Shown here one piece after another: positions 1-64,000 of a stretch of DNA of 64,000 nucleotides. Source of the DNA: Brevibacterium sp. RIT 803 (lineage in GTDB: Bacteria > Actinomycetota > Actinomycetes > Actinomycetales > Brevibacteriaceae). A program made the translations under genes and the position numbers. The stretch spans positions 1 to 64,000 of the forward strand of contig NZ_JAFEMW010000005.1 in the NCBI RefSeq assembly GCF_016892625.1, written 5' to 3'. The stretch's first letter is position 1. Each line of letters opens with the position of its first letter. Under the pieces are notes generated by a model, which made no database searches, was not told the DNA's origin, and saw only the letters and a list, made by a program, of their open reading frames with translations.

Positions 1-373
1 GCCATCAAACATGGCGGTCTACACCGGGGGTGTCAGTTTCAATTTTCGTTGTCATCTCGCATCCTGTGATGATCCGGCTCAAACTGTGTTTGTGCTGGTC
101 ATACCGGGTGAAAACTGTTCTCGAAGAGTTCGTTTTCTGCGGGGCAACGAGATACAACTCTAGACCAGGCTGGCTGGTGCGTGCAACTCGAAACCGGAAA
201 ACTCGGCGTGACGCCCACCACACGTCGCCGGACCGCCCTGAGAGCGTCTGTGAAGGCCTGCCGGTGCCAGTGGTCAGAGTCGTCGTCGGAGGGGTGATCC
301 CGTGGCTGCAGCACGCGCTCCTCTATGCACGTGGGCCCCGCGTACGAAGTTCGGCCGAGTCAGCACCGTCCAC
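1..373. other. Leading non-coding or undetermined stretch
   Basis: I see no convincing gene here. Short open frames exist on both strands, but their translations are rich in Arg, Ser, His and Cys and show no recognisable domain. Bases 40-175 are visibly less GC-rich than the rest of the window. A small inverted repeat (ACACC/GGTGT) near base 20 could be the tail of a terminator for a gene left of the window. The stretch probably holds the upstream region of recQ. Confidence 0.5.
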
Positions 374-385
374 TAGGCTGGATGC
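374..385 (+). promoter_or_regulatory. Likely leaderless -10 box of recQ
   Basis: TAGGCT at 374-379 is followed by exactly 6 bases and then the ATG of recQ. No purine-rich ribosome binding site lies at the usual distance. The TANNNT-N6-start arrangement fits a leaderless transcript, which is common in actinobacteria, and it recurs at several other genes in this window. The transcription start itself is inferred. Confidence 0.5.
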
Positions 386-2221
386 ATGACCTCGGCACCC
401 ACGACCTCTCCGCTCGACGTCCTCCACGATGTCTTCGGCTATGACGAGTTCCGGGGCCAGCAGCAAGCGGTCGTTGATCAGATCGTGGGCGGTGGTGACG
501 CAGTCGTCCTCATGCCCACCGGCGGCGGAAAGTCTCTCTGCTATCAGATACCGAGTCTCGTCAGGCCCGGCGCCGGCGTCGTGATCTCTCCGCTGATCGC
601 GCTCATGGCCGATCAGGTCGCTGCCCTGGAGAACCTCGGCGTGCGAGCGGCTTACCTCAACTCAACCCTCGACTTCGAGGAAGCGCAGAACGTCGAACGT
701 GCGCTCCTGGACGGTGAACTCGATCTGCTCTACCTGGCACCTGAACGCCTCGTCCTGCCGCGCACAATGGCGCTGCTCGAACGTGCACAGGTCGCTTTGT
801 TCGCAATCGACGAAGCCCACTGTGTTTCACAGTGGGGCCATGACTTCCGCAGCGACTACCTGGGCCTGGGAGTGCTGGCCGAACGATTCCCTGACGTTCC
901 ACGCATCGCACTCACCGCCACCGCCACCCCCGCCACACATGCCGAACTCACCGAGCGTCTTCACCTCGGCGAGGCCCAGCATTTCGTCGCCAGCTTCGAC
1001 CGCCCGAACATCACCTATCGCATCGAGCCGAAGCAATCTGGCCGCTCTCAGCTCATCAACTTCATCACCACCGAACACTCTGGTGACTCGGGCATCGTCT
1101 ACTGTCTGTCCCGGCGCGGTGTCGAACAGCTCTCCGAGGCGCTCGTGGCCCGAGGAATCAATGCCCTGCCCTATCACGCAGGGCTGCCATCCGAAGTACG
1201 CGCCGATCATCAGGCCAGGTTCCTCCGCGAGGACGGCGTGGTCATGGTCGCGACGATCGCCTTCGGCATGGGCATCGACAAACCTGATGTCCGCTTCGTC
1301 GCCCACCTCGACCTTCCGCGCAGCGTCGAAGGCTACTACCAGGAGACCGGTCGCGCCGGACGTGACGGACTGCCGGCCGATGCGTGGATGGTCTACGGTC
1401 TCGGCGATGTCGTCTCCCAACGCCGGCTCATCGAGTCAGGCGACGGCGATCGCACCTACCAGCGGCGTGCGATGTCGCACCTCGACTCCATGCTGGCCCT
1501 GTGCGAGACCGTCGATTGCAGGCGCGTGCAGCTGCTGCGCTACTTCGACGAGGAATCCGCTCCCTGCGGCAACTGCGACACCTGCATCACTCCCCCAGTG
1601 ACCTGGGACGCAACGGTGGCCGTCCAGAAACTCCTCTCGGCCGTCATCCGCCTCGACCGTGAACGAGGCCAGCGCTTCGGCTCGGGCCAGGTCATCGACG
1701 TCCTGCGCGGCAACGACAATGAGCGTTCCCGCGCGGCCGATCACGAAAGCCTCAGTGTCTGGGGAATCGGCGAAGACCTCAGTGAAACGCAGTGGAAGAC
1801 TGTGGTCCGCCAGGTCCTCGCCCGCGGGCTCCTGGAATCCCACGGCGATTACGGCGTGCTTGTCGTCGGTGAGGACGCTGGCCCGGTTCTGCGCAGCGAA
1901 GTGGAAGTGTCGCTGCGAGTGGACCCCGTCAAGAAGTCCGGATCCAAGAAGGCAGGAGCCAAGCGCCGAGGCGGCCCCGAAGTCGAACTCGGGACCGCGG
2001 ACACAGCCCTATTCGAGGCTCTGCGGTCTTGGCGTGCCGATCAGGCCAAAGAGCAGAGCGTCCCTGCCTACGTCGTGTTCCCCGATGCCACTCTGTACGG
2101 AATCGTCGAAGCCAAGCCGAGCTCAATCGACGAACTCGGCAAGGTCAGCGGTGTGGGCCTGAAGAAGCTCGAACGCTATGGACCCGGGGTTCTCGAGGTC
2201 TTGGAGTCCGGCACCGGCTGA
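386..2221 (+). CDS. recQ: ATP-dependent DNA helicase RecQ
   Basis: A 611-residue RecQ-family 3'-5' DNA helicase for recombination and replication repair. The Walker A motif TGGGKS lies near residues 46-51 and the DEAH box (IDEAHCVSQWGHDF) near 141. Motif VI is QETGRAGRDG. A zinc-binding cysteine cluster follows at about 378-400 (CRR...CGNCDTC), then a winged-helix RQC region, a basic linker around 515-530, and a C-terminal HRDC domain at about 535-605. Length and domain order match full-length bacterial RecQ. The start is ATG with a leaderless-type -10 box. It is monocistronic and converges on the next gene with a 36-base gap. Confidence 0.95.
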   Translation: MTSAPTTSPLDVLHDVFGYDEFRGQQQAVVDQIVGGGDAVVLMPTGGGKSLCYQIPSLVRPGAGVVISPLIALMADQVAALENLGVRAAYLNSTLDFEEAQNVERALLDGELDLLYLAPERLVLPRTMALLERAQVALFAIDEAHCVSQWGHDFRSDYLGLGVLAERFPDVPRIALTATATPATHAELTERLHLGEAQHFVASFDRPNITYRIEPKQSGRSQLINFITTEHSGDSGIVYCLSRRGVEQLSEALVARGINALPYHAGLPSEVRADHQARFLREDGVVMVATIAFGMGIDKPDVRFVAHLDLPRSVEGYYQETGRAGRDGLPADAWMVYGLGDVVSQRRLIESGDGDRTYQRRAMSHLDSMLALCETVDCRRVQLLRYFDEESAPCGNCDTCITPPVTWDATVAVQKLLSAVIRLDRERGQRFGSGQVIDVLRGNDNERSRAADHESLSVWGIGEDLSETQWKTVVRQVLARGLLESHGDYGVLVVGEDAGPVLRSEVEVSLRVDPVKKSGSKKAGAKRRGGPEVELGTADTALFEALRSWRADQAKEQSVPAYVVFPDATLYGIVEAKPSSIDELGKVSGVGLKKLERYGPGVLEVLESGTG

Positions 2222-2257
2222 TCCTGGTGGCCGCCAGATGACTATCGGCACCTGAGG

Positions 2258-2689
2258 TCAGCTCTGTTCTGCGGTGTATGCCTCGGGACCCTGTTCGGCT
2301 GCGACAGGATCCATCCACATGAATTCGAGAATATTGCCATCCGGGTCGGCCATGCTGATGGAATACATGAATCCGTAGTCCTGTGGTTCCTTGTTCTCCG
2401 AGCCACCACCGTCGAGAACCTTCGCCCGCGTGGCATCAACATCTTCACGTGACTCGCGGCTCAATGCGGTGAGCACCTGCGCGGTCGAATGCGGATCGGC
2501 GATCGGCTTATCGGTGAAGGTCGCGAGATACTCCCTCGTCAGCACCATGAAGAAGATGCTCTCGTCCCACTTCAGACAAGCTGCATTCTCATCAGTGAAC
2601 TCGGGGACGACTTCGGCCCCCAGAGAGGCATAGAACTCTTTCGACCGGTTGAGGTCGGTGGTCGGAAAATTGACGAAGATCTGGGTCAT
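2258..2689 (-). CDS. VOC-family (glyoxalase/dioxygenase fold) protein
   Basis: A 143-residue protein of the vicinal oxygen chelate superfamily. It opens with MTQIFVNFPTTDLNRSKEFY, typical of this fold, and has the C-terminal strand DPDGNILEFMWMDP, where the glutamate would be a metal ligand. Such proteins include lactoylglutathione lyase-like enzymes and small resistance proteins; the substrate cannot be read from sequence. The ATG is preceded by AGGAG at good spacing. The gene stands alone between recQ (convergent) and an OsmC-family gene on the same strand about 125 bases upstream. Confidence 0.8.
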   Translation of the reverse strand: MTQIFVNFPTTDLNRSKEFYASLGAEVVPEFTDENAACLKWDESIFFMVLTREYLATFTDKPIADPHSTAQVLTALSRESREDVDATRAKVLDGGGSENKEPQDYGFMYSISMADPDGNILEFMWMDPVAAEQGPEAYTAEQS

Positions 2690-2813
2690 GACTGCTCCTG
2701 GGCAGTTGGTGGCCAGCTATGGAGTCCAAATCTTCGTCTTCGGCCACAGGAAAGTCAATGGTCCGACGAGACTCGCCTCAATGCCTTGACGTGGTGCTCA
2801 GCTGTCGTGGCGC

Positions 2814-3407
2814 TCAGTTCTTCTTCGTCACGATGACGTCGATGGGCGTGGGGTTTGTGAAGATGTCGAAGACAGGGCAGTGAGCGTCGACGGTCTTCTG
2901 CAGCTCCTGGTAGGCCTCGTCACTATCGGGCCCCGTGATCTCCACGTTGACGCGAACCGTTGAGAATCCCGGTCGCACGGTGTCATCGGCTCCGAAGAGT
3001 CCCTGCACATCGAGGTCGCCCTCTGCGCTGACGTCAAGGCTCTCGATCGTCAGTCCCAGGTTGTGGGCGTAGAGGCGGTAGACGACGATCTGGCAGGAGA
3101 TGAGCGCACCGAGCGCATACTCGACGGGGTTCGGTGCCACATCGTCGCCGGCCAGTGGGGTCGGCTCATCGACAGTGAAGGTGTGCTTACCGGCGGTGAT
3201 GACCGAGGACACCGAGCCCTGGGCGCTGCCCTTCGCGGAGAAGGTCAGCTGTGCGTTCTTCGCCGAGGCGGCGATCCGTTCGTTCCACGCCTGACCTGCT
3301 GAGGTGAGGCGCTCGGCCCGATCCTCGGCGCTGATCGCGACGGTCGAACCAGGGGTGAAGTCTGCTGTACTGGTGGAGTCTGTGGTGGTGCCGGCTGTGA
3401 CGGTCAT
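2814..3407 (-). CDS. OsmC/Ohr-family protein with N-terminal extension
   Basis: A 197-residue OsmC-superfamily protein. Members reduce organic hydroperoxides with a pair of redox cysteines. Here the pair is the Cys in GALISCQIVVY and the Cys in VDAHCPVFDIF. The first 60 or so residues are Ser/Thr-rich and longer than in a minimal OsmC. I placed the start at 3407 because GAAGGAG lies just upstream; an in-frame ATG further up (3452) has no such site. This is the first of three OsmC-family genes within 21 kb. Being a peroxidase is inferred from the family. Confidence 0.8.
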   Translation of the reverse strand: MTVTAGTTTDSTSTADFTPGSTVAISAEDRAERLTSAGQAWNERIAASAKNAQLTFSAKGSAQGSVSSVITAGKHTFTVDEPTPLAGDDVAPNPVEYALGALISCQIVVYRLYAHNLGLTIESLDVSAEGDLDVQGLFGADDTVRPGFSTVRVNVEITGPDSDEAYQELQKTVDAHCPVFDIFTNPTPIDVIVTKKN

Positions 3408-3552
3408 GGGACGTCTCCTTCGATTGGGTGGTCCCCAGACTAGGAAGCCCAACCGATCTCCCGGAGCGCCCTCGTCAGATTCCGACTCAGACTGTCATAC
3501 CCCCGCCATACGGCGACGCATATCGACACGTCGACTGGCTCGGATGAACGAA

Positions 3553-5142
3553 CTAGAAGGGCCAGATGAGGGGGACATAGAGGACTGCAATCCCCAGATA
3601 GACGACCATCAGCGGCAGTCCCAATTTCCAGTAATCGCCGAAATGGTAACCACCGGCCCGCATGACGATGAGGTTGCCGGCAGTCGCCACCGGGGTGATG
3701 AAAGAGGCTGCGCCGCATACGGCCAAGCCCATCATGAAGGGTTGGATGCTTGCCCCGGTGCTCCCGGCAATGGCGACCGCGATCGGCAGCATGACCAACA
3801 CTGTTGCCAGGTTCGACATGAACTGTCCGAGCACCATTGAGATCACGCAGATGACGAGGAGCGCCAGATACGGCGACGCCGCACCGAGGTTGCCCAGGAC
3901 GAGATCAGCGACGATGTCGGCGGAACCGGTGTCGACGAATGCTCGGGACAGGGGAATCATTCCTCCGACCAGGATGACGATGCTCCACGGAACGGCCCTG
4001 TACACCGTCGGCAGTCTCACCACCTTCGTGACGATCAGTGCCCCGGCCGCCAGCATGGTGGCGATCGCGGTCGGCACTACCCCGGTGACCAGCAGCAGGA
4101 TCATCGCCGCGAAGATGAAGAGGGTGCGCTTGTACTTCCTGCTCAGAGGCACTGCACGCTGCAGAGACTGCGGCGGAGTCACCGCGATGACATCCTGCGA
4201 ACCCGCATACCGTTCGAGTGCTGCCCACGGACCCTGCACGAGCACGGCGTCACCCGCCCGAAGCTCGAACCTCTCCTCGGTCTCCTCCGACTCGCGCACC
4301 AACGGACCGGCGTGGTCCCCACGACGAACACCGAGGACGACGAGTCCGTCATCTGGTGTCGTCATGCCGGGCAGCACATGGCGGCCGATCAGGGAGGAAT
4401 GGGGAGCGACGAGCACCTCGGCGACACCCTCTTCGACGGTGTACAGCGCGCCAGTGCTCACATCCATTCGATAGTCCTCGCGCAGGCGCTTCGCATGGGC
4501 GGTCGGATCCGGTGCGGCAATCGACTCCGGGCTTCTGTCGGGAAGCAGCCGATCGCCGGCGAGGAGGACGATGAGAATCGTGATGACCACCAGAGGAATG
4601 CCTGCCAGGGCGAATTCGAAATAGCCGAACTGACGTCCTCCGTGGTCGCTGGCAGCCTGTGAGACGACGATATTCACCGGCGACGCGGTGAGTGTGAGCA
4701 CCGAGCCGCCGCTGGCGAGGAAGGCGAGCGGAATGAGCATCTTCGACGGCAGCATTCCCGCCTTCTTCGTCACGATGACGACCACGGGGAGTAGGGCACC
4801 GACCGTTCCGCTGACGCTGATGAACGCGCCGAGCATCCCAGCGGCGACGCCGATGACGAGGACCAGACGCGTTCTGCTGGTGCCGGCTCGGTTGACCACG
4901 AAATTCGCGAGCCAGGCGGTGATTCCCGAAGCCTCGAGCGACTCGATGACGATGAACAGCGAGACGATGAAGACCACGGTCGGATCAGCGAAGCCCTCGA
5001 ACACTTCGGGCAGGCTGCGCACGCCGGTGGCCCACAGTGCGAGGACCACGCCTCCGGCGACGACGGCAAGCGGCACCTTTGAGGAGATGAAGGCGATCAT
5101 CGCCGCACCTAGGATGATGAAGGTCCAGGTTGCCGGTTCCAC
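3553..5142 (-). CDS. SLC13/DASS-family permease with TrkA-C domain
   Basis: A 529-residue integral membrane carrier of the SLC13 (divalent anion:sodium symporter) type. It has about ten hydrophobic segments, in two blocks separated by a soluble region at about residues 205-310 that looks like an RCK/TrkA-C domain (HSSLIGRHVLPG ... LRAGDAVLVQGP). Relatives carry sulfate, dicarboxylates or other anions, and the substrate is not evident. I chose GTG at 5142 because TATGCT sits exactly 6 bases upstream, as in other leaderless starts here; GTG at 5148 and TTG at 5166 are alternatives. It has no operon partner. Confidence 0.85.
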   Translation of the reverse strand: MEPATWTFIILGAAMIAFISSKVPLAVVAGGVVLALWATGVRSLPEVFEGFADPTVVFIVSLFIVIESLEASGITAWLANFVVNRAGTSRTRLVLVIGVAAGMLGAFISVSGTVGALLPVVVIVTKKAGMLPSKMLIPLAFLASGGSVLTLTASPVNIVVSQAASDHGGRQFGYFEFALAGIPLVVITILIVLLAGDRLLPDRSPESIAAPDPTAHAKRLREDYRMDVSTGALYTVEEGVAEVLVAPHSSLIGRHVLPGMTTPDDGLVVLGVRRGDHAGPLVRESEETEERFELRAGDAVLVQGPWAALERYAGSQDVIAVTPPQSLQRAVPLSRKYKRTLFIFAAMILLLVTGVVPTAIATMLAAGALIVTKVVRLPTVYRAVPWSIVILVGGMIPLSRAFVDTGSADIVADLVLGNLGAASPYLALLVICVISMVLGQFMSNLATVLVMLPIAVAIAGSTGASIQPFMMGLAVCGAASFITPVATAGNLIVMRAGGYHFGDYWKLGLPLMVVYLGIAVLYVPLIWPF

Positions 5143-5148
5143 GCTCAC

Positions 5149-5154
5149 AGCATA
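5149..5154 (-). promoter_or_regulatory. Likely leaderless -10 box of the SLC13 permease
   Basis: On the minus strand TATGCT is followed by 6 bases and then GTG at 5142. It matches the TANNNT-N6-start pattern seen at recQ and others, and it decides the start I chose for the permease. Confidence 0.4.
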
Positions 5155-5206
5155 GCCAGTGCCCAACAGCAGAGACTTTTCGTCTCAGGAACGGTGCTCC
5201 TGTGCT

Positions 5207-5692
5207 TCAGGGGCGGTGATGCCCGAACACGAGGCTCGTCTGAGTATGGGCGATCCTCGGATCTGAGAGATGCTCTGCGATGAAGGAATTCAACCCGGTC
5301 GGATGGGCGGTGGCGATGTGCACAAGCAGGTCTCGCTCTCCCGAGACTTGGAAGACGTCGAGGGTCTCTGGCGCCCGGAGCAGTCCAGCGATGACGTCGC
5401 TCATCTTCGACCGCCCGACCGGGGACATCCTCACCGAGATCATGCCGAACACGTGCAGACCGAGCGCGTCGAAGTCGATCTGGGCATGAAATCCTCGGAT
5501 GATTCCCCGCGACCTCAGTGCACTGACGCGCCCCGAACATGTGGATGGAGCCAATCCCACTCGGCCGGCGAGCTCCTTGTTGGAGATCCGGGCATCGGTA
5601 CTGAGCTCGCGCAGAATCGCCAGGTCCACCTCGGCGAGGTGGGAATCGTTCGCTTCAGAACGATGATCGACGATCAGATCCGAATTCACCAC
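5207..5692 (-). CDS. Lrp/AsnC-family transcriptional regulator
   Basis: A 161-residue Lrp/AsnC regulator. An N-terminal helix-turn-helix (VDLAILRELSTDARISNKEL ... LAPSTCSGRVSALRSRGII) is followed by the alpha-beta ligand and oligomerisation domain (HVFGMISVRM ... GERDLLVHIAT). GTG at 5692 was chosen because GGGAG at 5701-5705 sits 8 bases upstream; GTG at 5689 is also possible. It is divergent from kynU with about 120 bases between starts. By analogy with Lrp-type regulators of amino-acid catabolism it probably controls kynU in response to a tryptophan or kynurenine metabolite. That ligand is an inference. Confidence 0.88.
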   Translation of the reverse strand: MVNSDLIVDHRSEANDSHLAEVDLAILRELSTDARISNKELAGRVGLAPSTCSGRVSALRSRGIIRGFHAQIDFDALGLHVFGMISVRMSPVGRSKMSDVIAGLLRAPETLDVFQVSGERDLLVHIATAHPTGLNSFIAEHLSDPRIAHTQTSLVFGHHRP

Positions 5693-5814
5693 AAGAATCA
5701 CTCCCAGTTTCCGTCTTCTGTTCGGATGGGTTCGATGATATCCGTGATCTGAGTATTCTGTGAGGAGATCCGCCATCAGCAGCACCGGCATTCCCGCTCC
5801 GACGAAGGTGACCA

Positions 5815-7098
5815 ATGACGAGCCCCGAACACAGCACCCCACGTGATCGCACCGACTGCGAACGCCTCGATGCCGAGGATCCGCTGCGCGGTTTCAAGGA
5901 CGAGTTCGTCCTTCCCTCCGACACGATCTACCTCGACGGGAACTCACTCGGCGCGCGGACGAAGGGGGCGGCCGAGCGCGCTCAGGAGGTTATCGCCGAC
6001 GAATGGGGCACCGGGCTCATCCGCTCCTGGAACACCGCCGGGTGGTTCGATCTGCCGGCGACGCTGGGCGAGAAGGTTGCAGGCATCATCGGCGGTGGGA
6101 CCGGCAGCACCGTCGTCACAGACACCACCTCGATCAACCTGTTCAAAGCCGCCTCGGCCGCACTGAAGATGCAGACCGCAGATGCGCCCGAGCGTCGGGT
6201 CATCCTCACTCAGCGGGAGAACTTCCCCTCCGACATCTACATGCTGCAGGGCCTGGCCGATCAGCTGAATGCCGGATACGAGGTGCGTCTCGTCGATGAC
6301 GCCGAGGTGACCGCTGGGTTCCCGAACACGCTGACCGACGAGGTGGCCCTCGTCGTCCTCACCCACGTGAACTACCGCACCGGCCGACTCTTCGACATGG
6401 CCACAACCACCTCGGCGATCCATGACGGCGACGCCATGGTGATCTGGGACCTGTGCCATTCGGCGGGCGCCCTGGAGATCGACCTGGCTGGGTCGGGCGC
6501 GGACATGGCCATCGGGTGCACCTACAAGTTCCTCAACGGCGGGCCGGGCTCTCCCGCTTTCATCTGGGTCTCCGAGGCGCTGCAGAACCGTTTCACACAA
6601 CCGCTCTCGGGCTGGTGGGGGCACGCGAGGCCCTTCGAGATGTCGCCGGACTATGCTCCGGCCGAAGGCATCCGCCGGTATCTGACCGGCACGCAGGGCG
6701 TCATCTCACTGGCGGTCGCAGAGCTGGGCCTCGATATCGCCAACACGGTCGATATGGCCGCGGTGCGGCAGAAGTCCCTGCAGCTGTCCGACCTCTTCAT
6801 CGAACTCGTCGAATCTCGCCTGGCCGATCACCCGGTCGCACTCGTCACTCCACGCGAGCACGACCATCGGGGTTCACAGGTCTCGATTACTCACCCCGAG
6901 GGCTTCGCAATCATGAGTGCGCTCATCGAGCGCGGAATCATCGGCGACTATCGCGAGCCTGAAGTTCTGCGGTTCGGACTGACTCCGCTCTACCTCGGCT
7001 TCACCGATGTCTGGGACACGGTCGAGGCTCTGCGCGACATCCTCGACAACCGGATCTGGGACGCCCCTGCGCACAAGGTCCGTGGCGCCGTCACCTGA
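5815..7098 (+). CDS. kynU: Kynureninase
   Basis: A 427-residue PLP-dependent kynureninase, which cleaves kynurenine to anthranilate and alanine (and 3-hydroxykynurenine to 3-hydroxyanthranilate). The family opening FVLPSDTIYLDGNSLGA and the lysine in GCTYKFLNGGPG (about Lys238, the Schiff-base lysine) are clear, as are WDLCHSAGALEID upstream and the LSGWWGH segment downstream. The length is normal. The start has AAGGTG about 5 bases upstream. No tryptophan dioxygenase or formamidase gene lies nearby, so the rest of the pathway must be elsewhere. The divergent Lrp gene is the likely regulator. Confidence 0.93.
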   Translation: MTSPEHSTPRDRTDCERLDAEDPLRGFKDEFVLPSDTIYLDGNSLGARTKGAAERAQEVIADEWGTGLIRSWNTAGWFDLPATLGEKVAGIIGGGTGSTVVTDTTSINLFKAASAALKMQTADAPERRVILTQRENFPSDIYMLQGLADQLNAGYEVRLVDDAEVTAGFPNTLTDEVALVVLTHVNYRTGRLFDMATTTSAIHDGDAMVIWDLCHSAGALEIDLAGSGADMAIGCTYKFLNGGPGSPAFIWVSEALQNRFTQPLSGWWGHARPFEMSPDYAPAEGIRRYLTGTQGVISLAVAELGLDIANTVDMAAVRQKSLQLSDLFIELVESRLADHPVALVTPREHDHRGSQVSITHPEGFAIMSALIERGIIGDYREPEVLRFGLTPLYLGFTDVWDTVEALRDILDNRIWDAPAHKVRGAVT

Positions 7099-7157
7099 GG
7101 CTCGGAGCTCGGTTCCGCCCCGCTCCTCACCTGCACTGCGGCCTGATACAAGCGCGG

Positions 7158-8432
7158 TCAGCCGACTGGGCGCCCGCGTCCGGTCACCGCGTATGCGCCG
7201 ATTCCCACTGCGCCGATCGCCAGGACCGCGCCGCCGATCGTCACGGCCTGCGGGATCGTCGCGATCGTGCCGAGCACGCCGACGGTCACGCCGGAGAAAG
7301 TCTGCATTCCGGGCCCGAACATCGAATAGGAGCCGATGACGCGTCCGCGGATCTCGGGCGGCGCCTCGAGTTGGATGATGGCCATCTCGGTCGATTCGGC
7401 GGTGATCTTACAGACCCCCGCAAGCACGAGGACGGTCAGCGCCAGCCACAGGTGCGTGGTCAGCGCGAAGACGATCGAGCTGGCACCGAGTCCAGCTGCG
7501 GCGACCGCTGCCGCCGCAGGGATCGGTCGCACCCACCCCGTCGCCTCGAGGAAGAAGCCGCCGAGCACACCGCCGGCGCCGAGCGCGAAGAGCAGCAGCC
7601 CGTAGGTGAAGTCACTGTCTCCTCCGGGGCCTGTCAGGAGGCCGCCGAAGACCGGCATCGCCGTCTGCAGCACAGCGCCGATCGTGATCGAGGCCAGTGC
7701 GGCCAGCAGCAGCATGCCGATGATCGAGCGGTTGTGTCGAACGTCGATGAGCACTCGCAGCGACTGCACCAGAGTCGTGCGTGTCTTGTTCGGACTCCCG
7801 CTCCTGGTGTGCCCGGTGAAGGGTGTGCGCGTCAGGAAGATCGTCAGCGGCAGGTAGAAGATGATGTTGATGAAGATGCCCCAGGTCGGTCCGAACGACA
7901 GCAGGAGCGCCGAGCCGACGACGGGTCCGAACAGGATCCCGAGACTGCGGAAGGTCGCATTCATCCGCACGGCGCTCGGCAACTCCTTGCGGTCGACGAA
8001 GTCATGCAGCATCATCTGCTCGGCCGGTCCCCACAGGCATCCTGCGAGGCCGTGGATGACGAGCAGCACGCACGCCTGCCACAGCTGGAGCGAATCGGTG
8101 AGGAAGAGGATGCCCCAACACAGGGACACGACCATGAACATGACCTGTCCGATCTGGATCAGGCGCCGGCAGTCGAATCGTTCGGCCAGGGATCCTGCGT
8201 AGACCGAGAGCAGGAGGAACGGCAGCCAATGGCTGATGAGCTGGAATCCCACGAGCGCCGGCGATTCGAACTGCTGCCACAGCACCCAGTACGTGATGAC
8301 GTGCTCGATGTTGTCGCCCATCATTGCCAGCCCCGTTCCCACCAGGTACGGAGCCGTCGCCCAGCTGCGCAGCACCCCGAAGCGGCGGGGACTCGGGGTG
8401 TTCTTCGCCGAACCGTCTCGTGTCTCGTTCAC
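7158..8432 (-). CDS. MFS transporter (MFS_3/enterobactin-exporter-like)
   Basis: A 424-residue major facilitator protein with about twelve hydrophobic segments, for example GFQLISHWLPFLLLSVYAGS and the Gly/Ala-rich C-terminal helices. The layout resembles the MFS_3 group of exporters (EntS-like). The conserved loop-2 region reads SLAERFDCRRLIQIGQ. The substrate is unknown. The start is GTG; CAGAAT lies exactly 6 bases upstream, suggesting a leaderless message. The gene converges on kynU with a 59-base gap and is not co-transcribed with it. Confidence 0.85.
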   Translation of the reverse strand: MNETRDGSAKNTPSPRRFGVLRSWATAPYLVGTGLAMMGDNIEHVITYWVLWQQFESPALVGFQLISHWLPFLLLSVYAGSLAERFDCRRLIQIGQVMFMVVSLCWGILFLTDSLQLWQACVLLVIHGLAGCLWGPAEQMMLHDFVDRKELPSAVRMNATFRSLGILFGPVVGSALLLSFGPTWGIFINIIFYLPLTIFLTRTPFTGHTRSGSPNKTRTTLVQSLRVLIDVRHNRSIIGMLLLAALASITIGAVLQTAMPVFGGLLTGPGGDSDFTYGLLLFALGAGGVLGGFFLEATGWVRPIPAAAAVAAAGLGASSIVFALTTHLWLALTVLVLAGVCKITAESTEMAIIQLEAPPEIRGRVIGSYSMFGPGMQTFSGVTVGVLGTIATIPQAVTIGGAVLAIGAVGIGAYAVTGRGRPVG

Positions 8433-8627
8433 CCGCCCATTCTGGCACCACGTTCACATGCGCCCCTTCCGCTTCCGCACCGTGGAACCTGATTCCTCTC
8501 CGCCGAGGCGGCTCTGGACATGGTCGTCTCCCACACGAATCTCAACCGGGGCTCCGAATCGTGCCCCCACACGCAGCGCGAGTGCAGAAATCAGCATAGA
8601 CCGACTTCACTGCAGCGTGATTCCTGA

Positions 8628-8633
8628 CATCAT
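8628..8633 (+). promoter_or_regulatory. Possible leaderless -10 box of OsmC-family gene
   Basis: CATCAT followed by 6 bases and then ATG at 8640. This is a weaker match to TANNNT than others here, but the spacing is identical and no ribosome binding site is evident. Confidence 0.3.
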
Positions 8634-8639
8634 GGGGTC

Positions 8640-9062
8640 ATGAGTGAAGACACCCGCAGCATCGAACTGACCAGGCTCGCCGAGAACCACTACCGGGCTA
8701 CCGCACCAAGTGGGGCGAGCATCGAATTCGGCCGAGGAGAGGGCCTGATGACACCCGTCGAACTGCTGCTCGCAGCCGTCGCCGGGTGTTCGTCCATCGA
8801 TGTCGACACTGTGACCAGCAGGCACACCGAGCCGACGCGCTTCGACGTCTCGGCAGTGGCCGACAAGATCGACGAGGACGGTGCGTCCCGGGTGGACAAC
8901 GTCCACCTCGACTTCGACCTCGCCTTTCCCGACGACGAGGAGGGCCGCAAGGCCGACTCGCGCATCGAGAAGCTCGTCGGCCTCTCCCATGACAAGTACT
9001 GCACAGTCTCCCGCACGGTCGAGCAGGAGACGAAGGTCGACTTCAGCATCCGCCGCGACTGA
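8640..9062 (+). CDS. OsmC-family protein
   Basis: A 140-residue OsmC-superfamily protein. The first conserved cysteine is in LLLAAVAGCSSIDVDTV and the second in LSHDKYCTVSRTV. The typical RNHYRA-type N-terminal strand (LAENHYRATAPSG) and the C-terminal VDFSI strand are present. Members act on organic peroxides or serve as thiol-dependent redox proteins. The length is normal for a minimal OsmC. It stands alone between the divergent MFS gene and the convergent dehydrogenase operon. It is the second of three such genes in 21 kb. Confidence 0.85.
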   Translation: MSEDTRSIELTRLAENHYRATAPSGASIEFGRGEGLMTPVELLLAAVAGCSSIDVDTVTSRHTEPTRFDVSAVADKIDEDGASRVDNVHLDFDLAFPDDEEGRKADSRIEKLVGLSHDKYCTVSRTVEQETKVDFSIRRD

Positions 9063-9065
9063 CCT

Positions 9066-9081
9066 CCGGCGTCAGCGCCGG
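9066..9081. terminator. Short GC hairpin between convergent genes
   Basis: CCGGCG, a TCAG loop and CGCCGG form a perfect 6-bp stem starting 3 bases after the OsmC stop. There is no T run. It sits between two convergent units and may help end transcription from one or both sides. Confidence 0.4.
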
Positions 9082-9112
9082 GTCACGCAAACGGCACGGA
9101 TGCTCTCGAACA

Positions 9113-10198
9113 TCAGTCCTGCGACAGGATCGTCGAGGCGATCGCCTCGCCAAGTGATGAGGTCGAGCCCCGACCTCCCAGATCGGGAGTGAGAATGCTC
9201 GCGTCCCCGCTCCTCAGCACCGATTCGATGCCCTTGAGGACGTCCGCGCTTGCCGCGGTCTCGCCGAAGTGGTCGAGCATCATCGCACCCGACCAGATCT
9301 GGCCGATCGGGTTGGCGATGCCCTGACCCGCAATATCAGGAGCCGAGCCGTGCACCGGTTCGAACAGACTCGGGAAGGTTCCTTCAGGGTTGATGTTCGC
9401 GCTCGGCGCGACCCCGATGGTTCCCGTGCAGGCCGGTCCCAGATCAGAGAGGATGTCGCCGAAGAGGTTGCTCGCGACGACGACGTCGAAATGATTCGGT
9501 TTGAGGACGAAGTTGGCGGTGAGGATGTCAATGTGGAACTGATCTTGCTTCACCTCGGGGTAATTCTCAGACATGTTCTTCACACGCTCGTCCCAATAGG
9601 GCATTGTGATGGAGATTCCGTTGCTCTTCGTTGCCGAGGTGAGGTGTTGATTCGGACGGGAATCGGCCAGGTCGAAGGCGAACTTGAGCACCCTGTCGAC
9701 TCCTGTCCGAGTCATCACGGTCTCCTGAACAACGATCTCCCGGTCGGTGCCCTCGAACATCTTTCCGCCGATCGACGAGTACTCGCCCTCGGTGTTCTCC
9801 CGCACCACGTAGAAGTCGACGTCACCTGGGCCGTAGCCGACCAGCGGGCTCTTCACACCGGGCAGCAGACGGCATGGCCTGAGGTTGATGTACTGGTCGA
9901 AAGACCTCCTGAATTGCAGCAGGCTGCCCCATAGAGAGATGTGGTCGGGCACGACGTCCGGCCAGCCGACCGCCCCGAAGAAGATTGCGTCGAAGCCGCG
10001 CAGACTGTCGAACCAGTCCTCGGGCAGCATGGTTCCATGAGCCTGGAAGTAGTCGGCACTCGCGAAGTCGAAATCGACGAATTCGAGATCGATTCCGTGT
10101 TTCTGTGAGACTGCCTGCAACACCCGACGCCCCTCGGGAACCACTTCCTTCCCGATCCCGTCGCCTGGGATGACTGCGATCGCCTTCTGTAAGCTCAT
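9113..10198 (-). CDS. Tartrate/D-malate dehydrogenase-type decarboxylating dehydrogenase
   Basis: A 361-residue member of the isocitrate/isopropylmalate dehydrogenase superfamily. AVIPGDGIGKEVVPEG opens the protein, DFYVVRENTEGEYSSIGG carries the substrate-loop motif, and the NLFGDILSDLGP metal-binding segment and EPVHGSAPDIAGQGIANPIG nucleotide-site region follow. The LRPCRLLPGVKSPL segment is typical of the TtuC/DmlA group (tartrate dehydrogenase/decarboxylase, D-malate dehydrogenase) rather than LeuB. Its ATG overlaps the stop of the upstream ABC ATPase gene (ATGA), so it is translationally coupled to a transporter operon. That is unusual and hints that the transported compound or its product is a 2-hydroxy acid. 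Confidence 0.85.
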   Translation of the reverse strand: MSLQKAIAVIPGDGIGKEVVPEGRRVLQAVSQKHGIDLEFVDFDFASADYFQAHGTMLPEDWFDSLRGFDAIFFGAVGWPDVVPDHISLWGSLLQFRRSFDQYINLRPCRLLPGVKSPLVGYGPGDVDFYVVRENTEGEYSSIGGKMFEGTDREIVVQETVMTRTGVDRVLKFAFDLADSRPNQHLTSATKSNGISITMPYWDERVKNMSENYPEVKQDQFHIDILTANFVLKPNHFDVVVASNLFGDILSDLGPACTGTIGVAPSANINPEGTFPSLFEPVHGSAPDIAGQGIANPIGQIWSGAMMLDHFGETAASADVLKGIESVLRSGDASILTPDLGGRGSTSSLGEAIASTILSQD

Positions 10199-11223
10199 TG
10201 AGCACCTGCTTCCGTTCTCTGACTGTCCGTGGGATCGGTTGGACTCTGAGTCTCCGATTCGGGATGATGACAGGCCGCTCGAGTCCCGTCTGCCATCGTA
10301 CGCAGCAGCGGAATCTCGGTGGCACAGCGTTCGGTGGCCTTCCAACACCGGGTTCGGAACCGGCATCCGCTCGGAGGGTTCAAAGGGCTGGGCACATCAC
10401 CGCTGAGGGTGATCCGCTCTCTGCTCCGCTCGACGATCGGATCGGGGATCGGAACTGCAGACAGCAGCGCCTTGGTATACGGATGCTCGGGTGCCGCGAA
10501 CAGCCTGCCCGTCGGCGCGGTCTCGACGATTCTGCCGAGATACATCACGGCCACCTCGTCGCTGAGGTATCTCACGACGGAGAGGTCGTGGGCGATGAAC
10601 ACGTAGGTGAGTCCGAGCAGATCCTGGAGTTCCTTGAGCTGGTTGAGGACGCCGGCCTGCACACTGACGTCGAGGGCGCTGACCGGTTCATCGAGCACGA
10701 TCACCTCGGGTTCGACGGCGAGCGCTCGGGCGATGCCGATGCGCTGCCGCTGACCACCGGAGAATTCATGGGGGTAGCGCTGGACGAACTCGGGACGCAG
10801 ACCCACCATCTCCAGCAGTTCCTGCGCCCGTTCCGAACGGCGACCGGCCGCCAAGCCGTGGATCTCGAGGGCTTCGATGAGGGCGCTGCCGATCGTCAGA
10901 CGCGGATTGAGGGAGGCATAGGGGTCCTGGAACACCATCTGCACGCGTCGCCGCAGGGAGCGCAGGTCCTGACCGGAGGCCGACTCGACCGACTCGCCGT
11001 CCAAGCGGATGCTGCCGCTGTCGATGTCGTGGAGCCGGACGATCGAGCGTCCCAGCGTGGACTTTCCGCAGCCGGACTCACCGACGATGCCGAGCGTCTT
11101 TCCCTTCGGCACCTCGAGGCTGACCCCCGAAAGCGCGTGGACCGTCCCCGTGCGTCTGCGGAAGAGACCCGAGCGAACCGGGTACTCCTTGACGACATCG
11201 ATTGCTTCGAGTGTGCTGCTCAT
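10195..11223 (-). CDS. Oligopeptide-type ABC transporter ATP-binding protein (DppF/OppF-like)
   Basis: A 342-residue ATPase subunit. Walker A is GESGCGKST, the signature is SGGQRQRIGIARAL and Walker B is VIVLDEPVSALD. The C-terminal oligopeptide/dipeptide transporter extension, with cysteines in GCRFRTRCWKATERCATEIP, is present. It is the second ATPase of a five-part Dpp-type importer. Start and stop both overlap neighbours by 4 bases (ATGA), so the whole set should be translated as one unit. Confidence 0.93.
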   Translation of the reverse strand: MSSTLEAIDVVKEYPVRSGLFRRRTGTVHALSGVSLEVPKGKTLGIVGESGCGKSTLGRSIVRLHDIDSGSIRLDGESVESASGQDLRSLRRRVQMVFQDPYASLNPRLTIGSALIEALEIHGLAAGRRSERAQELLEMVGLRPEFVQRYPHEFSGGQRQRIGIARALAVEPEVIVLDEPVSALDVSVQAGVLNQLKELQDLLGLTYVFIAHDLSVVRYLSDEVAVMYLGRIVETAPTGRLFAAPEHPYTKALLSAVPIPDPIVERSRERITLSGDVPSPLNPPSGCRFRTRCWKATERCATEIPLLRTMADGTRAACHHPESETQSPTDPTDSQRTEAGAQ

Positions 11224-12248
11224 GAGGACGCCTCCTGTCGAACGGCGGCGACCTCGTCGATCCTCAGGCAGGCCGCCACATGGCGATCGGTGATGAACTG
11301 TTCGGGAACGGGTGTTCGATCACACGTGCCGAGCATCGCGTACCGGCACCTGGGCGCGAATCGACAGCCCGGCGGAAGCTCGGTTGGATCCGGAGGGGCC
11401 CCGGGGATCGAGTACAGGCGCGAATCGCCAGAATTGCCATCGAGTCGGGGCATCGCGGCCAGCAGATCCAAGGTGTACGGGTGGGAAGGACGGTAGAAGA
11501 CATCCTCGACGTCGGCTTCCTCCACCTTCTTCCCGGAATACATCACGAGGACCCTGTCGGCAAGCCCTGCGACCACGCCCAGATCGTGGGTGATGATCAG
11601 CAGGGCCGAGTTGGTCCGTCTCTGAACCCGACGCAGCACGTCGAGCACCTGCGCTTGGACCGTGACATCGAGGGCTGTCGTCGGCTCGTCGGCGATGAGC
11701 ACATCCGGATCGTTGGCGATGCTCATGGCGATCATGATGCGCTGGCGCATTCCCCCGGAGAATTCGTGAGGGAATTGGTCGACACGCTGCTCGGGGGTGG
11801 GAATGCCGACGATGTCGAGGAGTTCGATCGCCCTGGCTCGCATCTCTCGGCGGCTGCGGTCCGAGGAATGGACTCGCACCGCCTCCATGAGCTGATTGCC
11901 CACTGACTTCACCGGATTGAGTGCGGCGAGCGCGTCCTGGAACACCATGGAGATCCGTCGACCGCGCAGGTCCCGCAGCTGATCGTCGGTTTTGGTCAGC
12001 AGTTCCTCTCCGCGGAACCTGATCGATCCGGTCACAGCAGCTGTGCGCGGAAGCAGTCCCATGATCGCCATCGAGGTGATGGATTTTCCTGAACCGGATT
12101 CACCGACCACGCCGAGGGTCTCGTTCGCATTCAGTTCGAAGCTCAGCCCCTCCACCGAGGTGGCCGGGCCGTTGTCCGTGGAGAAGACGACGCTGAGGTT
12201 GTCGACCGTGAGCAGCGGCTGTTGGTTGAGTGTCATGGCGGGCCTCAT
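11220..12248 (-). CDS. Oligopeptide-type ABC transporter ATP-binding protein (DppD/OppD-like)
   Basis: A 342-residue ATPase. Walker A is GESGSGKS, the signature [14 protein letters not shown], Walker [13 protein letters not shown], and the C-terminal [14 protein letters not shown] cysteine motif is that of the oligopeptide transporter group. The ATG at 12248 overlaps the upstream permease stop (ATGA); an in-frame ATG at 12236 is an alternative. It pairs with the DppF-like subunit to drive uptake through the two permeases encoded upstream. Confidence 0.93.
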
Positions 12249-13135
12249 CGTTTCGTCTGTGGATCGAGGGCGTCACGGAGCCCGTCGCCGATGAAGTTCA
12301 CCGACAGCACCGTGATCAGTATGAGCAGGCCGGGGTAGAGCAGCAGATGCACCTGCGGGGTGCCGAGCAGACCGGCGGCCTGGCTGAGCATGTTGCCCCA
12401 GCTCGAGTCCGGGGGTTGGACTCCGAATCCGAGGAAGCTCAGGGTCGATTCCGTGATGATCGCCGCCGCTACTGCGAGGGAGACATTCACGGCGATGACT
12501 CCGGCGAGGTTGGGGATCATGTGTCTCACGATCACTCGCAGGGGAGAGGCTCCGAGAACGATCGCCGCATCGACGAACTCCTTCTCCCGCAATGAGAGCA
12601 CCTGAGATCTCGCGACACGTGCGATAACGGTCCAGCCCAGTGCGCTCAGGGCCAGCACGATTGTCGCCGATGAACTGCCGAATCCCTGGAGCAGGAGAGC
12701 GAGGATCGCGATCGGTGGGACGACGAGGAAGAGATCGACGAGGCGCATGATGAGTTCGTCCACCCAGCCGCCGAAGTATCCCGCCAGGGAGCCGAGGAGG
12801 ACACCCACAATGGTTGAGAGCACGCCCACACCAAGGCCGACCGACATCGATATCCGCCCGGCATAGAGCAGTTGGCTGAGGAAGTCTCGACCCAGTTCGT
12901 CCGTTCCCAGCCAATGCACCGGACTCGGGCCAGTGGACCCGGTGATGAGGTCCTGGTGATTCTCCTGGAAGGGGGCGATCCAGGGAGCGCCGAAACAGGC
13001 GATGACGAGCATCGCCAGCACCACGAGTCCGCTGACGGCGAGCCTATGCCGGAGGAACCGGCGTCGGAAGAGAGTCCACTGACCGACGAATGATCTGGTC
13101 GTCTTGGTGGTCGCGGCCACTGATTGTGCTCTCAT
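12245..13135 (-). CDS. Oligopeptide-type ABC transporter permease (DppC-like)
   Basis: A 296-residue inner-membrane permease with about six transmembrane segments. It has the N-terminal DppC/OppC region (RRRFLRHRLAVSGLVVLAML) and the EAA loop (DAAIVLGASPLRVIVRHMIPN). I start it at the ATG at 13135, which overlaps the upstream permease stop as ATGA; a longer frame to 13225 has no support. It pairs with the DppB-like subunit. Confidence 0.92.
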   Translation of the reverse strand: MRAQSVAATTKTTRSFVGQWTLFRRRFLRHRLAVSGLVVLAMLVIACFGAPWIAPFQENHQDLITGSTGPSPVHWLGTDELGRDFLSQLLYAGRISMSVGLGVGVLSTIVGVLLGSLAGYFGGWVDELIMRLVDLFLVVPPIAILALLLQGFGSSSATIVLALSALGWTVIARVARSQVLSLREKEFVDAAIVLGASPLRVIVRHMIPNLAGVIAVNVSLAVAAAIITESTLSFLGFGVQPPDSSWGNMLSQAAGLLGTPQVHLLLYPGLLILITVLSVNFIGDGLRDALDPQTKR

Positions 13136-14097
13136 GACAATTTCACTCTCGGGTCGAGGTAGGCATAGCTGAGATCCGCCAGAAGATTGAAGACGACGAT
13201 GGTGATGGCGACGAGCATCATCCACGGCAACAGCAGCTGCGCATCGCCGGCGAGCAGGGAATCGAGAAGGAGCTTGCCCATCCCTGGGATCGAGAAGATC
13301 TGTTCGGTGACGACGAGCCCGCCGAGGAGGATGCCCGCATCGAGGAACACCACGGTGACGAAGGGTGCCAGGGAGTTGCGGAGGGCATGGTTGATGACAA
13401 CCTGACGTTTCGGCACCCCTTTTGCCCGCGCCGTGCGCACATAATCACTGGTGAGCGAATCAAGCATCGAAGCTCGCCCGTATCTGCTCCAACTGGCGAC
13501 GAGAGTGATCGTCATTGTCACCACGGGAAGGGCGAGGTGGCGTAGGTAATCCCCGAAATCGGAATGGCCCACCGAGTGAAGACCCACGAAGTACAGCGGC
13601 GGCTCGGCCAGGTTCCATATCTGCACCGGCCACACCCCGAATATCTGGATGAGAAGGAGCCCGAACCAGAACGCGGGGAGGGCGATTCCGATGTAGGACA
13701 CTCCGGTGAACACATAGTCGGCTGCGCTGTACTGCTTGACCGCCGAGTACGTTCCCACCGCTATCGCTATGACCGCACCGAGGAGGACTCCCCAGAAGAT
13801 GAGCTGGATGGTCGGCCCGGCGGCGCCGGCTATCATGTCGAGAACGTCACGGCCTGTGCGGGTGCTGGTCCCCCAGTCCCCTGTCACAAAGTCCTTGAAC
13901 CAGAGGAGATACTGCTCCGGGATCGGTTTGTCGAGACCCAGTCGTTCGGTCTCTCGGGCGATCGCCGTCGGATCCTGGTTCAGCCGGAGCTTGCTCAACG
14001 GGTCGAAGGCTCGACGGACAGCCCAGAAGAGCAGGAACGAGGCGATGAGGATGACCGGGATCGAGTAGGCCAGTCGGCGCAGGGCATAGGTGATCAT
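13132..14097 (-). CDS. Oligopeptide-type ABC transporter permease (DppB-like)
   Basis: A 321-residue permease with the classic DppB/OppB opening MITYALRRLAYSIPVILIAS, six or so membrane helices and the EAA loop (VRTARAKGVPKRQVVINHAL). It lies 84 bases downstream of the solute-binding protein gene and overlaps the next permease by 4 bases. The LGLDKPIPEQYLLWFKDFVTGDWG periplasmic segment is typical of the family. Confidence 0.92.
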   Translation of the reverse strand: MITYALRRLAYSIPVILIASFLLFWAVRRAFDPLSKLRLNQDPTAIARETERLGLDKPIPEQYLLWFKDFVTGDWGTSTRTGRDVLDMIAGAAGPTIQLIFWGVLLGAVIAIAVGTYSAVKQYSAADYVFTGVSYIGIALPAFWFGLLLIQIFGVWPVQIWNLAEPPLYFVGLHSVGHSDFGDYLRHLALPVVTMTITLVASWSRYGRASMLDSLTSDYVRTARAKGVPKRQVVINHALRNSLAPFVTVVFLDAGILLGGLVVTEQIFSIPGMGKLLLDSLLAGDAQLLLPWMMLVAITIVVFNLLADLSYAYLDPRVKLS

Positions 14098-14181
14098 GAT
14101 GATTCCCGGGCCTTTCCGGTTCCAGGACGGTCGAGTGCGATGCCGGCTCTGATCCTTGTGGCTTCACAAATAGCTGAGCGC

Positions 14182-15864
14182 TCAATCAAGGGTCCACTCC
14201 TCCAGGTTCCAGAAGGGGCCCTCTGCGGGATTGACCTCGACCGGCCCCTTGACCTTGCTGCTGGTCATGACGATGTTCGGCACCGTGTCGATGGGGATTC
14301 CGGGAACAGCCTCGGCGATGAGCTTTTCGGCTGCATGGGACTTCGTGATCCGTTCCTTGTCGTCCGTCGTGCGGGCTACGGTGTTGAGGAGTCCATCAGC
14401 TCCTGGGATGCTCGCTCGGGTGAAGTTGATGCCTGAGAATCCGTTGTCGTCACCGGGGATGGCGTCCGACCTGAATGAGGAGCCGAGATCGGGTTCGGGG
14501 ACGGTGTCGATGATCGTCCATAATCCGACCTCGAAGTCCCCCTTCGGCGCGACGCTTGAAAACAGGTCGGCGCCTGCGACGTTGGCGATCTTCATGGAGA
14601 AACCGGCCTCACCTGCCTGCTTCTGAAGAATCTGTTCGGCCAGTTCGCGTCGCTGGTTCCCGGACTGCGTGGTGATGCGGAACTCAGCGGGTTTCCCGTT
14701 CTTCTCCCAGATTCCCTCGTCGTTCCTGCGCCACCCGTCATCCGTCATGAGTTCCTCAACCTTCTCGAGGTCTCTGGTGTATCGGGAGAAGTCTTCCCGG
14801 GCGTAGATTCCGTTGAGTGGGGTGAGGAAGCTTTGCTGCACCTGCTCGACCCCGATCTGTCCGTAGAGTCGCTCAACGATCGCGGGCCTGTCGATCGAAT
14901 GGGCGAAGGCTTGTCGCACCGCCAAGCTGTCGAAGGGAAAAGCCGCATTGTTGATCCACAGGGCCTCCAGGTTTCCAGAATCGGTGTCGACGTCGATGTT
15001 CGTATTCGGGACGCCGGCCTTGATCTGACTCATCGCGTCGAGTTGCGGCGTCGGATACAGCGCCTGGACCTGACCGCTCTTGAGCGCGAGGAAGGCAGCC
15101 GCGGTGTCGGTGATGAACTGGAACGTGACCTTCTTGAGTTTCGGCTTCTCGCCCCAATAGTTGTCGTTGGGCACCAGTGTCACTGAGACCCCTTTGACCC
15201 AGGACTCGATCTTCCAGGGGCCACCGGAGAAGTCATAGCCGTCCTTCATCATCTCCGCGCGGTCCTCGCTCTTGAGGATGTGACTGGGCAGGACAGAGTA
15301 GTCGCCGCTGAAGAGCTTCTTCCATGAGCCGGTCGAGGTCTTGAGCGTGACGACTGCGGTCCTCTCGTTCGGAGCGTCGATAGATTCGATTTGCGAGTAC
15401 CCGCTCTTGTCGAAGATGTCATCGCCGTCCCGGATCTGGAGGCCGGTGTACACGAAGTCTTCACCGGTGATGGGTTCTCCATCGGACCACCGAGCTTCGG
15501 GATTGATGCGATAGGTGATCGTCTGCTTCCCGTCCTCTGCTATGGCTACCCTCGGTTCACCGGTCAGCAGATCAGAGGGGACCAGCTCCCAGGAACCATC
15601 GGTCTTCCGGGACTCGAAGGCGCGTGGAAGTGTGGGGATCCGCATCGTGTAGGAGCCCCAGATGTTTGCGGCACACGTAGCGATCCAGTCTGCGCAGTCG
15701 GGTTCCTGTTCGGCACCGATGACGATCTGTTCGTCGTCCGAGATGTTCTGGTCAAGACCGCCGTCGCCAGTCGAACACGCGGTGAGACCGAGCGCGAACG
15801 CGAGGCCTGCGGCCGCTGCTGCACGAAGATGTCTCCTGCCTCGCGGTCGGGTGAAACTCGTCAT
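14182..15864 (-). CDS. ABC transporter substrate-binding lipoprotein (SBP_bac_5 family)
   Basis: A 560-residue family-5 extracellular solute-binding protein, which binds peptides, nickel-type ligands or sugars in relatives. The signal peptide has twin arginines (RPRGRRHLR), a hydrophobic stretch and the lipobox LTAC (Cys30), so it should be a membrane-anchored lipoprotein. The family signature region WSDGEPITGEDFVYTG is clear. The start at 15864 has AAAGGAA 6 bases upstream. It heads the operon SBP-B-C-D-F-dehydrogenase. The ligand cannot be read; the coupled dehydrogenase argues that it may not be a simple peptide. Confidence 0.92.
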   Translation of the reverse strand: MTSFTRPRGRRHLRAAAAAGLAFALGLTACSTGDGGLDQNISDDEQIVIGAEQEPDCADWIATCAANIWGSYTMRIPTLPRAFESRKTDGSWELVPSDLLTGEPRVAIAEDGKQTITYRINPEARWSDGEPITGEDFVYTGLQIRDGDDIFDKSGYSQIESIDAPNERTAVVTLKTSTGSWKKLFSGDYSVLPSHILKSEDRAEMMKDGYDFSGGPWKIESWVKGVSVTLVPNDNYWGEKPKLKKVTFQFITDTAAAFLALKSGQVQALYPTPQLDAMSQIKAGVPNTNIDVDTDSGNLEALWINNAAFPFDSLAVRQAFAHSIDRPAIVERLYGQIGVEQVQQSFLTPLNGIYAREDFSRYTRDLEKVEELMTDDGWRRNDEGIWEKNGKPAEFRITTQSGNQRRELAEQILQKQAGEAGFSMKIANVAGADLFSSVAPKGDFEVGLWTIIDTVPEPDLGSSFRSDAIPGDDNGFSGINFTRASIPGADGLLNTVARTTDDKERITKSHAAEKLIAEAVPGIPIDTVPNIVMTSSKVKGPVEVNPAEGPFWNLEEWTLD

Positions 15865-15952
15865 TGAAGTTCCTTTCCACCATGGCCCCACTGCTTACAG
15901 TGCCATGTCGTAGCAACAGATTAATCCCGAATCGAAGAGATAGCAATAGTGT

Positions 15953-15971
15953 TAGTCAACAGAATTGACTA
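15953..15971. promoter_or_regulatory. Inverted repeat, candidate TetR operator
   Basis: TAGTCAA, a 5-base spacer and TTGACTA form a perfect 7-bp inverted repeat between the divergent solute-binding protein gene and the TetR gene. On the minus strand TTGACT at 15959-15954 also makes a good -35 box, with TTCGAT 17 bases downstream. A repressor bound here would block the transporter promoter. Binding by the neighbouring TetR protein is inferred from position. Confidence 0.5.
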
Positions 15972-16046
15972 TCTATTGGGCAAGCGATCTTCGTGTTCAT
16001 CCCGACTGCGGTTATCCTTGAGGACACACACGACGATGGGAGAACC

Positions 16047-16781
16047 TTGACGAATCCCGGCACATCCGCGGACGGCACTCGATCGACATCCGATGCCCCG
16101 GTCCGCACAAGGCGCAAACGCGATTCGCTCAACCGCACCGTCATTCTCGACGCCGCAAAGGTGATTTCTGAGCGCGACGGCCTCGAAGGACTGACATTCC
16201 AATCGCTGGGAGCCGAACTCGGGGCCCACCCAACATCGATGTACCGTCATTTCAAGGACAAGGACGAACTCGTCCTCGCGCTGATCGATTCCCTGCGCGA
16301 CCGTTCCTATCTCGGTGCCCTTGTGCCCACCGGGGACTGGAGAGAGAATCTGCGGATTGCTGCACGTGTCGTCCACGAACACTACTTGCGCTATCCTCAA
16401 CTCGCTTCGCAGATGGCGGCCAGAACCACTCGCATGCCTCGCGAGTTCAGCAATATGGAATACACGCTCAAGGCGTTCTTCGATGCTGGATTCGACAATG
16501 AGGACGCGCTCAAATACCAACGCGTCTTCGGCAACTATGTGCGCGCGCTTTCAAGCATCGAAGCGACCTCCCACTGCCTGCCGGAGCAGGTGCAGCGAGA
16601 GGACGAGCTGGCCTGGAGAATACAGTTCGAACGCCTCGATCCCGAAGAGTATCCCGCCATCACTGCAGCTGGTCAACCTCCTCTGGGCATCGGGGATGCC
16701 AGTACGTTCGACGCCGGTCTCGAAGTGCTCATCAAGGGTCTCGAAGCACTTGCAGAGAGTGCTCCCGGCGCCGGAAGCTGA
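16047..16781 (+). CDS. TetR-family regulator (Tet-repressor-like C-terminal domain)
   Basis: A roughly 244-residue TetR regulator. The N-terminal helix-turn-helix (VILDAAKVISERDGLEGLTF ... GAHPTSMYRHFKDKDELVLA) is clear. The C-terminal part resembles the TetR_C group, which binds small molecules. The start is uncertain. I chose TTG at 16047 because GGGAG lies at 16038-16042 and a TATCCT box lies at 16013-16018; GTG at 15993 would give 262 residues. It is divergent from the Dpp-type operon, with an inverted repeat between them, and is its likely regulator. Confidence 0.83.
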   Translation: MTNPGTSADGTRSTSDAPVRTRRKRDSLNRTVILDAAKVISERDGLEGLTFQSLGAELGAHPTSMYRHFKDKDELVLALIDSLRDRSYLGALVPTGDWRENLRIAARVVHEHYLRYPQLASQMAARTTRMPREFSNMEYTLKAFFDAGFDNEDALKYQRVFGNYVRALSSIEATSHCLPEQVQREDELAWRIQFERLDPEEYPAITAAGQPPLGIGDASTFDAGLEVLIKGLEALAESAPGAGS

Positions 16782-16886
16782 TAGCGGGCGCGGTCAAGGG
16801 ACTCAGCCGAGACGAACGGCAGCTGAGTTCCGATCACACCCCCAGCAGCGTCGAAATCCGTCGCTTGAAGGAATTCGACACAGCGA

Positions 16887-18779
16887 TCAGGGCGTGTCGG
16901 ACCACCTCGCTGAGGACTCGGTGAGCGCAACGAACCCCAGCTCACGCTCCAACCATTCGTGTTCGATGGCCAGACCCGCAGGTGTGTGACCGGCATCGAA
17001 CCATTCGATGGAGACGTCTCCCCCGCTTGCCCGCAGCTGTTCGATGTACTTCCTCGCCTGTGCCGGTGGAGTGCGAGAGTCACGCGCTCCCTGAAACAGC
17101 ACGACTGACCCTTGTACCTGATCCACGTAGCTCGTGGACGAGAGCTTCGCACAGGCCTCCTCGAAGCTCAGTTCACCGTTGGACAGCACCTTTTCCCACA
17201 CGGGCCTGAGTGCGGCGTTCATCTCCTCAAAGGCAGTGGCCCAATCGGCCATCGCCACCACGGCGAAACCTCCAGCGAAGTACTCGGGCAGCCGGCCCAT
17301 TGACAACAGCGTGAGGTGACCGCCGTAGGAGGCCCCGGTGACGAACGTCGATGCCGGATCCGCCACGCCAAGTCGCCGCAGGCGGTCCATCACCGCCTGA
17401 ATATCTGCGATCTCGCGGTCGCCGTATCCGGTCCAGAAGCCTTCTCTGAATTCCCTGCCGAATGTCACCGAACCCCGATAATTGAGCGAAGCGAAGGCGA
17501 AGCCCTCTGCCAGCCAGGCCTGCGCCTCGGGAGCGTAGTGGTCGGTGGTGACCAAGTTGGGCCCGCCGTGGATGGACAGGATAGTGCCGCGCACCTCACC
17601 TACCGGAATCGCCCACCATAACTGAACAGGTGTGCCATCGGCGCTGGTGACGAGTTCAGAATTGAATGGCACACCCGCGGGCAGCTGGGGTGCATCGATG
17701 ACGGGAATCGATTCGCCGTGGTGATCGATTCTGACGAGCGCTGGAGGAGTGTTCCACGACTGCTCGAATACAAATACTCCGCCAGCTTGATCGAGGTAGG
17801 ACTGCGCGCTGTAGGCGAATTCTGCGGCCACATCGGGGTCGGCATAGCTGCCGGTACCCTCACGCACAACGGCGATGCCCCCGCCATCGGTGTCGAGGAG
17901 CAGGAGGCGATGAATCCCCTCGTCGACGTGGAGCAGGAGGATCTGCGAATATTCCGGGGCCCAGTCGAGCGCGAGCACTTCACCAGCCAACTCAGTCAAG
18001 GGGTAGTCTGTCCGGTCTCCAGTGGACGGTGACCACAGCGCTGGCCTGGCGAAGCCGCTCTTCTCAGTGCTCAACAGCACTCGATCGTCTCCCCGCCGCG
18101 GAGAGAAGCGTACGGCCCGGACCGGCCCGCCTTCGCCCATATCGTTGCACACGGCGATCTCCTCACCGGAGTGTGCGTCGACGATGGTGACAGCTGTCCG
18201 ACGCCAACCCGGATTATGATTCGTCGAGTCAACGGAGAAGAGGCTGGCATCGGCGGAGACGTGCCCGTACCAGGCTTCGTTCTGTGAGGACCAGATGACC
18301 TCCGCCTCGCCCCAGGGATGCGCGGGAATCGACAGCAGGTGAAAGCCCTCATCATCGACGATGGTGGCGAGAAGCGTCGACCCATCGGCGGAGAACTCCA
18401 TTCCTCTGATGACGTAGGGATCACGGTCTGGAGTCAGATGAACACTCGTCGTACCGTCGACCGATTGGGCCACGAGTCCGCCGACCTCAGAACCTCCGTC
18501 ATCATCGAGGGAGACGATCCAGCGAGAATCGGGTGACAGAAAGGACTCGAAGCTCACGTCACCGGGAAGGATATCGGAGAGCACTGGATCGGCGTTCCCT
18601 GCCTCGGGCATGAGCAGACGCCCCTTGACCCCATGGCGATGGTTTTCGATAACAAGGCCAGTGCGCGGGTTTCCCATCGCCGGTCTCACCGTGTGCAGAT
18701 ACGGCGTGTTGAAGCGCATCTCCCATGTCGATGTCTTGCGTCCATTGGTCGATGCGGTGGAGTCGGTGTGAGCGGTCAT
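16887..18779 (-). CDS. S9-family (prolyl-oligopeptidase-like) serine peptidase
   Basis: A 630-residue protein with an N-terminal beta-propeller-like region (repeated strands such as GMEFSADGSTLLATIVDD and VRAVRFSPRRGDDRVLLSTE) and a C-terminal alpha/beta hydrolase domain. The nucleophile is the Ser in GASYGGH; the Asp in GARDSRTPP and the His in WFDAGHTPAG complete the triad. No signal peptide is seen, so it is probably cytosolic and acts on short peptides. GGGGAGAAG precedes the ATG. It lies 117 bases downstream of the M20 peptidase gene on the same strand and may belong to the same peptide-processing unit. Confidence 0.88.
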   Translation of the reverse strand: MTAHTDSTASTNGRKTSTWEMRFNTPYLHTVRPAMGNPRTGLVIENHRHGVKGRLLMPEAGNADPVLSDILPGDVSFESFLSPDSRWIVSLDDDGGSEVGGLVAQSVDGTTSVHLTPDRDPYVIRGMEFSADGSTLLATIVDDEGFHLLSIPAHPWGEAEVIWSSQNEAWYGHVSADASLFSVDSTNHNPGWRRTAVTIVDAHSGEEIAVCNDMGEGGPVRAVRFSPRRGDDRVLLSTEKSGFARPALWSPSTGDRTDYPLTELAGEVLALDWAPEYSQILLLHVDEGIHRLLLLDTDGGGIAVVREGTGSYADPDVAAEFAYSAQSYLDQAGGVFVFEQSWNTPPALVRIDHHGESIPVIDAPQLPAGVPFNSELVTSADGTPVQLWWAIPVGEVRGTILSIHGGPNLVTTDHYAPEAQAWLAEGFAFASLNYRGSVTFGREFREGFWTGYGDREIADIQAVMDRLRRLGVADPASTFVTGASYGGHLTLLSMGRLPEYFAGGFAVVAMADWATAFEEMNAALRPVWEKVLSNGELSFEEACAKLSSTSYVDQVQGSVVLFQGARDSRTPPAQARKYIEQLRASGGDVSIEWFDAGHTPAGLAIEHEWLERELGFVALTESSARWSDTP

Positions 18780-18896
18780 TGCTTCTCCCCTGTGGTCATA
18801 GTGGCGTGATTCTCAGTAATAAGTGATATCTGTGTGGTTCTGAGTCACAGATGCGCGAGTCAGATCTGCAGCTCAGTTGTCGCGAGGACGCATCGG

Positions 18897-20048
18897 CTAC
18901 GTGTCCGTCTGCTCGCGAATGCGCCGAATAAGCTCAGCGACGAGGTCGGTCCTTTCGATGATCGATTCGAGATTCGCCCATTCGTGTTCGGCATGGGCAC
19001 CGTCTCCCAGCGGCCCGAGTCCGTCGAGGGTAGGCGTGCCGAGTGCCGCTGTGAAGTTGCCATCGGATGCACCCCCGACCTCGACACCGTCAAGCGGGGT
19101 CTGCCCGAGGTCTGCGGCGACCTCCCGGGCGAGGAGATAGAGCGCCTCGGCGTGCTCACGCTCAAGGGGCGGCCTGTTGATTCCCCCGTCCAGGGCCAGT
19201 GCGATCTCGGGATTGCGCGGGAGAATCGACCGGAAAGCGGCGTCGACGCGTTCGAGTTCCCTGAGGGACCAGGCACGGACATCGAAGGCCACCTCGGCGA
19301 GTTCCGGGATGGTGTTCACGGCACTACCGGCCGTGGCGAATGTCGGCGACACTGTTGTGCCGAGCGACTTGTCCGACTGGAGCGCGAGCCGCTGGAGGAC
19401 ATCGGCCATCTCTGCGAGGGCATTGGCGCCCTTTTCGGGCTCAAGGCCCGCGTGTGCTGCCCGCCCCTTGATCCCGACGCGGTAGATTCCGGCGCCTCGG
19501 CGAGCGATCTTCACCGCCCCATCGAGGCTCGGTTCGAGGATGAGCACGGCACGTGAGCGCGCCGCCGCCTCCTCGATGAGCCCCCGGGAGGTGATCGATC
19601 CGGTTTCCTCATCGCCCGTGATCAGGAGAGAGACGTCGTCGCGTCCGCTCCGCCCCTCGGCGGCCAGTCTTTCGAGAGCACCGATGGCCGCCACGAGCCC
19701 CGACTTCATGTCGAAGACGCCGGGGCCGCGAGCGCGCCCGTTCTCGACCGTGAAAGGCAGCCGGTCCAGAGTGCCCACTGGCCATACGGTATCGACGTGG
19801 CCGAGCAGGAGCATTCCCCCCGGAGCGGTGGCCTCGAAGTACAGATGGTCGACGCCGTCGATCTCTCGGATCTCGCCCTGCCAATCGAGTGCCGCACCGG
19901 CCCAGTGCCTGATGAGGGAGAAGCATTCGGCAATCCCTTCCCGGTGCCCGGTGGGAGATTCCACTTCGACCAACGATCGCAAGCGTGCGTGAACGAGCTC
20001 GGATTCAGTTTTCTTCTCGCCTACGCGGCCGCCGTGAGTGCTGTTCAC
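18897..20048 (-). CDS. M20-family metallopeptidase (glutamate carboxypeptidase-like)
   Basis: A 383-residue M20 peptidase resembling carboxypeptidase G2. Zinc-binding and catalytic residues are visible: His and Asp in LLLGHVDTVWPVG, Asp in GPGVFDMKSG, the Glu pair in GDEETGS, and the C-terminal His in GDGAHAEHEW. The dimerisation domain sits between (GRAAHAGLEPEKGANA). I start it at GTG 20048, which overlaps the stop of the upstream hydrolase as GTGA, with a GGAG just before; a longer frame would run inside that gene. This tight coupling suggests both enzymes act on one compound, perhaps an N-acyl conjugate. Confidence 0.88.
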   Translation of the reverse strand: MNSTHGGRVGEKKTESELVHARLRSLVEVESPTGHREGIAECFSLIRHWAGAALDWQGEIREIDGVDHLYFEATAPGGMLLLGHVDTVWPVGTLDRLPFTVENGRARGPGVFDMKSGLVAAIGALERLAAEGRSGRDDVSLLITGDEETGSITSRGLIEEAAARSRAVLILEPSLDGAVKIARRGAGIYRVGIKGRAAHAGLEPEKGANALAEMADVLQRLALQSDKSLGTTVSPTFATAGSAVNTIPELAEVAFDVRAWSLRELERVDAAFRSILPRNPEIALALDGGINRPPLEREHAEALYLLAREVAADLGQTPLDGVEVGGASDGNFTAALGTPTLDGLGPLGDGAHAEHEWANLESIIERTDLVAELIRRIREQTDT

Positions 20049-20953
20049 GAGCTCCGCCGTCCGTTGGCGGCAGCAAGCGGATGAAAGAACTTCGTGAGTT
20101 CGGCGATGACGAACTCTGAAGTCTCTTCTGCCAAGTAGTGATCGGATTGTGCCGCCGCACCTTCGACTGCGGCGGCATACCCCTTCCACACGTCGACGAC
20201 ATCGAAGTTCATGCCGACGTATCCCTGCTCTCCCCACAGAGCCAGCAGCGGCATCCTCAGGCGCAGGTCGCGATCACGGTCGGCGCGATCATGGTCGAGA
20301 TCGATGGTAGCCGCGGACTGATAGTCGGCCGTGGACGCTTCAACTCCTCCCGGGCTCGTGAAGCACCGTGCATATTCCTCATATGCGTCCGGATCGATCT
20401 GGCGACCCCCGGCGTTGCGGCCTTCGAATCGACTGCGCAGCCAGGTGAGAGGGTCTGCCCTGATGAGAGCCTCGGGCATCCCATTCTCCAGGGCGAGGAA
20501 GAACCAGTGGAAATAGGAGCTCGCCATAGCGCGGTTCACGTTGTCGAACATGTGCAGAGTCGGAACGATGTCAAGCACGGCCAAGCGTTCGACGGCCTCC
20601 GGGTGGTCGAGGCCCAAGCGATGCGCAACGCGGCCGCCTCGGTCATGCCCGACGACGGAGTACTTCTCGAAACCGAGCGACGCCATCAGGGCATGCTGGT
20701 CGGCAGCCATCTCCCGCTTGGAATAGGTGCTGCGGTCGTTCGTCTGCTCCGGCTTGTCGGAGTCACCGTACCCGCGCAGATCCCCAAGCACGACGGTGTG
20801 GTGCTTTGCCAGCTCAGGGGCCACCAGATGCCACATGTGCTTCGTCTGGGGATATCCGTGCAATAGCAGCACCGGGGGACCGGAACCGGCAATCAATCCG
20901 CTGACTCGCACACCTGAGCGCGAATTGCCGATCGGATCGAATCCTTCGAGCAT
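20045..20953 (-). CDS. Alpha/beta hydrolase, probable haloacetate (fluoroacetate) dehalogenase
   Basis: A 302-residue alpha/beta hydrolase. The nucleophile is Asp104 in VGHDRGGRVAHR, so it is of the dehalogenase/epoxide hydrolase kind and not an esterase. As I recall the fluoroacetate dehalogenase of Rhodopseudomonas (Asp110, Arg111, Arg114, Asp134, His155, Trp156, Tyr219, His280), all have counterparts here: Asp104, Arg105, Arg108, Asp128, His149, Trp150, Tyr211 and His272. The oxyanion region HGYPQT and DLRGYGDSDKP also fit. It is followed by, and overlaps, an M20 peptidase gene. Halide-pocket residues are matched by eye, so activity is a prediction. Confidence 0.8.
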   Translation of the reverse strand: MLEGFDPIGNSRSGVRVSGLIAGSGPPVLLLHGYPQTKHMWHLVAPELAKHHTVVLGDLRGYGDSDKPEQTNDRSTYSKREMAADQHALMASLGFEKYSVVGHDRGGRVAHRLGLDHPEAVERLAVLDIVPTLHMFDNVNRAMASSYFHWFFLALENGMPEALIRADPLTWLRSRFEGRNAGGRQIDPDAYEEYARCFTSPGGVEASTADYQSAATIDLDHDRADRDRDLRLRMPLLALWGEQGYVGMNFDVVDVWKGYAAAVEGAAAQSDHYLAEETSEFVIAELTKFFHPLAAANGRRSS

Positions 20954-21115
20954 GATGCATGCGCCTTCCGTCTTTGGAAAAACCTTTAGTCAATTCCTTA
21001 GACTATCTCAATTGCGCATGGGCAGGAAGGGGTCAGGGCAGGTGAAGACAGGGAGCCTGCAACGCTCAACTGCACCGGAGCACCACCGAGCCCGAGGGCT
21101 TCCAGAACCCAAGCC

Positions 21116-21979
21116 TCAGCTCTCGGCCAGTCGCTCCCGTTCGACGTCGATATCGAAGTCCGCAGCCGGCCACTGGGGGGCGATGTTCCGCAGCGCATTC
21201 AGCAGGAGCTGCTGGATCGCCAATCGTGCATACCATTTGCGGTCAGCGGGGACGACGTACCAAGGAGCCGCCTCGGTCGAGGTGCGCTCGAACACCGCCT
21301 GATAAGCCTTCATGTAGTCGGGCCACAGGAGACGTTCGTCCACGTCACCCGGGTTGTACTTCCAGTACTTATCCGGACGGTCCAGGCGCTCCATCAGCCT
21401 GTCCTTCTGCTCATCCGGGGAGATGTTGAGCATGACCTTGATCATGCGCACACCCGCGTCGGCGAGCTCGGCCTCGAAGTCATTGATGGCGGCGTAGCGC
21501 CGCTCGATCTCTTCGTCATCGGCAAGCTCGCGGACCTTGCCGATGAGCACATCCTCGTAGTGAGAGCGATCGAAGACGCCGATCATGCCAGGCCCGGGCA
21601 CGCGCGATCGGATGCGCCAGAGGAAATCGTGGGAGAGCTCATCCTTCGTCGGCGCCTTGAACGCAGCGAGCTCCACGCCCTGTGGATCGACCGATCCGAC
21701 GACGTGGCGCACGATCCCGCCCTTGCCTGCCGTGTCCATCGCTTGGAGGACGAGGAGAACCGCTGGCCCCGACTCCTCCTCATGATGGGCCGCGAAGAGT
21801 CGTTCCTGAAGATCGTCGAGTTCGGGGATGCAGGCTTTGAGGTCCTTGCGTCCGGATTTCTTGTTGCCTTCGTAGCCGGGGGTCGAACGCGGATCAACAT
21901 CATCGAGCCGAAACCCTTTGCCTGCCCGCAGCAGCGGCTCCGGATCCTCGGTCCAACTCTGCGTCGTCTTCTCGCTCAT
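21116..21979 (-). CDS. ppk2: PPK2-family polyphosphate:nucleotide phosphotransferase
   Basis: A 287-residue single-domain PPK2 kinase that moves phosphate between polyphosphate and nucleotides. The Walker A region reads QAMDTAGKGG, Walker B is FDRSHYEDV, and the lid segment RPDKYWKYNPGDVDERLLW is conserved. The N-terminal SWTEDPEPLLRAGKGFRL is typical of the group. Which nucleotide it prefers (AMP, ADP or GDP) cannot be stated. The gene is alone, with the TRIC-family gene upstream on the same strand. Confidence 0.92.
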   Translation of the reverse strand: MSEKTTQSWTEDPEPLLRAGKGFRLDDVDPRSTPGYEGNKKSGRKDLKACIPELDDLQERLFAAHHEEESGPAVLLVLQAMDTAGKGGIVRHVVGSVDPQGVELAAFKAPTKDELSHDFLWRIRSRVPGPGMIGVFDRSHYEDVLIGKVRELADDEEIERRYAAINDFEAELADAGVRMIKVMLNISPDEQKDRLMERLDRPDKYWKYNPGDVDERLLWPDYMKAYQAVFERTSTEAAPWYVVPADRKWYARLAIQQLLLNALRNIAPQWPAADFDIDVERERLAES

Positions 21980-22046
21980 GAGTTCATCTTTGCAGGCAGG
22001 AGGGTCAGCGTCTATATCTGTGATGATCTCCGAGGGCTCTGCGCCT

Positions 22047-22730
22047 TCAATCGGGTTTCCGGAAAACCGAAGGCAGCCTCTTCATCTTCCGCTCGGTCTC
22101 CCGATACGACCACTGCCGCATCGGCTGCGGTACCCGCCACTGCAGCCTCCAGGCCACCATTCGGAAAGTGAACGCGAGCCCGGCGATGATCAGCGACACC
22201 ACGTTGCCCAGAATGCCTGTCGCATCGGCGATGAGCGTGACACCGGCTCCGAAGAGTGCAGGGATCAGGTAGAGGTCGGTGCCGGTGAAGATCGCCGGAT
22301 CCTCACTGGCCACAGCATCGCGCATGAGACCGCCGCCGCAGGCCGTGAGCGCCCCCATGAGCAGCGCCGCCGGATAGGTCGCACCGGCGCCGAGGGCGAT
22401 CGTCGTACCGGTGACGCTGAAGATGGCGAGCCCGATCGCGTCGAAGGCCACGATCCAGATCCGAGCCCGCGAGACATGCTTGCCGATGAGGTAGATGAGC
22501 AGCGTGGCGATGAGGGGCGGGGCCAGATAGATCGGCTGACCGAGCGCGTTCGGCACTCGATCGAGCAGGACGTCACGGATCATGCCCCCACCGATGCCGG
22601 TCATCGTCCCGAGGACCAACCCTCCGGTGATGTCGAAGCCGCGTCTGGCGGCCAGCAGAACTCCGGATACCGCGAAGACGAAGGTTCCGGTGAGGTCGAG
22701 AGCGAGAAAGACTGCTTCCTGTACGTCCAC
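22047..22730 (-). CDS. TRIC-type membrane protein (YicG/UPF0126 family)
   Basis: A 227-residue protein with about seven membrane helices in two internal repeats, each carrying a glycine-rich GGGxxRD motif (TGIGGGMIRDVLLDRVP and TACGGGLMRDAV). This is the bacterial relative of trimeric intracellular cation channels; some YicG proteins are linked to glycine uptake. The start is GTG at 22730 with GGAAGGGAAG upstream. It ends 67 bases before the PPK2 gene, so they may be co-transcribed, but nothing ties their functions together. Confidence 0.88.
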   Translation of the reverse strand: MDVQEAVFLALDLTGTFVFAVSGVLLAARRGFDITGGLVLGTMTGIGGGMIRDVLLDRVPNALGQPIYLAPPLIATLLIYLIGKHVSRARIWIVAFDAIGLAIFSVTGTTIALGAGATYPAALLMGALTACGGGLMRDAVASEDPAIFTGTDLYLIPALFGAGVTLIADATGILGNVVSLIIAGLAFTFRMVAWRLQWRVPQPMRQWSYRETERKMKRLPSVFRKPD

Positions 22731-22890
22731 GACTGACTTCCCTTCCGGCCCATCAACGGCACACCCGACACCGATCGGCGTGCGGTCAGCATTTCCCGAC
22801 GCCGATTCTCCAACCTCGGCGCCTGGTCACCACTGTAGTATCAGCGCGCCGAGGCGGAGCGTGCCGTCCTCATCCGGGCAGGAATCGGAC

Positions 22891-23391
22891 TCAGCTGAGC
22901 TGGAAGTTGTCCGGGTTCTTGTATTCTTCGATCTCGACGCTCGGGTTGCCCTGTCCTTTGAGCAGCTTCGAGATCGGGCACCTGGCATGGGCCCGCCCGG
23001 CATACTTCTCCGCGTCTGCGGCAGAGACACCATCGATGGAGATGTAGGCCCGGGGCACGAAGTAGAACCCGGCGTTGGACTCACCGTGCAGGTCGACCTC
23101 GACGCGGACGCGGGACTGGGCTTCAACGTCGTTGACCGCCAGCACCACCTTGAGGGTTTCGCCGAGGCAGGTGCTCCACGCCATGGCGAGGAACTGCTCG
23201 GGATTGCTGCCCTGATCGGTGTGAGAGGTAGGGGCCGTCGACAGTGTCATACCATCGTCGACTCGCACTTCACCCGAGGTCCCGCCGAGGTTCTCGACCT
23301 TGGCGGTATAGATAGGAGCGCTTGCGCTTCTTGGTTCGTCCGAGTCTCCGCTTGGCGCCTGCGGCTCGGCGTATCCTGGGTTCTCAGTCAT
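22891..23391 (-). CDS. Ohr/OsmC-family organic hydroperoxide reductase-like protein
   Basis: A 166-residue protein. The Ohr-type cysteines are present: one in AWSTCLGETLKVVL and one in HARCPISKLLKG. The N-terminal YTAKVENLGGTSGEVRV and the VEVDLHG strand fit Ohr. The first 25 residues are extra and Pro/Ser-rich. Ohr proteins detoxify organic peroxides with lipoyl cofactors. TAGCAT lies exactly 6 bases before the ATG, so it looks leaderless. It is divergent from the molybdenum enzyme gene by about 125 bases. Confidence 0.87.
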   Translation of the reverse strand: MTENPGYAEPQAPSGDSDEPRSASAPIYTAKVENLGGTSGEVRVDDGMTLSTAPTSHTDQGSNPEQFLAMAWSTCLGETLKVVLAVNDVEAQSRVRVEVDLHGESNAGFYFVPRAYISIDGVSAADAEKYAGRAHARCPISKLLKGQGNPSVEIEEYKNPDNFQLS

Positions 23392-23397
23392 TGCACT

Positions 23398-23403
23398 ATG
23401 CTA
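23398..23403 (-). promoter_or_regulatory. Likely leaderless -10 box of the Ohr-like gene
   Basis: On the minus strand TAGCAT is followed by 6 bases and then the ATG at 23391, the same TANNNT-N6-start layout seen at other genes in the window. Confidence 0.45.
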
Positions 23404-23481
23404 CGTCAGCTTGACGGCAAGTTCACTGACAATTTCGTGAATGAGGCGCGGCACAGGAACGAATCTTCGCACCCTGATCGT

Positions 23482-23509
23482 CCATCCGGATCGTCGCCCG
23501 CTCCGAATA
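23482..23509 (+). promoter_or_regulatory. SigK-type promoter of the molybdenum enzyme gene
   Basis: CCATCC at 23482-23487, a 16-base spacer and CGAATA at 23504-23509. The same two hexamers with the same spacer stand upstream of the fasciclin gene at 25189. As I recall, mycobacterial SigK promoters read close to CCATCC then CGAAT. The -10 box ends 7 bases before the ATG at 23517, so the transcript should be leaderless. Control by the sigK gene 2.6 kb downstream is inferred. Confidence 0.75.
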
Positions 23510-23516
23510 TCTGTAC

Positions 23517-25046
23517 ATGAGAAGACCATTTCGCGCCGCCCTCGCTGGGACCGTCGCCACCCTTGTCCTGTTCGGTGCCGCCGACTTGATCGCCCGCGCG
23601 TTCGGTCCACCGGCGGCACCCCTGCTGGCATTGGGGCAGACGATCATTCCGCTGGCACCGACTGGCCTCGTCAAACCCGTCATCGACCTCTTCGGCACCA
23701 ATGACAAGCTCTTCCTCATTCTCACCACAGGTCTCGGCGCGCTGGTGCTCGGAGGGCTCATCGGATGGCTGGCTTCTCAACGGCTCCGTCTGGCCACGGC
23801 GCTGCTGTGTGTGGCCGGGCTTGTTCCCATCATCGTCATTCTCATCCGCCCCGAGTCCAGTGTCGTCGACATCATCCCGACGCTTATCGGGCTCGCCCTT
23901 GGCTTGGCCGTCTTCCGACTCCTGATGAGCTTTGGAACGAGCCGCACTGAGACAGGGACGGCTCCAGCAGCAGAGCCATCTCGTCGCCGTTTCTTCATCA
24001 TCACCGGCATCATCGGGACCGCGGGTGCCGCTGCGATGGCGGCCGGACAGACCGTGGCCGCATTGACTCTGGATGCGGGAGCCGCGGTGGCCAAACTGGT
24101 GCTCCCGAAGCCGGCGACGACAGCCCCTCCGATTCCCACCTCGGCGCATCCCGATGTCAAGGGTCTTGCGCCCTTTCTCACGGACCCCAAAGACTTCTAT
24201 CGCATCGACACGGCACTGGCGCCCCCGGTCATCGACCCACAGGAATGGTCGCTGAGAATCCACGGCATGGTCGAGACCGAAGTGACTCTGACGATGGACG
24301 ATCTGCTCGGCCTTCCTCTCGACGAACACCACATCACGCTCACCTGTGTCTCCAACCCCGTCGGTGGTGACCTGGTCGGCAATGCCACCTGGTTGGGCTA
24401 TCCCGTGCGTGAGCTGCTGCGACGGGCGAACCCGAACAGGGACGCAGACATGGTCCTTTCCCATTCCATCGACGGGTTTTCGGCCTCGACGCCGATCGAA
24501 GCCCTCACCGATGACCGGGACTCCCTGCTGGCGGTTGGAATGAACGGCAGTCCGCTTCCTCCCGAACACGGCTTCCCCGCCCGCCTCGTCGTTCCCGGAC
24601 TCTACGGTTTCGTCTCGGCGACAAAGTGGGTCACCGAACTCGAAGTCACTCGTTTCGATGAGAAGACGGCCTATTGGACTGATCGGGGGTGGGATGCCAA
24701 GGCGCCCATCCTCGTCGCGTCGAGGGTCGAAGTGCCGAAGCCGTTGGCCAAGGTGCCTGCCGGTGATGTGTCCGTCGCTGGCACGGCATGGGCGCAGCGC
24801 AGCGGCATCAAGCGAGTCGATGTGAAACTCGACGATGGGGAATGGACCTCGGCAGAACTCGGCGATGAGGTCACCATCGATACCTGGCGCCAGTGGAAGA
24901 CGGGTTTCAGCGACGTCGATTCCGGATTGCACACCGTCACGGTCCGTGCGATCGATCAGGACGGAAACGTCCAGACCCCGAAGCGCAGGAAGTCCATTCC
25001 CAACTCCGCGACCGGTCACCACCACATCCAGTTCAGTGTCGAGTAG
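23517..25046 (+). CDS. Membrane-anchored molybdopterin oxidoreductase (sulfite oxidase fold)
   Basis: A 509-residue protein. It has about four hydrophobic N-terminal segments (residues 8-25, 60-80, 90-110, 115-140). A further helix follows, preceded by a twin-arginine-like SRRRFF (about 157-162), then an extracytoplasmic molybdopterin domain of sulfite oxidase type. The cysteine in TLTCVSNPVGG is the expected molybdenum ligand. The LVVPGLYGFVSATKWV segment follows, and an Ig-like dimerisation domain ends the protein. The electron donor or substrate is unknown. Relatives may repair oxidised proteins or act on sulfur compounds. The SigK-type promoter groups it with the fasciclin gene downstream. 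Confidence 0.88.
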   Translation: MRRPFRAALAGTVATLVLFGAADLIARAFGPPAAPLLALGQTIIPLAPTGLVKPVIDLFGTNDKLFLILTTGLGALVLGGLIGWLASQRLRLATALLCVAGLVPIIVILIRPESSVVDIIPTLIGLALGLAVFRLLMSFGTSRTETGTAPAAEPSRRRFFIITGIIGTAGAAAMAAGQTVAALTLDAGAAVAKLVLPKPATTAPPIPTSAHPDVKGLAPFLTDPKDFYRIDTALAPPVIDPQEWSLRIHGMVETEVTLTMDDLLGLPLDEHHITLTCVSNPVGGDLVGNATWLGYPVRELLRRANPNRDADMVLSHSIDGFSASTPIEALTDDRDSLLAVGMNGSPLPPEHGFPARLVVPGLYGFVSATKWVTELEVTRFDEKTAYWTDRGWDAKAPILVASRVEVPKPLAKVPAGDVSVAGTAWAQRSGIKRVDVKLDDGEWTSAELGDEVTIDTWRQWKTGFSDVDSGLHTVTVRAIDQDGNVQTPKRRKSIPNSATGHHHIQFSVE

Positions 25047-25188
25047 AGCGACCCTCAGTCACGCACCGAACTACACCGTTACGGCCCCAGACTCCCCATT
25101 CAGGCGGAGCCTGGGGCCGATCTGCGCGGGTCCGAGGATTTTGCAGAGGGCTCCGGGAAAAGAAGTCCAAAGAATCTTTGAAAATCAC

Positions 25189-25216
25189 CCATCCAGAACC
25201 AGACGGGCTGCGAATA
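25189..25216 (+). promoter_or_regulatory. SigK-type promoter of the fasciclin lipoprotein gene
   Basis: CCATCC at 25189-25194, a 16-base spacer and CGAATA at 25211-25216, identical in both boxes and spacing to the promoter at 23482. Transcription would start near 25223, leaving a leader of about 84 bases that ends with an AGGAG ribosome binding site before 25307. Confidence 0.75.
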
Positions 25217-25306
25217 CCAGGTACACAGCGAGCAATGAAGGCAACTTCAAAGCTGTGCGCTGATACGCACCACCGTTGATGCATGACCTCAATTAGGAGA
25301 AGAACG

Positions 25307-25984
25307 ATGAAAACGCTGCTTCGCACTCGCACCACCACCATCCTGGCCGCCGGCGCAATCGGTCTTATGGCTCTGAGCGGCTGCTCGGACATGGGCTCCG
25401 ACTCCGAGTCAGGTGATACCGAGACCAAGTCCAGTGACACCGCAGAAAGCCCTGCGGCATCGGAAGAGTCAGGCGACGACGCCATGGCCGGCGGGGATCT
25501 CGTCGGACCGGACTGTGCTGCCTACGCCGAGGCCAATCCCAAGGGCGGAGGATCGGTCGAAGGTATGGCACAGGATCCTGTCGCCACAGCGGCATCGAAC
25601 AACCCGATGCTCAAGACCCTGACCAAGGCCGTTTCGGGCAAGCTCAATCCCGACGTCGACCTCGTCGACACTCTCAACGGAGACGAGTTCACCGTCATCG
25701 CACCCACCGATGATGCCTTCGGCGACGTCCCCAAGGACGACTTGGATGCGCTGGCCAAGGATTCGGACATGCTGACCAAGGTTCTCACCTATCACGTCAT
25801 CCCAGGAAAGCTGGCGCCCGACGAGATCGCCGGTGAGCACGAGACCGTCGAAGGTTCGAAGGTGACCATTTCCGGTGAAGGAGACGACCTCAAGTTCGAC
25901 GATGCCGGTCTGGTCTGTGGTGGCGTGGCCACCTCGAATGCCACCGTGTACATGGTCGACAGTGTGATGATGCCCTCTCAGTGA
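25307..25984 (+). CDS. Fasciclin (FAS1) domain lipoprotein, MPT83/MPT70-like
   Basis: A 225-residue secreted lipoprotein. The signal peptide ends in the lipobox LSGC (Cys26), followed by an acidic Ser/Asp/Glu-rich linker and one FAS1 domain (about residues 90-225). Both FAS1 landmarks are clear: H1 as [15 protein letters not shown] and H2 as [14 protein letters not shown]. The domain resembles the mycobacterial MPT70/MPT83 proteins, which are SigK targets. I chose the ATG at 25307, with TTAGGAG 6-8 bases upstream, over the one at 25283. Its role at the cell surface (adhesion or matrix contact) is inferred from the family. Confidence 0.92.
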
Positions 25985-26004
25985 CACCAGAGTTTGACGA
26001 GGCA

Positions 26005-26058
26005 GTGGCCAAGGACCGATTTCGACAGCTCGGATCGGCCCTTGGCCACCACCTTTTT
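26005..26058 (+). terminator. Intrinsic terminator after the fasciclin gene
   Basis: A 16-bp stem (26005-26020 paired with 26034-26049, one G-T mismatch), a 13-base loop and TTTTT at 26054-26058. This is the clearest rho-independent terminator in the window, and it separates the fasciclin gene from sigK. Confidence 0.88.
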
Positions 26059-26102
26059 CATACGATGCGTGGACAACCGACGAACAGAAGCCGATCGAAT
26101 GA

Positions 26103-26108
26103 CATGAT
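26103..26108 (+). promoter_or_regulatory. Possible leaderless -10 box of sigK
   Basis: CATGAT, 6 bases, then the ATG at 26115. Just upstream, ACAACC-N17-CGAATG (CGAATG at 26096-26101) is a degraded likeness of the SigK-type promoter and might allow weak self-activation. Neither is certain. Confidence 0.3.
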
Positions 26109-26114
26109 TGGACA

Positions 26115-26744
26115 ATGAGTTCAGATGATCCTACGGCTCCAGGCCATGGACCCCCGGGATATGATGCCCGAGCGTCAGAGGGCACCGTCGCCACAGCAGC
26201 AGACCCGAGCAGCGCCCAGCTGCTGCGGATCGCAGCCGGTGACAGGTCCGCTTTCGAAGAACTCTTCGTGGCGCAATCGCGCATACTCATGGCCGTGATC
26301 CTGCGGATTGTGAGAAGTCAGTCGCTTGCTGAGGAGGTGCTCCAGGAATGCTTCGCCGAAGTGTGGACCCGGTGCTCAGGATTCGACCCACAACGCGGGA
26401 CGGGCAGGGCATGGCTGATCACGCTGGCTCGTCGGAGAGCCATCGACTGTGTCCGCAGTGTTCAGGCCCAACAGGATCGCGACTACGCCGACGGCCTGAG
26501 ATCGTCGGCGGGAGAGGGCGAGCAGGTCGAACAGACGGTCATCGACAGATCCGAGTCGGAAAGAACCGTCACAGCGCTGAAGATACTTCCCCCGGACCAA
26601 GCACAACCCATCGTCATGGCCTTCTACCAAGGCCTGACCCACGCTGAGATTTCGGAGAATCTCAAGGTGCCCCTCGGCACCATCAAGTCACGAATCAGAG
26701 ACGGAATGAAAAAGCTGCGAGAAGAGTTGGAGGTAAGCCGATGA
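26115..26744 (+). CDS. sigK: ECF RNA polymerase sigma factor SigK
   Basis: A 209-residue ECF sigma factor. Region 2 covers about residues 45-115 (FEELFVAQSRILMAVILRIV ... LAEEVLQECFAEVWTR ... RRRAIDCVRS) and region 4 about 150-205 (HAEISENLKVPLGTIKSRIR). An extra N-terminal stretch of about 35 residues is Pro/Ala-rich. It overlaps rskA by 4 bases (ATGA), the usual sigma/anti-sigma coupling. The adjacent RskA-type anti-sigma and the FAS1 lipoprotein make the SigK assignment strong. Its likely targets are the two CCATCC-N16-CGAATA promoters just upstream. Confidence 0.92.
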   Translation: MSSDDPTAPGHGPPGYDARASEGTVATAADPSSAQLLRIAAGDRSAFEELFVAQSRILMAVILRIVRSQSLAEEVLQECFAEVWTRCSGFDPQRGTGRAWLITLARRRAIDCVRSVQAQQDRDYADGLRSSAGEGEQVEQTVIDRSESERTVTALKILPPDQAQPIVMAFYQGLTHAEISENLKVPLGTIKSRIRDGMKKLREELEVSR

Positions 26745-27625
26745 GTGCCGATCGCGACTATCTGGCTGCCGGGCTGGCTCTGGGCGGACTCAGCGAAGCT
26801 GAGCTTGCCGAGGCGCAGGCTCTCGCAGACACCGACGCTGATTTCCGTTCCGAAGTCGCCGAGTATGAAGACACTATGGCGCTCATGGCCGAATCCGATG
26901 CAGGAGCATCTGAATCCTCAACCACAGATGCCTCTGAACCCATCAGTGCAGCCACCTGGAACGCAATTCTCGCCATCCCGAACACACATGATCAAGAGGA
27001 TGCCGCCGCGAAACCACCGAGCCTGGAACAGGCTGGTTCTGAACAACAGCAGGCTCAGTCATCAGTACCGACCCAACTCAACGCTCCGGCTCAACCCGCA
27101 TCGCAGGCAGACGATCAGCCGGCCTCGGACGTGCCACCGCCTGCAGACCTGGCCGAGCGCCGTCGGAAACGCAGCGCCTGGGTGCCGATGGCGGCAGCCG
27201 CTGCCGCTGTCATCGTCGCCGCCGGCGTCGGAGTGAGTTCCTGGCAGAAGCAGAACGAGCTGGAAGACGACCTGGCAGCTGCTCAGCAACAGCTCGACGA
27301 CTCGGCTCGTCTCATGGAAGCCGGCGATCTGAAGACCAGCACTGCCGAGCTTCCCGAGGGCGGATCAGTCACTGTGGCCTCGTCCGAGAAGGAACAGCTC
27401 ATTCGCCTCAGTCCTCGCGACGTCGAAGTCTCTCCTGCAGGAAAATCCCTGCAGATGTGGGTGATCGGCGATGAGGGCCCGGAGAGTGTGGGGCTGATGA
27501 CGAACGCACCGGTGACCATCGCCGATGAGCCTTTCGCCAAAGGAAGCCTGTTCGGCGTCACTGTGGAACCCAAGGGCGGGTCGGAACAGCCGACCACCGA
27601 TCCAATCGTGGCCATCGGCCTGTAG
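26741..27625 (+). CDS. rskA: Anti-sigma-K factor RskA
   Basis: A 294-residue membrane anti-sigma factor. The cytoplasmic N-terminal anti-sigma domain (LAAGLALGGLSEAELAEAQA ...) spans about 1-80. It is followed by a Gln/Pro/Ala-rich linker, unusually long at about 80-140, one membrane helix (MAAAAAAVIVAAGVGV, about 147-163) and the extracytoplasmic RskA domain (LQMWVIGDEGPESVGLM ...). In mycobacteria regulated proteolysis of RskA frees SigK. Its start overlaps the sigK stop. It converges on the amidase operon with 64 bases between. Confidence 0.92.
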   Translation: MSADRDYLAAGLALGGLSEAELAEAQALADTDADFRSEVAEYEDTMALMAESDAGASESSTTDASEPISAATWNAILAIPNTHDQEDAAAKPPSLEQAGSEQQQAQSSVPTQLNAPAQPASQADDQPASDVPPPADLAERRRKRSAWVPMAAAAAAVIVAAGVGVSSWQKQNELEDDLAAAQQQLDDSARLMEAGDLKTSTAELPEGGSVTVASSEKEQLIRLSPRDVEVSPAGKSLQMWVIGDEGPESVGLMTNAPVTIADEPFAKGSLFGVTVEPKGGSEQPTTDPIVAIGL

Positions 27626-27642
27626 GCAGTGGCCATTGTCGA

Positions 27643-27658
27643 GATGCCTGGAGGCATC
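27643..27658. terminator. Small hairpin between rskA and the amidase gene
   Basis: GATGCC, TGGA loop and GGCATC form a perfect 6-bp stem between two convergent units. It lacks a T run, so it is a weak or bidirectional terminator candidate. Confidence 0.4.
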
Positions 27659-27689
27659 GGGCCTTCGTGACGTTCGGAAGGCTGAAACC

Positions 27690-29114
27690 TCAGAGCGACG
27701 GATGGGTCCGAGCGTGGTTGGTGACGTTCTCGAAGGCCTGTGCCACCTCGAGCACTCGCTTATCGGCACCGACGGGGCCGATGATCTGCAGTCCCACCGG
27801 CAGCCCCGTTGCGGAGAATCCAGCCGGCACGCTGATCGCCGGGCATCCCGTTGCTGAGATCAGGCTTGTCGCGTGGACCCACGCCATGTAATCACTGATC
27901 GGTTGGCCACAGAGGCTGTCCGGATGGTCGAGTTCGGCTGCAAAAGGTTCCACCTGACTTGTGGTCGTCACCAGCACGTCGTGACGCGAAAAATAGTCCT
28001 GCATCGCCACCCACAGCCGAGCACGAGCGTCGTCAAATGCGAAGAGCTCCTCCACACCCAAGTTCAACCCAGCTTGAATGTTGTCCCGGAGCGAACTTTT
28101 CATCTCGTGCGCATGGCCCCCAACGAGTTGCCCATAGTTCTGAGCGAATTCGTAGGCCCTGGCCACGCGGAACACCTCGACAGCATCGTCGAGTGCTGGG
28201 GCTTCGTGACTCAGTCGGGCACCCAACCCGGCCAGCACAGGACCTGCTGCTCCGACAACCTCAGCTACCTCGTCTTCGACCTCGACCTGGCCACCCAGAT
28301 TCGGCGCGAATCCGATCGCCCATCCCGACAAGTCCTTCCCCGAATCCAGCGTCGAGAACCCTCCCGACTCCACGCGCGCAGCCGGTCCCATGCGATCAGG
28401 TCCGCTGCAGAGATCCATGAGCATGGCGATATCGGCAACCCTGCGAGCCATGAATCCCGGTTGGCTCAGCCACTCCCACGGGTTGCCTGGAGACACATGC
28501 GGTATCCAGCCGTTGGAAGGGCGCAGGCCCACAATATTGTTGAATCCAGCTGGCAGACGCAGTGACCCTCCCGTATCCGAGCCGTCTCCCGCTGCCTGGA
28601 CCCCGCAGGCGATCGCTGCCGCGGCGCCGCCGGACGAACCGGAGGCGGACAGAGCGGTGTCATAAGGGTTACGTGTCGTCCCGAACACGGGGTTGGTGGT
28701 GTGGGCGCCCGCCGCGAATTCAGGCACATTGGTTTTGCCTGTGCTGATCACGCCTGCCGACTTCAGTCTGGACACGATGAGGGCATCCCGGTTCGGCACG
28801 TTCTCAGCAAAGATCGGGGAACCGAATGTCGTCCGCATCCCAGCGGTCTCGTGAGTGTCCTTATGCGTCATCGGGATGCCTGACAAAAGAGGAAGGGCCG
28901 ATCCTCGGGCTCTGAGCTCATCTACCTCCGCCGCCGAGGCGAGCGCACCGTCTGCATCGACTGTGATCACCGCGTTGACAAAAGGATTGATCTCGTCAAT
29001 GCGGAGGAGGTGCGCCTCGACAAGTTCTCGAGAACTCAGTTGACGAGTCGCAAGTGCATCCGCAAGTTCAGCGAGGGACATCCATCGGATGTCCGATTCT
29101 GCACCAAGCGACAC
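27690..29114 (-). CDS. Amidase-signature-family amidase
   Basis: A 474-residue amidase. The Ser-cisSer-Lys triad is present: Lys in MTHKDTHETAG, the cis-Ser and nucleophile in SASGSSGGAAAAIA and GDGSDTGGSLRLPAG. It is the last gene of the permease-hydroxylase operon, with its GTG overlapping the CoxG stop by one base. Its place at the end of a ureide-type pathway suggests it hydrolyses a pathway amide such as oxamate (to oxalate and ammonia) or a carbamoyl intermediate. That substrate is an inference; AS-family enzymes are very broad. RskA is convergent downstream. Confidence 0.88.
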   Translation of the reverse strand: MSLGAESDIRWMSLAELADALATRQLSSRELVEAHLLRIDEINPFVNAVITVDADGALASAAEVDELRARGSALPLLSGIPMTHKDTHETAGMRTTFGSPIFAENVPNRDALIVSRLKSAGVISTGKTNVPEFAAGAHTTNPVFGTTRNPYDTALSASGSSGGAAAAIACGVQAAGDGSDTGGSLRLPAGFNNIVGLRPSNGWIPHVSPGNPWEWLSQPGFMARRVADIAMLMDLCSGPDRMGPAARVESGGFSTLDSGKDLSGWAIGFAPNLGGQVEVEDEVAEVVGAAGPVLAGLGARLSHEAPALDDAVEVFRVARAYEFAQNYGQLVGGHAHEMKSSLRDNIQAGLNLGVEELFAFDDARARLWVAMQDYFSRHDVLVTTTSQVEPFAAELDHPDSLCGQPISDYMAWVHATSLISATGCPAISVPAGFSATGLPVGLQIIGPVGADKRVLEVAQAFENVTNHARTHPSL

Positions 29115-29785
29115 TAGCGGCGTCCGGCCAACAGCCCGACGCAGACTCCGAGCAGGGCCGCACCGGCGCCGACGGCTGCACCCGCCAAGAACTCGCTGCC
29201 TCGCACAGACGTCCCGAGCACTGACCCGGCAGGCTCAGTCACCGGCGTTGCCGGACCTGCAGCCGCTGCAAGACCTGACGATGCTGCGGGCACTGCAAGG
29301 ACATCAGGGGCATCGGCTGTGGCTGTAACGGCTGGCTCCTCGACTCCTTCGTGAATGGCCCGATCGATGTCTTTGAAGAATTTTGTGGCGATGCGTTTTG
29401 CCACGCCGGACAGCATTCGCTGGCCGACGCCGCCGATGGCTCCGCCCAGAACGGCGTCGGCTTCCCAGGTGACCTCGGTACCACCGGCTTCGCCAGGTGC
29501 CAGCGCCACGGTGATATCGGCACCGATGGTCCCCGGCCCGCCAGAACCCTTGGCAGTGAGGACGAACGACGTCGGTGGCTGCTCTTGCGAGAACGCCACC
29601 GAGCCTTTGTAAGTGCCTTTGATCGCCGCCACACCCATGGTCAGAATCACGTGATAGGTGTGGTCGTCTACCGGAGTGAAGCCTTCGACTCCAGGAATGG
29701 TGGCCGCGAGGATCCGGGGGTCGTGGAACGCAGCATATGCGGTGTCAGGATCGGCAGTCATCTGAGCGACGGAAGAGATGTGCAT
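29114..29785 (-). CDS. coxG: CoxG-type SRPBCC protein
   Basis: A 223-residue protein. The N-terminal 150 residues form a CoxG (carbon monoxide dehydrogenase subunit G) START-like domain (MHISSVAQMTADPDTAYAAF ... VGQRMLSGVAKRIATKFF). A Pro/Ala-rich linker follows, and a C-terminal membrane helix (AGAAVGAGAALLGVCVGLLA) with a basic end. CoxG proteins are thought to recruit the molybdenum hydroxylase to the membrane, and the tail anchor fits. It lies 12 bases after coxL and overlaps the amidase start. Confidence 0.87.
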   Translation of the reverse strand: MHISSVAQMTADPDTAYAAFHDPRILAATIPGVEGFTPVDDHTYHVILTMGVAAIKGTYKGSVAFSQEQPPTSFVLTAKGSGGPGTIGADITVALAPGEAGGTEVTWEADAVLGGAIGGVGQRMLSGVAKRIATKFFKDIDRAIHEGVEEPAVTATADAPDVLAVPAASSGLAAAAGPATPVTEPAGSVLGTSVRGSEFLAGAAVGAGAALLGVCVGLLAGRR

Positions 29786-29797
29786 GTGGCGCAGTCC

Positions 29798-32242
29798 TTA
29801 CTTGTGTCCGGCAGTGGATGGGGGTGCAGAATCGGCAGATCCGAGGCCTCCGGCTTTCGGGCCAGGTACTTCACCGGCCGCATGCTTATTCCGCAGTTCC
29901 CAGAGTGTGGAAGGATCAAGTGGCATGGCACGGATGGGGAAGCCTTCGGCGTCTTCGATGGCCGATGCGATTGTCGTGGCTGTCGGAATTGTTCCGGCCT
30001 CTCCTGCACCTTTGATGCCCAGGGGGTTGAGCGGGCTGGGAGTCTCCAGATGATCGGTCTCAACATAGGGAATCTCAGACGCGAAGGGCATCAGGAAGTC
30101 CATGAAGGAAGCATTGAGCAGCTGCCCGTCCTCGTCGTAGGCCATCCGTTCGTAGAGCGCTCCTCCCACACCTTGGGCGACACCGCCATGGACCTGTCCT
30201 TCGACGACCATCGGGTTGATCATCGGCCCGCAGTCGTGGACGACGCAGTAGCGAAGGATCGTGATGTCGGCAGTCTCTGGATCGGTTTCGACGATCGCGG
30301 CATGCATGCCGTTGGCCACGGTGGACCGCAGCGGCGAGAAGAACTCCTGCTCTTCCAGGCCCGGCTGCTCGCCCGGCTTCACTGAGGGTTCCTCTGCGTT
30401 GGACTCCTTGGCGAACTGGGTTGCGGCCTTGGCACTCTCATCAAACGCGTATCGCAGGGGATTCGACAGAACCGACACCGCGGCCAAGGGCATGGCGGCA
30501 CTGGGGTCGCCTTTGACGGAGATGATCCCATCAATGATCTCCAGATCCTCCGGATCAGCCTCCAGAGACTCACCGGCAATCGTCAATGCCTTGGCCTTGA
30601 CCTTCTGAGCCGTCAGGTGCAGGGCGTTGCCTGCCATCACGGCTCCTCGCGATCCCCACGTCCCGACCGAGTACGGAAGTTTGCGGGTGTCTCCTGTCGC
30701 CACATGCACTGTGTCGATGGGCACGCCGAGAGCATCGGCGACGATCTGAGCGAATACAGTCGCATGCGCCTGTCCGTGGGTTGTCAGCCCAGTCCAGACG
30801 TTCACCCGTCCAGAGGATTCGACCTCGATATGACCGCCTTCATAGGGTCCGGCACCGGTGCTCTCCACATAGCATCCGATCCCCAGACCGACTGTGCGGC
30901 CCTCGGCTCTGGCCTGGTCCCGATAGGCTTCGAAATCGTCCCAACCGACGAGGGCTTTGAGCTTGTCGAGGGAGGTCACGAAGTCACCCGAGTCCAGACA
31001 GCCTTCCGCACCGTCTTGCATGGTCACTCCCATCGGATGGGGGAACTCGCGGACGAAGTTGTTCAGTCGTACCTGTGTGCGATCCATTCCAAGTTCGTCG
31101 GCGATGGCGTCGACGGTGCGCTCCATCATGAACACCGCATGGGCGCGACCGGCGCCTCGATAGGGAGTGACCATGACAGTGTTGGTGTACAGAGACCAGT
31201 ATTCGACTCGATAGTTAGCGATGTTGTAGGGGCCCGTGACATGCGTCGACGTGTTGAGCGGGACGATGACGCCGTAAGGAATGTAGGCCCCGTTGTCGTG
31301 CCAGAACTTCACATCCAGGCTGAGAATCCGACCGTCATCGTCGAACCCGACTTTCACACTCTGAGTCTGTGCTCTCTCATGCGCCGAGGAAATGAAGTGT
31401 TCGCGCCGGTCCTCGGTCCATTTCACCGTCGTTCCAAGTGCCCTGGCGGCACACGCCACGGCCAGTTCTTCCGGCCAGGGGTGGTTGATCTTGACTCCGA
31501 AGGCACCGCCGACATCGGGGGTGATGACTTCGACGCGAGTCAGGGGGATCTCCAGCCTCGCTGCCAACGCAGCTCGCAACCCGGTGCTGGTCTGGGTTGA
31601 GGAATGGACCTGGAGACTTTCGTCCTCCCGGTTCCAGGCTGCGATGACGCCTTTGCCTTCCATCGGCATGCAGGCGCTGCGCTCGAACTCCAGGTCAAGG
31701 TCGAGAGTATGTGGGGCCCGGTCCAACCCCGAAGCAACGTCCCCGACCTCTTGGACGTAGTGGGCTGCCACGTTATCGTCCATTCCGGCGTGAACGATTC
31801 GCTGCCCTTCACGTGACTGTTCGACACCGACGATCGGGTCGAGGAACTCATAGTCGACCTCGATCCTCCCAGCCGCGTCTTCAGCGATGTAGCGGTCGCG
31901 GGCGATGACCATGACGATCGGTTCGCCGACGAAGTTCACGTGGTCTTGGGCCAGGGCGAAACCGGTGTGAGGTGCCACGATGGATGGGTGGGGGATCAAC
32001 ATGGGCAGGCGATCTGCTGCCTGACCGGGCAGATCTTCGTGGGTCCAGACAGCGATGACGCCTTCGACGTCGATGGCACCTGTGACGTCGATATCGACGA
32101 TGTCGGCGTGGGCATGGGGGCTGCGCACGAAGGCCGCGGCCACGCTGCCGTTGGCCAGATCATCAAGATATCGACCATTACCGGTGACCAGTCGCGGATC
32201 TTCGCGACGTTTGATCTTCTGGCCGAACATACGCGTGGTCAT
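29798..32242 (-). CDS. Molybdenum hydroxylase large subunit (CoxL-like, form II)
   Basis: An 814-residue Mo-molybdopterin-cytosine-dinucleotide-binding subunit of the xanthine dehydrogenase/CO dehydrogenase family. The active-site loop reads YRGAGR (about residue 361), as in form II CoxL-like proteins, and not the cysteine-bearing loop of true CO dehydrogenase. It should therefore hydroxylate an organic ring or aldehyde. The C-terminal GIKGAGEAGTI carries the catalytic glutamate region. The ATG overlaps the coxS stop (ATGA). With the small and medium subunits, permease and PucR regulator it makes a purine- or pyrimidine-like ring the likely substrate. Confidence 0.9.
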   Translation of the reverse strand: MTTRMFGQKIKRREDPRLVTGNGRYLDDLANGSVAAAFVRSPHAHADIVDIDVTGAIDVEGVIAVWTHEDLPGQAADRLPMLIPHPSIVAPHTGFALAQDHVNFVGEPIVMVIARDRYIAEDAAGRIEVDYEFLDPIVGVEQSREGQRIVHAGMDDNVAAHYVQEVGDVASGLDRAPHTLDLDLEFERSACMPMEGKGVIAAWNREDESLQVHSSTQTSTGLRAALAARLEIPLTRVEVITPDVGGAFGVKINHPWPEELAVACAARALGTTVKWTEDRREHFISSAHERAQTQSVKVGFDDDGRILSLDVKFWHDNGAYIPYGVIVPLNTSTHVTGPYNIANYRVEYWSLYTNTVMVTPYRGAGRAHAVFMMERTVDAIADELGMDRTQVRLNNFVREFPHPMGVTMQDGAEGCLDSGDFVTSLDKLKALVGWDDFEAYRDQARAEGRTVGLGIGCYVESTGAGPYEGGHIEVESSGRVNVWTGLTTHGQAHATVFAQIVADALGVPIDTVHVATGDTRKLPYSVGTWGSRGAVMAGNALHLTAQKVKAKALTIAGESLEADPEDLEIIDGIISVKGDPSAAMPLAAVSVLSNPLRYAFDESAKAATQFAKESNAEEPSVKPGEQPGLEEQEFFSPLRSTVANGMHAAIVETDPETADITILRYCVVHDCGPMINPMVVEGQVHGGVAQGVGGALYERMAYDEDGQLLNASFMDFLMPFASEIPYVETDHLETPSPLNPLGIKGAGEAGTIPTATTIASAIEDAEGFPIRAMPLDPSTLWELRNKHAAGEVPGPKAGGLGSADSAPPSTAGHK

Positions 32243-32793
32243 TGAGACACCTCCGGGGCGTCCTTGCCACAGCAATCCTGGCCACAGCCGCCACGCAGTT
32301 CGGCCGTACGCTGCACTGCCTTGACGATGTTCTGGTAGCCGGTGCACCGGCAGAGGTTGCCGGAGATCGCCTCCCGAGCCTCTTCTTCGCTCGGGTGCGG
32401 GTTTTCGTTCACGAAGGCGTCGATGGTGGTGATGAAGCCCGGAGTGCAGAAGCCGCATTGCAGCCCATGGGAATCGATGAAGGCCTGCTGCACGTCGGCA
32501 GGGTTCTCCGGATCGTCTCCGATTCCTTCAACGGTGGTGACCTCATGACTCTGTGCGCTGGCGGCAAAGATCAGACAGGACCGGATCGGATCACCGTCAA
32601 GCTGCACTGTGCAGGCACCGCAGACCCCGTGCTCGCAGCCGACGTGGGTACCGGTCAGTTCCAGATCCTGACGCAGCACGTCGGAGAGAAGTTTGCGATC
32701 CGGCACATCGAGGACATGGTCTTTGCCGTTGACGCTCAACCGGATGGTCGATCTCGGTTCGGCCGCTGCCTCAGCAGCGCTCATCTGGGTCAT
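32239..32793 (-). CDS. Molybdenum hydroxylase [2Fe-2S] small subunit (CoxS-like)
   Basis: A 184-residue iron-sulfur subunit. The plant-type cluster uses Cys53, 58, 61 and 73 (GCEHGVCGACTV). The second cluster uses Cys113, 116, 148 and 150 (CGFCTPGF, NLCRCTGYQNI). A tail with three more cysteines (GGCGQDCCGKDAP) is not part of the usual fold and is odd. I prefer the ATG at 32793, with GAAGG and AAGGAG upstream; a GTG at 32826 overlapping the coxM stop would add 11 residues. It passes electrons between the Mo and FAD subunits. Confidence 0.92.
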   Translation of the reverse strand: MTQMSAAEAAAEPRSTIRLSVNGKDHVLDVPDRKLLSDVLRQDLELTGTHVGCEHGVCGACTVQLDGDPIRSCLIFAASAQSHEVTTVEGIGDDPENPADVQQAFIDSHGLQCGFCTPGFITTIDAFVNENPHPSEEEAREAISGNLCRCTGYQNIVKAVQRTAELRGGCGQDCCGKDAPEVSQ

Positions 32794-32822
32794 CGTGCTT
32801 CCTTCTCCTTGCCTGTCGCTGC

Positions 32823-33815
32823 TCACTGTCCACCGCTGAGGACTGACACACCACGCGCGTTCTTGGGCCTGCTCAATCGCTTGAGCAGGCGTCCAGCGAG
32901 GACTCCGGTGAGATGCCGGCGATAATCGGCGCTGGCGTGGATGTCTCCCTCCGGGTCAATGAAATCCTTGATCGCCGAGGCGACAGCGTCGACGATCGTA
33001 TCCACACGATCCACGGGGGTGCCCGCGACGACGTCGTCGAGTTCAATGATGTCCGGGGTGTCCGTGACTGACACGAATCCCGCCTTCAGCCCTGTGATCG
33101 TGGCCGCTGTGCCTGCAGCCCCGGAACTGGCAGGGTCGACATTGTCGACATAGTCTGCTCGGTCGGAAGTGCTGGCAAAGTCAGTGTTGTCGGTCGACAT
33201 GATCAGTCCGACCCCGGCCAGCCCGTAGTCACCGCTGCGGCGCGCCAGTTCGTCGAATCCGGCCCTCTGTCCTGGCTGCAGGGAGGGGAAGCTCGCCTCG
33301 GTGATGAGCTCCTCGGGTTCCAGACTGGTCTCCAAGGGACCGACGTTGAGTTCGTCTGCGGTGAGTGTGCGGGTACCGGTCAGACTCCTGACCTTCACGC
33401 GGCCACCCGTCAGCGCCAGAATCATCGGCATCTCACCGTTCGGGTCGGCATGGGCAATCGAGCCGACTGTGGTTCCCCGGTTCCTTATCGCCGGGTGAGC
33501 GACGTGTCCGAGCGCTTCACCGAGAACCGGATTCGCGCAGGCGGCACCCGGGTCGCGCTCGAGTCGTCGGTGACTCACGAGCGCACCGACCGTGATCTCC
33601 GTCTCCGTTGCTGTCAGTCCGTCGAGCCCCTCGACGGCAGTGATGTCGATGAGGTTCTTCGGAGATGCCAGGCGCATATTGAGGACCGGAACCAGGCTCT
33701 GTCCCCCGGCGATGATCTTTCCATCTGATGCATGCGCTGCAAGCAGCTCCAGGGTGTCCTCAACGGTCTTCGGACGGTGAATCCTCAGAGGAGAAGGCTT
33801 CATTGTCTCAGTCAC
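32823..33815 (-). CDS. Molybdenum hydroxylase FAD-binding subunit (CoxM-like)
   Basis: A 330-residue FAD-binding subunit of the CoxM/XdhB type. The two FAD motifs are AGGQSLVPVLNMRL (about 36-49) and RNRGTTVGSIAHADP (about 110-125). A CO dehydrogenase flavoprotein C-terminal domain follows. A region at about 200-240 contains an insertion rich in Asp, Thr and Ser (STDNTDFASTSDRADYVDNV), longer than I would expect. Its ATG overlaps the permease stop (ATGA), which ties uptake to oxidation. Confidence 0.92.
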   Translation of the reverse strand: MTETMKPSPLRIHRPKTVEDTLELLAAHASDGKIIAGGQSLVPVLNMRLASPKNLIDITAVEGLDGLTATETEITVGALVSHRRLERDPGAACANPVLGEALGHVAHPAIRNRGTTVGSIAHADPNGEMPMILALTGGRVKVRSLTGTRTLTADELNVGPLETSLEPEELITEASFPSLQPGQRAGFDELARRSGDYGLAGVGLIMSTDNTDFASTSDRADYVDNVDPASSGAAGTAATITGLKAGFVSVTDTPDIIELDDVVAGTPVDRVDTIVDAVASAIKDFIDPEGDIHASADYRRHLTGVLAGRLLKRLSRPKNARGVSVLSGGQ

Positions 33816-35275
33816 TCATCTTTCGTTCTGCGAAGCTTGCGATCTTGTTCGAGGTCAGCGGTGACCCGGGCCCTCTGCCCTTCGCCTCCAATGTTGAGCC
33901 CAGCACCATCAGCCGGATCATCCAGCAGTTCTTTCGGCGCCAGCCAACGCGCAACATGGTACATGACCAGCATCGATATCGTACCCAGGGCAATTCCGGA
34001 GAGGACGAAGTCGTCAGTGAACTCCAGGCTGACGTCACCGATGGCGATGATCAGTCCAGCCGCGACCGGAACGATGTTGAGCGGGTTGGCGAAGTTGACT
34101 CGGTTCTCGATCCAGATCTTCGCACCCAGCATGCCGATCATTCCGTAGAGGACCACCGTGATGCCGCCGAGGACTCCGCCCGGAACCGATGATATGAGTG
34201 CGCCGAACTTCGGTGAGAAGCCGAAGCAGATGGCAACAAGGGCAGCCACCCAGTAGGCAGCGGTGGAGTAGACGCGTGTGGCCGCCATGACTCCGATGTT
34301 CTCAGCATAGGTTGTCGTCGGTGAGCCTCCGACCGAGGTGGCGACGACAGTGGCGACACCGTCGCCCAGGACCGCGCGACCCATGTATTTGTCGAGCTTC
34401 TCACCGGTCATCTCCTCGACGGCTTTGACGTGTCCGGCGTTCTCGGCGACAAGGGCGATGATGCCCGGCAGCATGACGACGATCGCTGCCGCGTTGAAGA
34501 CAGGAAGGTGAACTCCGACGACACCTGCAGCAGTGTCGGTCATGGGCGGGAACCCGATCCACGCGGCTGACTCGATGGCGGAGAAGTCGACGCGGAAGTG
34601 CGTGGTCACTTCCCCGGCTGCTGCGCTGAACGAGGTGATCTGACCGAACATCTTGTCGAAGAGCCAGGAGACTCCGTAGCCGAGGATGAGGCCGAGGAAC
34701 ACTGCGATGCGACCAAGGAATCCTCGCGCCCAGACGGAGAGGAAGACGATGAAGACCATGACGATGACCGCGACCCACTGGTCCTGGGGCCAGTAGGTGT
34801 TCGCGACGACCGGGGCCAGGTTGAAGCCGATGAGCATGACCACTCCGCCGGTGACGACGGGTGGGAGAACCTTCGTCAGCGCGGATGCCCCGATGTAGTG
34901 GATGAACACACCGACGAGAGCGAGGATGACGCCAGAGATCATGATCGCACCGGTCACCTCGGCGGGGGTGCCGCCCTGTGCGGTGACAGCGGTGACGCCT
35001 CCGACGAATGCGGCGGAGGTGCCGACGTAGCTGGGCACCTTGCCCTTGACGATGAGAAGGAAGATGATGGTGCCGAATCCCGACATCATGACGGCCAGCT
35101 GGGGGTTGAGCCCCATGATGATGGGGAACACGAAGGTGGCCCCGAACATGGCTACCACGTGCTGAGCGCCAAGGCCGATCGTTCGACCCCAGGTCAGACG
35201 CTCGTTGGGTTTGACGAACTCGCCTGGGGCGACAGTCTTGCCATCCCCGTGCAACGTCCATGAAAACATCGACAT
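33812..35275 (-). CDS. NCS2-family xanthine/uracil-type permease
   Basis: A 487-residue nucleobase permease with about 12-14 membrane segments. The NCS2 features include GLGAQHVVAMFGATFVFPII near the start and VGGSPTTTYAENIGVMAAT (the QNxGxxxxT-type motif, here with Glu). Relatives carry uracil, xanthine or urate. The ATG at 35275 has GAGGAG just upstream. It is the first gene of a six-gene operon permease-M-S-L-G-amidase and sets the likely substrate class of the whole island as a nucleobase or ureide ring. Confidence 0.9.
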   Translation of the reverse strand: MSMFSWTLHGDGKTVAPGEFVKPNERLTWGRTIGLGAQHVVAMFGATFVFPIIMGLNPQLAVMMSGFGTIIFLLIVKGKVPSYVGTSAAFVGGVTAVTAQGGTPAEVTGAIMISGVILALVGVFIHYIGASALTKVLPPVVTGGVVMLIGFNLAPVVANTYWPQDQWVAVIVMVFIVFLSVWARGFLGRIAVFLGLILGYGVSWLFDKMFGQITSFSAAAGEVTTHFRVDFSAIESAAWIGFPPMTDTAAGVVGVHLPVFNAAAIVVMLPGIIALVAENAGHVKAVEEMTGEKLDKYMGRAVLGDGVATVVATSVGGSPTTTYAENIGVMAATRVYSTAAYWVAALVAICFGFSPKFGALISSVPGGVLGGITVVLYGMIGMLGAKIWIENRVNFANPLNIVPVAAGLIIAIGDVSLEFTDDFVLSGIALGTISMLVMYHVARWLAPKELLDDPADGAGLNIGGEGQRARVTADLEQDRKLRRTKDE

Positions 35276-35445
35276 GTGTTTCTCCTCATCGTTGAGAAAG
35301 GCCCGGTGCAGACATTTCGACACGTGTGTTCCTGCAGCCGCCGGTCACGAAACATCTCGACTCACACCCCGACTCTATTGGGATGCTGAGGCACACATCA
35401 CGTCAGATCCTGCCAAATATACCCATGGCTCGTCGGCAGTCTTTG

Positions 35446-37164
35446 CTAAGGAAGCTTCACGATCTGCAAGGCCAAGGACAGCGAGAGGCGGAGGTTGGGA
35501 TCCTCGGTGAACGGACCGAGCATGTGTTCGAGCTTGGTGATCCGGTATCTCAGCGTGTTGTAGTGGAAGAACAGCGACCGCGCCGTTTCGGCCACATTGA
35601 GGTTGTGATCGAGCAGCGCCTGCAACGTGGTGCGCAGTCCTTCGTACTCTTCTTTGTCGTCTCCTGCCAGTGGGCCGAGGACCTCGCGCGCAAAGCTGCG
35701 CAGCTCGTCCTTCTTCGTCACCTGAAGGAGCAGCCGGTAGACGCCGAGGGAGTCGTAGTGGCTGAGTCCCTGACCACGCTCCAACTGGCGTCCGACCTCG
35801 AGTGCGCGCATCGCCTCCTGATAGGCCGCCGCCAGGCCGGACACGTCTGCCGCGGGACGTGAGATACCGACCGAGAACTGCCTCCTGCCTCCCCCACCGT
35901 ATCCGCGCACATCCGTGATGAAGGACTTCAGTCGTGCTGTGATCTTGTCCGCACTCTCTGCCGAGAGCAGCAGGATGACCTGATCTCCTGACCCGACGAC
36001 CGCAGCCGCGGGATCGTCCTGGGACACGACTTTCGTCCAGGCGTCGGCGAAGAGGGACTGCATCGTCCGCTTGTTCTCAGCATCCGTCTGGTCCGCCTCC
36101 GAATCCACCTCGGCGACTGCCACATTGATGGGTCGGGCCAGGTCCCAACCCAGCGAGTCGGCATGGGAGAGCACTCGGTCTGTGGAAGCAATATGGCCTC
36201 GCAGCACCTCGAGGACGAAGTCTGTGCGGTACTTGCTTTCGACCGCAGTGATCGCCTGCTCCCGGGTGATGACAAGCGCCGCAGCTGCGGCGGCCTGTTC
36301 TATGAGCCGGAACTCGGGAGCCTTGAGCGCGCCTTCGCCGAAGGCAACGATGCGGCCCAGAGTCTTGTCTCCACCTTCGATGGTGCAGTTGCCCCACACA
36401 GATGTCCGGCCCGCGCGGGTCCGGCCCCTGCGCTCCAGGCCCGCGGGTTCGTCCTCAACTCGGAAACGGCCAGACTTGTCGAAGCAGACCAAGCTCACCA
36501 GATCCTCGTCAAACGCTGATTGAGCCTCGGTGTACATCGAATGAAGCCGCAGGCAGCGCACCCGACCGTCCAATGTGGTGACCGCGGCGGCCACACCAAT
36601 CCGTTCTGCCACCATCTGACAGACGTCTTTGAGGTCACCGTCGTTGATGACGACGTCGACGAGCTCCCGCATCGTCTGCTCCGTCTTCCGGATCAGTTCG
36701 GCCCGGCGATCAAGGTTGCTCGACAGCACTTCATGCATGATCTCGTCGAACCCGACACCGTCACCGAGGTGGATGATCGGCAAACCGAGCCGGTTGGCTT
36801 CCGCGAGAGCAGCGTCGGGAATCTCGGTGAGATATCGTCCCGGCTTGATGCAGACGGCGGACACGCCGCTGCCCTCAAGGGTCGTCAGGAGCTGGGCGAT
36901 CTCCTCGGGCCGGTCCCGCAGCGGATAGGCGGTGGTGAGGAGCAGTTCGCGGGGCTTCACCCAGGGAATGATGTCAGGGACTTCCATCACATTGGTCAGT
37001 TCGACCAGCCGATCAAGCCCCTGTTCCCCCGCAACGATCTCGCCGCTGCGCATACTCGGCAATCCGAGCACGTCACGTACGGACAGGCAGGCTGAAATGG
37101 AGGCACCCTCATCGACTGGCAAATTTTGATGCACATCTAGGCCATCCTTGGCACTATTTGACAT
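35446..37164 (-). CDS. PucR-family transcriptional regulator
   Basis: A 572-residue PucR regulator. It has an N-terminal purine-catabolism regulator domain (VRDVLGLPSMRSGEIVAGEQ ... about 25-150), a middle region, and a C-terminal helix-turn-helix of the HTH_30 type (LNVAETARSLFFHYNTLRYR, near 540). In Bacillus PucR controls purine use. I start it at the ATG at 37164: TATCGT lies exactly 6 bases upstream, so it looks leaderless. It is divergent from allH by only 35 bases and lies just upstream of the permease operon on the same strand. It is the likely regulator of the island. Confidence 0.88.
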   Translation of the reverse strand: MSNSAKDGLDVHQNLPVDEGASISACLSVRDVLGLPSMRSGEIVAGEQGLDRLVELTNVMEVPDIIPWVKPRELLLTTAYPLRDRPEEIAQLLTTLEGSGVSAVCIKPGRYLTEIPDAALAEANRLGLPIIHLGDGVGFDEIMHEVLSSNLDRRAELIRKTEQTMRELVDVVINDGDLKDVCQMVAERIGVAAAVTTLDGRVRCLRLHSMYTEAQSAFDEDLVSLVCFDKSGRFRVEDEPAGLERRGRTRAGRTSVWGNCTIEGGDKTLGRIVAFGEGALKAPEFRLIEQAAAAAALVITREQAITAVESKYRTDFVLEVLRGHIASTDRVLSHADSLGWDLARPINVAVAEVDSEADQTDAENKRTMQSLFADAWTKVVSQDDPAAAVVGSGDQVILLLSAESADKITARLKSFITDVRGYGGGGRRQFSVGISRPAADVSGLAAAYQEAMRALEVGRQLERGQGLSHYDSLGVYRLLLQVTKKDELRSFAREVLGPLAGDDKEEYEGLRTTLQALLDHNLNVAETARSLFFHYNTLRYRITKLEHMLGPFTEDPNLRLSLSLALQIVKLP

Positions 37165-37199
37165 GCATTGACGATAGCAGGTCACGATAACCTGTCGAA
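37165..37199. promoter_or_regulatory. 35-bp bidirectional leaderless promoter with inverted repeat
   Basis: Between the ATGs of pucR (minus) and allH (plus) there are just 35 bases. On the minus strand TATCGT (37176-37171) is 6 bases from the pucR ATG. On the plus strand TAACCT (37188-37193) is 6 bases from the allH ATG. The inverted repeat CAGGT-N7-ACCTG (37178-37194) overlaps the allH -10 box and abuts the pucR one. One bound protein could therefore switch both genes. PucR as the binder is inferred. Confidence 0.6.
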
Positions 37200-38237
37200 A
37201 TGAGGTCCATGTCACGCACTCTTCCGGCAGCGGCTTCGCCCCTGCCGTTGCTGGACCACGACGACGTCACCGCGCTGGAGTCGATTCTCTCGAGCTCACC
37301 CGAGGTGACCTCATCAGAGATGACCGTTGACGCAACGGTCATCGGACTGTTTCCGACTGGCTTCTACCTCGGAGTCGATGCACACCGGCGCGGGACACAA
37401 GTGCTTCCCGTGATGGGCCCGGATGCCCTGCAACTGCCCACGGGACTTCAGGTACCCCAGCTGACTGCGGACCACCTCGGCGGGCTCCGGCCCGGGATGC
37501 CTGCCACCGTCACTTTCTCGACGGCACCGGCCCACCCGAGAGTGGAACAGATCGAAGCTGCGAATCTCAGGTGCGCAGCCGTGAGAACATGGCGTCCCAG
37601 CCGAATCGAGCCCCCGGATCTCAGCGGTCCTCGACGATGTTCGCTCGGGGTGGTCGCCTCAGTCCAAGATCGCCTGAACCCGGGTCTCAACGATCTTGCC
37701 CTCCGGTCGGTCAATCTCGTCCGGGCCCTGAAATCCGGTGCTGCTGAGGACGTCGACTCCTTCGCCCGCGCCCTCCTGGGTTACGGTCCCGGAAGCACCC
37801 CATCCGGTGATGACGCACTGTGCGGAATCGCCCTTGCCTTGCGCTGGACATCGCAGTCAGAGTTCAGCTCGTGCCAGCACTCGCTGCTGGCCAGCAGTCT
37901 GGTCGGCCTTGCTCTCGAAGAGCGAACCACAGCCGTCTCCGCCTCACTTCTGCGTGCCGCACTCGATGGCTACTGCATTCCGGAGATCGAGCGCGCCGTC
38001 GCCGACATCGCCCGACTGATCCGCGCCGAGAAGATCTCCGGCAACGGCCACCGCACCACACCGCCGCTTCACTCGTTCGACGAAGCTCACGGTCTCGATG
38101 AAGTGTTCGCGAACATCAGTCGGATCGGTCATCACTCCGGCCATGATCTCCTGACCGGATTCCTCGCGGTACTCACACCTCCCGAGCTCACTCTCGCTTC
38201 ACCACTGGAAGGAACCATCCATGCCGACGACTCTTGA
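37200..38237 (+). CDS. allH: DUF2877 protein, oxamate carbamoyltransferase subunit AllH (YlbF-like)
   Basis: A 345-residue DUF2877 protein with the family signature LLGYGPGSTPSGDDALCG. The E. coli relative YlbF (AllH) is, to my knowledge, one of three parts of oxamate carbamoyltransferase, which splits carbamoyl-oxamate (oxalurate) into oxamate and carbamoyl phosphate. It overlaps the AllF-AllG fusion gene by 17 bases, so the complex is encoded in two genes here and not three. An in-frame ATG at 37209 is an alternative start. The leaderless-type TAACCT box supports 37200. Confidence 0.85.
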   Translation: MRSMSRTLPAAASPLPLLDHDDVTALESILSSSPEVTSSEMTVDATVIGLFPTGFYLGVDAHRRGTQVLPVMGPDALQLPTGLQVPQLTADHLGGLRPGMPATVTFSTAPAHPRVEQIEAANLRCAAVRTWRPSRIEPPDLSGPRRCSLGVVASVQDRLNPGLNDLALRSVNLVRALKSGAAEDVDSFARALLGYGPGSTPSGDDALCGIALALRWTSQSEFSSCQHSLLASSLVGLALEERTTAVSASLLRAALDGYCIPEIERAVADIARLIRAEKISGNGHRTTPPLHSFDEAHGLDEVFANISRIGHHSGHDLLTGFLAVLTPPELTLASPLEGTIHADDS

Positions 38238-41223
38238 TATCAGGTCAGGCCTCTACTACGACTCCGTAGCTCTCATGCAGGTCTCTGCGCAGGTCAAGGC
38301 CACCGAAGGTGTAGACGCGGCACTCATCGGCATGGGCACCGAGCTCAATGTCGGGCTCATGCGCGATGCCGGTTTCGACATTCCCGATTCGACTGCCCCC
38401 AACGATCTGGTCATCGCGATCAGCGGCAGCGACGAAGCTGCGCTCACGTCCGGTCTCGCCGCTGTCGATGAAGCCTTCACCCGCATTGCCGACACCGCCG
38501 CACGCTCGCTCGGGCCAACGGGAGCGGAACAGTCTCCCCTGACTGTCGAGTCAGCGGTCGAGCGCACCAGCTCCACCCTGGTCGTGGTCTCCGTGCCCGG
38601 CGACTATGCAGGCATCGAGACCATTGCCGCTCTGGATGCGGGCAACTCGGTGCTGCTCTTCAGCGACAACGTCGATGTCGACACCGAGGTCGCACTCAAG
38701 CACAGAGCCGCCGAGGCGGGGCTCATCGTCATGGGGCCCGACTGCGGGACGGCCATCGTCGCCGGGGCCGGGCTCGGTTTCGCCAACGAGGTGAGGCCGG
38801 GTCGAATCGGGATTGTCGCCGCTTCGGGCACTGGCGCGCAGCAGGTCTCGACCCTGCTCGATGCCGCGGGGGCAGGGATCTCCCAGCTGATCGGCACCGG
38901 CGGACGCGATCTGGCACGCGAGGTCGGCGGACTCAGTGCCAAACAGGCACTCAAGGCTCTGGCCGGCGACGAAGACACCGATCATGTCATCATCGTATCG
39001 AAGCCCGCCGACGCCGAGGTGGTCGCAGAGATAGAGGTGTTGGCAGCTGATCTGGGCATCGATGTCAGCTGGGCTGTGCTCGGTCCCGAGCGCACCGATC
39101 TCACAGCAAGCGTCGAAGCTGCCCTGGACAGGTGCGGCTTCACCGTCCCCACCTGGCCCTCCTGGGGAACGACCGGCACCTCAGAGGACCTGCAGCAGGG
39201 ACCTCTGGTGGGACTGTTCTGCGGGGGCACCATGGCCGATGAAGCCATGCTCATCGCGGCCGAAACCCTGGGACCTATCACCTCGAACATCCCCCTCGGC
39301 GGGGCTGAGAAGATGACTGGCGCCGAACTGCCCACGTCCGCGCACACGGTCATCGACTTCGGTGACGATGGGATGACTCAGGGCCGCGCCCACCCGATGA
39401 TCGACCCCAGCCTCCGTCTCGGGGCCATCGCCGAGGCGGGAGGCAGCGCCGGGGTCCTCCTCCTCGATCTGGTCCTCGGTCATGGGGCCCACGCGGCTCC
39501 AGCGGAAGGTCTCGCTGAAGCCATTTCCGCAGCTCGCTTGGCCGCAGCACAGGCCGGTCGGGAGTTGCCGGTCATCGTCAGCCTCATCGGCACCCAGTCT
39601 GATCCTCAGGATTTCTCCGCCACGGTCGGATCGCTCGTTGGGGCCGGCGCTGAGGTCTACGTCTCAAATGCTCAGGCGACGCGGCGGGCGGTCTCCCTCA
39701 TCGCCCCACTCAACCAGCCCGAGAGCGACAACGCTCCCGTACGGCCGGGCCCCTCTACCCACGGGGCACCAGCGAACACGAAGGCGGCAGCGAACTCTGC
39801 AGCGACGAGCGATGTGTCGGCGAGTGATGCGTCGGCGACGAAGCTGGGCGAGCTGCTCTCGGCCGAGCCGAAAGTCGTCAGTGTCGGCCTGTCACTCTTC
39901 GCCGATGCGCTGCGCGCCCAGGCCGTTCCCGTCGTCGAAGTACCGTGGCAGCCACCCGTCGGTGATGCGAGCCGGCTGTTCTCCGTGATGAGCGACCCTC
40001 GTCGACTGACCGCCAATGCCCAAGCGTTGGAGGCCATGCTCAAGGCCGGCGCCCAGCTCGTCGGCCTACGACCGGCCCGTGAGTGTCTGGGCCTTGCCGA
40101 CAACGAGTTCCTGCATTCGGGACCGCCCCTGGATTTCGAACGCGCCTCGGGGCCCATGCGCGGAGCATTGGCCGGCGCTGTGGTCTTCGAAGGGCTGACC
40201 GACACCCTCGAAGAGGCTGAAGCCGGGCTCGCCGATGGACGATTCAGCATGGCGCCGTGTCATTCGAAGGATGCTGTCGGGCCGATGGCCGGAGTGATCA
40301 GCCCGTCGATGTGGATGTTCGAACTCATCGACCCTGTGTACGGCAATCGCGCCTACTGCTCCCTCAACGAGGGCTTGGGCAAGGTGCTGCGGTACGGTGC
40401 GAACAACGACGAGGTGCTTGACCGCCTGCGCTGGATGCGCGACATCTTGGGCCCCGTGCTCGCACAGGCGGTCGCCGCACACGGACCCATCGACACGAAG
40501 TACTATGTTTCGCAGATGTTGGCATCCGGCGATGAAGGCCACAATCGCAATCGCACCGCGACACTGCTGTTCCTCCGAGATCTGATGCCGGATCTGCTGG
40601 CACTGGACTTCGCAACCGATGACCTCGCCGAGGTGTGCAGTTTCCTGGGCGCCAACGACTACTTCGCGCTCAACCTGGTCATGCCGACCTGCAAACTGGC
40701 GATGGCAGCGGCGAAGGGCATTCCCGGATCCTCACTGGTCGTGACCATGGCCCGCAACGGCACCGATTTCGGCATCCAACTTTCTGGTACCGGCGACGAA
40801 TGGTTCACCGGACCGGCCCAGATCGCTGAGGGACTGTACCTGGGCGACTTCGGTCCAGAAGACGCCAATCCCGACATCGGTGACTCGGCGATCACCGAGA
40901 CCGCCGGCATCGGAGGACTGGCCATGGCCGCGGCTCCGGCAGTGGTGCGTCTCGTCGGTGGCGATGTGGCCTTCGCTGTGGAGACGACGCGGAGAATGTA
41001 CGAGATCACCGCTGGTGAGCACCCGATCAACCAGATTCCGATCCTCGAATTCCGCGGAGTTCCCAGCGGAATCGACCTGGTCAAGGTGCTGCGAACGAAG
41101 GTGCTTCCGCAGATCAACACGGGCATGGCCGGTCGCATAGCCGGTGTCGGCCAGGTGGGTGCCGGACTCGTCAACCCTCCGATGGACTGCTTCACCAATG
41201 GTCTCGAGTCGCTCGGACAGTAA
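38221..41223 (+). CDS. FdrA-YlbE (AllF-AllG) fusion, oxamate carbamoyltransferase
   Basis: A 1000-residue protein that joins two normally separate proteins. Residues 1 to about 495 match FdrA/AllF, a succinyl-CoA-synthetase-like fold (MGPDCGTAIVAGAGLGFANE, GASGTGAQQ-type loop, FCGGTMADEAML). Residues from about 545 on match DUF1116 (YlbE/AllG; GPMAGVISPSMWMFELIDP, RNRTATLLFLRDLMPDLL). An Ala/Ser/Thr-rich linker of about 45 residues joins them. With AllH it should release carbamoyl phosphate from oxalurate. GGAAGGAACC precedes the ATG. The carbamate kinase that would use the product is encoded 4 kb away in the convergent operon. Confidence 0.88.
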   Translation: MPTTLDIRSGLYYDSVALMQVSAQVKATEGVDAALIGMGTELNVGLMRDAGFDIPDSTAPNDLVIAISGSDEAALTSGLAAVDEAFTRIADTAARSLGPTGAEQSPLTVESAVERTSSTLVVVSVPGDYAGIETIAALDAGNSVLLFSDNVDVDTEVALKHRAAEAGLIVMGPDCGTAIVAGAGLGFANEVRPGRIGIVAASGTGAQQVSTLLDAAGAGISQLIGTGGRDLAREVGGLSAKQALKALAGDEDTDHVIIVSKPADAEVVAEIEVLAADLGIDVSWAVLGPERTDLTASVEAALDRCGFTVPTWPSWGTTGTSEDLQQGPLVGLFCGGTMADEAMLIAAETLGPITSNIPLGGAEKMTGAELPTSAHTVIDFGDDGMTQGRAHPMIDPSLRLGAIAEAGGSAGVLLLDLVLGHGAHAAPAEGLAEAISAARLAAAQAGRELPVIVSLIGTQSDPQDFSATVGSLVGAGAEVYVSNAQATRRAVSLIAPLNQPESDNAPVRPGPSTHGAPANTKAAANSAATSDVSASDASATKLGELLSAEPKVVSVGLSLFADALRAQAVPVVEVPWQPPVGDASRLFSVMSDPRRLTANAQALEAMLKAGAQLVGLRPARECLGLADNEFLHSGPPLDFERASGPMRGALAGAVVFEGLTDTLEEAEAGLADGRFSMAPCHSKDAVGPMAGVISPSMWMFELIDPVYGNRAYCSLNEGLGKVLRYGANNDEVLDRLRWMRDILGPVLAQAVAAHGPIDTKYYVSQMLASGDEGHNRNRTATLLFLRDLMPDLLALDFATDDLAEVCSFLGANDYFALNLVMPTCKLAMAAAKGIPGSSLVVTMARNGTDFGIQLSGTGDEWFTGPAQIAEGLYLGDFGPEDANPDIGDSAITETAGIGGLAMAAAPAVVRLVGGDVAFAVETTRRMYEITAGEHPINQIPILEFRGVPSGIDLVKVLRTKVLPQINTGMAGRIAGVGQVGAGLVNPPMDCFTNGLESLGQ

Positions 41224-41240
41224 TTCGCTTCAACCTCGGT

Positions 41241-41274
41241 CACCGGACCCAGAGAGCATTCGCTGGGTCCGGTG
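41241..41274. terminator. Bidirectional terminator hairpin between allFG and xdhC
   Basis: A perfect 12-bp inverted repeat (CACCGGACCCAG and CTGGGTCCGGTG) with a 10-base loop, 17 bases after the allFG stop and 1 base before the xdhC stop. The location between convergent operons and the strong stem support a shared terminator. There is no T run. Confidence 0.7.
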
Positions 41275-41275
41275 G

Positions 41276-42520
41276 CTAAGAGTGAATGGGTCCGGATGTC
41301 CTCCGCAGCGAAAGGCCGCTGCCTTGGGCGAACTCAAGCAGCACCTCGGCGAAGATGGACACTGCAGTGGCCTCCGGCGAACGGGCGCCGAGATCGAGGC
41401 CGATCGGACCATGGATTCGGTCGATCTCTGCAGCGCTCGCCCCCGCCAGTGACATAGCCTCGACTCGCAGCCTGTGGGTGCGACGACTTCCCAACGCACC
41501 GATGTATCCGGCCACAGACCGTGCCGCTTCGAGGAGCACTGGAACGTCGAACTTCAAATCGTGGGTGAGCACCGCGATGACCGTGGATCCTTCGATTCGC
41601 CCGGCCCGGACCTCTTCAGCCAAGTATCGATGCGGCCACGAGACGATGACCTCATCGGCATCGGGGAACCTCTCCGGAGTTGCGAAGATCGGTCGCGCAT
41701 CGCACACCGTCACCTGATAGCCGAGGAACTTCCCGAGCTGAGACAAGGCCGCCGCATAGTCGATCGCCCCGAAGATGATGAGACGCGGAGGCGGATCCGA
41801 GGTGGTGACGAAGATCCGTGTTCCCGCGCCGAGGCGCATTCCAGTTGAGTCGTATTCGCGCACTCCCGATCGGCCTTGGGCGATCATCGCACCCGCATCG
41901 GTGGTGACGTGCTCATCGAGTCGCGGGTGCCCGAGAGTTCCGCTCGTGCGCCACTCAGCTCCAGCCTCGGCGGCCGCACTATCTCGGCCGGCAGAAGAGG
42001 GCACGCCGGCCGCACCCTCTGCGGGTTCGATGAACAACATGCGGCCCGTGCCACCGATGCCCTCGGACGCGCCGGAGTCTTCGGCCGCCCGGCCGAACAC
42101 CTCGTCGGCTGAAGTCTCACGGATCACCGGGAGTTCCAGGGCGAGCGCAGCCGGTCGAGATTCCTCAAGCGCACGCATATAGGCAGCCAGCGGCACCCTC
42201 CTTGCCTCATCGACGACGGGGATCACCAGCGCCTCGATCTGCCCGCCGCAGGCAAGGCCCACAGCGTAGGCCTCGTCGTCGCTGGTGCCGTAGTGCGACA
42301 ACTTGGCCTGACCTGTGGCCAGTACCTCGAGAGCGAGTTCGTGGACGGCGGATTCGACGCACCCCCCGGACAGGCTGCCGACCGTCTGACCATCGGAGGC
42401 CACCGCCATCATCGATCCGGCCGGGCGGGGTGCCGATGCCCAGGTTTCGACGACGATGGCAACTGAGAACCGGCGGCCGGCCTGCAGCCAATTCAGCAGT
42501 GTCTGTTCCAGCTCAGCCAT
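41276..42520 (-). CDS. xdhC: XdhC/CoxF-family molybdenum hydroxylase maturation factor
   Basis: A 414-residue XdhC-family protein. The N-terminal XdhC domain (VVETWASAPRPAGSMMAV, SLSGGCVESAVHELALEVL) and the C-terminal Rossmann domain (LIIFGAIDYAAALSQLGKFL) are both present. They are separated by an unusually long middle region, about residues 140-240, which is Ala/Glu/Gly-rich. XdhC proteins bind the molybdenum cofactor and add sulfur to it before it is inserted into the hydroxylase. It overlaps the VWA gene by 8 bases and is the last gene of the hyuA operon. Confidence 0.88.
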   Translation of the reverse strand: MAELEQTLLNWLQAGRRFSVAIVVETWASAPRPAGSMMAVASDGQTVGSLSGGCVESAVHELALEVLATGQAKLSHYGTSDDEAYAVGLACGGQIEALVIPVVDEARRVPLAAYMRALEESRPAALALELPVIRETSADEVFGRAAEDSGASEGIGGTGRMLFIEPAEGAAGVPSSAGRDSAAAEAGAEWRTSGTLGHPRLDEHVTTDAGAMIAQGRSGVREYDSTGMRLGAGTRIFVTTSDPPPRLIIFGAIDYAAALSQLGKFLGYQVTVCDARPIFATPERFPDADEVIVSWPHRYLAEEVRAGRIEGSTVIAVLTHDLKFDVPVLLEAARSVAGYIGALGSRRTHRLRVEAMSLAGASAAEIDRIHGPIGLDLGARSPEATAVSIFAEVLLEFAQGSGLSLRRTSGPIHS

Positions 42521-43724
42521 TCGTCATCGTCTCCTTCACTGCGCTCTGGCCCAGGCTTGCCGGATCCGGATGTCGGCTCATTCCATCCTTGCTCGTTCCA
42601 TCCCGGCTCTGCCTCGCCGTATCCCGTCTCACGCTGGAAGCGATGTTCTCTGCCACTGCCTGCCACCCGTCAACTGTGGTGGCGGGAAGCATCACCTGCG
42701 CATATTCCTCCGCGATCCGCATACCTCGCACCTCCGGAGTGAAGCCGGCACGCCCCGCACGAGGATTCACCCAGATGAATCGGTGGCTCAGTCTCCTCAG
42801 CCGTGCGCACGCGCGGCGCAGTTCGGAGCAGTCGCCCTGTTCCCAGCCATCGCTGATGAGGACGAGCACCGATCCGCGGATCGCCTCTCGATGTCCCCCG
42901 TTGAGCAGGGTGAGCAGTCCTTCTCCGAGGCGGGTCCCGCCGGCCAGGTCGGGAATCATCTCCTGCGCCGCCAGCAATTCACGGTCATTCAACGGTGCAC
43001 AGAAGTGATGGTCGACTCGAGTCAGACGAGTTCCCAGAGTGAAGCTTCGTGCCTTGAGTCTTGGCGTGGCTCGAGCCAGGAATCGGATGAGTGCCGGCAG
43101 CCATTGCTTCATTGAGGCTGAGACATCGACGATGATCGTGGCATCTCGATCGCGTTCTCGGCGGGTTGACCGCGGCAGACGAGAGAGTTCTTCCTGCCGA
43201 ATCAGGGTCTTCACGATCTGGTTCGCATCGATTCTTCCGAAACTGCTGCGCCTGTCTGCATACGCACTGCGACGTGGGTTGTGAAAAGACAGGCCATCGA
43301 TCAGACGTACCGCCTCCGCCGCATGTTCTCCGTTGCCGAGGTCGGTGGTGCGCAGGACCTCGAGCCGGCTGGCAGCGGCTTGGAGCGCCATTGTCTGGTC
43401 TTCGACGTGATCCCATTTCGCCGAGTCACTCGACTCTTCGCTGGGCTCCGGAGTCGGGATCAACACCTCGTGAGGGCTCGGTGCCGCTCGGTGTCGCCCG
43501 GTGAGACCGAAATGCTGGTTGAAGAGGGCATCGTGGATCGGAATATGTTTCTGCTCCGTGCAGATCAATGACCGCGAGGCAGCACGAACCTGGGTTGGGT
43601 CCAGCGGGTCGATGAGGGCGAGTGCGCCGGCCAGAGTCCGGATCCTGTCTGCACCGGCAGGCAGTCCATGTCGGCGCAGACGTGAGCCGAAGCGCATCAG
43701 CTCGGCGGGCAGGTCGCTCATCAC
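42513..43724 (-). CDS. VWA domain (CoxE-like) protein
   Basis: A 403-residue CoxE-type protein with a C-terminal von Willebrand A domain. The metal-binding MIDAS motif is DVSASM in DATIIVDVSASMKQWLPAL; the second part is DLAGGTRLGEGL and SDGWEQGD. In CO dehydrogenase operons CoxE works with the CoxD ATPase to mature the Cu/Mo site or related cofactors. GTG at 43724 overlaps the moxR stop as GTGA; an ATG at 43721 follows at once. Confidence 0.88.
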   Translation of the reverse strand: MMSDLPAELMRFGSRLRRHGLPAGADRIRTLAGALALIDPLDPTQVRAASRSLICTEQKHIPIHDALFNQHFGLTGRHRAAPSPHEVLIPTPEPSEESSDSAKWDHVEDQTMALQAAASRLEVLRTTDLGNGEHAAEAVRLIDGLSFHNPRRSAYADRRSSFGRIDANQIVKTLIRQEELSRLPRSTRRERDRDATIIVDVSASMKQWLPALIRFLARATPRLKARSFTLGTRLTRVDHHFCAPLNDRELLAAQEMIPDLAGGTRLGEGLLTLLNGGHREAIRGSVLVLISDGWEQGDCSELRRACARLRRLSHRFIWVNPRAGRAGFTPEVRGMRIAEEYAQVMLPATTVDGWQAVAENIASSVRRDTARQSRDGTSKDGMSRHPDPASLGQSAVKETMTNG

Positions 43725-44632
43725 TGGTCGACCAGACTGTTCGGACTCAGATCGCTGAGATCATCGGCATCTTTGAGAACTGCGGAAATCGTCGACCGCA
43801 CGGCCGCCTCATCGAGTTCACTGATTCCCAGCGCCGCGAGCGCGCGGATCCAGTCGATGGTCTCCGAGGTCCCCGGAGGTTTGATCAGGGTCTGCGCCCG
43901 CAGACGAGTCGCAGCTCGAACCACGGCGGCTCGCAGCGCTTGGGAAGAAGCTGGGACATGATGAGCGAGTATTCTCTCCTCCGTCTGGGCATCAGGTTGT
44001 GAGAACCAGTGGTAGACGCAGCGGCGTTTGAGCGCGTCGTGAAGTTCACGCGTGCGGTTGGAGGTCAGGATCACCAAGGGCGGGGTCGGCGTGTGAATGG
44101 TGCCCAGCTCGGGAACTGTCACAGACCAATCCGAAAGGACCTCAAGCAGGAGAGCATCGAATTCGTCGCCGGCACGGTCGATCTCATCGATGAGCAGCAC
44201 AGGACGCCGAGGTTGAGCATCAGCTCCTTCGTTTCGTGAACTTTCGATCGCCTGGAGGATAGGTCGTCTGAGCAGAAATGGCAGGCTGTGGAGTTCATCG
44301 TCGAGGCGTGTGGCATCGAGCCGTTGAGCCGATGCCTTCGCCGCTGCTTCGATGGTCCGGACGTGGAGAATCTGTTTGGCGAAGTCCCAGTCGTAGAGTG
44401 CATGGGTCGCGTCGAGCCCCTCGTAGCACTGCAGACGGATCAGTTCGGTGCCGTGGACTTCGGCCAGCGCCTTGGCCAGGCTGGTCTTGCCCACTCCGGG
44501 CGCTCCTTCGCACAAGAGCGGCTTGTCGAGTGCTCCCGCGAGGAAGCTTGCGGTGGCAAGGGAATCGTCGGCCATGTACCCCACGTCTCCCAGGGCCTTC
44601 GCCAGGTCGATGGCGCCGGTGTATTCAGGCAT
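43721..44632 (-). CDS. MoxR-family AAA+ ATPase (CoxD-like)
   Basis: A 303-residue MoxR-type AAA+ ATPase. Walker A is EGAPGVGKTSLAKAL, Walker B is VLLIDEIDRAGDEFDALLLE, and sensor/arginine-finger segments follow (LTSNRTRELHDALKRRC). MoxR/VWA pairs act as chaperones for metal-cofactor insertion; here the pair should serve the molybdenum hydroxylase. The ATG at 44632 has GGAATGAG upstream; GTG at 44638 is an alternative. It overlaps the mocA stop. Confidence 0.9.
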   Translation of the reverse strand: MPEYTGAIDLAKALGDVGYMADDSLATASFLAGALDKPLLCEGAPGVGKTSLAKALAEVHGTELIRLQCYEGLDATHALYDWDFAKQILHVRTIEAAAKASAQRLDATRLDDELHSLPFLLRRPILQAIESSRNEGADAQPRRPVLLIDEIDRAGDEFDALLLEVLSDWSVTVPELGTIHTPTPPLVILTSNRTRELHDALKRRCVYHWFSQPDAQTEERILAHHVPASSQALRAAVVRAATRLRAQTLIKPPGTSETIDWIRALAALGISELDEAAVRSTISAVLKDADDLSDLSPNSLVDQ

Positions 44633-45299
44633 GATCACTCATTCCGGTGGTGGGCAGAACCAATCCTTGTGCTTGTGCATCTGCCGGAGTGTCGACATCC
44701 CTGTTCCCCGTGACTCCAGGCGCCAACAGATCTCCGCACTCGATGTCGAGGACCTGACACGACCGTTCTCTGAACAGACTCCTCGCCCCTCTATCCTCGT
44801 GACAGGCCGCGATCGCTTCCGAGATCAGGTCCCTGCCGATCATCACAGGGTGCCCGAGTGCCGTGTTCCACGTGCAGCGCGCCAAAACCTCGGTGCCGGA
44901 GTGCTCAACCAATCGACGGTAGGCCTCGACAGGAGTCTCGGGTAGGTCGACCAAGGTCACGATGGCCGCTTCGGCATCGGCGGCGACTGCCCGCAAGCCC
45001 ACCTGCAGCGATGACCCCATCCCCGAGGCGAAGTCAGGGTTCTCGACCACACGTGCTTTGGCCGGCACCAGGGGTCTCGCCACATCGGCAGACGCCCCGA
45101 GAACCACGATGATCTCCAGCGAGTCCTCGGACTGCTGCACCTCGCCCCAAGCATGCGCCGCAGCCATCGTGTGCACATGGTGTTCGAGCACCGAGGTCCC
45201 CGAACGCAGTCGCAGCAGCGCCTTGGGCGCACCCATCCGGCTGCCGCTGCCTGCCGCCAACACGATCATGCTGACCTTGCGCTTCATCGCCCTCACCAT
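44625..45299 (-). CDS. MobA-like NTP transferase (molybdenum cofactor cytidylyltransferase MocA-like)
   Basis: A 224-residue nucleotidyltransferase. The nucleotide-binding loop is IVLAAGSGSRMGAPKALL, a second motif is NPDFASGMGSSLQVGLRA, and the metal-binding Asp is in VTLVDLPETPVEAY. MocA makes the cytosine dinucleotide form of the molybdenum cofactor that CoxL/XdhA-type enzymes use, which fits the island. It lies 11 bases after carbamate kinase and overlaps moxR. ATG at 45287 is an alternative start. Confidence 0.85.
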   Translation of the reverse strand: MVRAMKRKVSMIVLAAGSGSRMGAPKALLRLRSGTSVLEHHVHTMAAAHAWGEVQQSEDSLEIIVVLGASADVARPLVPAKARVVENPDFASGMGSSLQVGLRAVAADAEAAIVTLVDLPETPVEAYRRLVEHSGTEVLARCTWNTALGHPVMIGRDLISEAIAACHEDRGARSLFRERSCQVLDIECGDLLAPGVTGNRDVDTPADAQAQGLVLPTTGMSDHA

Positions 45300-45310
45300 G
45301 GATATCGATT

Positions 45311-46294
45311 CTAGGCGTGTTCTGCCAAGGTCGAATCTCGGGCAGCCCCGGTCACATCGTCGTCAACAGGTGTGACCACGGTTCCGGAGCTGCCTGCCAC
45401 AGCCTCGGGGAGATTGCCGAGAGCAGCGATGACACCCATCGGTCCACCGTCGTCGACGAAGTTGAGAACAGCATCGACCTTGGGGCCCATCGAACCCGAG
45501 GCGAAGGTGCCTGTGTCCTTGAGCTCGCGCAGCTGGGCGTTCGTGACTTTCGTGATGTCACGGGCCTCGGGAGTGCCGAACCCCGCGACGGCACAGGGCA
45601 CATCGGTGGCGATGATGAGTCGATCGGCCTTCACCGAGCGTGCCAGCTGCGCCGCGCTGAGGTCCTTGTCGATGACCGCGGAGACTCCGTTGAATCCTTT
45701 CTCATCGGGGATGACTGGGATTCCGCCACCGCCTGCCGCGACGACGACCACCCCGGAATCCGCCAGGAACTCGATCGTCGGGGTCTCGAGGATCCGCACC
45801 GGGCGAGGCGATGCGACAACCCGACGCCACCCTCTGCTGCCGAAGTCCTTCCATGTCTGCCCCAGCTCCTCCATCGCAGCCGCATAGTTCCGAGGCTGAT
45901 AGGAGCCGATCGGTTTGACCGGATCCGTGAAGGCCGGATCGTCAGGGTCGACGACGGTGCGGGTAATCAGTGCAACGACGCTCTTGGCAATCCCTCGAGA
46001 ATTCAGCTCCTTCTCGATCCTGCTCACGATAGTGAAGCCGATGGTGCCCTGGGTCTGGGCCCCGCACCAGTCGAGGCTGACTGGGGGCAGTTCCGCGACG
46101 GCAAGCTCGTTCTTGCGCATGATGTTGCCGACCTGCGGCCCATTCCCATGGGCGACGACGAGTTCGTGTCCGTCGTCGATGATATCGGCGAGATGGACGG
46201 CCGCCTGGGCGATGGCACGGCGCTGGCTCTCCGGTGACGCGTCACCATCAGAGGAGGTCATCGCGTTGCCGCCGAGGGCGACGAGGACTCTCAC
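45311..46294 (-). CDS. arcC: Carbamate kinase
   Basis: A 327-residue carbamate kinase, which makes ATP from carbamoyl phosphate and ADP. The family motifs are VLVALGGNAM, VAHGNGPQVGN, the substrate loop region with GGGGIPVI, and FASGSMGPKVDAVLNF. GTG at 46294 overlaps the hyuB stop as GTGA. In E. coli the matching gene (ybcF/allK) stands beside fdrA-ylbE-ylbF. Here it lies in the convergent hydantoinase operon, but the same partnership with oxamate carbamoyltransferase is very likely. No arginine deiminase genes are near. Confidence 0.93.
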   Translation of the reverse strand: MRVLVALGGNAMTSSDGDASPESQRRAIAQAAVHLADIIDDGHELVVAHGNGPQVGNIMRKNELAVAELPPVSLDWCGAQTQGTIGFTIVSRIEKELNSRGIAKSVVALITRTVVDPDDPAFTDPVKPIGSYQPRNYAAAMEELGQTWKDFGSRGWRRVVASPRPVRILETPTIEFLADSGVVVVAAGGGGIPVIPDEKGFNGVSAVIDKDLSAAQLARSVKADRLIIATDVPCAVAGFGTPEARDITKVTNAQLRELKDTGTFASGSMGPKVDAVLNFVDDGGPMGVIAALGNLPEAVAGSSGTVVTPVDDDVTGAARDSTLAEHA

Positions 46295-48330
46295 AGCCAG
46301 TCCACCTCGGGTGCACTGGCACCGTCACCAGCCAACTCGGCGTAGCCGGGCCCTCTGTCGAAGAAGGGTTCGTTCTCTCCACGTTCGGTGAGCAGGCGTG
46401 CACGCAGCGACTCCGAAGCCGCCGCGTCGACGGTGGCGTTCTCGATTCCCTCCGGGCCCTCGGTGACGATGACACCATAGGACTCTTCGGCCGCTGCGAT
46501 ACTCACCTTGCCCCACTGGACGTCGCGGACGACTTCGGCGAAGGGACGCTGGAGCGGGTCTCCCCAACCGCCGCCGCCGGTCGTGCGGATCCGCACGACC
46601 TCGCCGGCGCTGATCGGCTCGTCATCGGCCAGCGCATCGATTTCGCGTTCGTTCGCACCACCCGGGTCGATGGTGACTTGGAAGGGCTGTCCGGCCTTAC
46701 CACCTTTGACTCCCCAGCAGGCGAGGATCGATCGGTCGGCGATCGACATGAAGTGACCATCGCGCAGCATCCTGATGTGCTTCTCGTAGCCGAGTCCGCC
46801 ACGGTAGCGACCAGCCCCGCCGGAGTCGACAGACAGGCCGAGGCGTTCAACGCGAAACGGGAACCTGGACTCCGTGAACTCTGTCGGCAGATTCCGGGAG
46901 TCGGGGACCACGTGGATCGTATCTTCACCGTCGGAGTAGTAGCGTCCACCGGAGCCGCCGCCGAGGACCTCGCGCATGAGGTAATCGTTGCCGTCGCGGT
47001 CCTTGCCGTAGACGCCGGTGTAGCGGATGGTCTCCTGGTCAGCAGGCATCTGCCCGTCGACTGCCTTCGCCACCACGCCGGCCAGCACGCCGAGAAGGCG
47101 CAGAATGACGAAGGTGCGTGCGTTCGTAGGACCTGGGAACTCGGGCGTAAGCAGGGTCCCCTTCTCCGGGAAGCGCATCTCGATGAGGGGGACGATTCCC
47201 TCGTTGACGTCGAGTTCACCCATGCGTTCGGGGCTGTCGGCGAGGTTGCGCAGGATCGGTGCCAACCACTTCTTGAGGAAGTTTCCGCCCACATAGTCAC
47301 CACAGTGGTTGATCGGCCCTGCAGCCTGAGCCGCGGTGCCGGTGAAGTCGATGATGAGACGTGGACCGTCGTCGGGGCCGCCGGTTGAGGTCTTGGTCAG
47401 GGTGATCCTCTGTGTGTGCAGCATCGGGTCGGAGACTCCGTCGTGTTCGGCGTAGTCCTCCCATACGTACTGGCCATCGGGGATCTTCGACAGGATCTCG
47501 CGGCGGTAGATCTCCGTGGAGTTATCGAGGATGGTGTCGAAGGCGGCCTCGACGGTGTCGACGCCGTAGCGGGTGAACAGTTCGGTCAGACGCCTGGCGC
47601 CCATGAGGCAGGCAGAGCATTCCGCATCGAGATCTGCCGAGAGCGAGTCGGGCATGCGCGAGTTGCGCGTCATGATGGCCAGTGCCGACTTGTTCGGCTT
47701 CCCCGCGTCCCAGAGTTTGATCGGGGGGATCATCAGGCCCTCTTCGAAGACGCTGGTAGCACCAGAGGGCATCGATCCGGGGCAGGCTCCGCCGATGTCA
47801 TCGTGGTGGCCGAACGCCTGGACGAAGCAGACGACCTCACCGTCGGCGAAGACCGGCACGGTCACGCACATATCTGGAAGGTGGCCGATTCCGCCCTCAG
47901 AGGCGTAGACGTCGTTGTGGAAGAAGACATCGCCTTCCTGCATCTCCTCGATCGGGAAGTCGCGGACGATGGGATGGACGAGTGCCGAATATGAGCGACC
48001 TGTGAGCTTGCGCAGCTGCCGGTCATGGATTCCCGCTCGGAAATCGTGAGCGTCGCGGATCATCGGTGACCGCGAGGTTCGGGCAATCGCGGTCTCGACC
48101 TCCATTTCGACACTGGCCAAGGTGCCTTCGACGATCTCGACGATGATCGGGTCAACCGTCGAAGCCTTCTGCCTCGATGTCAGACGGTTGCCATGTTCAT
48201 AAGCCGTTGGCAGACCTGCGGGGTTGATCGGGTCAGCGTTGATGTAATCGGTCAGCGCCTGCCCTGTCAACGGAGTGAGGCTGAGCATCGACCCGGAGTC
48301 GGGTGCTGCGGTCTGGTCAGTGATCGTCAT
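46291..48330 (-). CDS. hyuB: Hydantoinase/oxoprolinase subunit B
   Basis: A 679-residue HyuB-type subunit. The EGDVFFHNDVYASEGGIGHL metal-site region, GGACPGSMPSGATSVFEEGL, and the C-terminal GGGGWGDPLQRP are typical. It pairs with HyuA to open cyclic imides, lactams or hydantoins using ATP (relatives include N-methylhydantoin hydrolase, 5-oxoprolinase and acetone carboxylase). It overlaps hyuA by 4 bases (ATGA) and carbamate kinase by 4 (GTGA). Its length is larger than many HyuB (about 520-600) because of extra N-terminal residues. Confidence 0.9.
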   Translation of the reverse strand: MTITDQTAAPDSGSMLSLTPLTGQALTDYINADPINPAGLPTAYEHGNRLTSRQKASTVDPIIVEIVEGTLASVEMEVETAIARTSRSPMIRDAHDFRAGIHDRQLRKLTGRSYSALVHPIVRDFPIEEMQEGDVFFHNDVYASEGGIGHLPDMCVTVPVFADGEVVCFVQAFGHHDDIGGACPGSMPSGATSVFEEGLMIPPIKLWDAGKPNKSALAIMTRNSRMPDSLSADLDAECSACLMGARRLTELFTRYGVDTVEAAFDTILDNSTEIYRREILSKIPDGQYVWEDYAEHDGVSDPMLHTQRITLTKTSTGGPDDGPRLIIDFTGTAAQAAGPINHCGDYVGGNFLKKWLAPILRNLADSPERMGELDVNEGIVPLIEMRFPEKGTLLTPEFPGPTNARTFVILRLLGVLAGVVAKAVDGQMPADQETIRYTGVYGKDRDGNDYLMREVLGGGSGGRYYSDGEDTIHVVPDSRNLPTEFTESRFPFRVERLGLSVDSGGAGRYRGGLGYEKHIRMLRDGHFMSIADRSILACWGVKGGKAGQPFQVTIDPGGANEREIDALADDEPISAGEVVRIRTTGGGGWGDPLQRPFAEVVRDVQWGKVSIAAAEESYGVIVTEGPEGIENATVDAAASESLRARLLTERGENEPFFDRGPGYAELAGDGASAPEVDWL

Positions 48331-50471
48331 TTGCCTGCCTCCTGGCGTTTGCGGCGAGTGGTGATGATGTTGCCGCCGGCATCGATGCGAGCGGTGAATC
48401 CCGGGTGCAGCGGGAAGGTCGAGCCGAACTCTTCGACGATGGCCGGACCTTCCAGGGTGTCTCCTGCCAGGAGACTCTCACGCCAGTACACGGCGGTGTC
48501 GACGTATCCGTCCTCGGCGTCGAAGCAGACTGGTCGCACAGCGGTCTGTGCACGTTCGGACTTATCCGGCGCACCCTCGGCTGATGCGATGTGGCGAAGC
48601 TCCGGACGGGTGATCGGACCGATGCCTGAGACCCGGACATTGACCCATTCCACGTGCTGGTCCGACGCATCGGCGAAGTCATAGCCGTAGAGCTGCCTGT
48701 GCTCGGCGTGGAATGCCCGTGTCACCTCGTCGGCCCATTCTCGGGTGATCGTGCCCGAAGGAGCGGGCACGCGGACCTCGAAGGCCTGACCGAAGTAACG
48801 GAGGTCGACGGAGCGGTCGAACTGATGGCGTTCTGGCGTGAATCCCTCGTTGATCAGGGCCTCGGTTGCCCGAGTCTGGAGACGTTCGAAGAGGCCTGCG
48901 ACCTCAGCGATGTCCAATCCGTCATCGCGTGCGACGTTCGTCTGAACATAGTCGTTCTTGACGTCGACGGTGAGGAGACCGAAGGCGGAGACGTTTCCAG
49001 GGTTAGGCGGAACGACGACGCCGGCAAGGTCGAGGATGTCGACGAGCGTGCAGGCCAGCAGCGAGCCGGAGCCTCCGAAGGTGGTGAGCATGAAGTCACG
49101 GACGTCGAGGCCACGTTGGACCGAGATCTGGCGTAGGGCGTTGGCTTGGTTCCAGGCAGAGATCTCGAGGATTCCGGTCGCGGCCTTCTCCGTGCTCAGG
49201 CCGAGCTTTGCGGCGATTTCGCTGATGCCGCGACCAGCGGCATCAGCGTCGAGGGGGATCTCTCCGCCGAGGAGGTGGGGCGGGATCCGCCCGAGGAAGA
49301 CGTGGGCATCGGTGATGGTCGGTTCCACCCCGCCGTTGCCATAGCAGATGGGCCCCGGGTCTGCTCCTGCCGACTGAGGACCGACCTTGAGCTGTCCTTC
49401 GGCCGTGGTCCAGGCGATCGAGCCGCCGCCGGCACCGACGGTGACGACGTCGATCATGGGGATCTTGGACGGATAGACACCGACCGAGCCTTCGGTCGTC
49501 AGAGCAGGCTCTCCGTCGACGACAACGGTGACGTCCGTCGAGGTGCCGCCGCCGTCGCAGGTCAGGACCTTGTCGAATCCGGCTTCCCGCGCGATGAGTC
49601 CGGCACCCAGTGCACCGGCGGCAGGGCCGGAGAGCACCGTGGTGATGGGCTGGTTGACGACCTCATCTGCGGAGAGGACGCCGCCGTTGGACTTCATGAT
49701 GTAGAACGGCAGCTTGGCATCCTTGTCGGTGCCGGTATAGGCCTCGAGGCGCTCATGGATGTTCTTGACGTACGTGGAGACTTTGGGTTTGACTGCGGCG
49801 TCAACCAAGGTCGTCATCGATCGTTCGTATTCGCGGTATTCGCGCAGCACTTCCGAACTCAGGGACACAATGACGTCGGGGTGCTCTTCGAGGAGGATCT
49901 CGCGCATCCTCTGCTCATGGGCGGGGTTCGCGTAGGCGTGGAGGAAGTTGACTCCCAATGTGCTGATTCCCTGGTCCCGGAACCAGCGGGCGACCTTGCG
50001 TGCCTCGACTTCGTCGAAGGGACGCACTTCGTTGCCTTCGAAGTCCATGCGGCCGGTCACAGTCTTGACGAGGTCCGCGGGTACGATGCGGTCGGGCTTG
50101 ACCCAGAAATAGGAGTTTCCGTACCCGTCGGGTACTGCCTGTCGGGCGATTTCGAGCACGAATTCGTAGCCCTCGGTGGTGATGAAGCCGAGACGATCGA
50201 GCTTGCCTTCGAGCAGCTGATTGGTAGCGACGGTGGTTCCATGGCTGACCGCACTGATATCGGAGGCCGTGATCGTCGCGGAGTCCTGATCGGTGCCCAA
50301 CATGTCGAGTACCTTGTCAATGCCGTTGATGAAGCCATCAGCGGGATTCGACGGTGTCGAGGGAGTCTTCGTCGTGGTGAGCTCACCGGTGGCTTCGTTG
50401 AAGGCCACCACATCTGTGAACGTGCCGCCGGTGTCGATACCGATACGGATTCGTGGGCTTTGAGTCGACAT
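48327..50471 (-). CDS. hyuA: Hydantoinase/oxoprolinase subunit A
   Basis: A 714-residue HyuA-type subunit of the ASKHA ATPase fold. The first phosphate loop is RIGIDTGGTFTDVVAF and the second CDGGGTSTDVTVVVDGEPAL. SVGVYPSKIPMIDVVTVGAGGGSIAW is the classic HyuA core. I start at the ATG at 50471, with AAGGA upstream, not the TTG at 50474. It is the first gene of a seven-gene operon (hyuA, hyuB, arcC, mocA, moxR, VWA, xdhC). It should open the ring made by the molybdenum hydroxylase. Confidence 0.92.
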   Translation of the reverse strand: MSTQSPRIRIGIDTGGTFTDVVAFNEATGELTTTKTPSTPSNPADGFINGIDKVLDMLGTDQDSATITASDISAVSHGTTVATNQLLEGKLDRLGFITTEGYEFVLEIARQAVPDGYGNSYFWVKPDRIVPADLVKTVTGRMDFEGNEVRPFDEVEARKVARWFRDQGISTLGVNFLHAYANPAHEQRMREILLEEHPDVIVSLSSEVLREYREYERSMTTLVDAAVKPKVSTYVKNIHERLEAYTGTDKDAKLPFYIMKSNGGVLSADEVVNQPITTVLSGPAAGALGAGLIAREAGFDKVLTCDGGGTSTDVTVVVDGEPALTTEGSVGVYPSKIPMIDVVTVGAGGGSIAWTTAEGQLKVGPQSAGADPGPICYGNGGVEPTITDAHVFLGRIPPHLLGGEIPLDADAAGRGISEIAAKLGLSTEKAATGILEISAWNQANALRQISVQRGLDVRDFMLTTFGGSGSLLACTLVDILDLAGVVVPPNPGNVSAFGLLTVDVKNDYVQTNVARDDGLDIAEVAGLFERLQTRATEALINEGFTPERHQFDRSVDLRYFGQAFEVRVPAPSGTITREWADEVTRAFHAEHRQLYGYDFADASDQHVEWVNVRVSGIGPITRPELRHIASAEGAPDKSERAQTAVRPVCFDAEDGYVDTAVYWRESLLAGDTLEGPAIVEEFGSTFPLHPGFTARIDAGGNIITTRRKRQEAGK

Positions 50472-50481
50472 CAATGTCCTT

Positions 50482-50510
50482 CCCAGGTCTGCTGACCCCA
50501 GGTCTGCTGA
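50482..50510. repeat. Two 14-bp direct repeats just upstream of hyuA
   Basis: CCCAGGTCTGCTGA occurs at 50482-50495 and again at 50497-50510, a period of 15 bases, starting 11 bases from the hyuA ATG. They may be regulator half-sites or leave a structured leader. Function is unknown. Confidence 0.6.
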
Positions 50511-50524
50511 GCGTTTGAATCCAT

Positions 50525-50559
50525 TTTTGCCGGTGACTCACATCACTGAACCGGCAAAA
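50525..50559. promoter_or_regulatory. 35-bp inverted repeat upstream of hyuA, candidate operator
   Basis: TTTTGCCGGT at 50525-50534 and ACCGGCAAAA at 50550-50559 form perfect 10-bp arms with a 15-base spacer. In either reading direction the T run comes before the stem and the A run after it, the reverse of an intrinsic terminator, so an operator is more likely. It lies 54-88 bases upstream of the hyuA ATG. The binder is not known; PucR is a candidate. Confidence 0.6.
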
Positions 50560-50599
50560 GATGCCAAACAACCCATGAGCCGTTGGTAAATGTCTCCAA

Positions 50600-51451
50600 T
50601 TACGACAGCTCCGAGCACAGCACTTCTTCAACAGATCGCGCGGGGCGGCCCAAGATGGCCCGCGCTGGAAGCGCTCCACACGGCAATCCGTGGTTGTCGT
50701 AGTAGGAGAACATCGCTGCCAGCCATTCGATCTCGCGCAGGTCGAGGCTCGTGCCAGACGTCGAGTCGGCGCCAGCGCTTCTGTGCGCGGCGACCCACTG
50801 CTGCGGAGTTGATGCTTCGAGTTCAACCGCTCGACCCAGCACTTGTTCCGCGGCGGCAGCATAGTCGCGAACAGTCAGCTGCTGCGGGCCGCCGAGTTCA
50901 TAGCTCGCCCCGATATGGGAGTCATCAAGCAGCACTGCGGCCGCGATCTCCCCGAGGTCGGCGAGACTGATCAGTCCGAATCGGGTGTCGACGCTGTAGG
51001 GCACAGCAACGTGCGGATTCTGTCCTCGCAGGCCCGGCAGGAGATTGTCGATATATGCGCACGGCTGGAGAATCGACCACTGAAGTCCGCTCCGCCGCAC
51101 CAGGTCCTCAGATGCAGCCTTGGCCACATGGTGAGGCATGTCCGGAGCATAGGGTGCCGCCACCGAATGGTAGACGACGCGATCCACTCCTGCCTCGCGG
51201 CAGGCCCCGAGCAGTGTGGAGATGAAATCACGCTCATCTGGGTGAAGGTTCGGCGCCATGAGATAGGCGGCACGACAACCCTTCAGCGCCTCGACGGGGT
51301 TCGTCATTTCGCTTCGCCCAATCGGAATGGTGGGAACTGCTCGGTCCTTGAGCGCCGATGAAATTGCCCGTCCTGTCTTTCCTCGCGCGCCCACAACAGC
51401 GACAGATTCTCCTGCCGCCGGATCGATGGTTGTCCTTGTGATCTCCGTCAT
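50600..51451 (-). CDS. NmrA-like NAD(P)-binding protein
   Basis: A 283-residue Rossmann-fold protein of the NmrA/atypical SDR group. The nucleotide loop is VAVVGARGKTGRAISSAL, and the segment GVDRVVYHSVAAPY with SGLQWSILQPCAYIDNLLPG is typical. Some relatives sense NADP or reduce quinones; the substrate is unknown. The start at 51451 has AGAAAGAAG upstream; the longer frame to 51676 has no support and would cross the histidine kinase promoter. It lies upstream of hyuA on the same strand, but the 128-base gap with a large inverted repeat suggests separate transcription. Confidence 0.82.
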   Translation of the reverse strand: MTEITRTTIDPAAGESVAVVGARGKTGRAISSALKDRAVPTIPIGRSEMTNPVEALKGCRAAYLMAPNLHPDERDFISTLLGACREAGVDRVVYHSVAAPYAPDMPHHVAKAASEDLVRRSGLQWSILQPCAYIDNLLPGLRGQNPHVAVPYSVDTRFGLISLADLGEIAAAVLLDDSHIGASYELGGPQQLTVRDYAAAAEQVLGRAVELEASTPQQWVAAHRSAGADSTSGTSLDLREIEWLAAMFSYYDNHGLPCGALPARAILGRPARSVEEVLCSELS

Positions 51452-51645
51452 CAACGTACTTCTTTCTGATCGATAGTTCTGCAGATTGGGCGGCGCAGTC
51501 ACGCCTGGCCCCGAACTTACACACGAGAGACATGCGCAGATACGGCGAATACTGCCAAACCCTCCAGCCACGTCTCCACCCCGCGCCGGAGGGTGCACGC
51601 ACCAGATCCCCACAGCGGCGGATATCCCAACACGCCTCTGCTGTC

Positions 51646-51651
51646 TAAGCT
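51646..51651 (+). promoter_or_regulatory. Likely leaderless -10 box of the histidine kinase gene
   Basis: TAAGCT, 6 bases, then the ATG at 51658. The six bases read GGAGGG, but they touch the ATG directly, too close to act as a ribosome binding site. Confidence 0.5.
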
Positions 51652-51657
51652 GGAGGG

Positions 51658-53046
51658 ATGGCAGAGAATCCGACATCGCTGAGACCTACGCGCGGCGACG
51701 TATATCTGGTCATCGCCCTGGCCGCAGGTTCTGTAGTCTTCGCCATCCTGTATGTCACGACAAGCTACTGGCCGTTCGAGGCCCCGCTATGGGTTCTGTG
51801 CCTGGCTTCGGTGGCGGTCACAGTGCCCCTCATCTGGAGGCGGCGCTACCCCAGCCAAGTCGCCTGGATCCAGACCGCGATCTTCGTCGGCGCACAGATC
51901 GGCGGCGCCATGGAACCTGGGGTCACCCAGGTCATCCTCTTCATGGGCGTGTACTCGATCGGTGCGTGGCAGAGCAATCGCCGGGCGGCTCTCTTCTCCA
52001 GGGCGCTGTTGTGCACGGCCATCTTCATCTACCTAGTGGCCTCCGTATTCTTCCAGTCCAACGGTCTCTCGGACTTGACAGTCCTGCAGATCACCGCGAG
52101 CTTCGGCGTCAGCCTGCTGACGAATGTCGCCTATTTCGGCGGCGCCTGGCTCTTCGGCAACCGAGCCTGGAAGCAGCGGCTGATCCTCGACGATCTGCGC
52201 TCCGCCAACGCCGAGGTCCGCGCCCAGGAACAGCAGCTGACTCGTCAGGCTCTCGATCTTGAGCGGGTGCGCATCGCTCGTGAACTCCACGATGGCATCG
52301 CCCACCACATCACCGGCGTCGGCATCCACGCCGCAGCCGCCCGCCGCAGCCTCGAGAAGAACCCCGACAAGGCCCGAAAGTCCCTCAAGACCATCGAGTC
52401 CTCCACCCGAGAAACCGTCGATGAACTGCGTGCGCTCGTCTACACCCTCCGGGATACGGACGACGCCAGCACCAGTGATCACAACACAAAGGGCAACCCC
52501 GGCCTCGGCGACATTCCCGAACTCATCGACGCCTCACGTCGATCGGGACAGCAGATCGACGTTGTCACGATCGGTGAGCCCAGACCGCTGACACCGATCA
52601 CGGAGATGTCGATCTACCGGGTGATCCAGGAGTCCCTGACCAACTGTCGTCGCTATGCGGGATCGCACGCCGAGGTGGATGTCCGCCTGCGGTACGGCAC
52701 CACCGATCTCGAGGTCGAGATCAGCGACACCCGGTCTCCCGGCGGGCTCCACGAGGAGGCGCACCCCAACTCCGAACCTCCGGCGAAGCAACCGGGCCTG
52801 GGCCTCGGCATCGTCGGCATGCGCGAACGGATGAGCGCCATGGGCGGCTCCCTCGAAGCCGGTCCGAAGTCCCGTGGCGGCTGGCTGGTGCGGGCACAGA
52901 TTCCCTACCCTCGGAACGTCGCCGGACCAGAGGTCGACCCCGCCGCGCCTGCTGATCTCGGGACAGAGACCGCCACCGGTACCGACATGGATACGGACGA
53001 TCTCCCAACTGCTTCCTCCTTCACCGACTCCACAGCAAAGGCCTGA
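51658..53046 (+). CDS. Sensor histidine kinase (NarL/DesK type, HisKA_3)
   Basis: A 462-residue membrane sensor kinase. Four to five hydrophobic segments cover residues 15-175. A coiled helix (NAEVRAQEQQLTRQALDLER) leads into the HisKA_3 dimerisation domain with the phospho-acceptor His211 in RIARELHDGIAHH. The ATP-binding domain ends in GLGIVGMRERMSAMGGSLEA. The C-terminal 40 residues are low-complexity. No large external sensor domain is seen, so it may sense the membrane or the partner transporter. The response regulator gene follows 3 bases after its stop. Confidence 0.92.
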   Translation: MAENPTSLRPTRGDVYLVIALAAGSVVFAILYVTTSYWPFEAPLWVLCLASVAVTVPLIWRRRYPSQVAWIQTAIFVGAQIGGAMEPGVTQVILFMGVYSIGAWQSNRRAALFSRALLCTAIFIYLVASVFFQSNGLSDLTVLQITASFGVSLLTNVAYFGGAWLFGNRAWKQRLILDDLRSANAEVRAQEQQLTRQALDLERVRIARELHDGIAHHITGVGIHAAAARRSLEKNPDKARKSLKTIESSTRETVDELRALVYTLRDTDDASTSDHNTKGNPGLGDIPELIDASRRSGQQIDVVTIGEPRPLTPITEMSIYRVIQESLTNCRRYAGSHAEVDVRLRYGTTDLEVEISDTRSPGGLHEEAHPNSEPPAKQPGLGLGIVGMRERMSAMGGSLEAGPKSRGGWLVRAQIPYPRNVAGPEVDPAAPADLGTETATGTDMDTDDLPTASSFTDSTAKA

Positions 53047-53049
53047 ACC

Positions 53050-53700
53050 GTGATCCGAGTCCTCCTCGTCGACGACCAGTCGATGGTCCGCACCGGCTTC
53101 CGCACGATCCTCGAGAGCGAGGACGGCATCGTGGTCGTCGGGGAGGCTGAAAACGGTCAGGTCGCGATCGACCGCGCGCTCGAGCTGGCGCCGGATGTGA
53201 TCTGCATGGACGTCCAGATGCCTGTCATGGACGGGCTCGAATCCACCGCGGAGATCGTGCGCCGAGGAGCGGCCGGCGCCGTCCTCATGCTCACCACCTT
53301 CGACCGCGACGACTTCCTGTTCCAGGCGCTGGCCGCTGGCGCCAGCGGATTCCTGCTCAAGACCGCCGAGGCGGAGCAGCTCATCGACGCGGTCACCGCG
53401 CTGGCGGGCGGCGATGGACTCCTGTCCCCCGAGGTGACCCGACGCGTCATCGAACGCTCCGTCCGCAGCCCTGTCGCCACCACCTCGGCGGCTCCCGAAC
53501 TGGAACTCCTCACCGACCGGGAACTCGAGGTCCTCCACCTCGTGGCCAAGGGGCTGAGCAATTCCGAAATCGCAGGAACGCTCTTCGTCGGCGAGGCCAC
53601 CGTCAAGACACATGTCTCCAACCTGCTGACCAAGCTCGACATCCGCGACCGCATCCACGTCGTCATCTTCGCCTACGAGAACGGACTCGTCGGGAACTGA
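53050..53700 (+). CDS. NarL/LuxR-type response regulator
   Basis: A 216-residue response regulator. The receiver domain has the phosphorylation site Asp54 (DVICMDVQMPVMDG) and the conserved Lys in FLLKTAEAEQL. The C-terminal LuxR-type helix-turn-helix reads TDRELEVLHLVAKGLSNSEI and VGEATVKTHVSNLL. The start is GTG, 3 bases after the kinase stop. The two together very likely control the ABC exporter genes that follow; two 14-bp direct repeats in the gap are candidate binding sites. Confidence 0.93.
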   Translation: MIRVLLVDDQSMVRTGFRTILESEDGIVVVGEAENGQVAIDRALELAPDVICMDVQMPVMDGLESTAEIVRRGAAGAVLMLTTFDRDDFLFQALAAGASGFLLKTAEAEQLIDAVTALAGGDGLLSPEVTRRVIERSVRSPVATTSAAPELELLTDRELEVLHLVAKGLSNSEIAGTLFVGEATVKTHVSNLLTKLDIRDRIHVVIFAYENGLVGN

Positions 53701-53709
53701 AAGTTCTCA

Positions 53710-53741
53710 TTCCCAGTGTCAGGCTTATTCCCAGTGTCAGA
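53710..53741. repeat. Two 14-bp direct repeats upstream of the ABC exporter
   Basis: ATTCCCAGTGTCAG occurs at 53710-53723 and 53728-53741, an 18-base period. They lie about 70-100 bases upstream of the TAGCGT box of the ABC ATPase gene and just after the response regulator stop. They are candidate binding sites of that regulator. Confidence 0.55.
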
Positions 53742-53760
53742 CCTCGGCCTCCCCCACACT

Positions 53761-53817
53761 GCCGATGCCGAAATAGCCCGAACGACGGATTCGCATCGGC
53801 GCAGCACCACATAGCGT
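53761..53817 (+). promoter_or_regulatory. Promoter region of the ABC exporter with inverted repeat
   Basis: GCCGATGC (53761-53768) and GCATCGGC (53793-53800) are perfect 8-bp arms 24 bases apart, the right one covering the expected -35 position. TAGCGT at 53812-53817 is followed by 6 bases and the ATG at 53824, the leaderless layout. Confidence 0.5.
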
Positions 53818-53823
53818 TGAACC

Positions 53824-54711
53824 ATGATCACCTTGGACTCGATTTCACGCAGCTTCGGCGACAAACAGGTTCTCCACGACCTGTCCTTCAGCATCGGCTC
53901 GGGCAGGATGACAGGATTCGTGGGCTCCAACGGATCCGGCAAGACGACGACCATGCGCATCATCCTCGGCGTACTCGCTGCCGACTCCGGTCGCATCACC
54001 GTCGACGGCGAAACCATCACCGCCGCACATCGCAGTGCGATCGGGTACATGCCCGAGGAACGGGGCCTCTACCCGAAGATGCCGATCATCGATCAGCTCA
54101 TCTACCTCGCCCGCTTCCACGGTCTCAGCCGCCATTCGGCCCGTCGTCGCGGATTAGAACTCCTCGAGCAGCTCGACCTGGGCGGCAGACCCAGCGACAA
54201 CCTCGAAGCCGTCAGCCTGGGCAACCAGCAGAAGGTCCAGATCGCTGCCGCGCTCATCCACCGCCCGCGTGCCCTCGTGCTCGACGAGCCCTTCTCCGGA
54301 CTCGACCCGGTCGCCGTCGAACGCACCCTCGAGGTCCTCAAGGATTTCGCCGACACCGGTGCACCCGTCCTCTTCTCCAGCCACCAGCTCGACCTGGTCG
54401 AACGCCTCGTCGACGACCTCGTCATCATCGACGGCGGCCGGCTTGTTGCGGGCGGCACCGCCGATGAGCTGCGGCGTCAGCGCAGCACACCTGAGTGGAT
54501 TCTGCAGACCGATTCGGACATGGGCTGGGTGCGCGAGATCCCCGACATCCGAGTCGTCGAATTCGACGGCAACTGGGTGCGCTTCGCCGCACCGAACGCC
54601 GATATCGCCGAGACGGTCCTGCACCAGGCCATCACCGTGTCCTCAGTGAAGTCATTCGCCCCGCACACCGTCGCCCTCAACCGACTCTTCCAGGAGGTCA
54701 CGCAGGCATGA
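53824..54711 (+). CDS. ABC transporter ATP-binding protein (NatA-like)
   Basis: A 295-residue ABC-2 ATPase. Walker A is GSNGSGKTT (about 34-42), the signature is the NatA-type SLGNQQKVQIAAALI, and Walker B is ALVLDEPFSGLDP. A C-terminal DUF4162-like region follows (GTADELRRQRSTPEWILQT). It partners the permease gene that overlaps its stop (ATGA). Relatives export sodium, drugs or antimicrobial peptides; the cargo is unknown. A two-component system lies just upstream, as is usual for stress-responsive exporters. Confidence 0.92.
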   Translation: MITLDSISRSFGDKQVLHDLSFSIGSGRMTGFVGSNGSGKTTTMRIILGVLAADSGRITVDGETITAAHRSAIGYMPEERGLYPKMPIIDQLIYLARFHGLSRHSARRRGLELLEQLDLGGRPSDNLEAVSLGNQQKVQIAAALIHRPRALVLDEPFSGLDPVAVERTLEVLKDFADTGAPVLFSSHQLDLVERLVDDLVIIDGGRLVAGGTADELRRQRSTPEWILQTDSDMGWVREIPDIRVVEFDGNWVRFAAPNADIAETVLHQAITVSSVKSFAPHTVALNRLFQEVTQA

Positions 54712-55892
54712 GCACCCAACAGGATTCGAACTCCGTCGACACGAGGCCTCCCGCTACGAACGCCCCCAGGAAATCCGGATTGGCGACGACAGCACAGACA
54801 CAGCGTGCCAGCTTCACCACCGCCATCGGTCTCGTCATCGAACGAGAGGTCATGGTCCGCCTGAAATCCAAGGCCTTCATGGTCTCGACGCTGCTGAGCA
54901 TCGTCCTCTTCGGGGCACTCGTGGCAGTCTCCGGGTCGCTGCCCACACTGTTCTCCTCCACGGACAAGGTGGCGGTCACCTCGGCGGGGGCGCAGGCTGT
55001 TGAGGGAATCGACGGAATCGAACTCGTCTCCGTCGACAGCACAGATGAGGCGAAGACCCTGGTGACGTCCGAAGAGGTCGCGGCCGCCGTCGTCGAAGAC
55101 CCTGCGTCCCCTGTCGGCGTCACCGTCATCGCCGAACGCTCCGCCCCCGAGTCGCTCACCGGCGCTCTCAGCCAAGTGCCCACCGTTGAACTCCTCGACC
55201 CGCACGCACCGGATCCCGGACTCACGTACCTGATCGGGCTGGGCCTCGGGCTCGTGTTCTTCATGTCGGCGGTGACCTTCGGGACAACCATCGCCTCCTC
55301 GGTGGTGGAGGAGAAGCAGTCACGGATTGTGGAGATCCTGCTCGCCTCCACCTCGGCGAAGGTGCTGATGTTCGGCAAGGTTCTCGCGTGTTCGATCCTC
55401 GCCTTCGCACAGATAGGCCTGACTGCACTCTCCGTCCTCATCGGGGCCGCCATCAGCGGAAACGACCTGGTGCTCGGCAAGGTCACGGAACCGATCGCCT
55501 GGTTCATCCCGCTCTTCATCGTCGGCTTCGTCATGATCGCCTCCCTCTACGCCGCGGCCGCTTCAATGGTCTCCCGGACTGAGGACCTGGGCTCGACGTC
55601 CAGCCCGATCATGATGCTCATCTTCCTGCCCTATATGGCCGTCATCCTCTTCTCATCCAACGAGACGGTGATGGCGGTGATGTCCTACATCCCCTTCTCC
55701 GCAGCGGTCGCGGTCCCGATGCGCGTCTTCCTCGGCACGATCGAATGGTGGGAGCCGCTGGTCTCCCTCCTCATCCTCGCGATCACCACGATCCTGGCTC
55801 TGCTGCTGGCGACCCGGATCTTCGAGCGTTCCATCCTCCAGTCGGGTCCGAAGGTGTCGTGGAGACAGGCCCTGACCAGGTCGAAGAAATAG
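54708..55892 (+). CDS. ABC-2 transporter permease (NatB-like)
   Basis: A 394-residue permease. A hydrophilic N-terminal 35 residues precede the first membrane helix (FMVSTLLSIVLFGALVAVSG). An external domain (about 75-165) comes next, then five more helices. The conserved VVEEKQSRIVEILLASTSA motif of ABC-2 permeases is present. The ATG at 54708 overlaps the ATPase stop; a longer frame to 54495 only reads through that gene. Together they form a two-gene exporter under the upstream two-component system. Confidence 0.9.
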   Translation: MSTQQDSNSVDTRPPATNAPRKSGLATTAQTQRASFTTAIGLVIEREVMVRLKSKAFMVSTLLSIVLFGALVAVSGSLPTLFSSTDKVAVTSAGAQAVEGIDGIELVSVDSTDEAKTLVTSEEVAAAVVEDPASPVGVTVIAERSAPESLTGALSQVPTVELLDPHAPDPGLTYLIGLGLGLVFFMSAVTFGTTIASSVVEEKQSRIVEILLASTSAKVLMFGKVLACSILAFAQIGLTALSVLIGAAISGNDLVLGKVTEPIAWFIPLFIVGFVMIASLYAAAASMVSRTEDLGSTSSPIMMLIFLPYMAVILFSSNETVMAVMSYIPFSAAVAVPMRVFLGTIEWWEPLVSLLILAITTILALLLATRIFERSILQSGPKVSWRQALTRSKK

Positions 55893-55971
55893 TTTCGGCA
55901 GGATCAGTGCTCGTCGGCACAGCAGACAGGCGGGAATGTCTCGCAGCGCCCGTCATGCGGCGTCAGCCGTA

Positions 55972-56706
55972 TCATTGCGTGCGCCGGCGCAGCGTCAGCG
56001 AACCGATGACGATCGCGCCGAGGATCCACCATCCGATGAAGAGGATGCGCAGCCAGATGTAGCTGGAATCCTCATCGCCGCTCGCGACTGCTGTGAGCGC
56101 GTCGATCGCGTGTGAGAGCGGCAGCCAATCGCCGATGGTCTCGAGCACCTCTGGCAGCTGATCACGGGGCAGGAAGATGCCTCCGAGGAGGATCTGGGGG
56201 AAAACGAGCGCCGGCATGAACTGCACAACCTGGAATTCGGTGCGGGCGAAGGCACTTGCGAGCAGTCCCAGCGACGTACCCAGCAGGGCATCAGCGATCG
56301 CGACAATGAAGAGCATCCATATGGACCCCTCGATCTCGAGACCGCACACCAGTGTGGCATAGGCGACGGCGACCGCAGTCTGGACCACAGCGAGGATCCC
56401 GAAGGCGAGTGTGTAGCCGAGGATGAAGTCACCGCGGCCCAAGGGCATCGACAGCAGTCGCTCGAGCGTGCCGCTGCGGCGTTCGCGCAGAGTGGAGATG
56501 CTCGTGACGAGGAACATCACGATGAAGGGAAAGAGCGCGAGCATCGCCGGGCCGATTGTCGCGAAGACCTTGGTCTCATCGAAGATCCAGGCCACGAGCC
56601 CGATGAGGAGGCTGGGTACGATGAGGAGCAGGGCAATGGTGCGCGGATCATTGCGGATCTGAAGCAGCACGCGTCCGGCCGTGGCCAGGGTTCGCACCGG
56701 AGTCAT
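55972..56706 (-). CDS. ABC-2 transporter permease (YadH/DrrB type)
   Basis: A 244-residue permease with six membrane helices. The family motif SISTLRERRSGTLERLLSMPLGRGDFILG and the FPQILLGGIFLPRDQLPEVL segment near the end are typical of DrrB/YadH exporters of drugs or polysaccharides. It overlaps its ATPase gene by 4 bases (ATGA). It converges on the NatB-like gene with about 80 bases between. Confidence 0.9.
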   Translation of the reverse strand: MTPVRTLATAGRVLLQIRNDPRTIALLLIVPSLLIGLVAWIFDETKVFATIGPAMLALFPFIVMFLVTSISTLRERRSGTLERLLSMPLGRGDFILGYTLAFGILAVVQTAVAVAYATLVCGLEIEGSIWMLFIVAIADALLGTSLGLLASAFARTEFQVVQFMPALVFPQILLGGIFLPRDQLPEVLETIGDWLPLSHAIDALTAVASGDEDSSYIWLRILFIGWWILGAIVIGSLTLRRRTQ

Positions 56707-57536
56707 TGTGGGCCCCTCTTCCGCTCGGCCCGGCTTTTTCCGACGGTGAGCAGATGTGTGGGAGACAGACGTCTTGATCGCCGGGCACCACGGTCACGGC
56801 GACCAATGAGCGAGGCGCCCGAACCCGAATCGTGGGTCTCGATGATCCGCAGAAACGCGTCTTCGGCCGTGTCCGCACCAGTGGTCGACAGAAGCTGTTC
56901 GGGGGTCGTATCCGCGATGAGATCGCCCTCACGCATGAGCAGGAGCCGATCGCAGCGAGTCGCCTCGTCCATCACGTGACTCGACACGAGGAGGGTCGTC
57001 CCATCCTCGGCGAGTCTGCGGAAGATGGCCCACAGATCCCCGCGCAGGACCGGGTCGAGGCCGACGGTCGGTTCATCGAGTACGAGCAGGTCCGGCGAGC
57101 CGAGCATCGCCGCCGCCAGCGAGACTCGGCTGGCCTGCCCACCGGACAGGGTCCTGGCCAAACGATCGGCCTGCCCGGACAGATCCGCGCGATCGATGAC
57201 TCTTTCGACATCCGAACGGGGAGCGCCCTGAACGCGAGCGAAGTAGCGGAGGTTCTGCCGCACGGACAGATCCTCATAGATGCTGGCCTGCTGGGTCATG
57301 TAACCGACTCTGTGCCGAAGCGATGCGCTCCCTGCGCTCTGACCGAAGACATTCACCGATCCGCCGGCCAGGACCTGTACCCCGACGACGGCCCGCATGA
57401 GAGTCGTCTTGCCGCTTCCGCTGGGTCCGAGCAGACCGACGATCGCGCCACCGGGCACTGTGAGGTTGAGGCAGTCGATGACCATCGTTGGGCCCCGAGA
57501 AATTCGCAGACCGCGGGTTTCGATCGCATTATTCAT
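56703..57536 (-). CDS. ABC transporter ATP-binding protein (DrrA-like)
   Basis: A 277-residue ATPase. Walker A is GLLGPSGSGKTTLM, the signature TLSGGQASRVSLAAAML and Walker B LLVLDEPTVGLDP. A basic C-terminal tail of about 40 residues (RRDRGARRSRRL) is not part of the ABC fold. The start is one of two adjacent ATGs (57539 or 57536), both inside an 18-bp perfect palindrome. A TetR gene lies upstream on the same strand and probably represses this exporter through that palindrome. Confidence 0.9.
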   Translation of the reverse strand: MNNAIETRGLRISRGPTMVIDCLNLTVPGGAIVGLLGPSGSGKTTLMRAVVGVQVLAGGSVNVFGQSAGSASLRHRVGYMTQQASIYEDLSVRQNLRYFARVQGAPRSDVERVIDRADLSGQADRLARTLSGGQASRVSLAAAMLGSPDLLVLDEPTVGLDPVLRGDLWAIFRRLAEDGTTLLVSSHVMDEATRCDRLLLMREGDLIADTTPEQLLSTTGADTAEDAFLRIIETHDSGSGASLIGRRDRGARRSRRLSPTHLLTVGKSRAERKRGPQ

Positions 57537-57548
57537 CATATGATGAAT
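57531..57548. promoter_or_regulatory. 18-bp perfect palindrome over the exporter start codon, candidate TetR operator
   Basis: ATTCATCATATGATGAAT is a perfect palindrome that contains both possible start codons of the ATPase gene. A TetR gene (57657-58292) lies 108 bases upstream. An operator over the start of a short-leader or leaderless message would give tight repression. Binding is inferred. Confidence 0.65.
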
Positions 57549-57656
57549 TAGACGCTTCCACGCCGCCCACGTCAAGGGCTCAACCCGAGCACTGATGGTC
57601 CCGGGTGAGACCGAGAAGGGGTGCTCGCTACGAGCCCTTGTCAGCCATCTACGTTG

Positions 57657-58292
57657 TCAGCACTCTGCCCGGAGCCCGTCGATATGACCCTGCACCGCGG
57701 GAACGACATGAGCGATGACCTCCTCGATCGGGCTGGAGGCCAGGGGTTCGGCCATGACGACATGCCTGAGGATGAGCACCCCGGCTATCTGAGAAAGCAC
57801 CATCGAGGCCCGCTGCTGCGCCGACGCGGCCTCAATCCCCACATCCTCGAGGCGCTGGGCAATCGCGGACATGAGTTCGCGCAGCAGGAACTGACGGACG
57901 AGTTTTCCGGCCGCCGATCCGTTGACGACCGAGCGCAGAATCGTCACACCCACGGGTTTGACCTTCGGGTCCTCCCACGCGAGCAGCACCGTGCGGGCGA
58001 TCGAAGCACCGAGTTCGGCAAGGGGCGCATCGAGGGCAGCAGCGATGATCTTGTCGGGCCGGACCGGGAGCTTGACGACGTCGGCGAACAGGGCCGCTTT
58101 CGTGTCGAAATAGTGGTGGACGAGCGCCGGATCGACTTCGGCGCGGCGGGCGATGCCGCGCATACTCGCCGTCTCATATCCCTTTTCGGAGAATTCGGCG
58201 GCGGCCGCCTCGGCGATCATCGTCCGGGTGTCCCCGCTCTGTCCCTTCCGTGGACGCCCCCTGCGACGGGGCGCGGATTCTGGCTCGACCAT
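57657..58292 (-). CDS. TetR-family regulator
   Basis: A 211-residue TetR regulator. A basic N-terminal RRRGRPRKG precedes the helix-turn-helix (YETASMRGIARRAEVDPALVHHYFDTKAAL). The C-terminal domain resembles regulators placed beside DrrAB-type exporters. TAAGCT lies 7 bases before the ATG, with GAGGAG between, so it may be leaderless or have a short leader. It is upstream of the ABC exporter pair on the same strand and is its likely repressor. Confidence 0.9.
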   Translation of the reverse strand: MVEPESAPRRRGRPRKGQSGDTRTMIAEAAAAEFSEKGYETASMRGIARRAEVDPALVHHYFDTKAALFADVVKLPVRPDKIIAAALDAPLAELGASIARTVLLAWEDPKVKPVGVTILRSVVNGSAAGKLVRQFLLRELMSAIAQRLEDVGIEAASAQQRASMVLSQIAGVLILRHVVMAEPLASSPIEEVIAHVVPAVQGHIDGLRAEC

Positions 58293-58432
58293 GCTCCTCA
58301 GCTTAGCGGGGAGGACTCACAGCCAGTCGGGCATAATGATGCCATTTGTCACCGATGCGCAACCCTTGCCAAGGGCTCTCTGACGCCCAACGAATCTTGC
58401 GCACACCCGAGACACGTGATTTCGTTATTGAC

Positions 58433-59014
58433 ATGAATCCGCAGGAGCTGTCTCTGCCGCTGACCACCGACCGACTGCGCCTCCGTGCGTATCGGGACTC
58501 CGACGCCGAGGCTCTGCTGCCCATCTACTCCCGCGAAGATGTCGCGCGGTTCCTTCTCTGCGAGCCGTGGACCGCCGAGGTGGCGCGGGCCGAGGTATCC
58601 AAGCGCATTCCGAGAACCGGCCTGGACACCGAGGCTCGCGCACTCGCATTGGTCATCGAAACCGCGGACGGGCTGGAGAGCATCGAAGGCTCGGTCGTCA
58701 TCGGCGACATCGCGATCTGGTTCGACGCAGAGTCATCGGAGAAGGCCGAGATCGGCTGGGTTCTCAACCCGGCGGCAGGCGGGCACGGATTCGCCACCGA
58801 GGCGGCCATCGCCATGCTCAACGCCGCCTTTGCCCACGACGGCCTCCATCGAATCATCGCTCAGATGGATGCCAGAAACAGTGCCTCGGCGAGGATGGCC
58901 TCGCGCATCGGCATGCGGCAGGAGGCTCACCTGCGGCAGGACTGGTGGTCAAAGGGCGAATGGAGCGACACGCTCATCTTCGGCATGCTGCGCAGCGACC
59001 GGCAGCGGGCATGA
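58433..59014 (+). CDS. GNAT-family N-acetyltransferase (RimJ/RimL-like)
   Basis: A 193-residue acetyltransferase. The opening LTTDRLRLRAYRDSDAEALL is typical of the RimJ/RimL group, and the acetyl-CoA site lies in IGWVLNPAAGGHGFATEAAI, followed by IIAQMDARNSASARMASRIG. Substrates may be protein N-termini or small amines. I chose the ATG at 58433; a longer frame to 58346 reads into the promoter region. No ribosome binding site is evident. It is divergent from the TetR gene by 140 bases. Confidence 0.88.
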   Translation: MNPQELSLPLTTDRLRLRAYRDSDAEALLPIYSREDVARFLLCEPWTAEVARAEVSKRIPRTGLDTEARALALVIETADGLESIEGSVVIGDIAIWFDAESSEKAEIGWVLNPAAGGHGFATEAAIAMLNAAFAHDGLHRIIAQMDARNSASARMASRIGMRQEAHLRQDWWSKGEWSDTLIFGMLRSDRQRA

Positions 59015-59202
59015 GGGTTCGCCCCCTCGATACTGGCCCACGTCATGTGACCCGTGTGACGAAAGGTCTGGGAAACAATCCGAAAACCCGGTCAAAGGTT
59101 CACGAAACGGGCCTCTGTGTGGTCGGAACCACCTCGGCGGTGGCCATAGCGTGGTAATAGCGGTATCAGCAATCGTCGCATCGAAAGGTCCTCAGGGTTC
59201 CC

Positions 59203-60471
59203 ATGTACAGGCAGTCGTCGAAATTGGCCAACGTCCTCTATGACATTCGGGGACCCGTCCTCGAAGAGGCCGAGGCGATGGAGGCCAAGGGCCACACCAT
59301 CCTCAAGCTCAACATCGGCAACCCCGCCCCCTTCGGATTCGAAGCCCCCGAGGCGATCGTCCATGACATGGTCAAGCAGCTTCCCGTTGCGCAGGGCTAT
59401 TCCGATTCGCGCGGAATCCTCTCCGGGCGCCGGGCCGTGGTCCAGTACTACGAGACCCGAGGCATCCACAATCTGGACACCTCCGAGGTGTTCCTGGGCA
59501 ACGGAGTCAGCGAACTCATCACCCTGTCCCTGCAGGCGCTGTGCAATCCCGGCGATGAGATCCTCGTTCCCAGCCCGGACTACCCCCTGTGGACGGCATC
59601 GGTTGCGCTCTCCGGCGGCACGCCCAAGCACTACCTGTGCGACGAAGCCACCGCCTGGCAGCCCGACCTCGACGACCTCGAATCGAAGATCACCGAGAAC
59701 ACCCGCGGCATCGTCGTCATCAACCCGAACAACCCCACCGGCGCCGTCTATTCGCGTGAGACCCTGAACAAGATCGTCGACATCGCACGTCGTCACGGCC
59801 TCATCATCTTCGCCGACGAGATCTACGAGAAGATCACCTACGACGATGTCGACATGGTCAATATGGCCACGCTCACCGGCGACGATGTGCTGTGCCTGAC
59901 CTACTCTGGCCTGTCGAAGGCCTACCGGATCGCCGGATACCGCGCTGGCTGGCTGGCCATCACCGGACCGCTGTCCGAGGCGAAGAGCTACCTCGAGGGG
60001 ATCAAGCTCCTGGCCAATATGCGCATGTGTGCGAACGTTCCCGCTCAGCACGCGATCCAGGCTGCCCTGGGCGGCAAGCAGTCAATCGATGACCTCGTCC
60101 TGCCGCAGGGTCGCCTGGGTGCACAGATGGACGTCGCCCACACGGGCCTGAACTCCATCGACGGCGTCTCTGCACATCGGGCCAGCGGTGCGCTCTACAT
60201 GTTCGCCAAACTCGATGTCGAGAAGTTCGGGATCACCGACGATGAACAGTTCGCCCTCGATCTGCTGCGCGAGCAGAAGATCCTCGTCTCCCACGGTTCG
60301 GCTTTCAATTGGTCACGACCGGACCATTTCCGGCTCGTCACCCTGCCCTCCGTCGAGGTGCTGGACGAATCGATCAACCGCCTCGGCGAGTTCCTCTCCG
60401 GGTATCAGCAGAAGGCGAGCAGCACCTGCGAACTGCCGACCGTCAAGGAGATGTCCCCCGCAGCGGGGTGA
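59203..60471 (+). CDS. PLP-dependent aminotransferase (alanine transaminase AlaA-like)
   Basis: A 422-residue class I/II aminotransferase resembling AlaA (glutamate-pyruvate transaminase). The N-terminal YRQSSKLANVLYDIRGPVLE and LNIGNPAPFGF are typical of that group. PLP contacts include NPNNPTGAVYS, the Asp/Tyr in FADEIYEKITYD, and the Schiff-base lysine in YSGLSKAYRIAGYRAGW. It stands alone; the 188-base upstream gap holds a small CCACC/GGTGG hairpin and no clear promoter. The regulator gene that follows is 48 bases downstream and has its own -10 box. Confidence 0.9.
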   Translation: MYRQSSKLANVLYDIRGPVLEEAEAMEAKGHTILKLNIGNPAPFGFEAPEAIVHDMVKQLPVAQGYSDSRGILSGRRAVVQYYETRGIHNLDTSEVFLGNGVSELITLSLQALCNPGDEILVPSPDYPLWTASVALSGGTPKHYLCDEATAWQPDLDDLESKITENTRGIVVINPNNPTGAVYSRETLNKIVDIARRHGLIIFADEIYEKITYDDVDMVNMATLTGDDVLCLTYSGLSKAYRIAGYRAGWLAITGPLSEAKSYLEGIKLLANMRMCANVPAQHAIQAALGGKQSIDDLVLPQGRLGAQMDVAHTGLNSIDGVSAHRASGALYMFAKLDVEKFGITDDEQFALDLLREQKILVSHGSAFNWSRPDHFRLVTLPSVEVLDESINRLGEFLSGYQQKASSTCELPTVKEMSPAAG

Positions 60472-60507
60472 AACCGCCGGGGCACGTGGTCTGGTGATCC
60501 GGGCTGA

Positions 60508-60513
60508 GATAAT
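60508..60513 (+). promoter_or_regulatory. Likely leaderless -10 box of the GAF-PucR regulator
   Basis: GATAAT is followed by 6 bases and the ATG at 60520. No ribosome binding site is visible. Confidence 0.45.
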
Positions 60514-60519
60514 GGCCCC

Positions 60520-62418
60520 ATGACGGAGCGCGCAGCAGGGCCAGAGACAGCAGCGGTGGATTCCGTCGCACGGGCGATCAGCCTGATCGCGCGGGGCAAC
60601 CCCGTCGATCGCAGCTCGTTGGAATCAGAACTCGGGCGGCAGTCGGCCCTCATCGACTCGCTGCTCGATCTGTCCACGACCATGGTTCGCTGGCGCCAGA
60701 AGGACCATGAACGCGCCGCCCTGCTCGAAAGCGCCTCTGAGCTCATCCAGGTCAGAGACACGAAGCGCCTTCTGCAGAAGCTCGTCGACAGAGCCAAGTC
60801 GCTGATCGGCTGCGACATCGCCTACCTCTCCGAATACAACCCCGAAACCGACGAGCTCAACGTCAGAGCCAGTCGCGGGGCGATCTCACTCCAACTCCCA
60901 GCTCTCCGGGTGCCGCCGGGAGTCGGACTTGCAGGCCGGGTTGTCCGCGACCGAGCGGCCCACTGGACCTCGGACTACGACCTGACCCAGCTGCCTCATG
61001 AGCGGCGTGTGGACTCAGCGGTCAAGGCCGAAGGCATGGAGTCGCTCCTCGGGGTGCCGATGGTCGTCGACGGTGAAGTACTCGGCGCCCTGTTCGCGGC
61101 GAATCGCTACCCTCATGACTTCGGAGCAGATGAGATCACTCTGCTCTCCGCCTTGGCAGACCATGCCTCGGTGATTCTCAAGACCGCTCGACTCATGGGC
61201 GAACTCGCCGAGGCTGCGGCGCTGTCAGCTGCCGCAGAAGAGCTGGCTGCGGCCAAGGCGAACACCTTGCAGCGACTCGTCGAGATCGAAGAGCAGCTGA
61301 CCCAGCTGGTGCTGCAGGGCCACGGCGCACCAGCCGTCACCAACGTCATCTCCAAAACTCTCCGCGCCGAGGTGCTCATCGTCGACAGCTGGAGGCTGGA
61401 CTCCCCCGACTTCCCAGCGGACGAGGGCTTCCTCGCCGAGGGCGACATGAGTCGAGAAGACATTCTTGCGGCCGTAGACATCAGTCGCCGCACCGGACGG
61501 AGCATTCAGATTGCTCACGCCAAGCGACTCATCGCCGCTTCGGTGGCGTCGAACAGACGTCAGCACAGCGGACTGTTCGTGCGCTTCCACAACGACCCGA
61601 AAGACGGCGACCACAGCATCGTCGCTCAGGCCGCACAGTCCTTGGCCCTCATCCAGATGAACGAGCAGTCACGCGCCGACGCCGAGAACCGTGTGCGCGG
61701 CGAACTGGCCGTCGATCTGATCGCCGACACCAGAAGTCTCGACGAGCTGCGAGCGCGAGCACGCTCCAGCAACTTCACCCTCCTCGGCCCTTGGCAGCTG
61801 ATAGTGGTCCAAGCCGGCCCCAACGAATTCGACCGCATCGGCTCGTACCTGGCTCGGATCGAGCCGCGGATTCTCATGACCCAGCGCTCCCCTGGGCTGA
61901 CAGTGCTGCTGCCCCGTTCGGCTCATCGCACCCGGATACAGCTGGAAGAGCTGCTCACCGCCTCAGAAGTCCTGCGCAACTGCCTGATCGTCGTCTCCGA
62001 CACCGGTTTCCAACGTTCGGAGCTGCGCACCGCAGAGGACGAGCTGTGGTCGTGCGTGCGCGTCCTCAATTCGCTTTCGATCACCAGCGGCGTCGCACCT
62101 GCCGAGGACTTCGCCCCCTACACAGCCATGTTCGGCTCAGCTCCCGAACACGTCGGACGGTTCATGGAGCGCATGCTCGGCCCCCTCCGACGGTGGGATC
62201 GGAGACAATCCGCCGATCTGGTCACCACACTGCGCACCTACTTCGAACACAGCAGCAGCATCAGCCGCACCGCCGCCGCTCTCTCGGTTCACGTCAACAC
62301 CGTCAAGCTGCGCCTGGAGCGCATCGACGCGGTGCTCGACAACGATTGGCGTGCACCCGAATATGCGTTCCGCCTCCACGTCGCACTCCGTCTGGATCAG
62401 CTCCAGCAGAAGATCTGA
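60520..62418 (+). CDS. GAF-domain PucR/CdaR-type transcriptional regulator
   Basis: A 632-residue regulator. A GAF domain spans about residues 75-225 (LIGCDIAYLSEYNPETDELN ... VPMVVDGEVLGALFAANRYP). A coiled stretch (LAEAAALSAAAEELAAAKAN) follows, then a middle region and a C-terminal helix-turn-helix of the PucR type (HVNTVKLRLERIDAVLDNDW). It lies upstream of mvaA-mvaB on the same strand and is likely to sense a ligand of that pathway (mevalonate or an acyl-CoA breakdown product). The ligand is inferred. A second PucR protein, without GAF, occurs at 35446. Confidence 0.88.
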   Translation: MTERAAGPETAAVDSVARAISLIARGNPVDRSSLESELGRQSALIDSLLDLSTTMVRWRQKDHERAALLESASELIQVRDTKRLLQKLVDRAKSLIGCDIAYLSEYNPETDELNVRASRGAISLQLPALRVPPGVGLAGRVVRDRAAHWTSDYDLTQLPHERRVDSAVKAEGMESLLGVPMVVDGEVLGALFAANRYPHDFGADEITLLSALADHASVILKTARLMGELAEAAALSAAAEELAAAKANTLQRLVEIEEQLTQLVLQGHGAPAVTNVISKTLRAEVLIVDSWRLDSPDFPADEGFLAEGDMSREDILAAVDISRRTGRSIQIAHAKRLIAASVASNRRQHSGLFVRFHNDPKDGDHSIVAQAAQSLALIQMNEQSRADAENRVRGELAVDLIADTRSLDELRARARSSNFTLLGPWQLIVVQAGPNEFDRIGSYLARIEPRILMTQRSPGLTVLLPRSAHRTRIQLEELLTASEVLRNCLIVVSDTGFQRSELRTAEDELWSCVRVLNSLSITSGVAPAEDFAPYTAMFGSAPEHVGRFMERMLGPLRRWDRRQSADLVTTLRTYFEHSSSISRTAAALSVHVNTVKLRLERIDAVLDNDWRAPEYAFRLHVALRLDQLQQKI

Positions 62419-62476
62419 ATGCAGCCAGGCACGAGCCACCCACCCTGGCCGATCCAGCCAGTGGGAGGAGATATCA

Positions 62477-62701
62477 ATGGCCATTACGGCCATAGGTGAT
62501 CGAGCCCCGAAGTGTTTGACTGAACTCTGCGCGGAATTACTCCGCGCGAACGGTCTGACCGGCTCTGCTCGGCCGCTTTCGGCAGCCGCAGGCGGCAGAC
62601 ACAGACTCGAAGAAGACTCGACAGGAGACACACAATGGCAGAGAACAGTCGCATCGCCGACTTCCGCAATATGTCGGTCAACGATCGTCGCACGGCAGTA
62701 G
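62477..62701 (+). CDS. Possible small upstream ORF overlapping mvaA
   Basis: A 74-codon frame starting at ATG 62477, with the strongest ribosome binding site of the region (GGGAGGAG, 6 bases upstream). The product begins MAITAIGDRAPKCLTELCAE and matches no family I know. It runs 67 bases into mvaA in another frame, so its translation could affect mvaA expression. The long Arg/Ser/Thr-rich second half looks less like real protein. It may be a regulatory leader peptide or a chance frame. Confidence 0.3.
   Translation: MAITAIGDRAPKCLTELCAELLRANGLTGSARPLSAAAGGRHRLEEDSTGDTQWQRTVASPTSAICRSTIVARQ
62529..62547. promoter_or_regulatory. Inverted repeat in the mvaA leader
   Basis: GCGCGGA, a 5-base spacer and TCCGCGC make a perfect 7-bp stem about 90 bases upstream of mvaA. 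It has no T run. It could be an operator for the GAF-PucR regulator or an RNA hairpin in the leader. Confidence 0.45.
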
Positions 62702-63909
62702 CCGAGGCAACCGGGCTCGACACCGAGGTGTTCGCCCAGATCGATGCGACTGCATTCGGCCCCGAACAGGCCGCGAACCTGAGTGAGAACGTCTTCGGCG
62801 TCTTCTCCCTGCCCTTGGGCGCCGCCACCAACTTCACGATCAACGGCACCGATGTCCTCGTACCCATGGCCACCGAAGAGGCTTCGGTCATCGCCGCTGC
62901 CAGCAACGCCGCCCGGATGGCGCGCCCACAGGGTGGGTTCTTCACCAGCTCGACCCAGCCGATCATGCAGGCGCAGATCCAGCTCATCAATGTGGCAGAC
63001 CCCCATGCCGCTCGGTCTCGCATCTTCGAACGCCAGGACGAGATCATCGACCTGGCCAATGCACAGGATCCGAAGCTCGTCGAGGTCGGCGGAGGCGTCA
63101 AGGGCCTCGATGTCCGCCTCGTCGAAGCGAAGTCGGCAACCTACGTCGTCGTCCACCTTCATGTCGACGTCCGCGACGCCATGGGCGCGAACGCGGTGAA
63201 TACCATGGCAGAGGCCGTCTCAAGCAGTCTCGCGGCGATCGCCGAAGGTGACGCACTCCTGCGAATCCTGACGAACAAGGCCGATCTGCGTCTGAGCCGA
63301 GCACACGCCGTCTTCGACAAGGAGCTGCTGGGAGGCGCCGAGGTCGTCGACAACATCCTCCACGCCTATGAGTTGGCCGCAGCCGACCCCTACCGTGCCG
63401 CCACCCACAACAAAGGCATCATGAACGGCATCTCCGCCGTCGTCCTGGCCACCGGCAATGACACTCGCGCTGTGGAAGCCGGCGCCCATTCACATGCCCT
63501 CAGCGACGGTCGTTACACCTCACTGTCCACGTTCGAAAAGAATGCCGAGGGCAACCTCGTCGGCAACCTCGAGATGCCGATGCCCGTCGGTCTCGTGGGC
63601 GGTGCCACGAAGGTCCACCCTGCGGCCAGAACCGCGCTCCAGATCGCCGAGGTGAGCACGGCGAAAGATCTGGCCGAAATCATCGTCGCCGCAGGGCTGG
63701 CGCAGAATCTGGCGGCCCTGCGAGTCCTTGCCACCGAAGGTGTGCAGCGCGGCCACATGTCGCTGCATGCGAAGAACCTCGCCGTGTCTGCCGGCGCCAC
63801 TGCCGAAGAATCCAAGACCATCGTCACGAGGCTCATCGAAGAGAAGGCCTTCCGCTTCGACCGAGTTCAGGCCATCCTCGCCGAGCTTCGCTCAGGTGGA
63901 TCGAAATGA
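62635..63909 (+). CDS. mvaA: Hydroxymethylglutaryl-CoA reductase, degradative (class II)
   Basis: A 424-residue class II HMG-CoA reductase, which in catabolic bacteria oxidises mevalonate and CoA to HMG-CoA. The catalytic set known from Pseudomonas mevalonii (Glu83, Lys267, Asp283, His381) appears as Glu81 in MATEEASVIAAAS, Lys260 in HNKGIMNG, Asp276 in ATGNDTRAVEAGAHSHA and His378 in MSLHAKN. The DAMGANAVNTMAE segment is typical. AGGAG lies upstream of the ATG. Its stop overlaps the mvaB start (ATGA), so the product should pass straight to HMG-CoA lyase. Confidence 0.93.
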   Translation: MAENSRIADFRNMSVNDRRTAVAEATGLDTEVFAQIDATAFGPEQAANLSENVFGVFSLPLGAATNFTINGTDVLVPMATEEASVIAAASNAARMARPQGGFFTSSTQPIMQAQIQLINVADPHAARSRIFERQDEIIDLANAQDPKLVEVGGGVKGLDVRLVEAKSATYVVVHLHVDVRDAMGANAVNTMAEAVSSSLAAIAEGDALLRILTNKADLRLSRAHAVFDKELLGGAEVVDNILHAYELAAADPYRAATHNKGIMNGISAVVLATGNDTRAVEAGAHSHALSDGRYTSLSTFEKNAEGNLVGNLEMPMPVGLVGGATKVHPAARTALQIAEVSTAKDLAEIIVAAGLAQNLAALRVLATEGVQRGHMSLHAKNLAVSAGATAEESKTIVTRLIEEKAFRFDRVQAILAELRSGGSK

Positions 63910-64000
63910 TGGACTCACTCCCTCAGGTGTTCACCCATGACACGCTGCCGACTCAGGTCAGGGTCTACGAGGTCAGCGCACGGGACGGCCTCCAAGCCGA
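63906..64000 (+). CDS. mvaB: Hydroxymethylglutaryl-CoA lyase, 5' end only
   Basis: Only the first 31 codons are in the window. The translation ends VRVYEVSARDGLQA, the conserved opening of HMG-CoA lyases (active-site Arg and Asp of the VEVGPRDGLQ-type motif). The enzyme splits HMG-CoA into acetyl-CoA and acetoacetate. It starts with ATG at 63906, overlapping the mvaA stop; a second ATG follows at 63909. The coupling to mvaA marks a mevalonate-degrading pair. Confidence 0.9.
   Translation, partial: MMDSLPQVFTHDTLPTQVRVYEVSARDGLQA

Follow-up and report, generated by a model that had tools for sequence, protein, structure and literature searches.

The window analyzed here, a 64,000-nucleotide stretch of the Brevibacterium sp. 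RIT 803 genome, contains three operons situated around a PucR-type regulator (Table 1). All of the genes named in the original prediction were found as open frames at their positions, with family scores far above chance, and the three-operon layout it described agreed with both strand and spacing. The CoxL open frame encodes 886 residues and begins within coxS; its homology starts at approximately residue 71, indicating a true start at about 32,248–32,242. The AllF, AllG and AllH domains were all identified with carbamate kinase within reach (the AllG and AllH Pfam matches were above their cut-offs, the FdrA model below), and the solved relatives of the AllF-AllG fusion were 3clq and FdrA 3dmy. 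No ring opener other than HyuAB was seen in the island; HyuAB has all four domains (Hydant_A_N, Hydantoinase_A, Hydant_A_C and Hydantoinase_B), and HyuA scored 527 bits on the caprolactamase model, whose cut-off is 1000. The best NCBIfam match of the NCS2 permease was RutG (TIGR03616, 363 bits, below the cut-off of 759).

Table 1. Genes and promoter motif copies of the island, with window positions and supporting matches.
Feature	Position	Strand	Match
Amidase-signature hydrolase	27690..29114	-	PF01425 307 bits
CoxG	29114..29785	-	PF06240 79 bits
CoxL-type molybdenum hydroxylase large subunit	29798..32248 (start approximate)	-	PF02738, PF20256, PF01315
CoxS [2Fe-2S] subunit	32239..32826	-	PF01799, PF00111
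CoxM FAD subunit	32823..33815	-	PF00941, PF03450
NCS2 nucleobase permease	33812..35323 (likely start ATG 35275)	-	PF00860
Promoter motif copy 1, before NCS2-coxMSLG-amidase	35402..35417	-	
PucR-type regulator	35446..37215	-	PF07905, PF13556, PF17853
Promoter motif copy 2, PucR/AllH divergence	37147..37162	+	
AllH subunit	37200..38237	+	PF11392 72 bits
AllF-AllG fusion	38221..41223	+	PF06545 298 bits; FdrA model NF004760 400 bits, cut-off 433
XdhC-type maturation factor	41276..42520	-	PF02625, PF13478
CoxE-type VWA protein	42513..43724	-	PF05762
MoxR/MadB-type AAA ATPase	43721..44638	-	MadB model NF047784 254 bits, below cut-off 475
MocA-like cytidylyltransferase	44625..45299	-	PF12804; TIGR03310 92 bits, below cut-off 186
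Carbamate kinase (ArcC)	45311..46294	-	TIGR00746 336 bits, below cut-off 358; NF009007 287, above 266
HyuB, ATP-dependent cyclic amide hydrolase subunit	46291..48330	-	PF02538 457 bits
HyuA	48327..50471	-	PF01968 293 bits, PF05378, PF19278
Promoter motif copy 3, before HyuA operon	50553..50568	-	

The sequence YTTGGCANNNYYTGMC was identified upstream of NCS2, AllH and HyuA, and the count of three copies in the window against 0.03 expected is partly circular, as the pattern was derived from these same promoters. Better checks were the whole genome, which contained four sites, three of them in the island, and a set of 80 loci. The latter gave 10 hits, whereas permuting the pattern 60 times gave 0.63 hits on average and 9 at most, and in other genera the motif preceded ArcC (5), HyuA (2) and CaiB (1), with 2 hits unassigned. 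This common motif indicates that the three operons are probably co-regulated.

A comparison of neighborhoods across actinobacteria revealed that the Mo-hydroxylase, HyuAB, AllFGH and carbamate kinase genes co-occur, as had been anticipated. Among the 16 other AllG-positive genomes of the order for which 19,999 bases or more were fetched (the fragmented G016, G056 and G163, with 8.8–11.7 kb fetched, were left out), NCS2, PucR and CoxMSLG were found together in 14 and HyuAB with ArcC in 12. G132 and G149 have a divergent AllG and none of the remaining island genes, and G049 and G093 had no HyuAB or ArcC within 45 kb, which counts against the pyrimidine reading developed below. Either an amidase or a nitrilase-type hydrolase was present in the relatives' clusters; a beta-lactamase-like protein was considered as an amidase substitute and rejected, since G017, G108 and G164 have it together with a nitrilase-type hydrolase. 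Several large ORFs from a simple ORF caller around these clusters had no Pfam match and are probably wrong-frame picks.

The same neighborhoods linked the island to barbiturase. In a sample of 396 Actinomycetota genomes, the barbiturase family (PF09663) was found in 26, AllG in 49 and both in 21 (Fisher p 4e-17, uncorrected for kinship); the pair was on the same contig in 16 of the 21 and at most 20 kb apart in 14. One genome (G418; L115, L282) carries barbiturase, permease, ArcC, AllFG, CoxMSLG, amidase, HyuAB and CaiB inside approximately 35 kb. Counting against the pyrimidine reading, the partner was missing in 5/26 PF09663 genomes and 28/49 AllG genomes of the sample, and just 2 of the 80 named loci (the best 80 matches) had AllFG inside the 10-kb barbiturase flank. 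The two are usually further apart than this flank, for example 27 kb in G150, 28 kb in G001 and 44 kb in G017. In addition, a CaiB CoA-transferase and an AccDA carboxyltransferase accompany the island genes in relatives, and their counterparts in the RIT 803 genome (69% and 65% identity, respectively) lie side by side outside the island; these companions would suit malonate better than oxalate.

The gene content, co-conservation, barbiturase association, common promoter motif and family placement of the island are directly established, and from them we infer every reaction of the following pathway, as well as the direction in which AllFGH runs and, most of all, what HyuAB does. We consider it likely that the island encodes a uracil/thymine oxidation pathway in which the urea moiety of the ring would serve to regain ATP. 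The NCS2 permease would import uracil or thymine, and CoxMSL, with CoxL as the proposed large subunit of a uracil/thymine dehydrogenase matured by MocA, XdhC, MoxR, the VWA protein and CoxG, would hydroxylate C6 to give (5-methyl)barbiturate. Barbiturase in most relatives, and ATP-dependent HyuAB in the RIT 803 genome, would then open the (methyl)barbiturate ring to ureido(methyl)malonate. AllFGH, in which the AllF-AllG fusion is a proposed ureidomalonate transcarbamylase, would convert ureidomalonate and phosphate to malonamate and carbamoyl phosphate, and carbamate kinase would turn the latter into ATP, CO2 and NH3. The amidase, a putative malonamate amidohydrolase, would yield malonate and NH3, and malonate would reach acetyl-CoA via CaiB and AccDA. 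We found no description of such an ATP-recovering variant in the literature, and the known oxidative pyrimidine pathway differs from it. The broad claim made originally, that these genes form a single catabolic system, conserved together and probably regulated together, which would degrade a cyclic ureide and recover ATP, agrees with both the neighborhoods and the promoter motif.

Barbiturase (PF09663) was absent from the RIT 803 genome and from the congeners G042 and G156, which counts against the pyrimidine reading. The model used on RIT 803 was also silent in the control genomes, yet of the 19 other genomes in the order that have AllG, it was positive in 15. HyuAB was present in the fetched stretches of 12/14 core order genomes, and 10 of these 12 (all except G042 and G156) have barbiturase too. 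The idea that HyuAB simply stands in for barbiturase in every species is thus rejected, and as HyuAB is kept alongside barbiturase, it need not open barbiturate. If HyuAB did replace barbiturase, ring opening would cost ATP and the urea moiety would pay it back. The predicted balance between HyuAB and carbamate kinase could therefore hold in genomes without barbiturase, but HyuAB-bearing relatives mostly have barbiturase as well. It is possible, although we doubt it, that the system serves mainly thymine, with CoxMSL forming 5-methylbarbiturate that HyuAB, and not barbiturase, would open in all species. Barbiturase-bearing species would then also use uracil, and RIT 803 would have kept the thymine arm, or its HyuAB would serve both. 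Such an arrangement would explain the coexistence of HyuAB with barbiturase, as well as the lack of a jump in HyuB where barbiturase is missing (98% identity to G042 and G156, 85% to the barbiturase-bearing G006).

The original prediction had proposed that a hydantoin-like ring is oxidized to parabanate, that HyuAB opens this to oxalurate and that AllFGH acts as in E. coli, which we now regard as unlikely. The available portion of PMC11326118 describes E. coli AllFGH as an oxamate transcarbamylase and reports activity with oxamate/oxalurate only, which counts against the pyrimidine reading; among solved structures HyuA is nearest to the N-methylhydantoinase 7hk5 (472 bits), and the absence of barbiturase from RIT 803 and two congeners is also consistent with oxalurate. 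However, across Actinomycetota the CoxMSL-HyuAB-AllFGH set accompanies barbiturase, which argues against hydantoin or parabanate as the ring, and the permease is uracil-type by its nearest relatives, scoring 173 bits to UraA versus 53 to the uric acid-xanthine permease among solved relatives. In an unrooted tree of 78 rows (from 117 hits with at least 330 aligned residues, duplicates removed, and lower-ranked locus-less matches omitted, 22 from the phylum search and 10 from a search of 36 genomes), the AllG of the window nests among those from barbiturase-bearing genomes, apart from the long branch of E. coli AllG. This placement, together with CaiB and AccDA, favors malonate and not oxalurate chemistry. 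Nor do we take AllFGH as a sign of allantoin use. An allantoinase (564 bits, cut-off 358) on another contig (C8) adjoins a glyoxylate carboligase match (617 bits, below the cut-off of 711, partial in the fetched stretch), which suggests a glyoxylate route, and the genome has no AllD above cut-off (one Ldh_2 protein, 99 bits versus 496).

A still weaker case can be made for cyanuric acid or another triazine as the substrate, the barbiturase homologues being cyanuric acid hydrolases, and we consider this very unlikely. NCBIfam NF052395 does so name the relatives' enzymes (474–486 bits, cut-off 360), and a TrzD-type enzyme is encoded together with AllFGH and carbamate kinase on a plasmid of Aminobacter sp. 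SR38. However, the reference enzyme from a relative scored 683 bits to barbiturase 5hwe versus 320 to cyanuric acid hydrolase, and the barbiturases of the order have 82–100% identity to it in 13 genomes, 80% in G178 and 74% in G006. The barbiturase signature Asn, His, Lys and Val, at positions given in the excerpted text of PMC3758960, was invariant in all 7 of the sequences aligned. At the position of the cyanuric acid hydrolase Arg, the excerpts of PMC4051656 and PMC3758960 give Gln and Asn, respectively, for barbiturase, and the relatives' chains have Asn. Moreover, a Mo-hydroxylase would have no evident role on cyanuric acid.

Form I CO dehydrogenase has a Cys in its active-site loop (motif AYRCSFR). 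That CoxMSL is an aerobic CO dehydrogenase in a coincidental neighborhood is highly improbable. The NCBIfam label of CoxL (NF040766, 1400 bits, cut-off 950) favors such an enzyme and counts against the pyrimidine reading, and a CO dehydrogenase chain (404 bits) scores almost level with quinoline 2-oxidoreductase (409 bits). The latter is nevertheless the nearest solved chain, which is in line with the pyrimidine reading; the loop Cys is replaced by Gly in CoxL (PYRGAGR), and CoxMSL accompanies barbiturase and HyuAB across families.

An oxidative pyrimidine route via barbiturate has been known since the 1950s, and in R. erythropolis it comprises oxidation to barbiturate, barbiturase and ureidomalonase (Soong et al. 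2001, 2002, both as cited in the excerpt of PMC3758960). The R. erythropolis NBRC 15567 locus (L188) holds barbiturase, amidase, NCS2, CoxMSLG and HyuA, and thus shares with the island the type of permease, Mo-hydroxylase and HyuA, along with the presumed intermediates barbiturate and ureidomalonate. To our knowledge, genes for uracil/thymine dehydrogenase and ureidomalonase have never been assigned. The two systems differ in that AllFGH and carbamate kinase stand here in place of the barbiturase-adjacent amidase there, RIT 803 lacks barbiturase, and no urea would be expected from the proposed route. AllG was found in 32 of the 36 named barbiturase genomes searched, a share biased upwards because these came from the best 80 matches to an alignment of AllG-bearing genomes (isolates only, from the 80 named loci; records from MAGs and uncultured organisms were omitted, as were some isolates). 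An amidase immediately following barbiturase, in a locus that lacks ArcC, was seen in exactly the four AllG-less genomes, a contrast noticed first and tested afterwards. The neighborhoods yield CoxMSL as a candidate uracil/thymine dehydrogenase and this amidase as a candidate ureidomalonase, and they point to a second, ATP-conserving cleavage of ureidomalonate that would predominate in the barbiturase genomes searched. In a tree including the Rhodococcus amidase, the window amidase was on a long branch, loosely placed relative to it.

Like E. coli allFGHK, in the available text of PMC11326118, the island has three subunits and a carbamate kinase, with the same acylurea chemistry proposed; here, however, AllF and AllG are fused, the AllG branch is distant, no ureidoglycolate dehydrogenase is nearby, and AllFGH accompanies barbiturase in relatives. 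HyuAB resembles the N-methylhydantoinase/caprolactamase/5-oxoprolinase superfamily in having both subunits with their Pfam domains, but it accompanies a Mo-hydroxylase and pyrimidine genes. The Aminobacter plasmid (L283) likewise combines a ring-opening amidohydrolase with fdrA, DUF1116, DUF2877 and arcC, but this enzyme is of the cyanuric acid (TrzD) type, with an ABC transporter and no Mo-hydroxylase or HyuAB within the 23 kb shown. We tentatively speculate, as a reading that may well fail, that AllFGH are general acylurea transcarbamylases recruited after ring-opening amidohydrolases and that the window lineage swapped a lost barbiturase for HyuAB. If AllFGH do form such a class, their substrates would be ureidomalonate here, the product of cyanuric acid in Aminobacter and oxalurate in E. 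coli. The neighborhoods also caution against automatically assigning FdrA/DUF1116/DUF2877 genes to oxalurate metabolism, and CoxL labels may conceal pyrimidine hydroxylases.

The gene inventory of the original prediction, with its coordinates and strands, was borne out by a profile search of the window, which gave strong family matches for the genes listed below. The FdrA (AllF family), MadB and MocA models and one of the carbamate kinase (ArcC) models scored below their curated cut-offs, although the families of these proteins are clear.

Genes of the island in the window, with position, strand and basis of assignment
Genes	Position	Strand	Basis
amidase, CoxG, CoxL, CoxS, CoxM, NCS2 permease	27,690-35,323	-	family matches
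PucR	35,446-37,215	-	family match
AllH, then AllF-AllG fusion (1000 aa)	ends 41,223	+	family matches
XdhC, VWA, MoxR-like, MocA-like, carbamate kinase, HyuB, HyuA	41,276-50,471	-	family matches

The active-site loop of CoxL was PYRGAGR. Among solved chains, the protein came closest to quinoline 2-oxidoreductase (409 bits), followed by a CO dehydrogenase (404 bits) whose loop Cys aligns with a Gly of CoxL. NCBIfam NF040766 would name this protein (29798-32458) an aerobic CO dehydrogenase large subunit despite that Gly, possibly a common mislabel. The permease was closest to the uracil permease UraA (173 bits versus 53 for a uric acid-xanthine permease).

Comparison of gene neighborhoods across actinobacteria showed that the island is widely conserved as a set. 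AllG was found in 20 of 198 Actinomycetales genomes, the source genome included, and the neighborhood was judged in 16 of the 19 others, each with at least 19,999 bases. NCS2, PucR and CoxMSLG accompanied AllFG in 14 of these 16, and in 12 of the 14 the sequence fetched also held HyuAB and carbamate kinase. No HyuAB or ArcC was found within 45 kb in genomes G049 and G093; in the fetched neighborhoods of G132 and G149, AllG was divergent and the rest of the set was absent. In the fetched stretches of the 14 genomes, a window-type amidase occurred in G042, G156 and G178 and a nitrilase-type hydrolase in seven, never both, and four had neither. The nitrilase-type gene directly followed coxG in all four genomes traced (G017, G023, G122 and G150).

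In the operons of two relatives, carbamate kinase is adjoined by a ring-opening amidohydrolase of family PF09663, which scored 683 bits to the PDB barbiturase 5hwe versus at most 320 to cyanuric acid hydrolases. The first four positions of the barbiturase signature of Bar (Asn194, His324, Lys328, Val348 and Ser349, as given in PMC3758960) were invariant in all seven aligned relatives (N190, H320, K324 and V344 of alignment A1). By these comparisons, the enzyme is a barbiturase. PF09663 was present in 15 of the 19 other AllG-positive genomes of the order. Among 396 genomes sampled from the phylum, 26 had PF09663, 49 had AllG and 21 had both (Fisher p = 4e-17, kinship not corrected), with the two on one contig in 16 of the 21 and within 20 kb in 14. 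In more distant actinobacteria such as G418, related at phylum level only, the island set forms almost a single run (loci L115 and L282): PucR, barbiturase, permease, ArcC, AllF, AllG, a GGDEF-type gene, CoxM, CoxS, CoxL, CoxG, amidase, HyuA, HyuB, CaiB, MoxR and VWA. Cyanuric acid as the substrate would be in keeping with a plasmid of Aminobacter on which AllFGH genes are found together with a TrzD-type enzyme, but is disfavored because the relatives' PF09663 enzyme scores as a barbiturase.

With the barbiturase alignment as query, 552 candidates were found, of which the best 80 served as named loci. Within 10 kb of barbiturase, these had ArcC in 75, HyuB in 52, CaiB (CoA-transferase) in 49, HyuA in 44, CoxG in 21, CoxL in 19, AccDA (carboxyltransferase) in 19 and AllFG in only 2, all lower bounds because the flanks were short; AllFG usually lies further away (27 kb in G150). 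AllG was present in 32 of the 36 whole genomes searched from this set. The four without it (Rhodococcus sp. IEGM 1409, Rhodococcoides fascians, R. erythropolis and Haloechinothrix halophila) were precisely the four of the 36 in which an amidase lies immediately downstream of barbiturase and ArcC is missing from the locus (Fisher p = 1.7e-5, for a contrast picked after being seen and with three of the four genomes close kin). The locus of Rhodococcus erythropolis NBRC 15567 reads XdhC, PucR, NCS2, AccDA, CaiB, a second PucR, barbiturase, amidase, a second NCS2, CoxM, CoxS, CoxL (58%), CoxG and the start of HyuA; its 21 kb contain neither AllFGH nor ArcC. The most economical interpretation is that AllFGH with carbamate kinase and the barbiturase-adjacent amidase are alternative ways of breaking ureidomalonate; that amidase is likely the ureidomalonase.

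The motif YTTGGCANNNYYTGMC has three copies in the window, one ahead of each of the three operons, and four in the entire 4.48-Mb genome (reversed pattern, one copy). As it was read off these promoters, the window count is not independent, and the independent test lies in the loci of other organisms. There, the 80 barbiturase loci held 10 copies, whereas 60 permuted patterns averaged 0.63 (largest 9, none 10). On either strand, five precede ArcC by 36-70 bases, two lie ahead of HyuA and one falls at the start of CaiB; the remaining two (L167 and L185) precede no tracked gene. Outside these loci, L046 has the motif 35 bases before HyuA. Together, these counts indicate that the three operons are probably co-regulated.

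When 78 AllG rows were placed in a tree, the window protein fell with the two congeners that lack barbiturase; the next to join were G006, a barbiturase-bearing genome of its own genus (100/100), and G616, which also has barbiturase (100/99). E. coli AllG lay elsewhere, on a long branch among rows of barbiturase-less genomes. Based on this placement, the window AllFGH most likely descends from a barbiturase-associated AllFGH. Profile searches found no PF09663 barbiturase in the source genome, G042 or G156, where it has most likely been lost. On a contig other than that of the window (C10; locus L269, 7217-12130), the source genome retains, next to each other, proteins closely related to the linked CaiB (69%) and AccDA (65%), which would suit conversion of malonate to malonyl-CoA and acetyl-CoA. 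On one side of this pair is a hisF/hisA-type gene and on the other hisG; the island of G023 and G004, running from AllFG to barbiturase, occupies the same slot, between hisF- and hisG-type genes.

The original prediction was right in the kind of system, but its ring, a hydantoin or parabanate yielding oxalurate, is most likely wrong: the AllG tree, the barbiturase association and the malonate-type companion genes all disfavor oxalurate as the substrate of AllFGH. Allantoin as the source, which the prediction did not favor either, is disfavored: the genome has an allantoinase (564 bits) beside a match to glyoxylate carboligase away from the island, and the one Ldh_2 protein that exceeds the cut-off of its own family does not qualify as AllD (99 bits versus the AllD cut-off of 496).

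The best interpretation of the island is an oxidative pyrimidine pathway in a variant form that appears to be new. NCS2 would bring in uracil or thymine, and CoxMSL would hydroxylate C6, as suggested by the neighborhood, the N-heterocycle chemistry of solved kin and its position in R. erythropolis. After opening of the barbiturate ring, AllFGH would split N-carbamoyl-malonamate by analogy with E. coli oxamate transcarbamylase (PMC11326118), in which AllFGH splits N-carbamoyl-oxamate. Carbamate kinase would recover ATP, the amidase would release the last ammonia and CaiB-AccDA would handle malonate. The weak point of this mechanism is HyuAB, the only ring opener seen in the window's island; no protein of the source genome exceeded the dihydropyrimidinase cut-off in a profile search. 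HyuAB is conserved with CoxMSLG even in barbiturase-bearing genomes, and its role may therefore be to open the 5-methylbarbiturate made from thymine, to open barbiturate in other circumstances, or a different one altogether.

To our knowledge, uracil dehydrogenase and ureidomalonase have no assigned genes. A literature search found no paper tying AllFGH or carbamate kinase to barbiturase or pyrimidine oxidation, and passages of PMC7662398, PMC11898903 and PMC3961730 are silent on such a link. The nearest paper, PMC12625717, links allFGHK with biuret genes in nitrifiers and interprets them as oxalurate genes.

Several further observations were made. Plasmid pSR8 of Aminobacter sp. SR38 (locus L283, 10001-22420) carries a single run of fdrA, DUF1116, a TrzD-type cyanuric acid hydrolase (810 bits to 5t13), arcC, an amidohydrolase, an ABC transporter and DUF2877, in which AllFGH-type genes accompany a cyanuric acid hydrolase. 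Plasmids of Citrobacter, Klebsiella and Enterobacter (L284, hits H5-H15) carry fdrA-DUF1116 pairs with 39% identity over 99% of the window fusion, followed in L284 by arcC and a LysR-type gene. Barbiturase-type proteins of L050 (11205-12557) and L045 (5322-6668) exceed the cut-off of the NCBIfam model for cyanuric acid amidohydrolase, NF052395, which disagrees with the comparison of the L050 protein to PDB chains. The PF09663 proteins in L147 (G108) and L132 (G246) are further from barbiturase (36-39%); these proteins, that of L132 encoded near an isochorismatase-family gene, are possibly of the cyanuric acid hydrolase type. In the window, an NmrA-like protein (50600-51676) adjoins HyuA and has homologues in 23 of the 80 barbiturase loci, and a two-component pair just past the island (51658-53700) weakly matches the MadS and MadR models.
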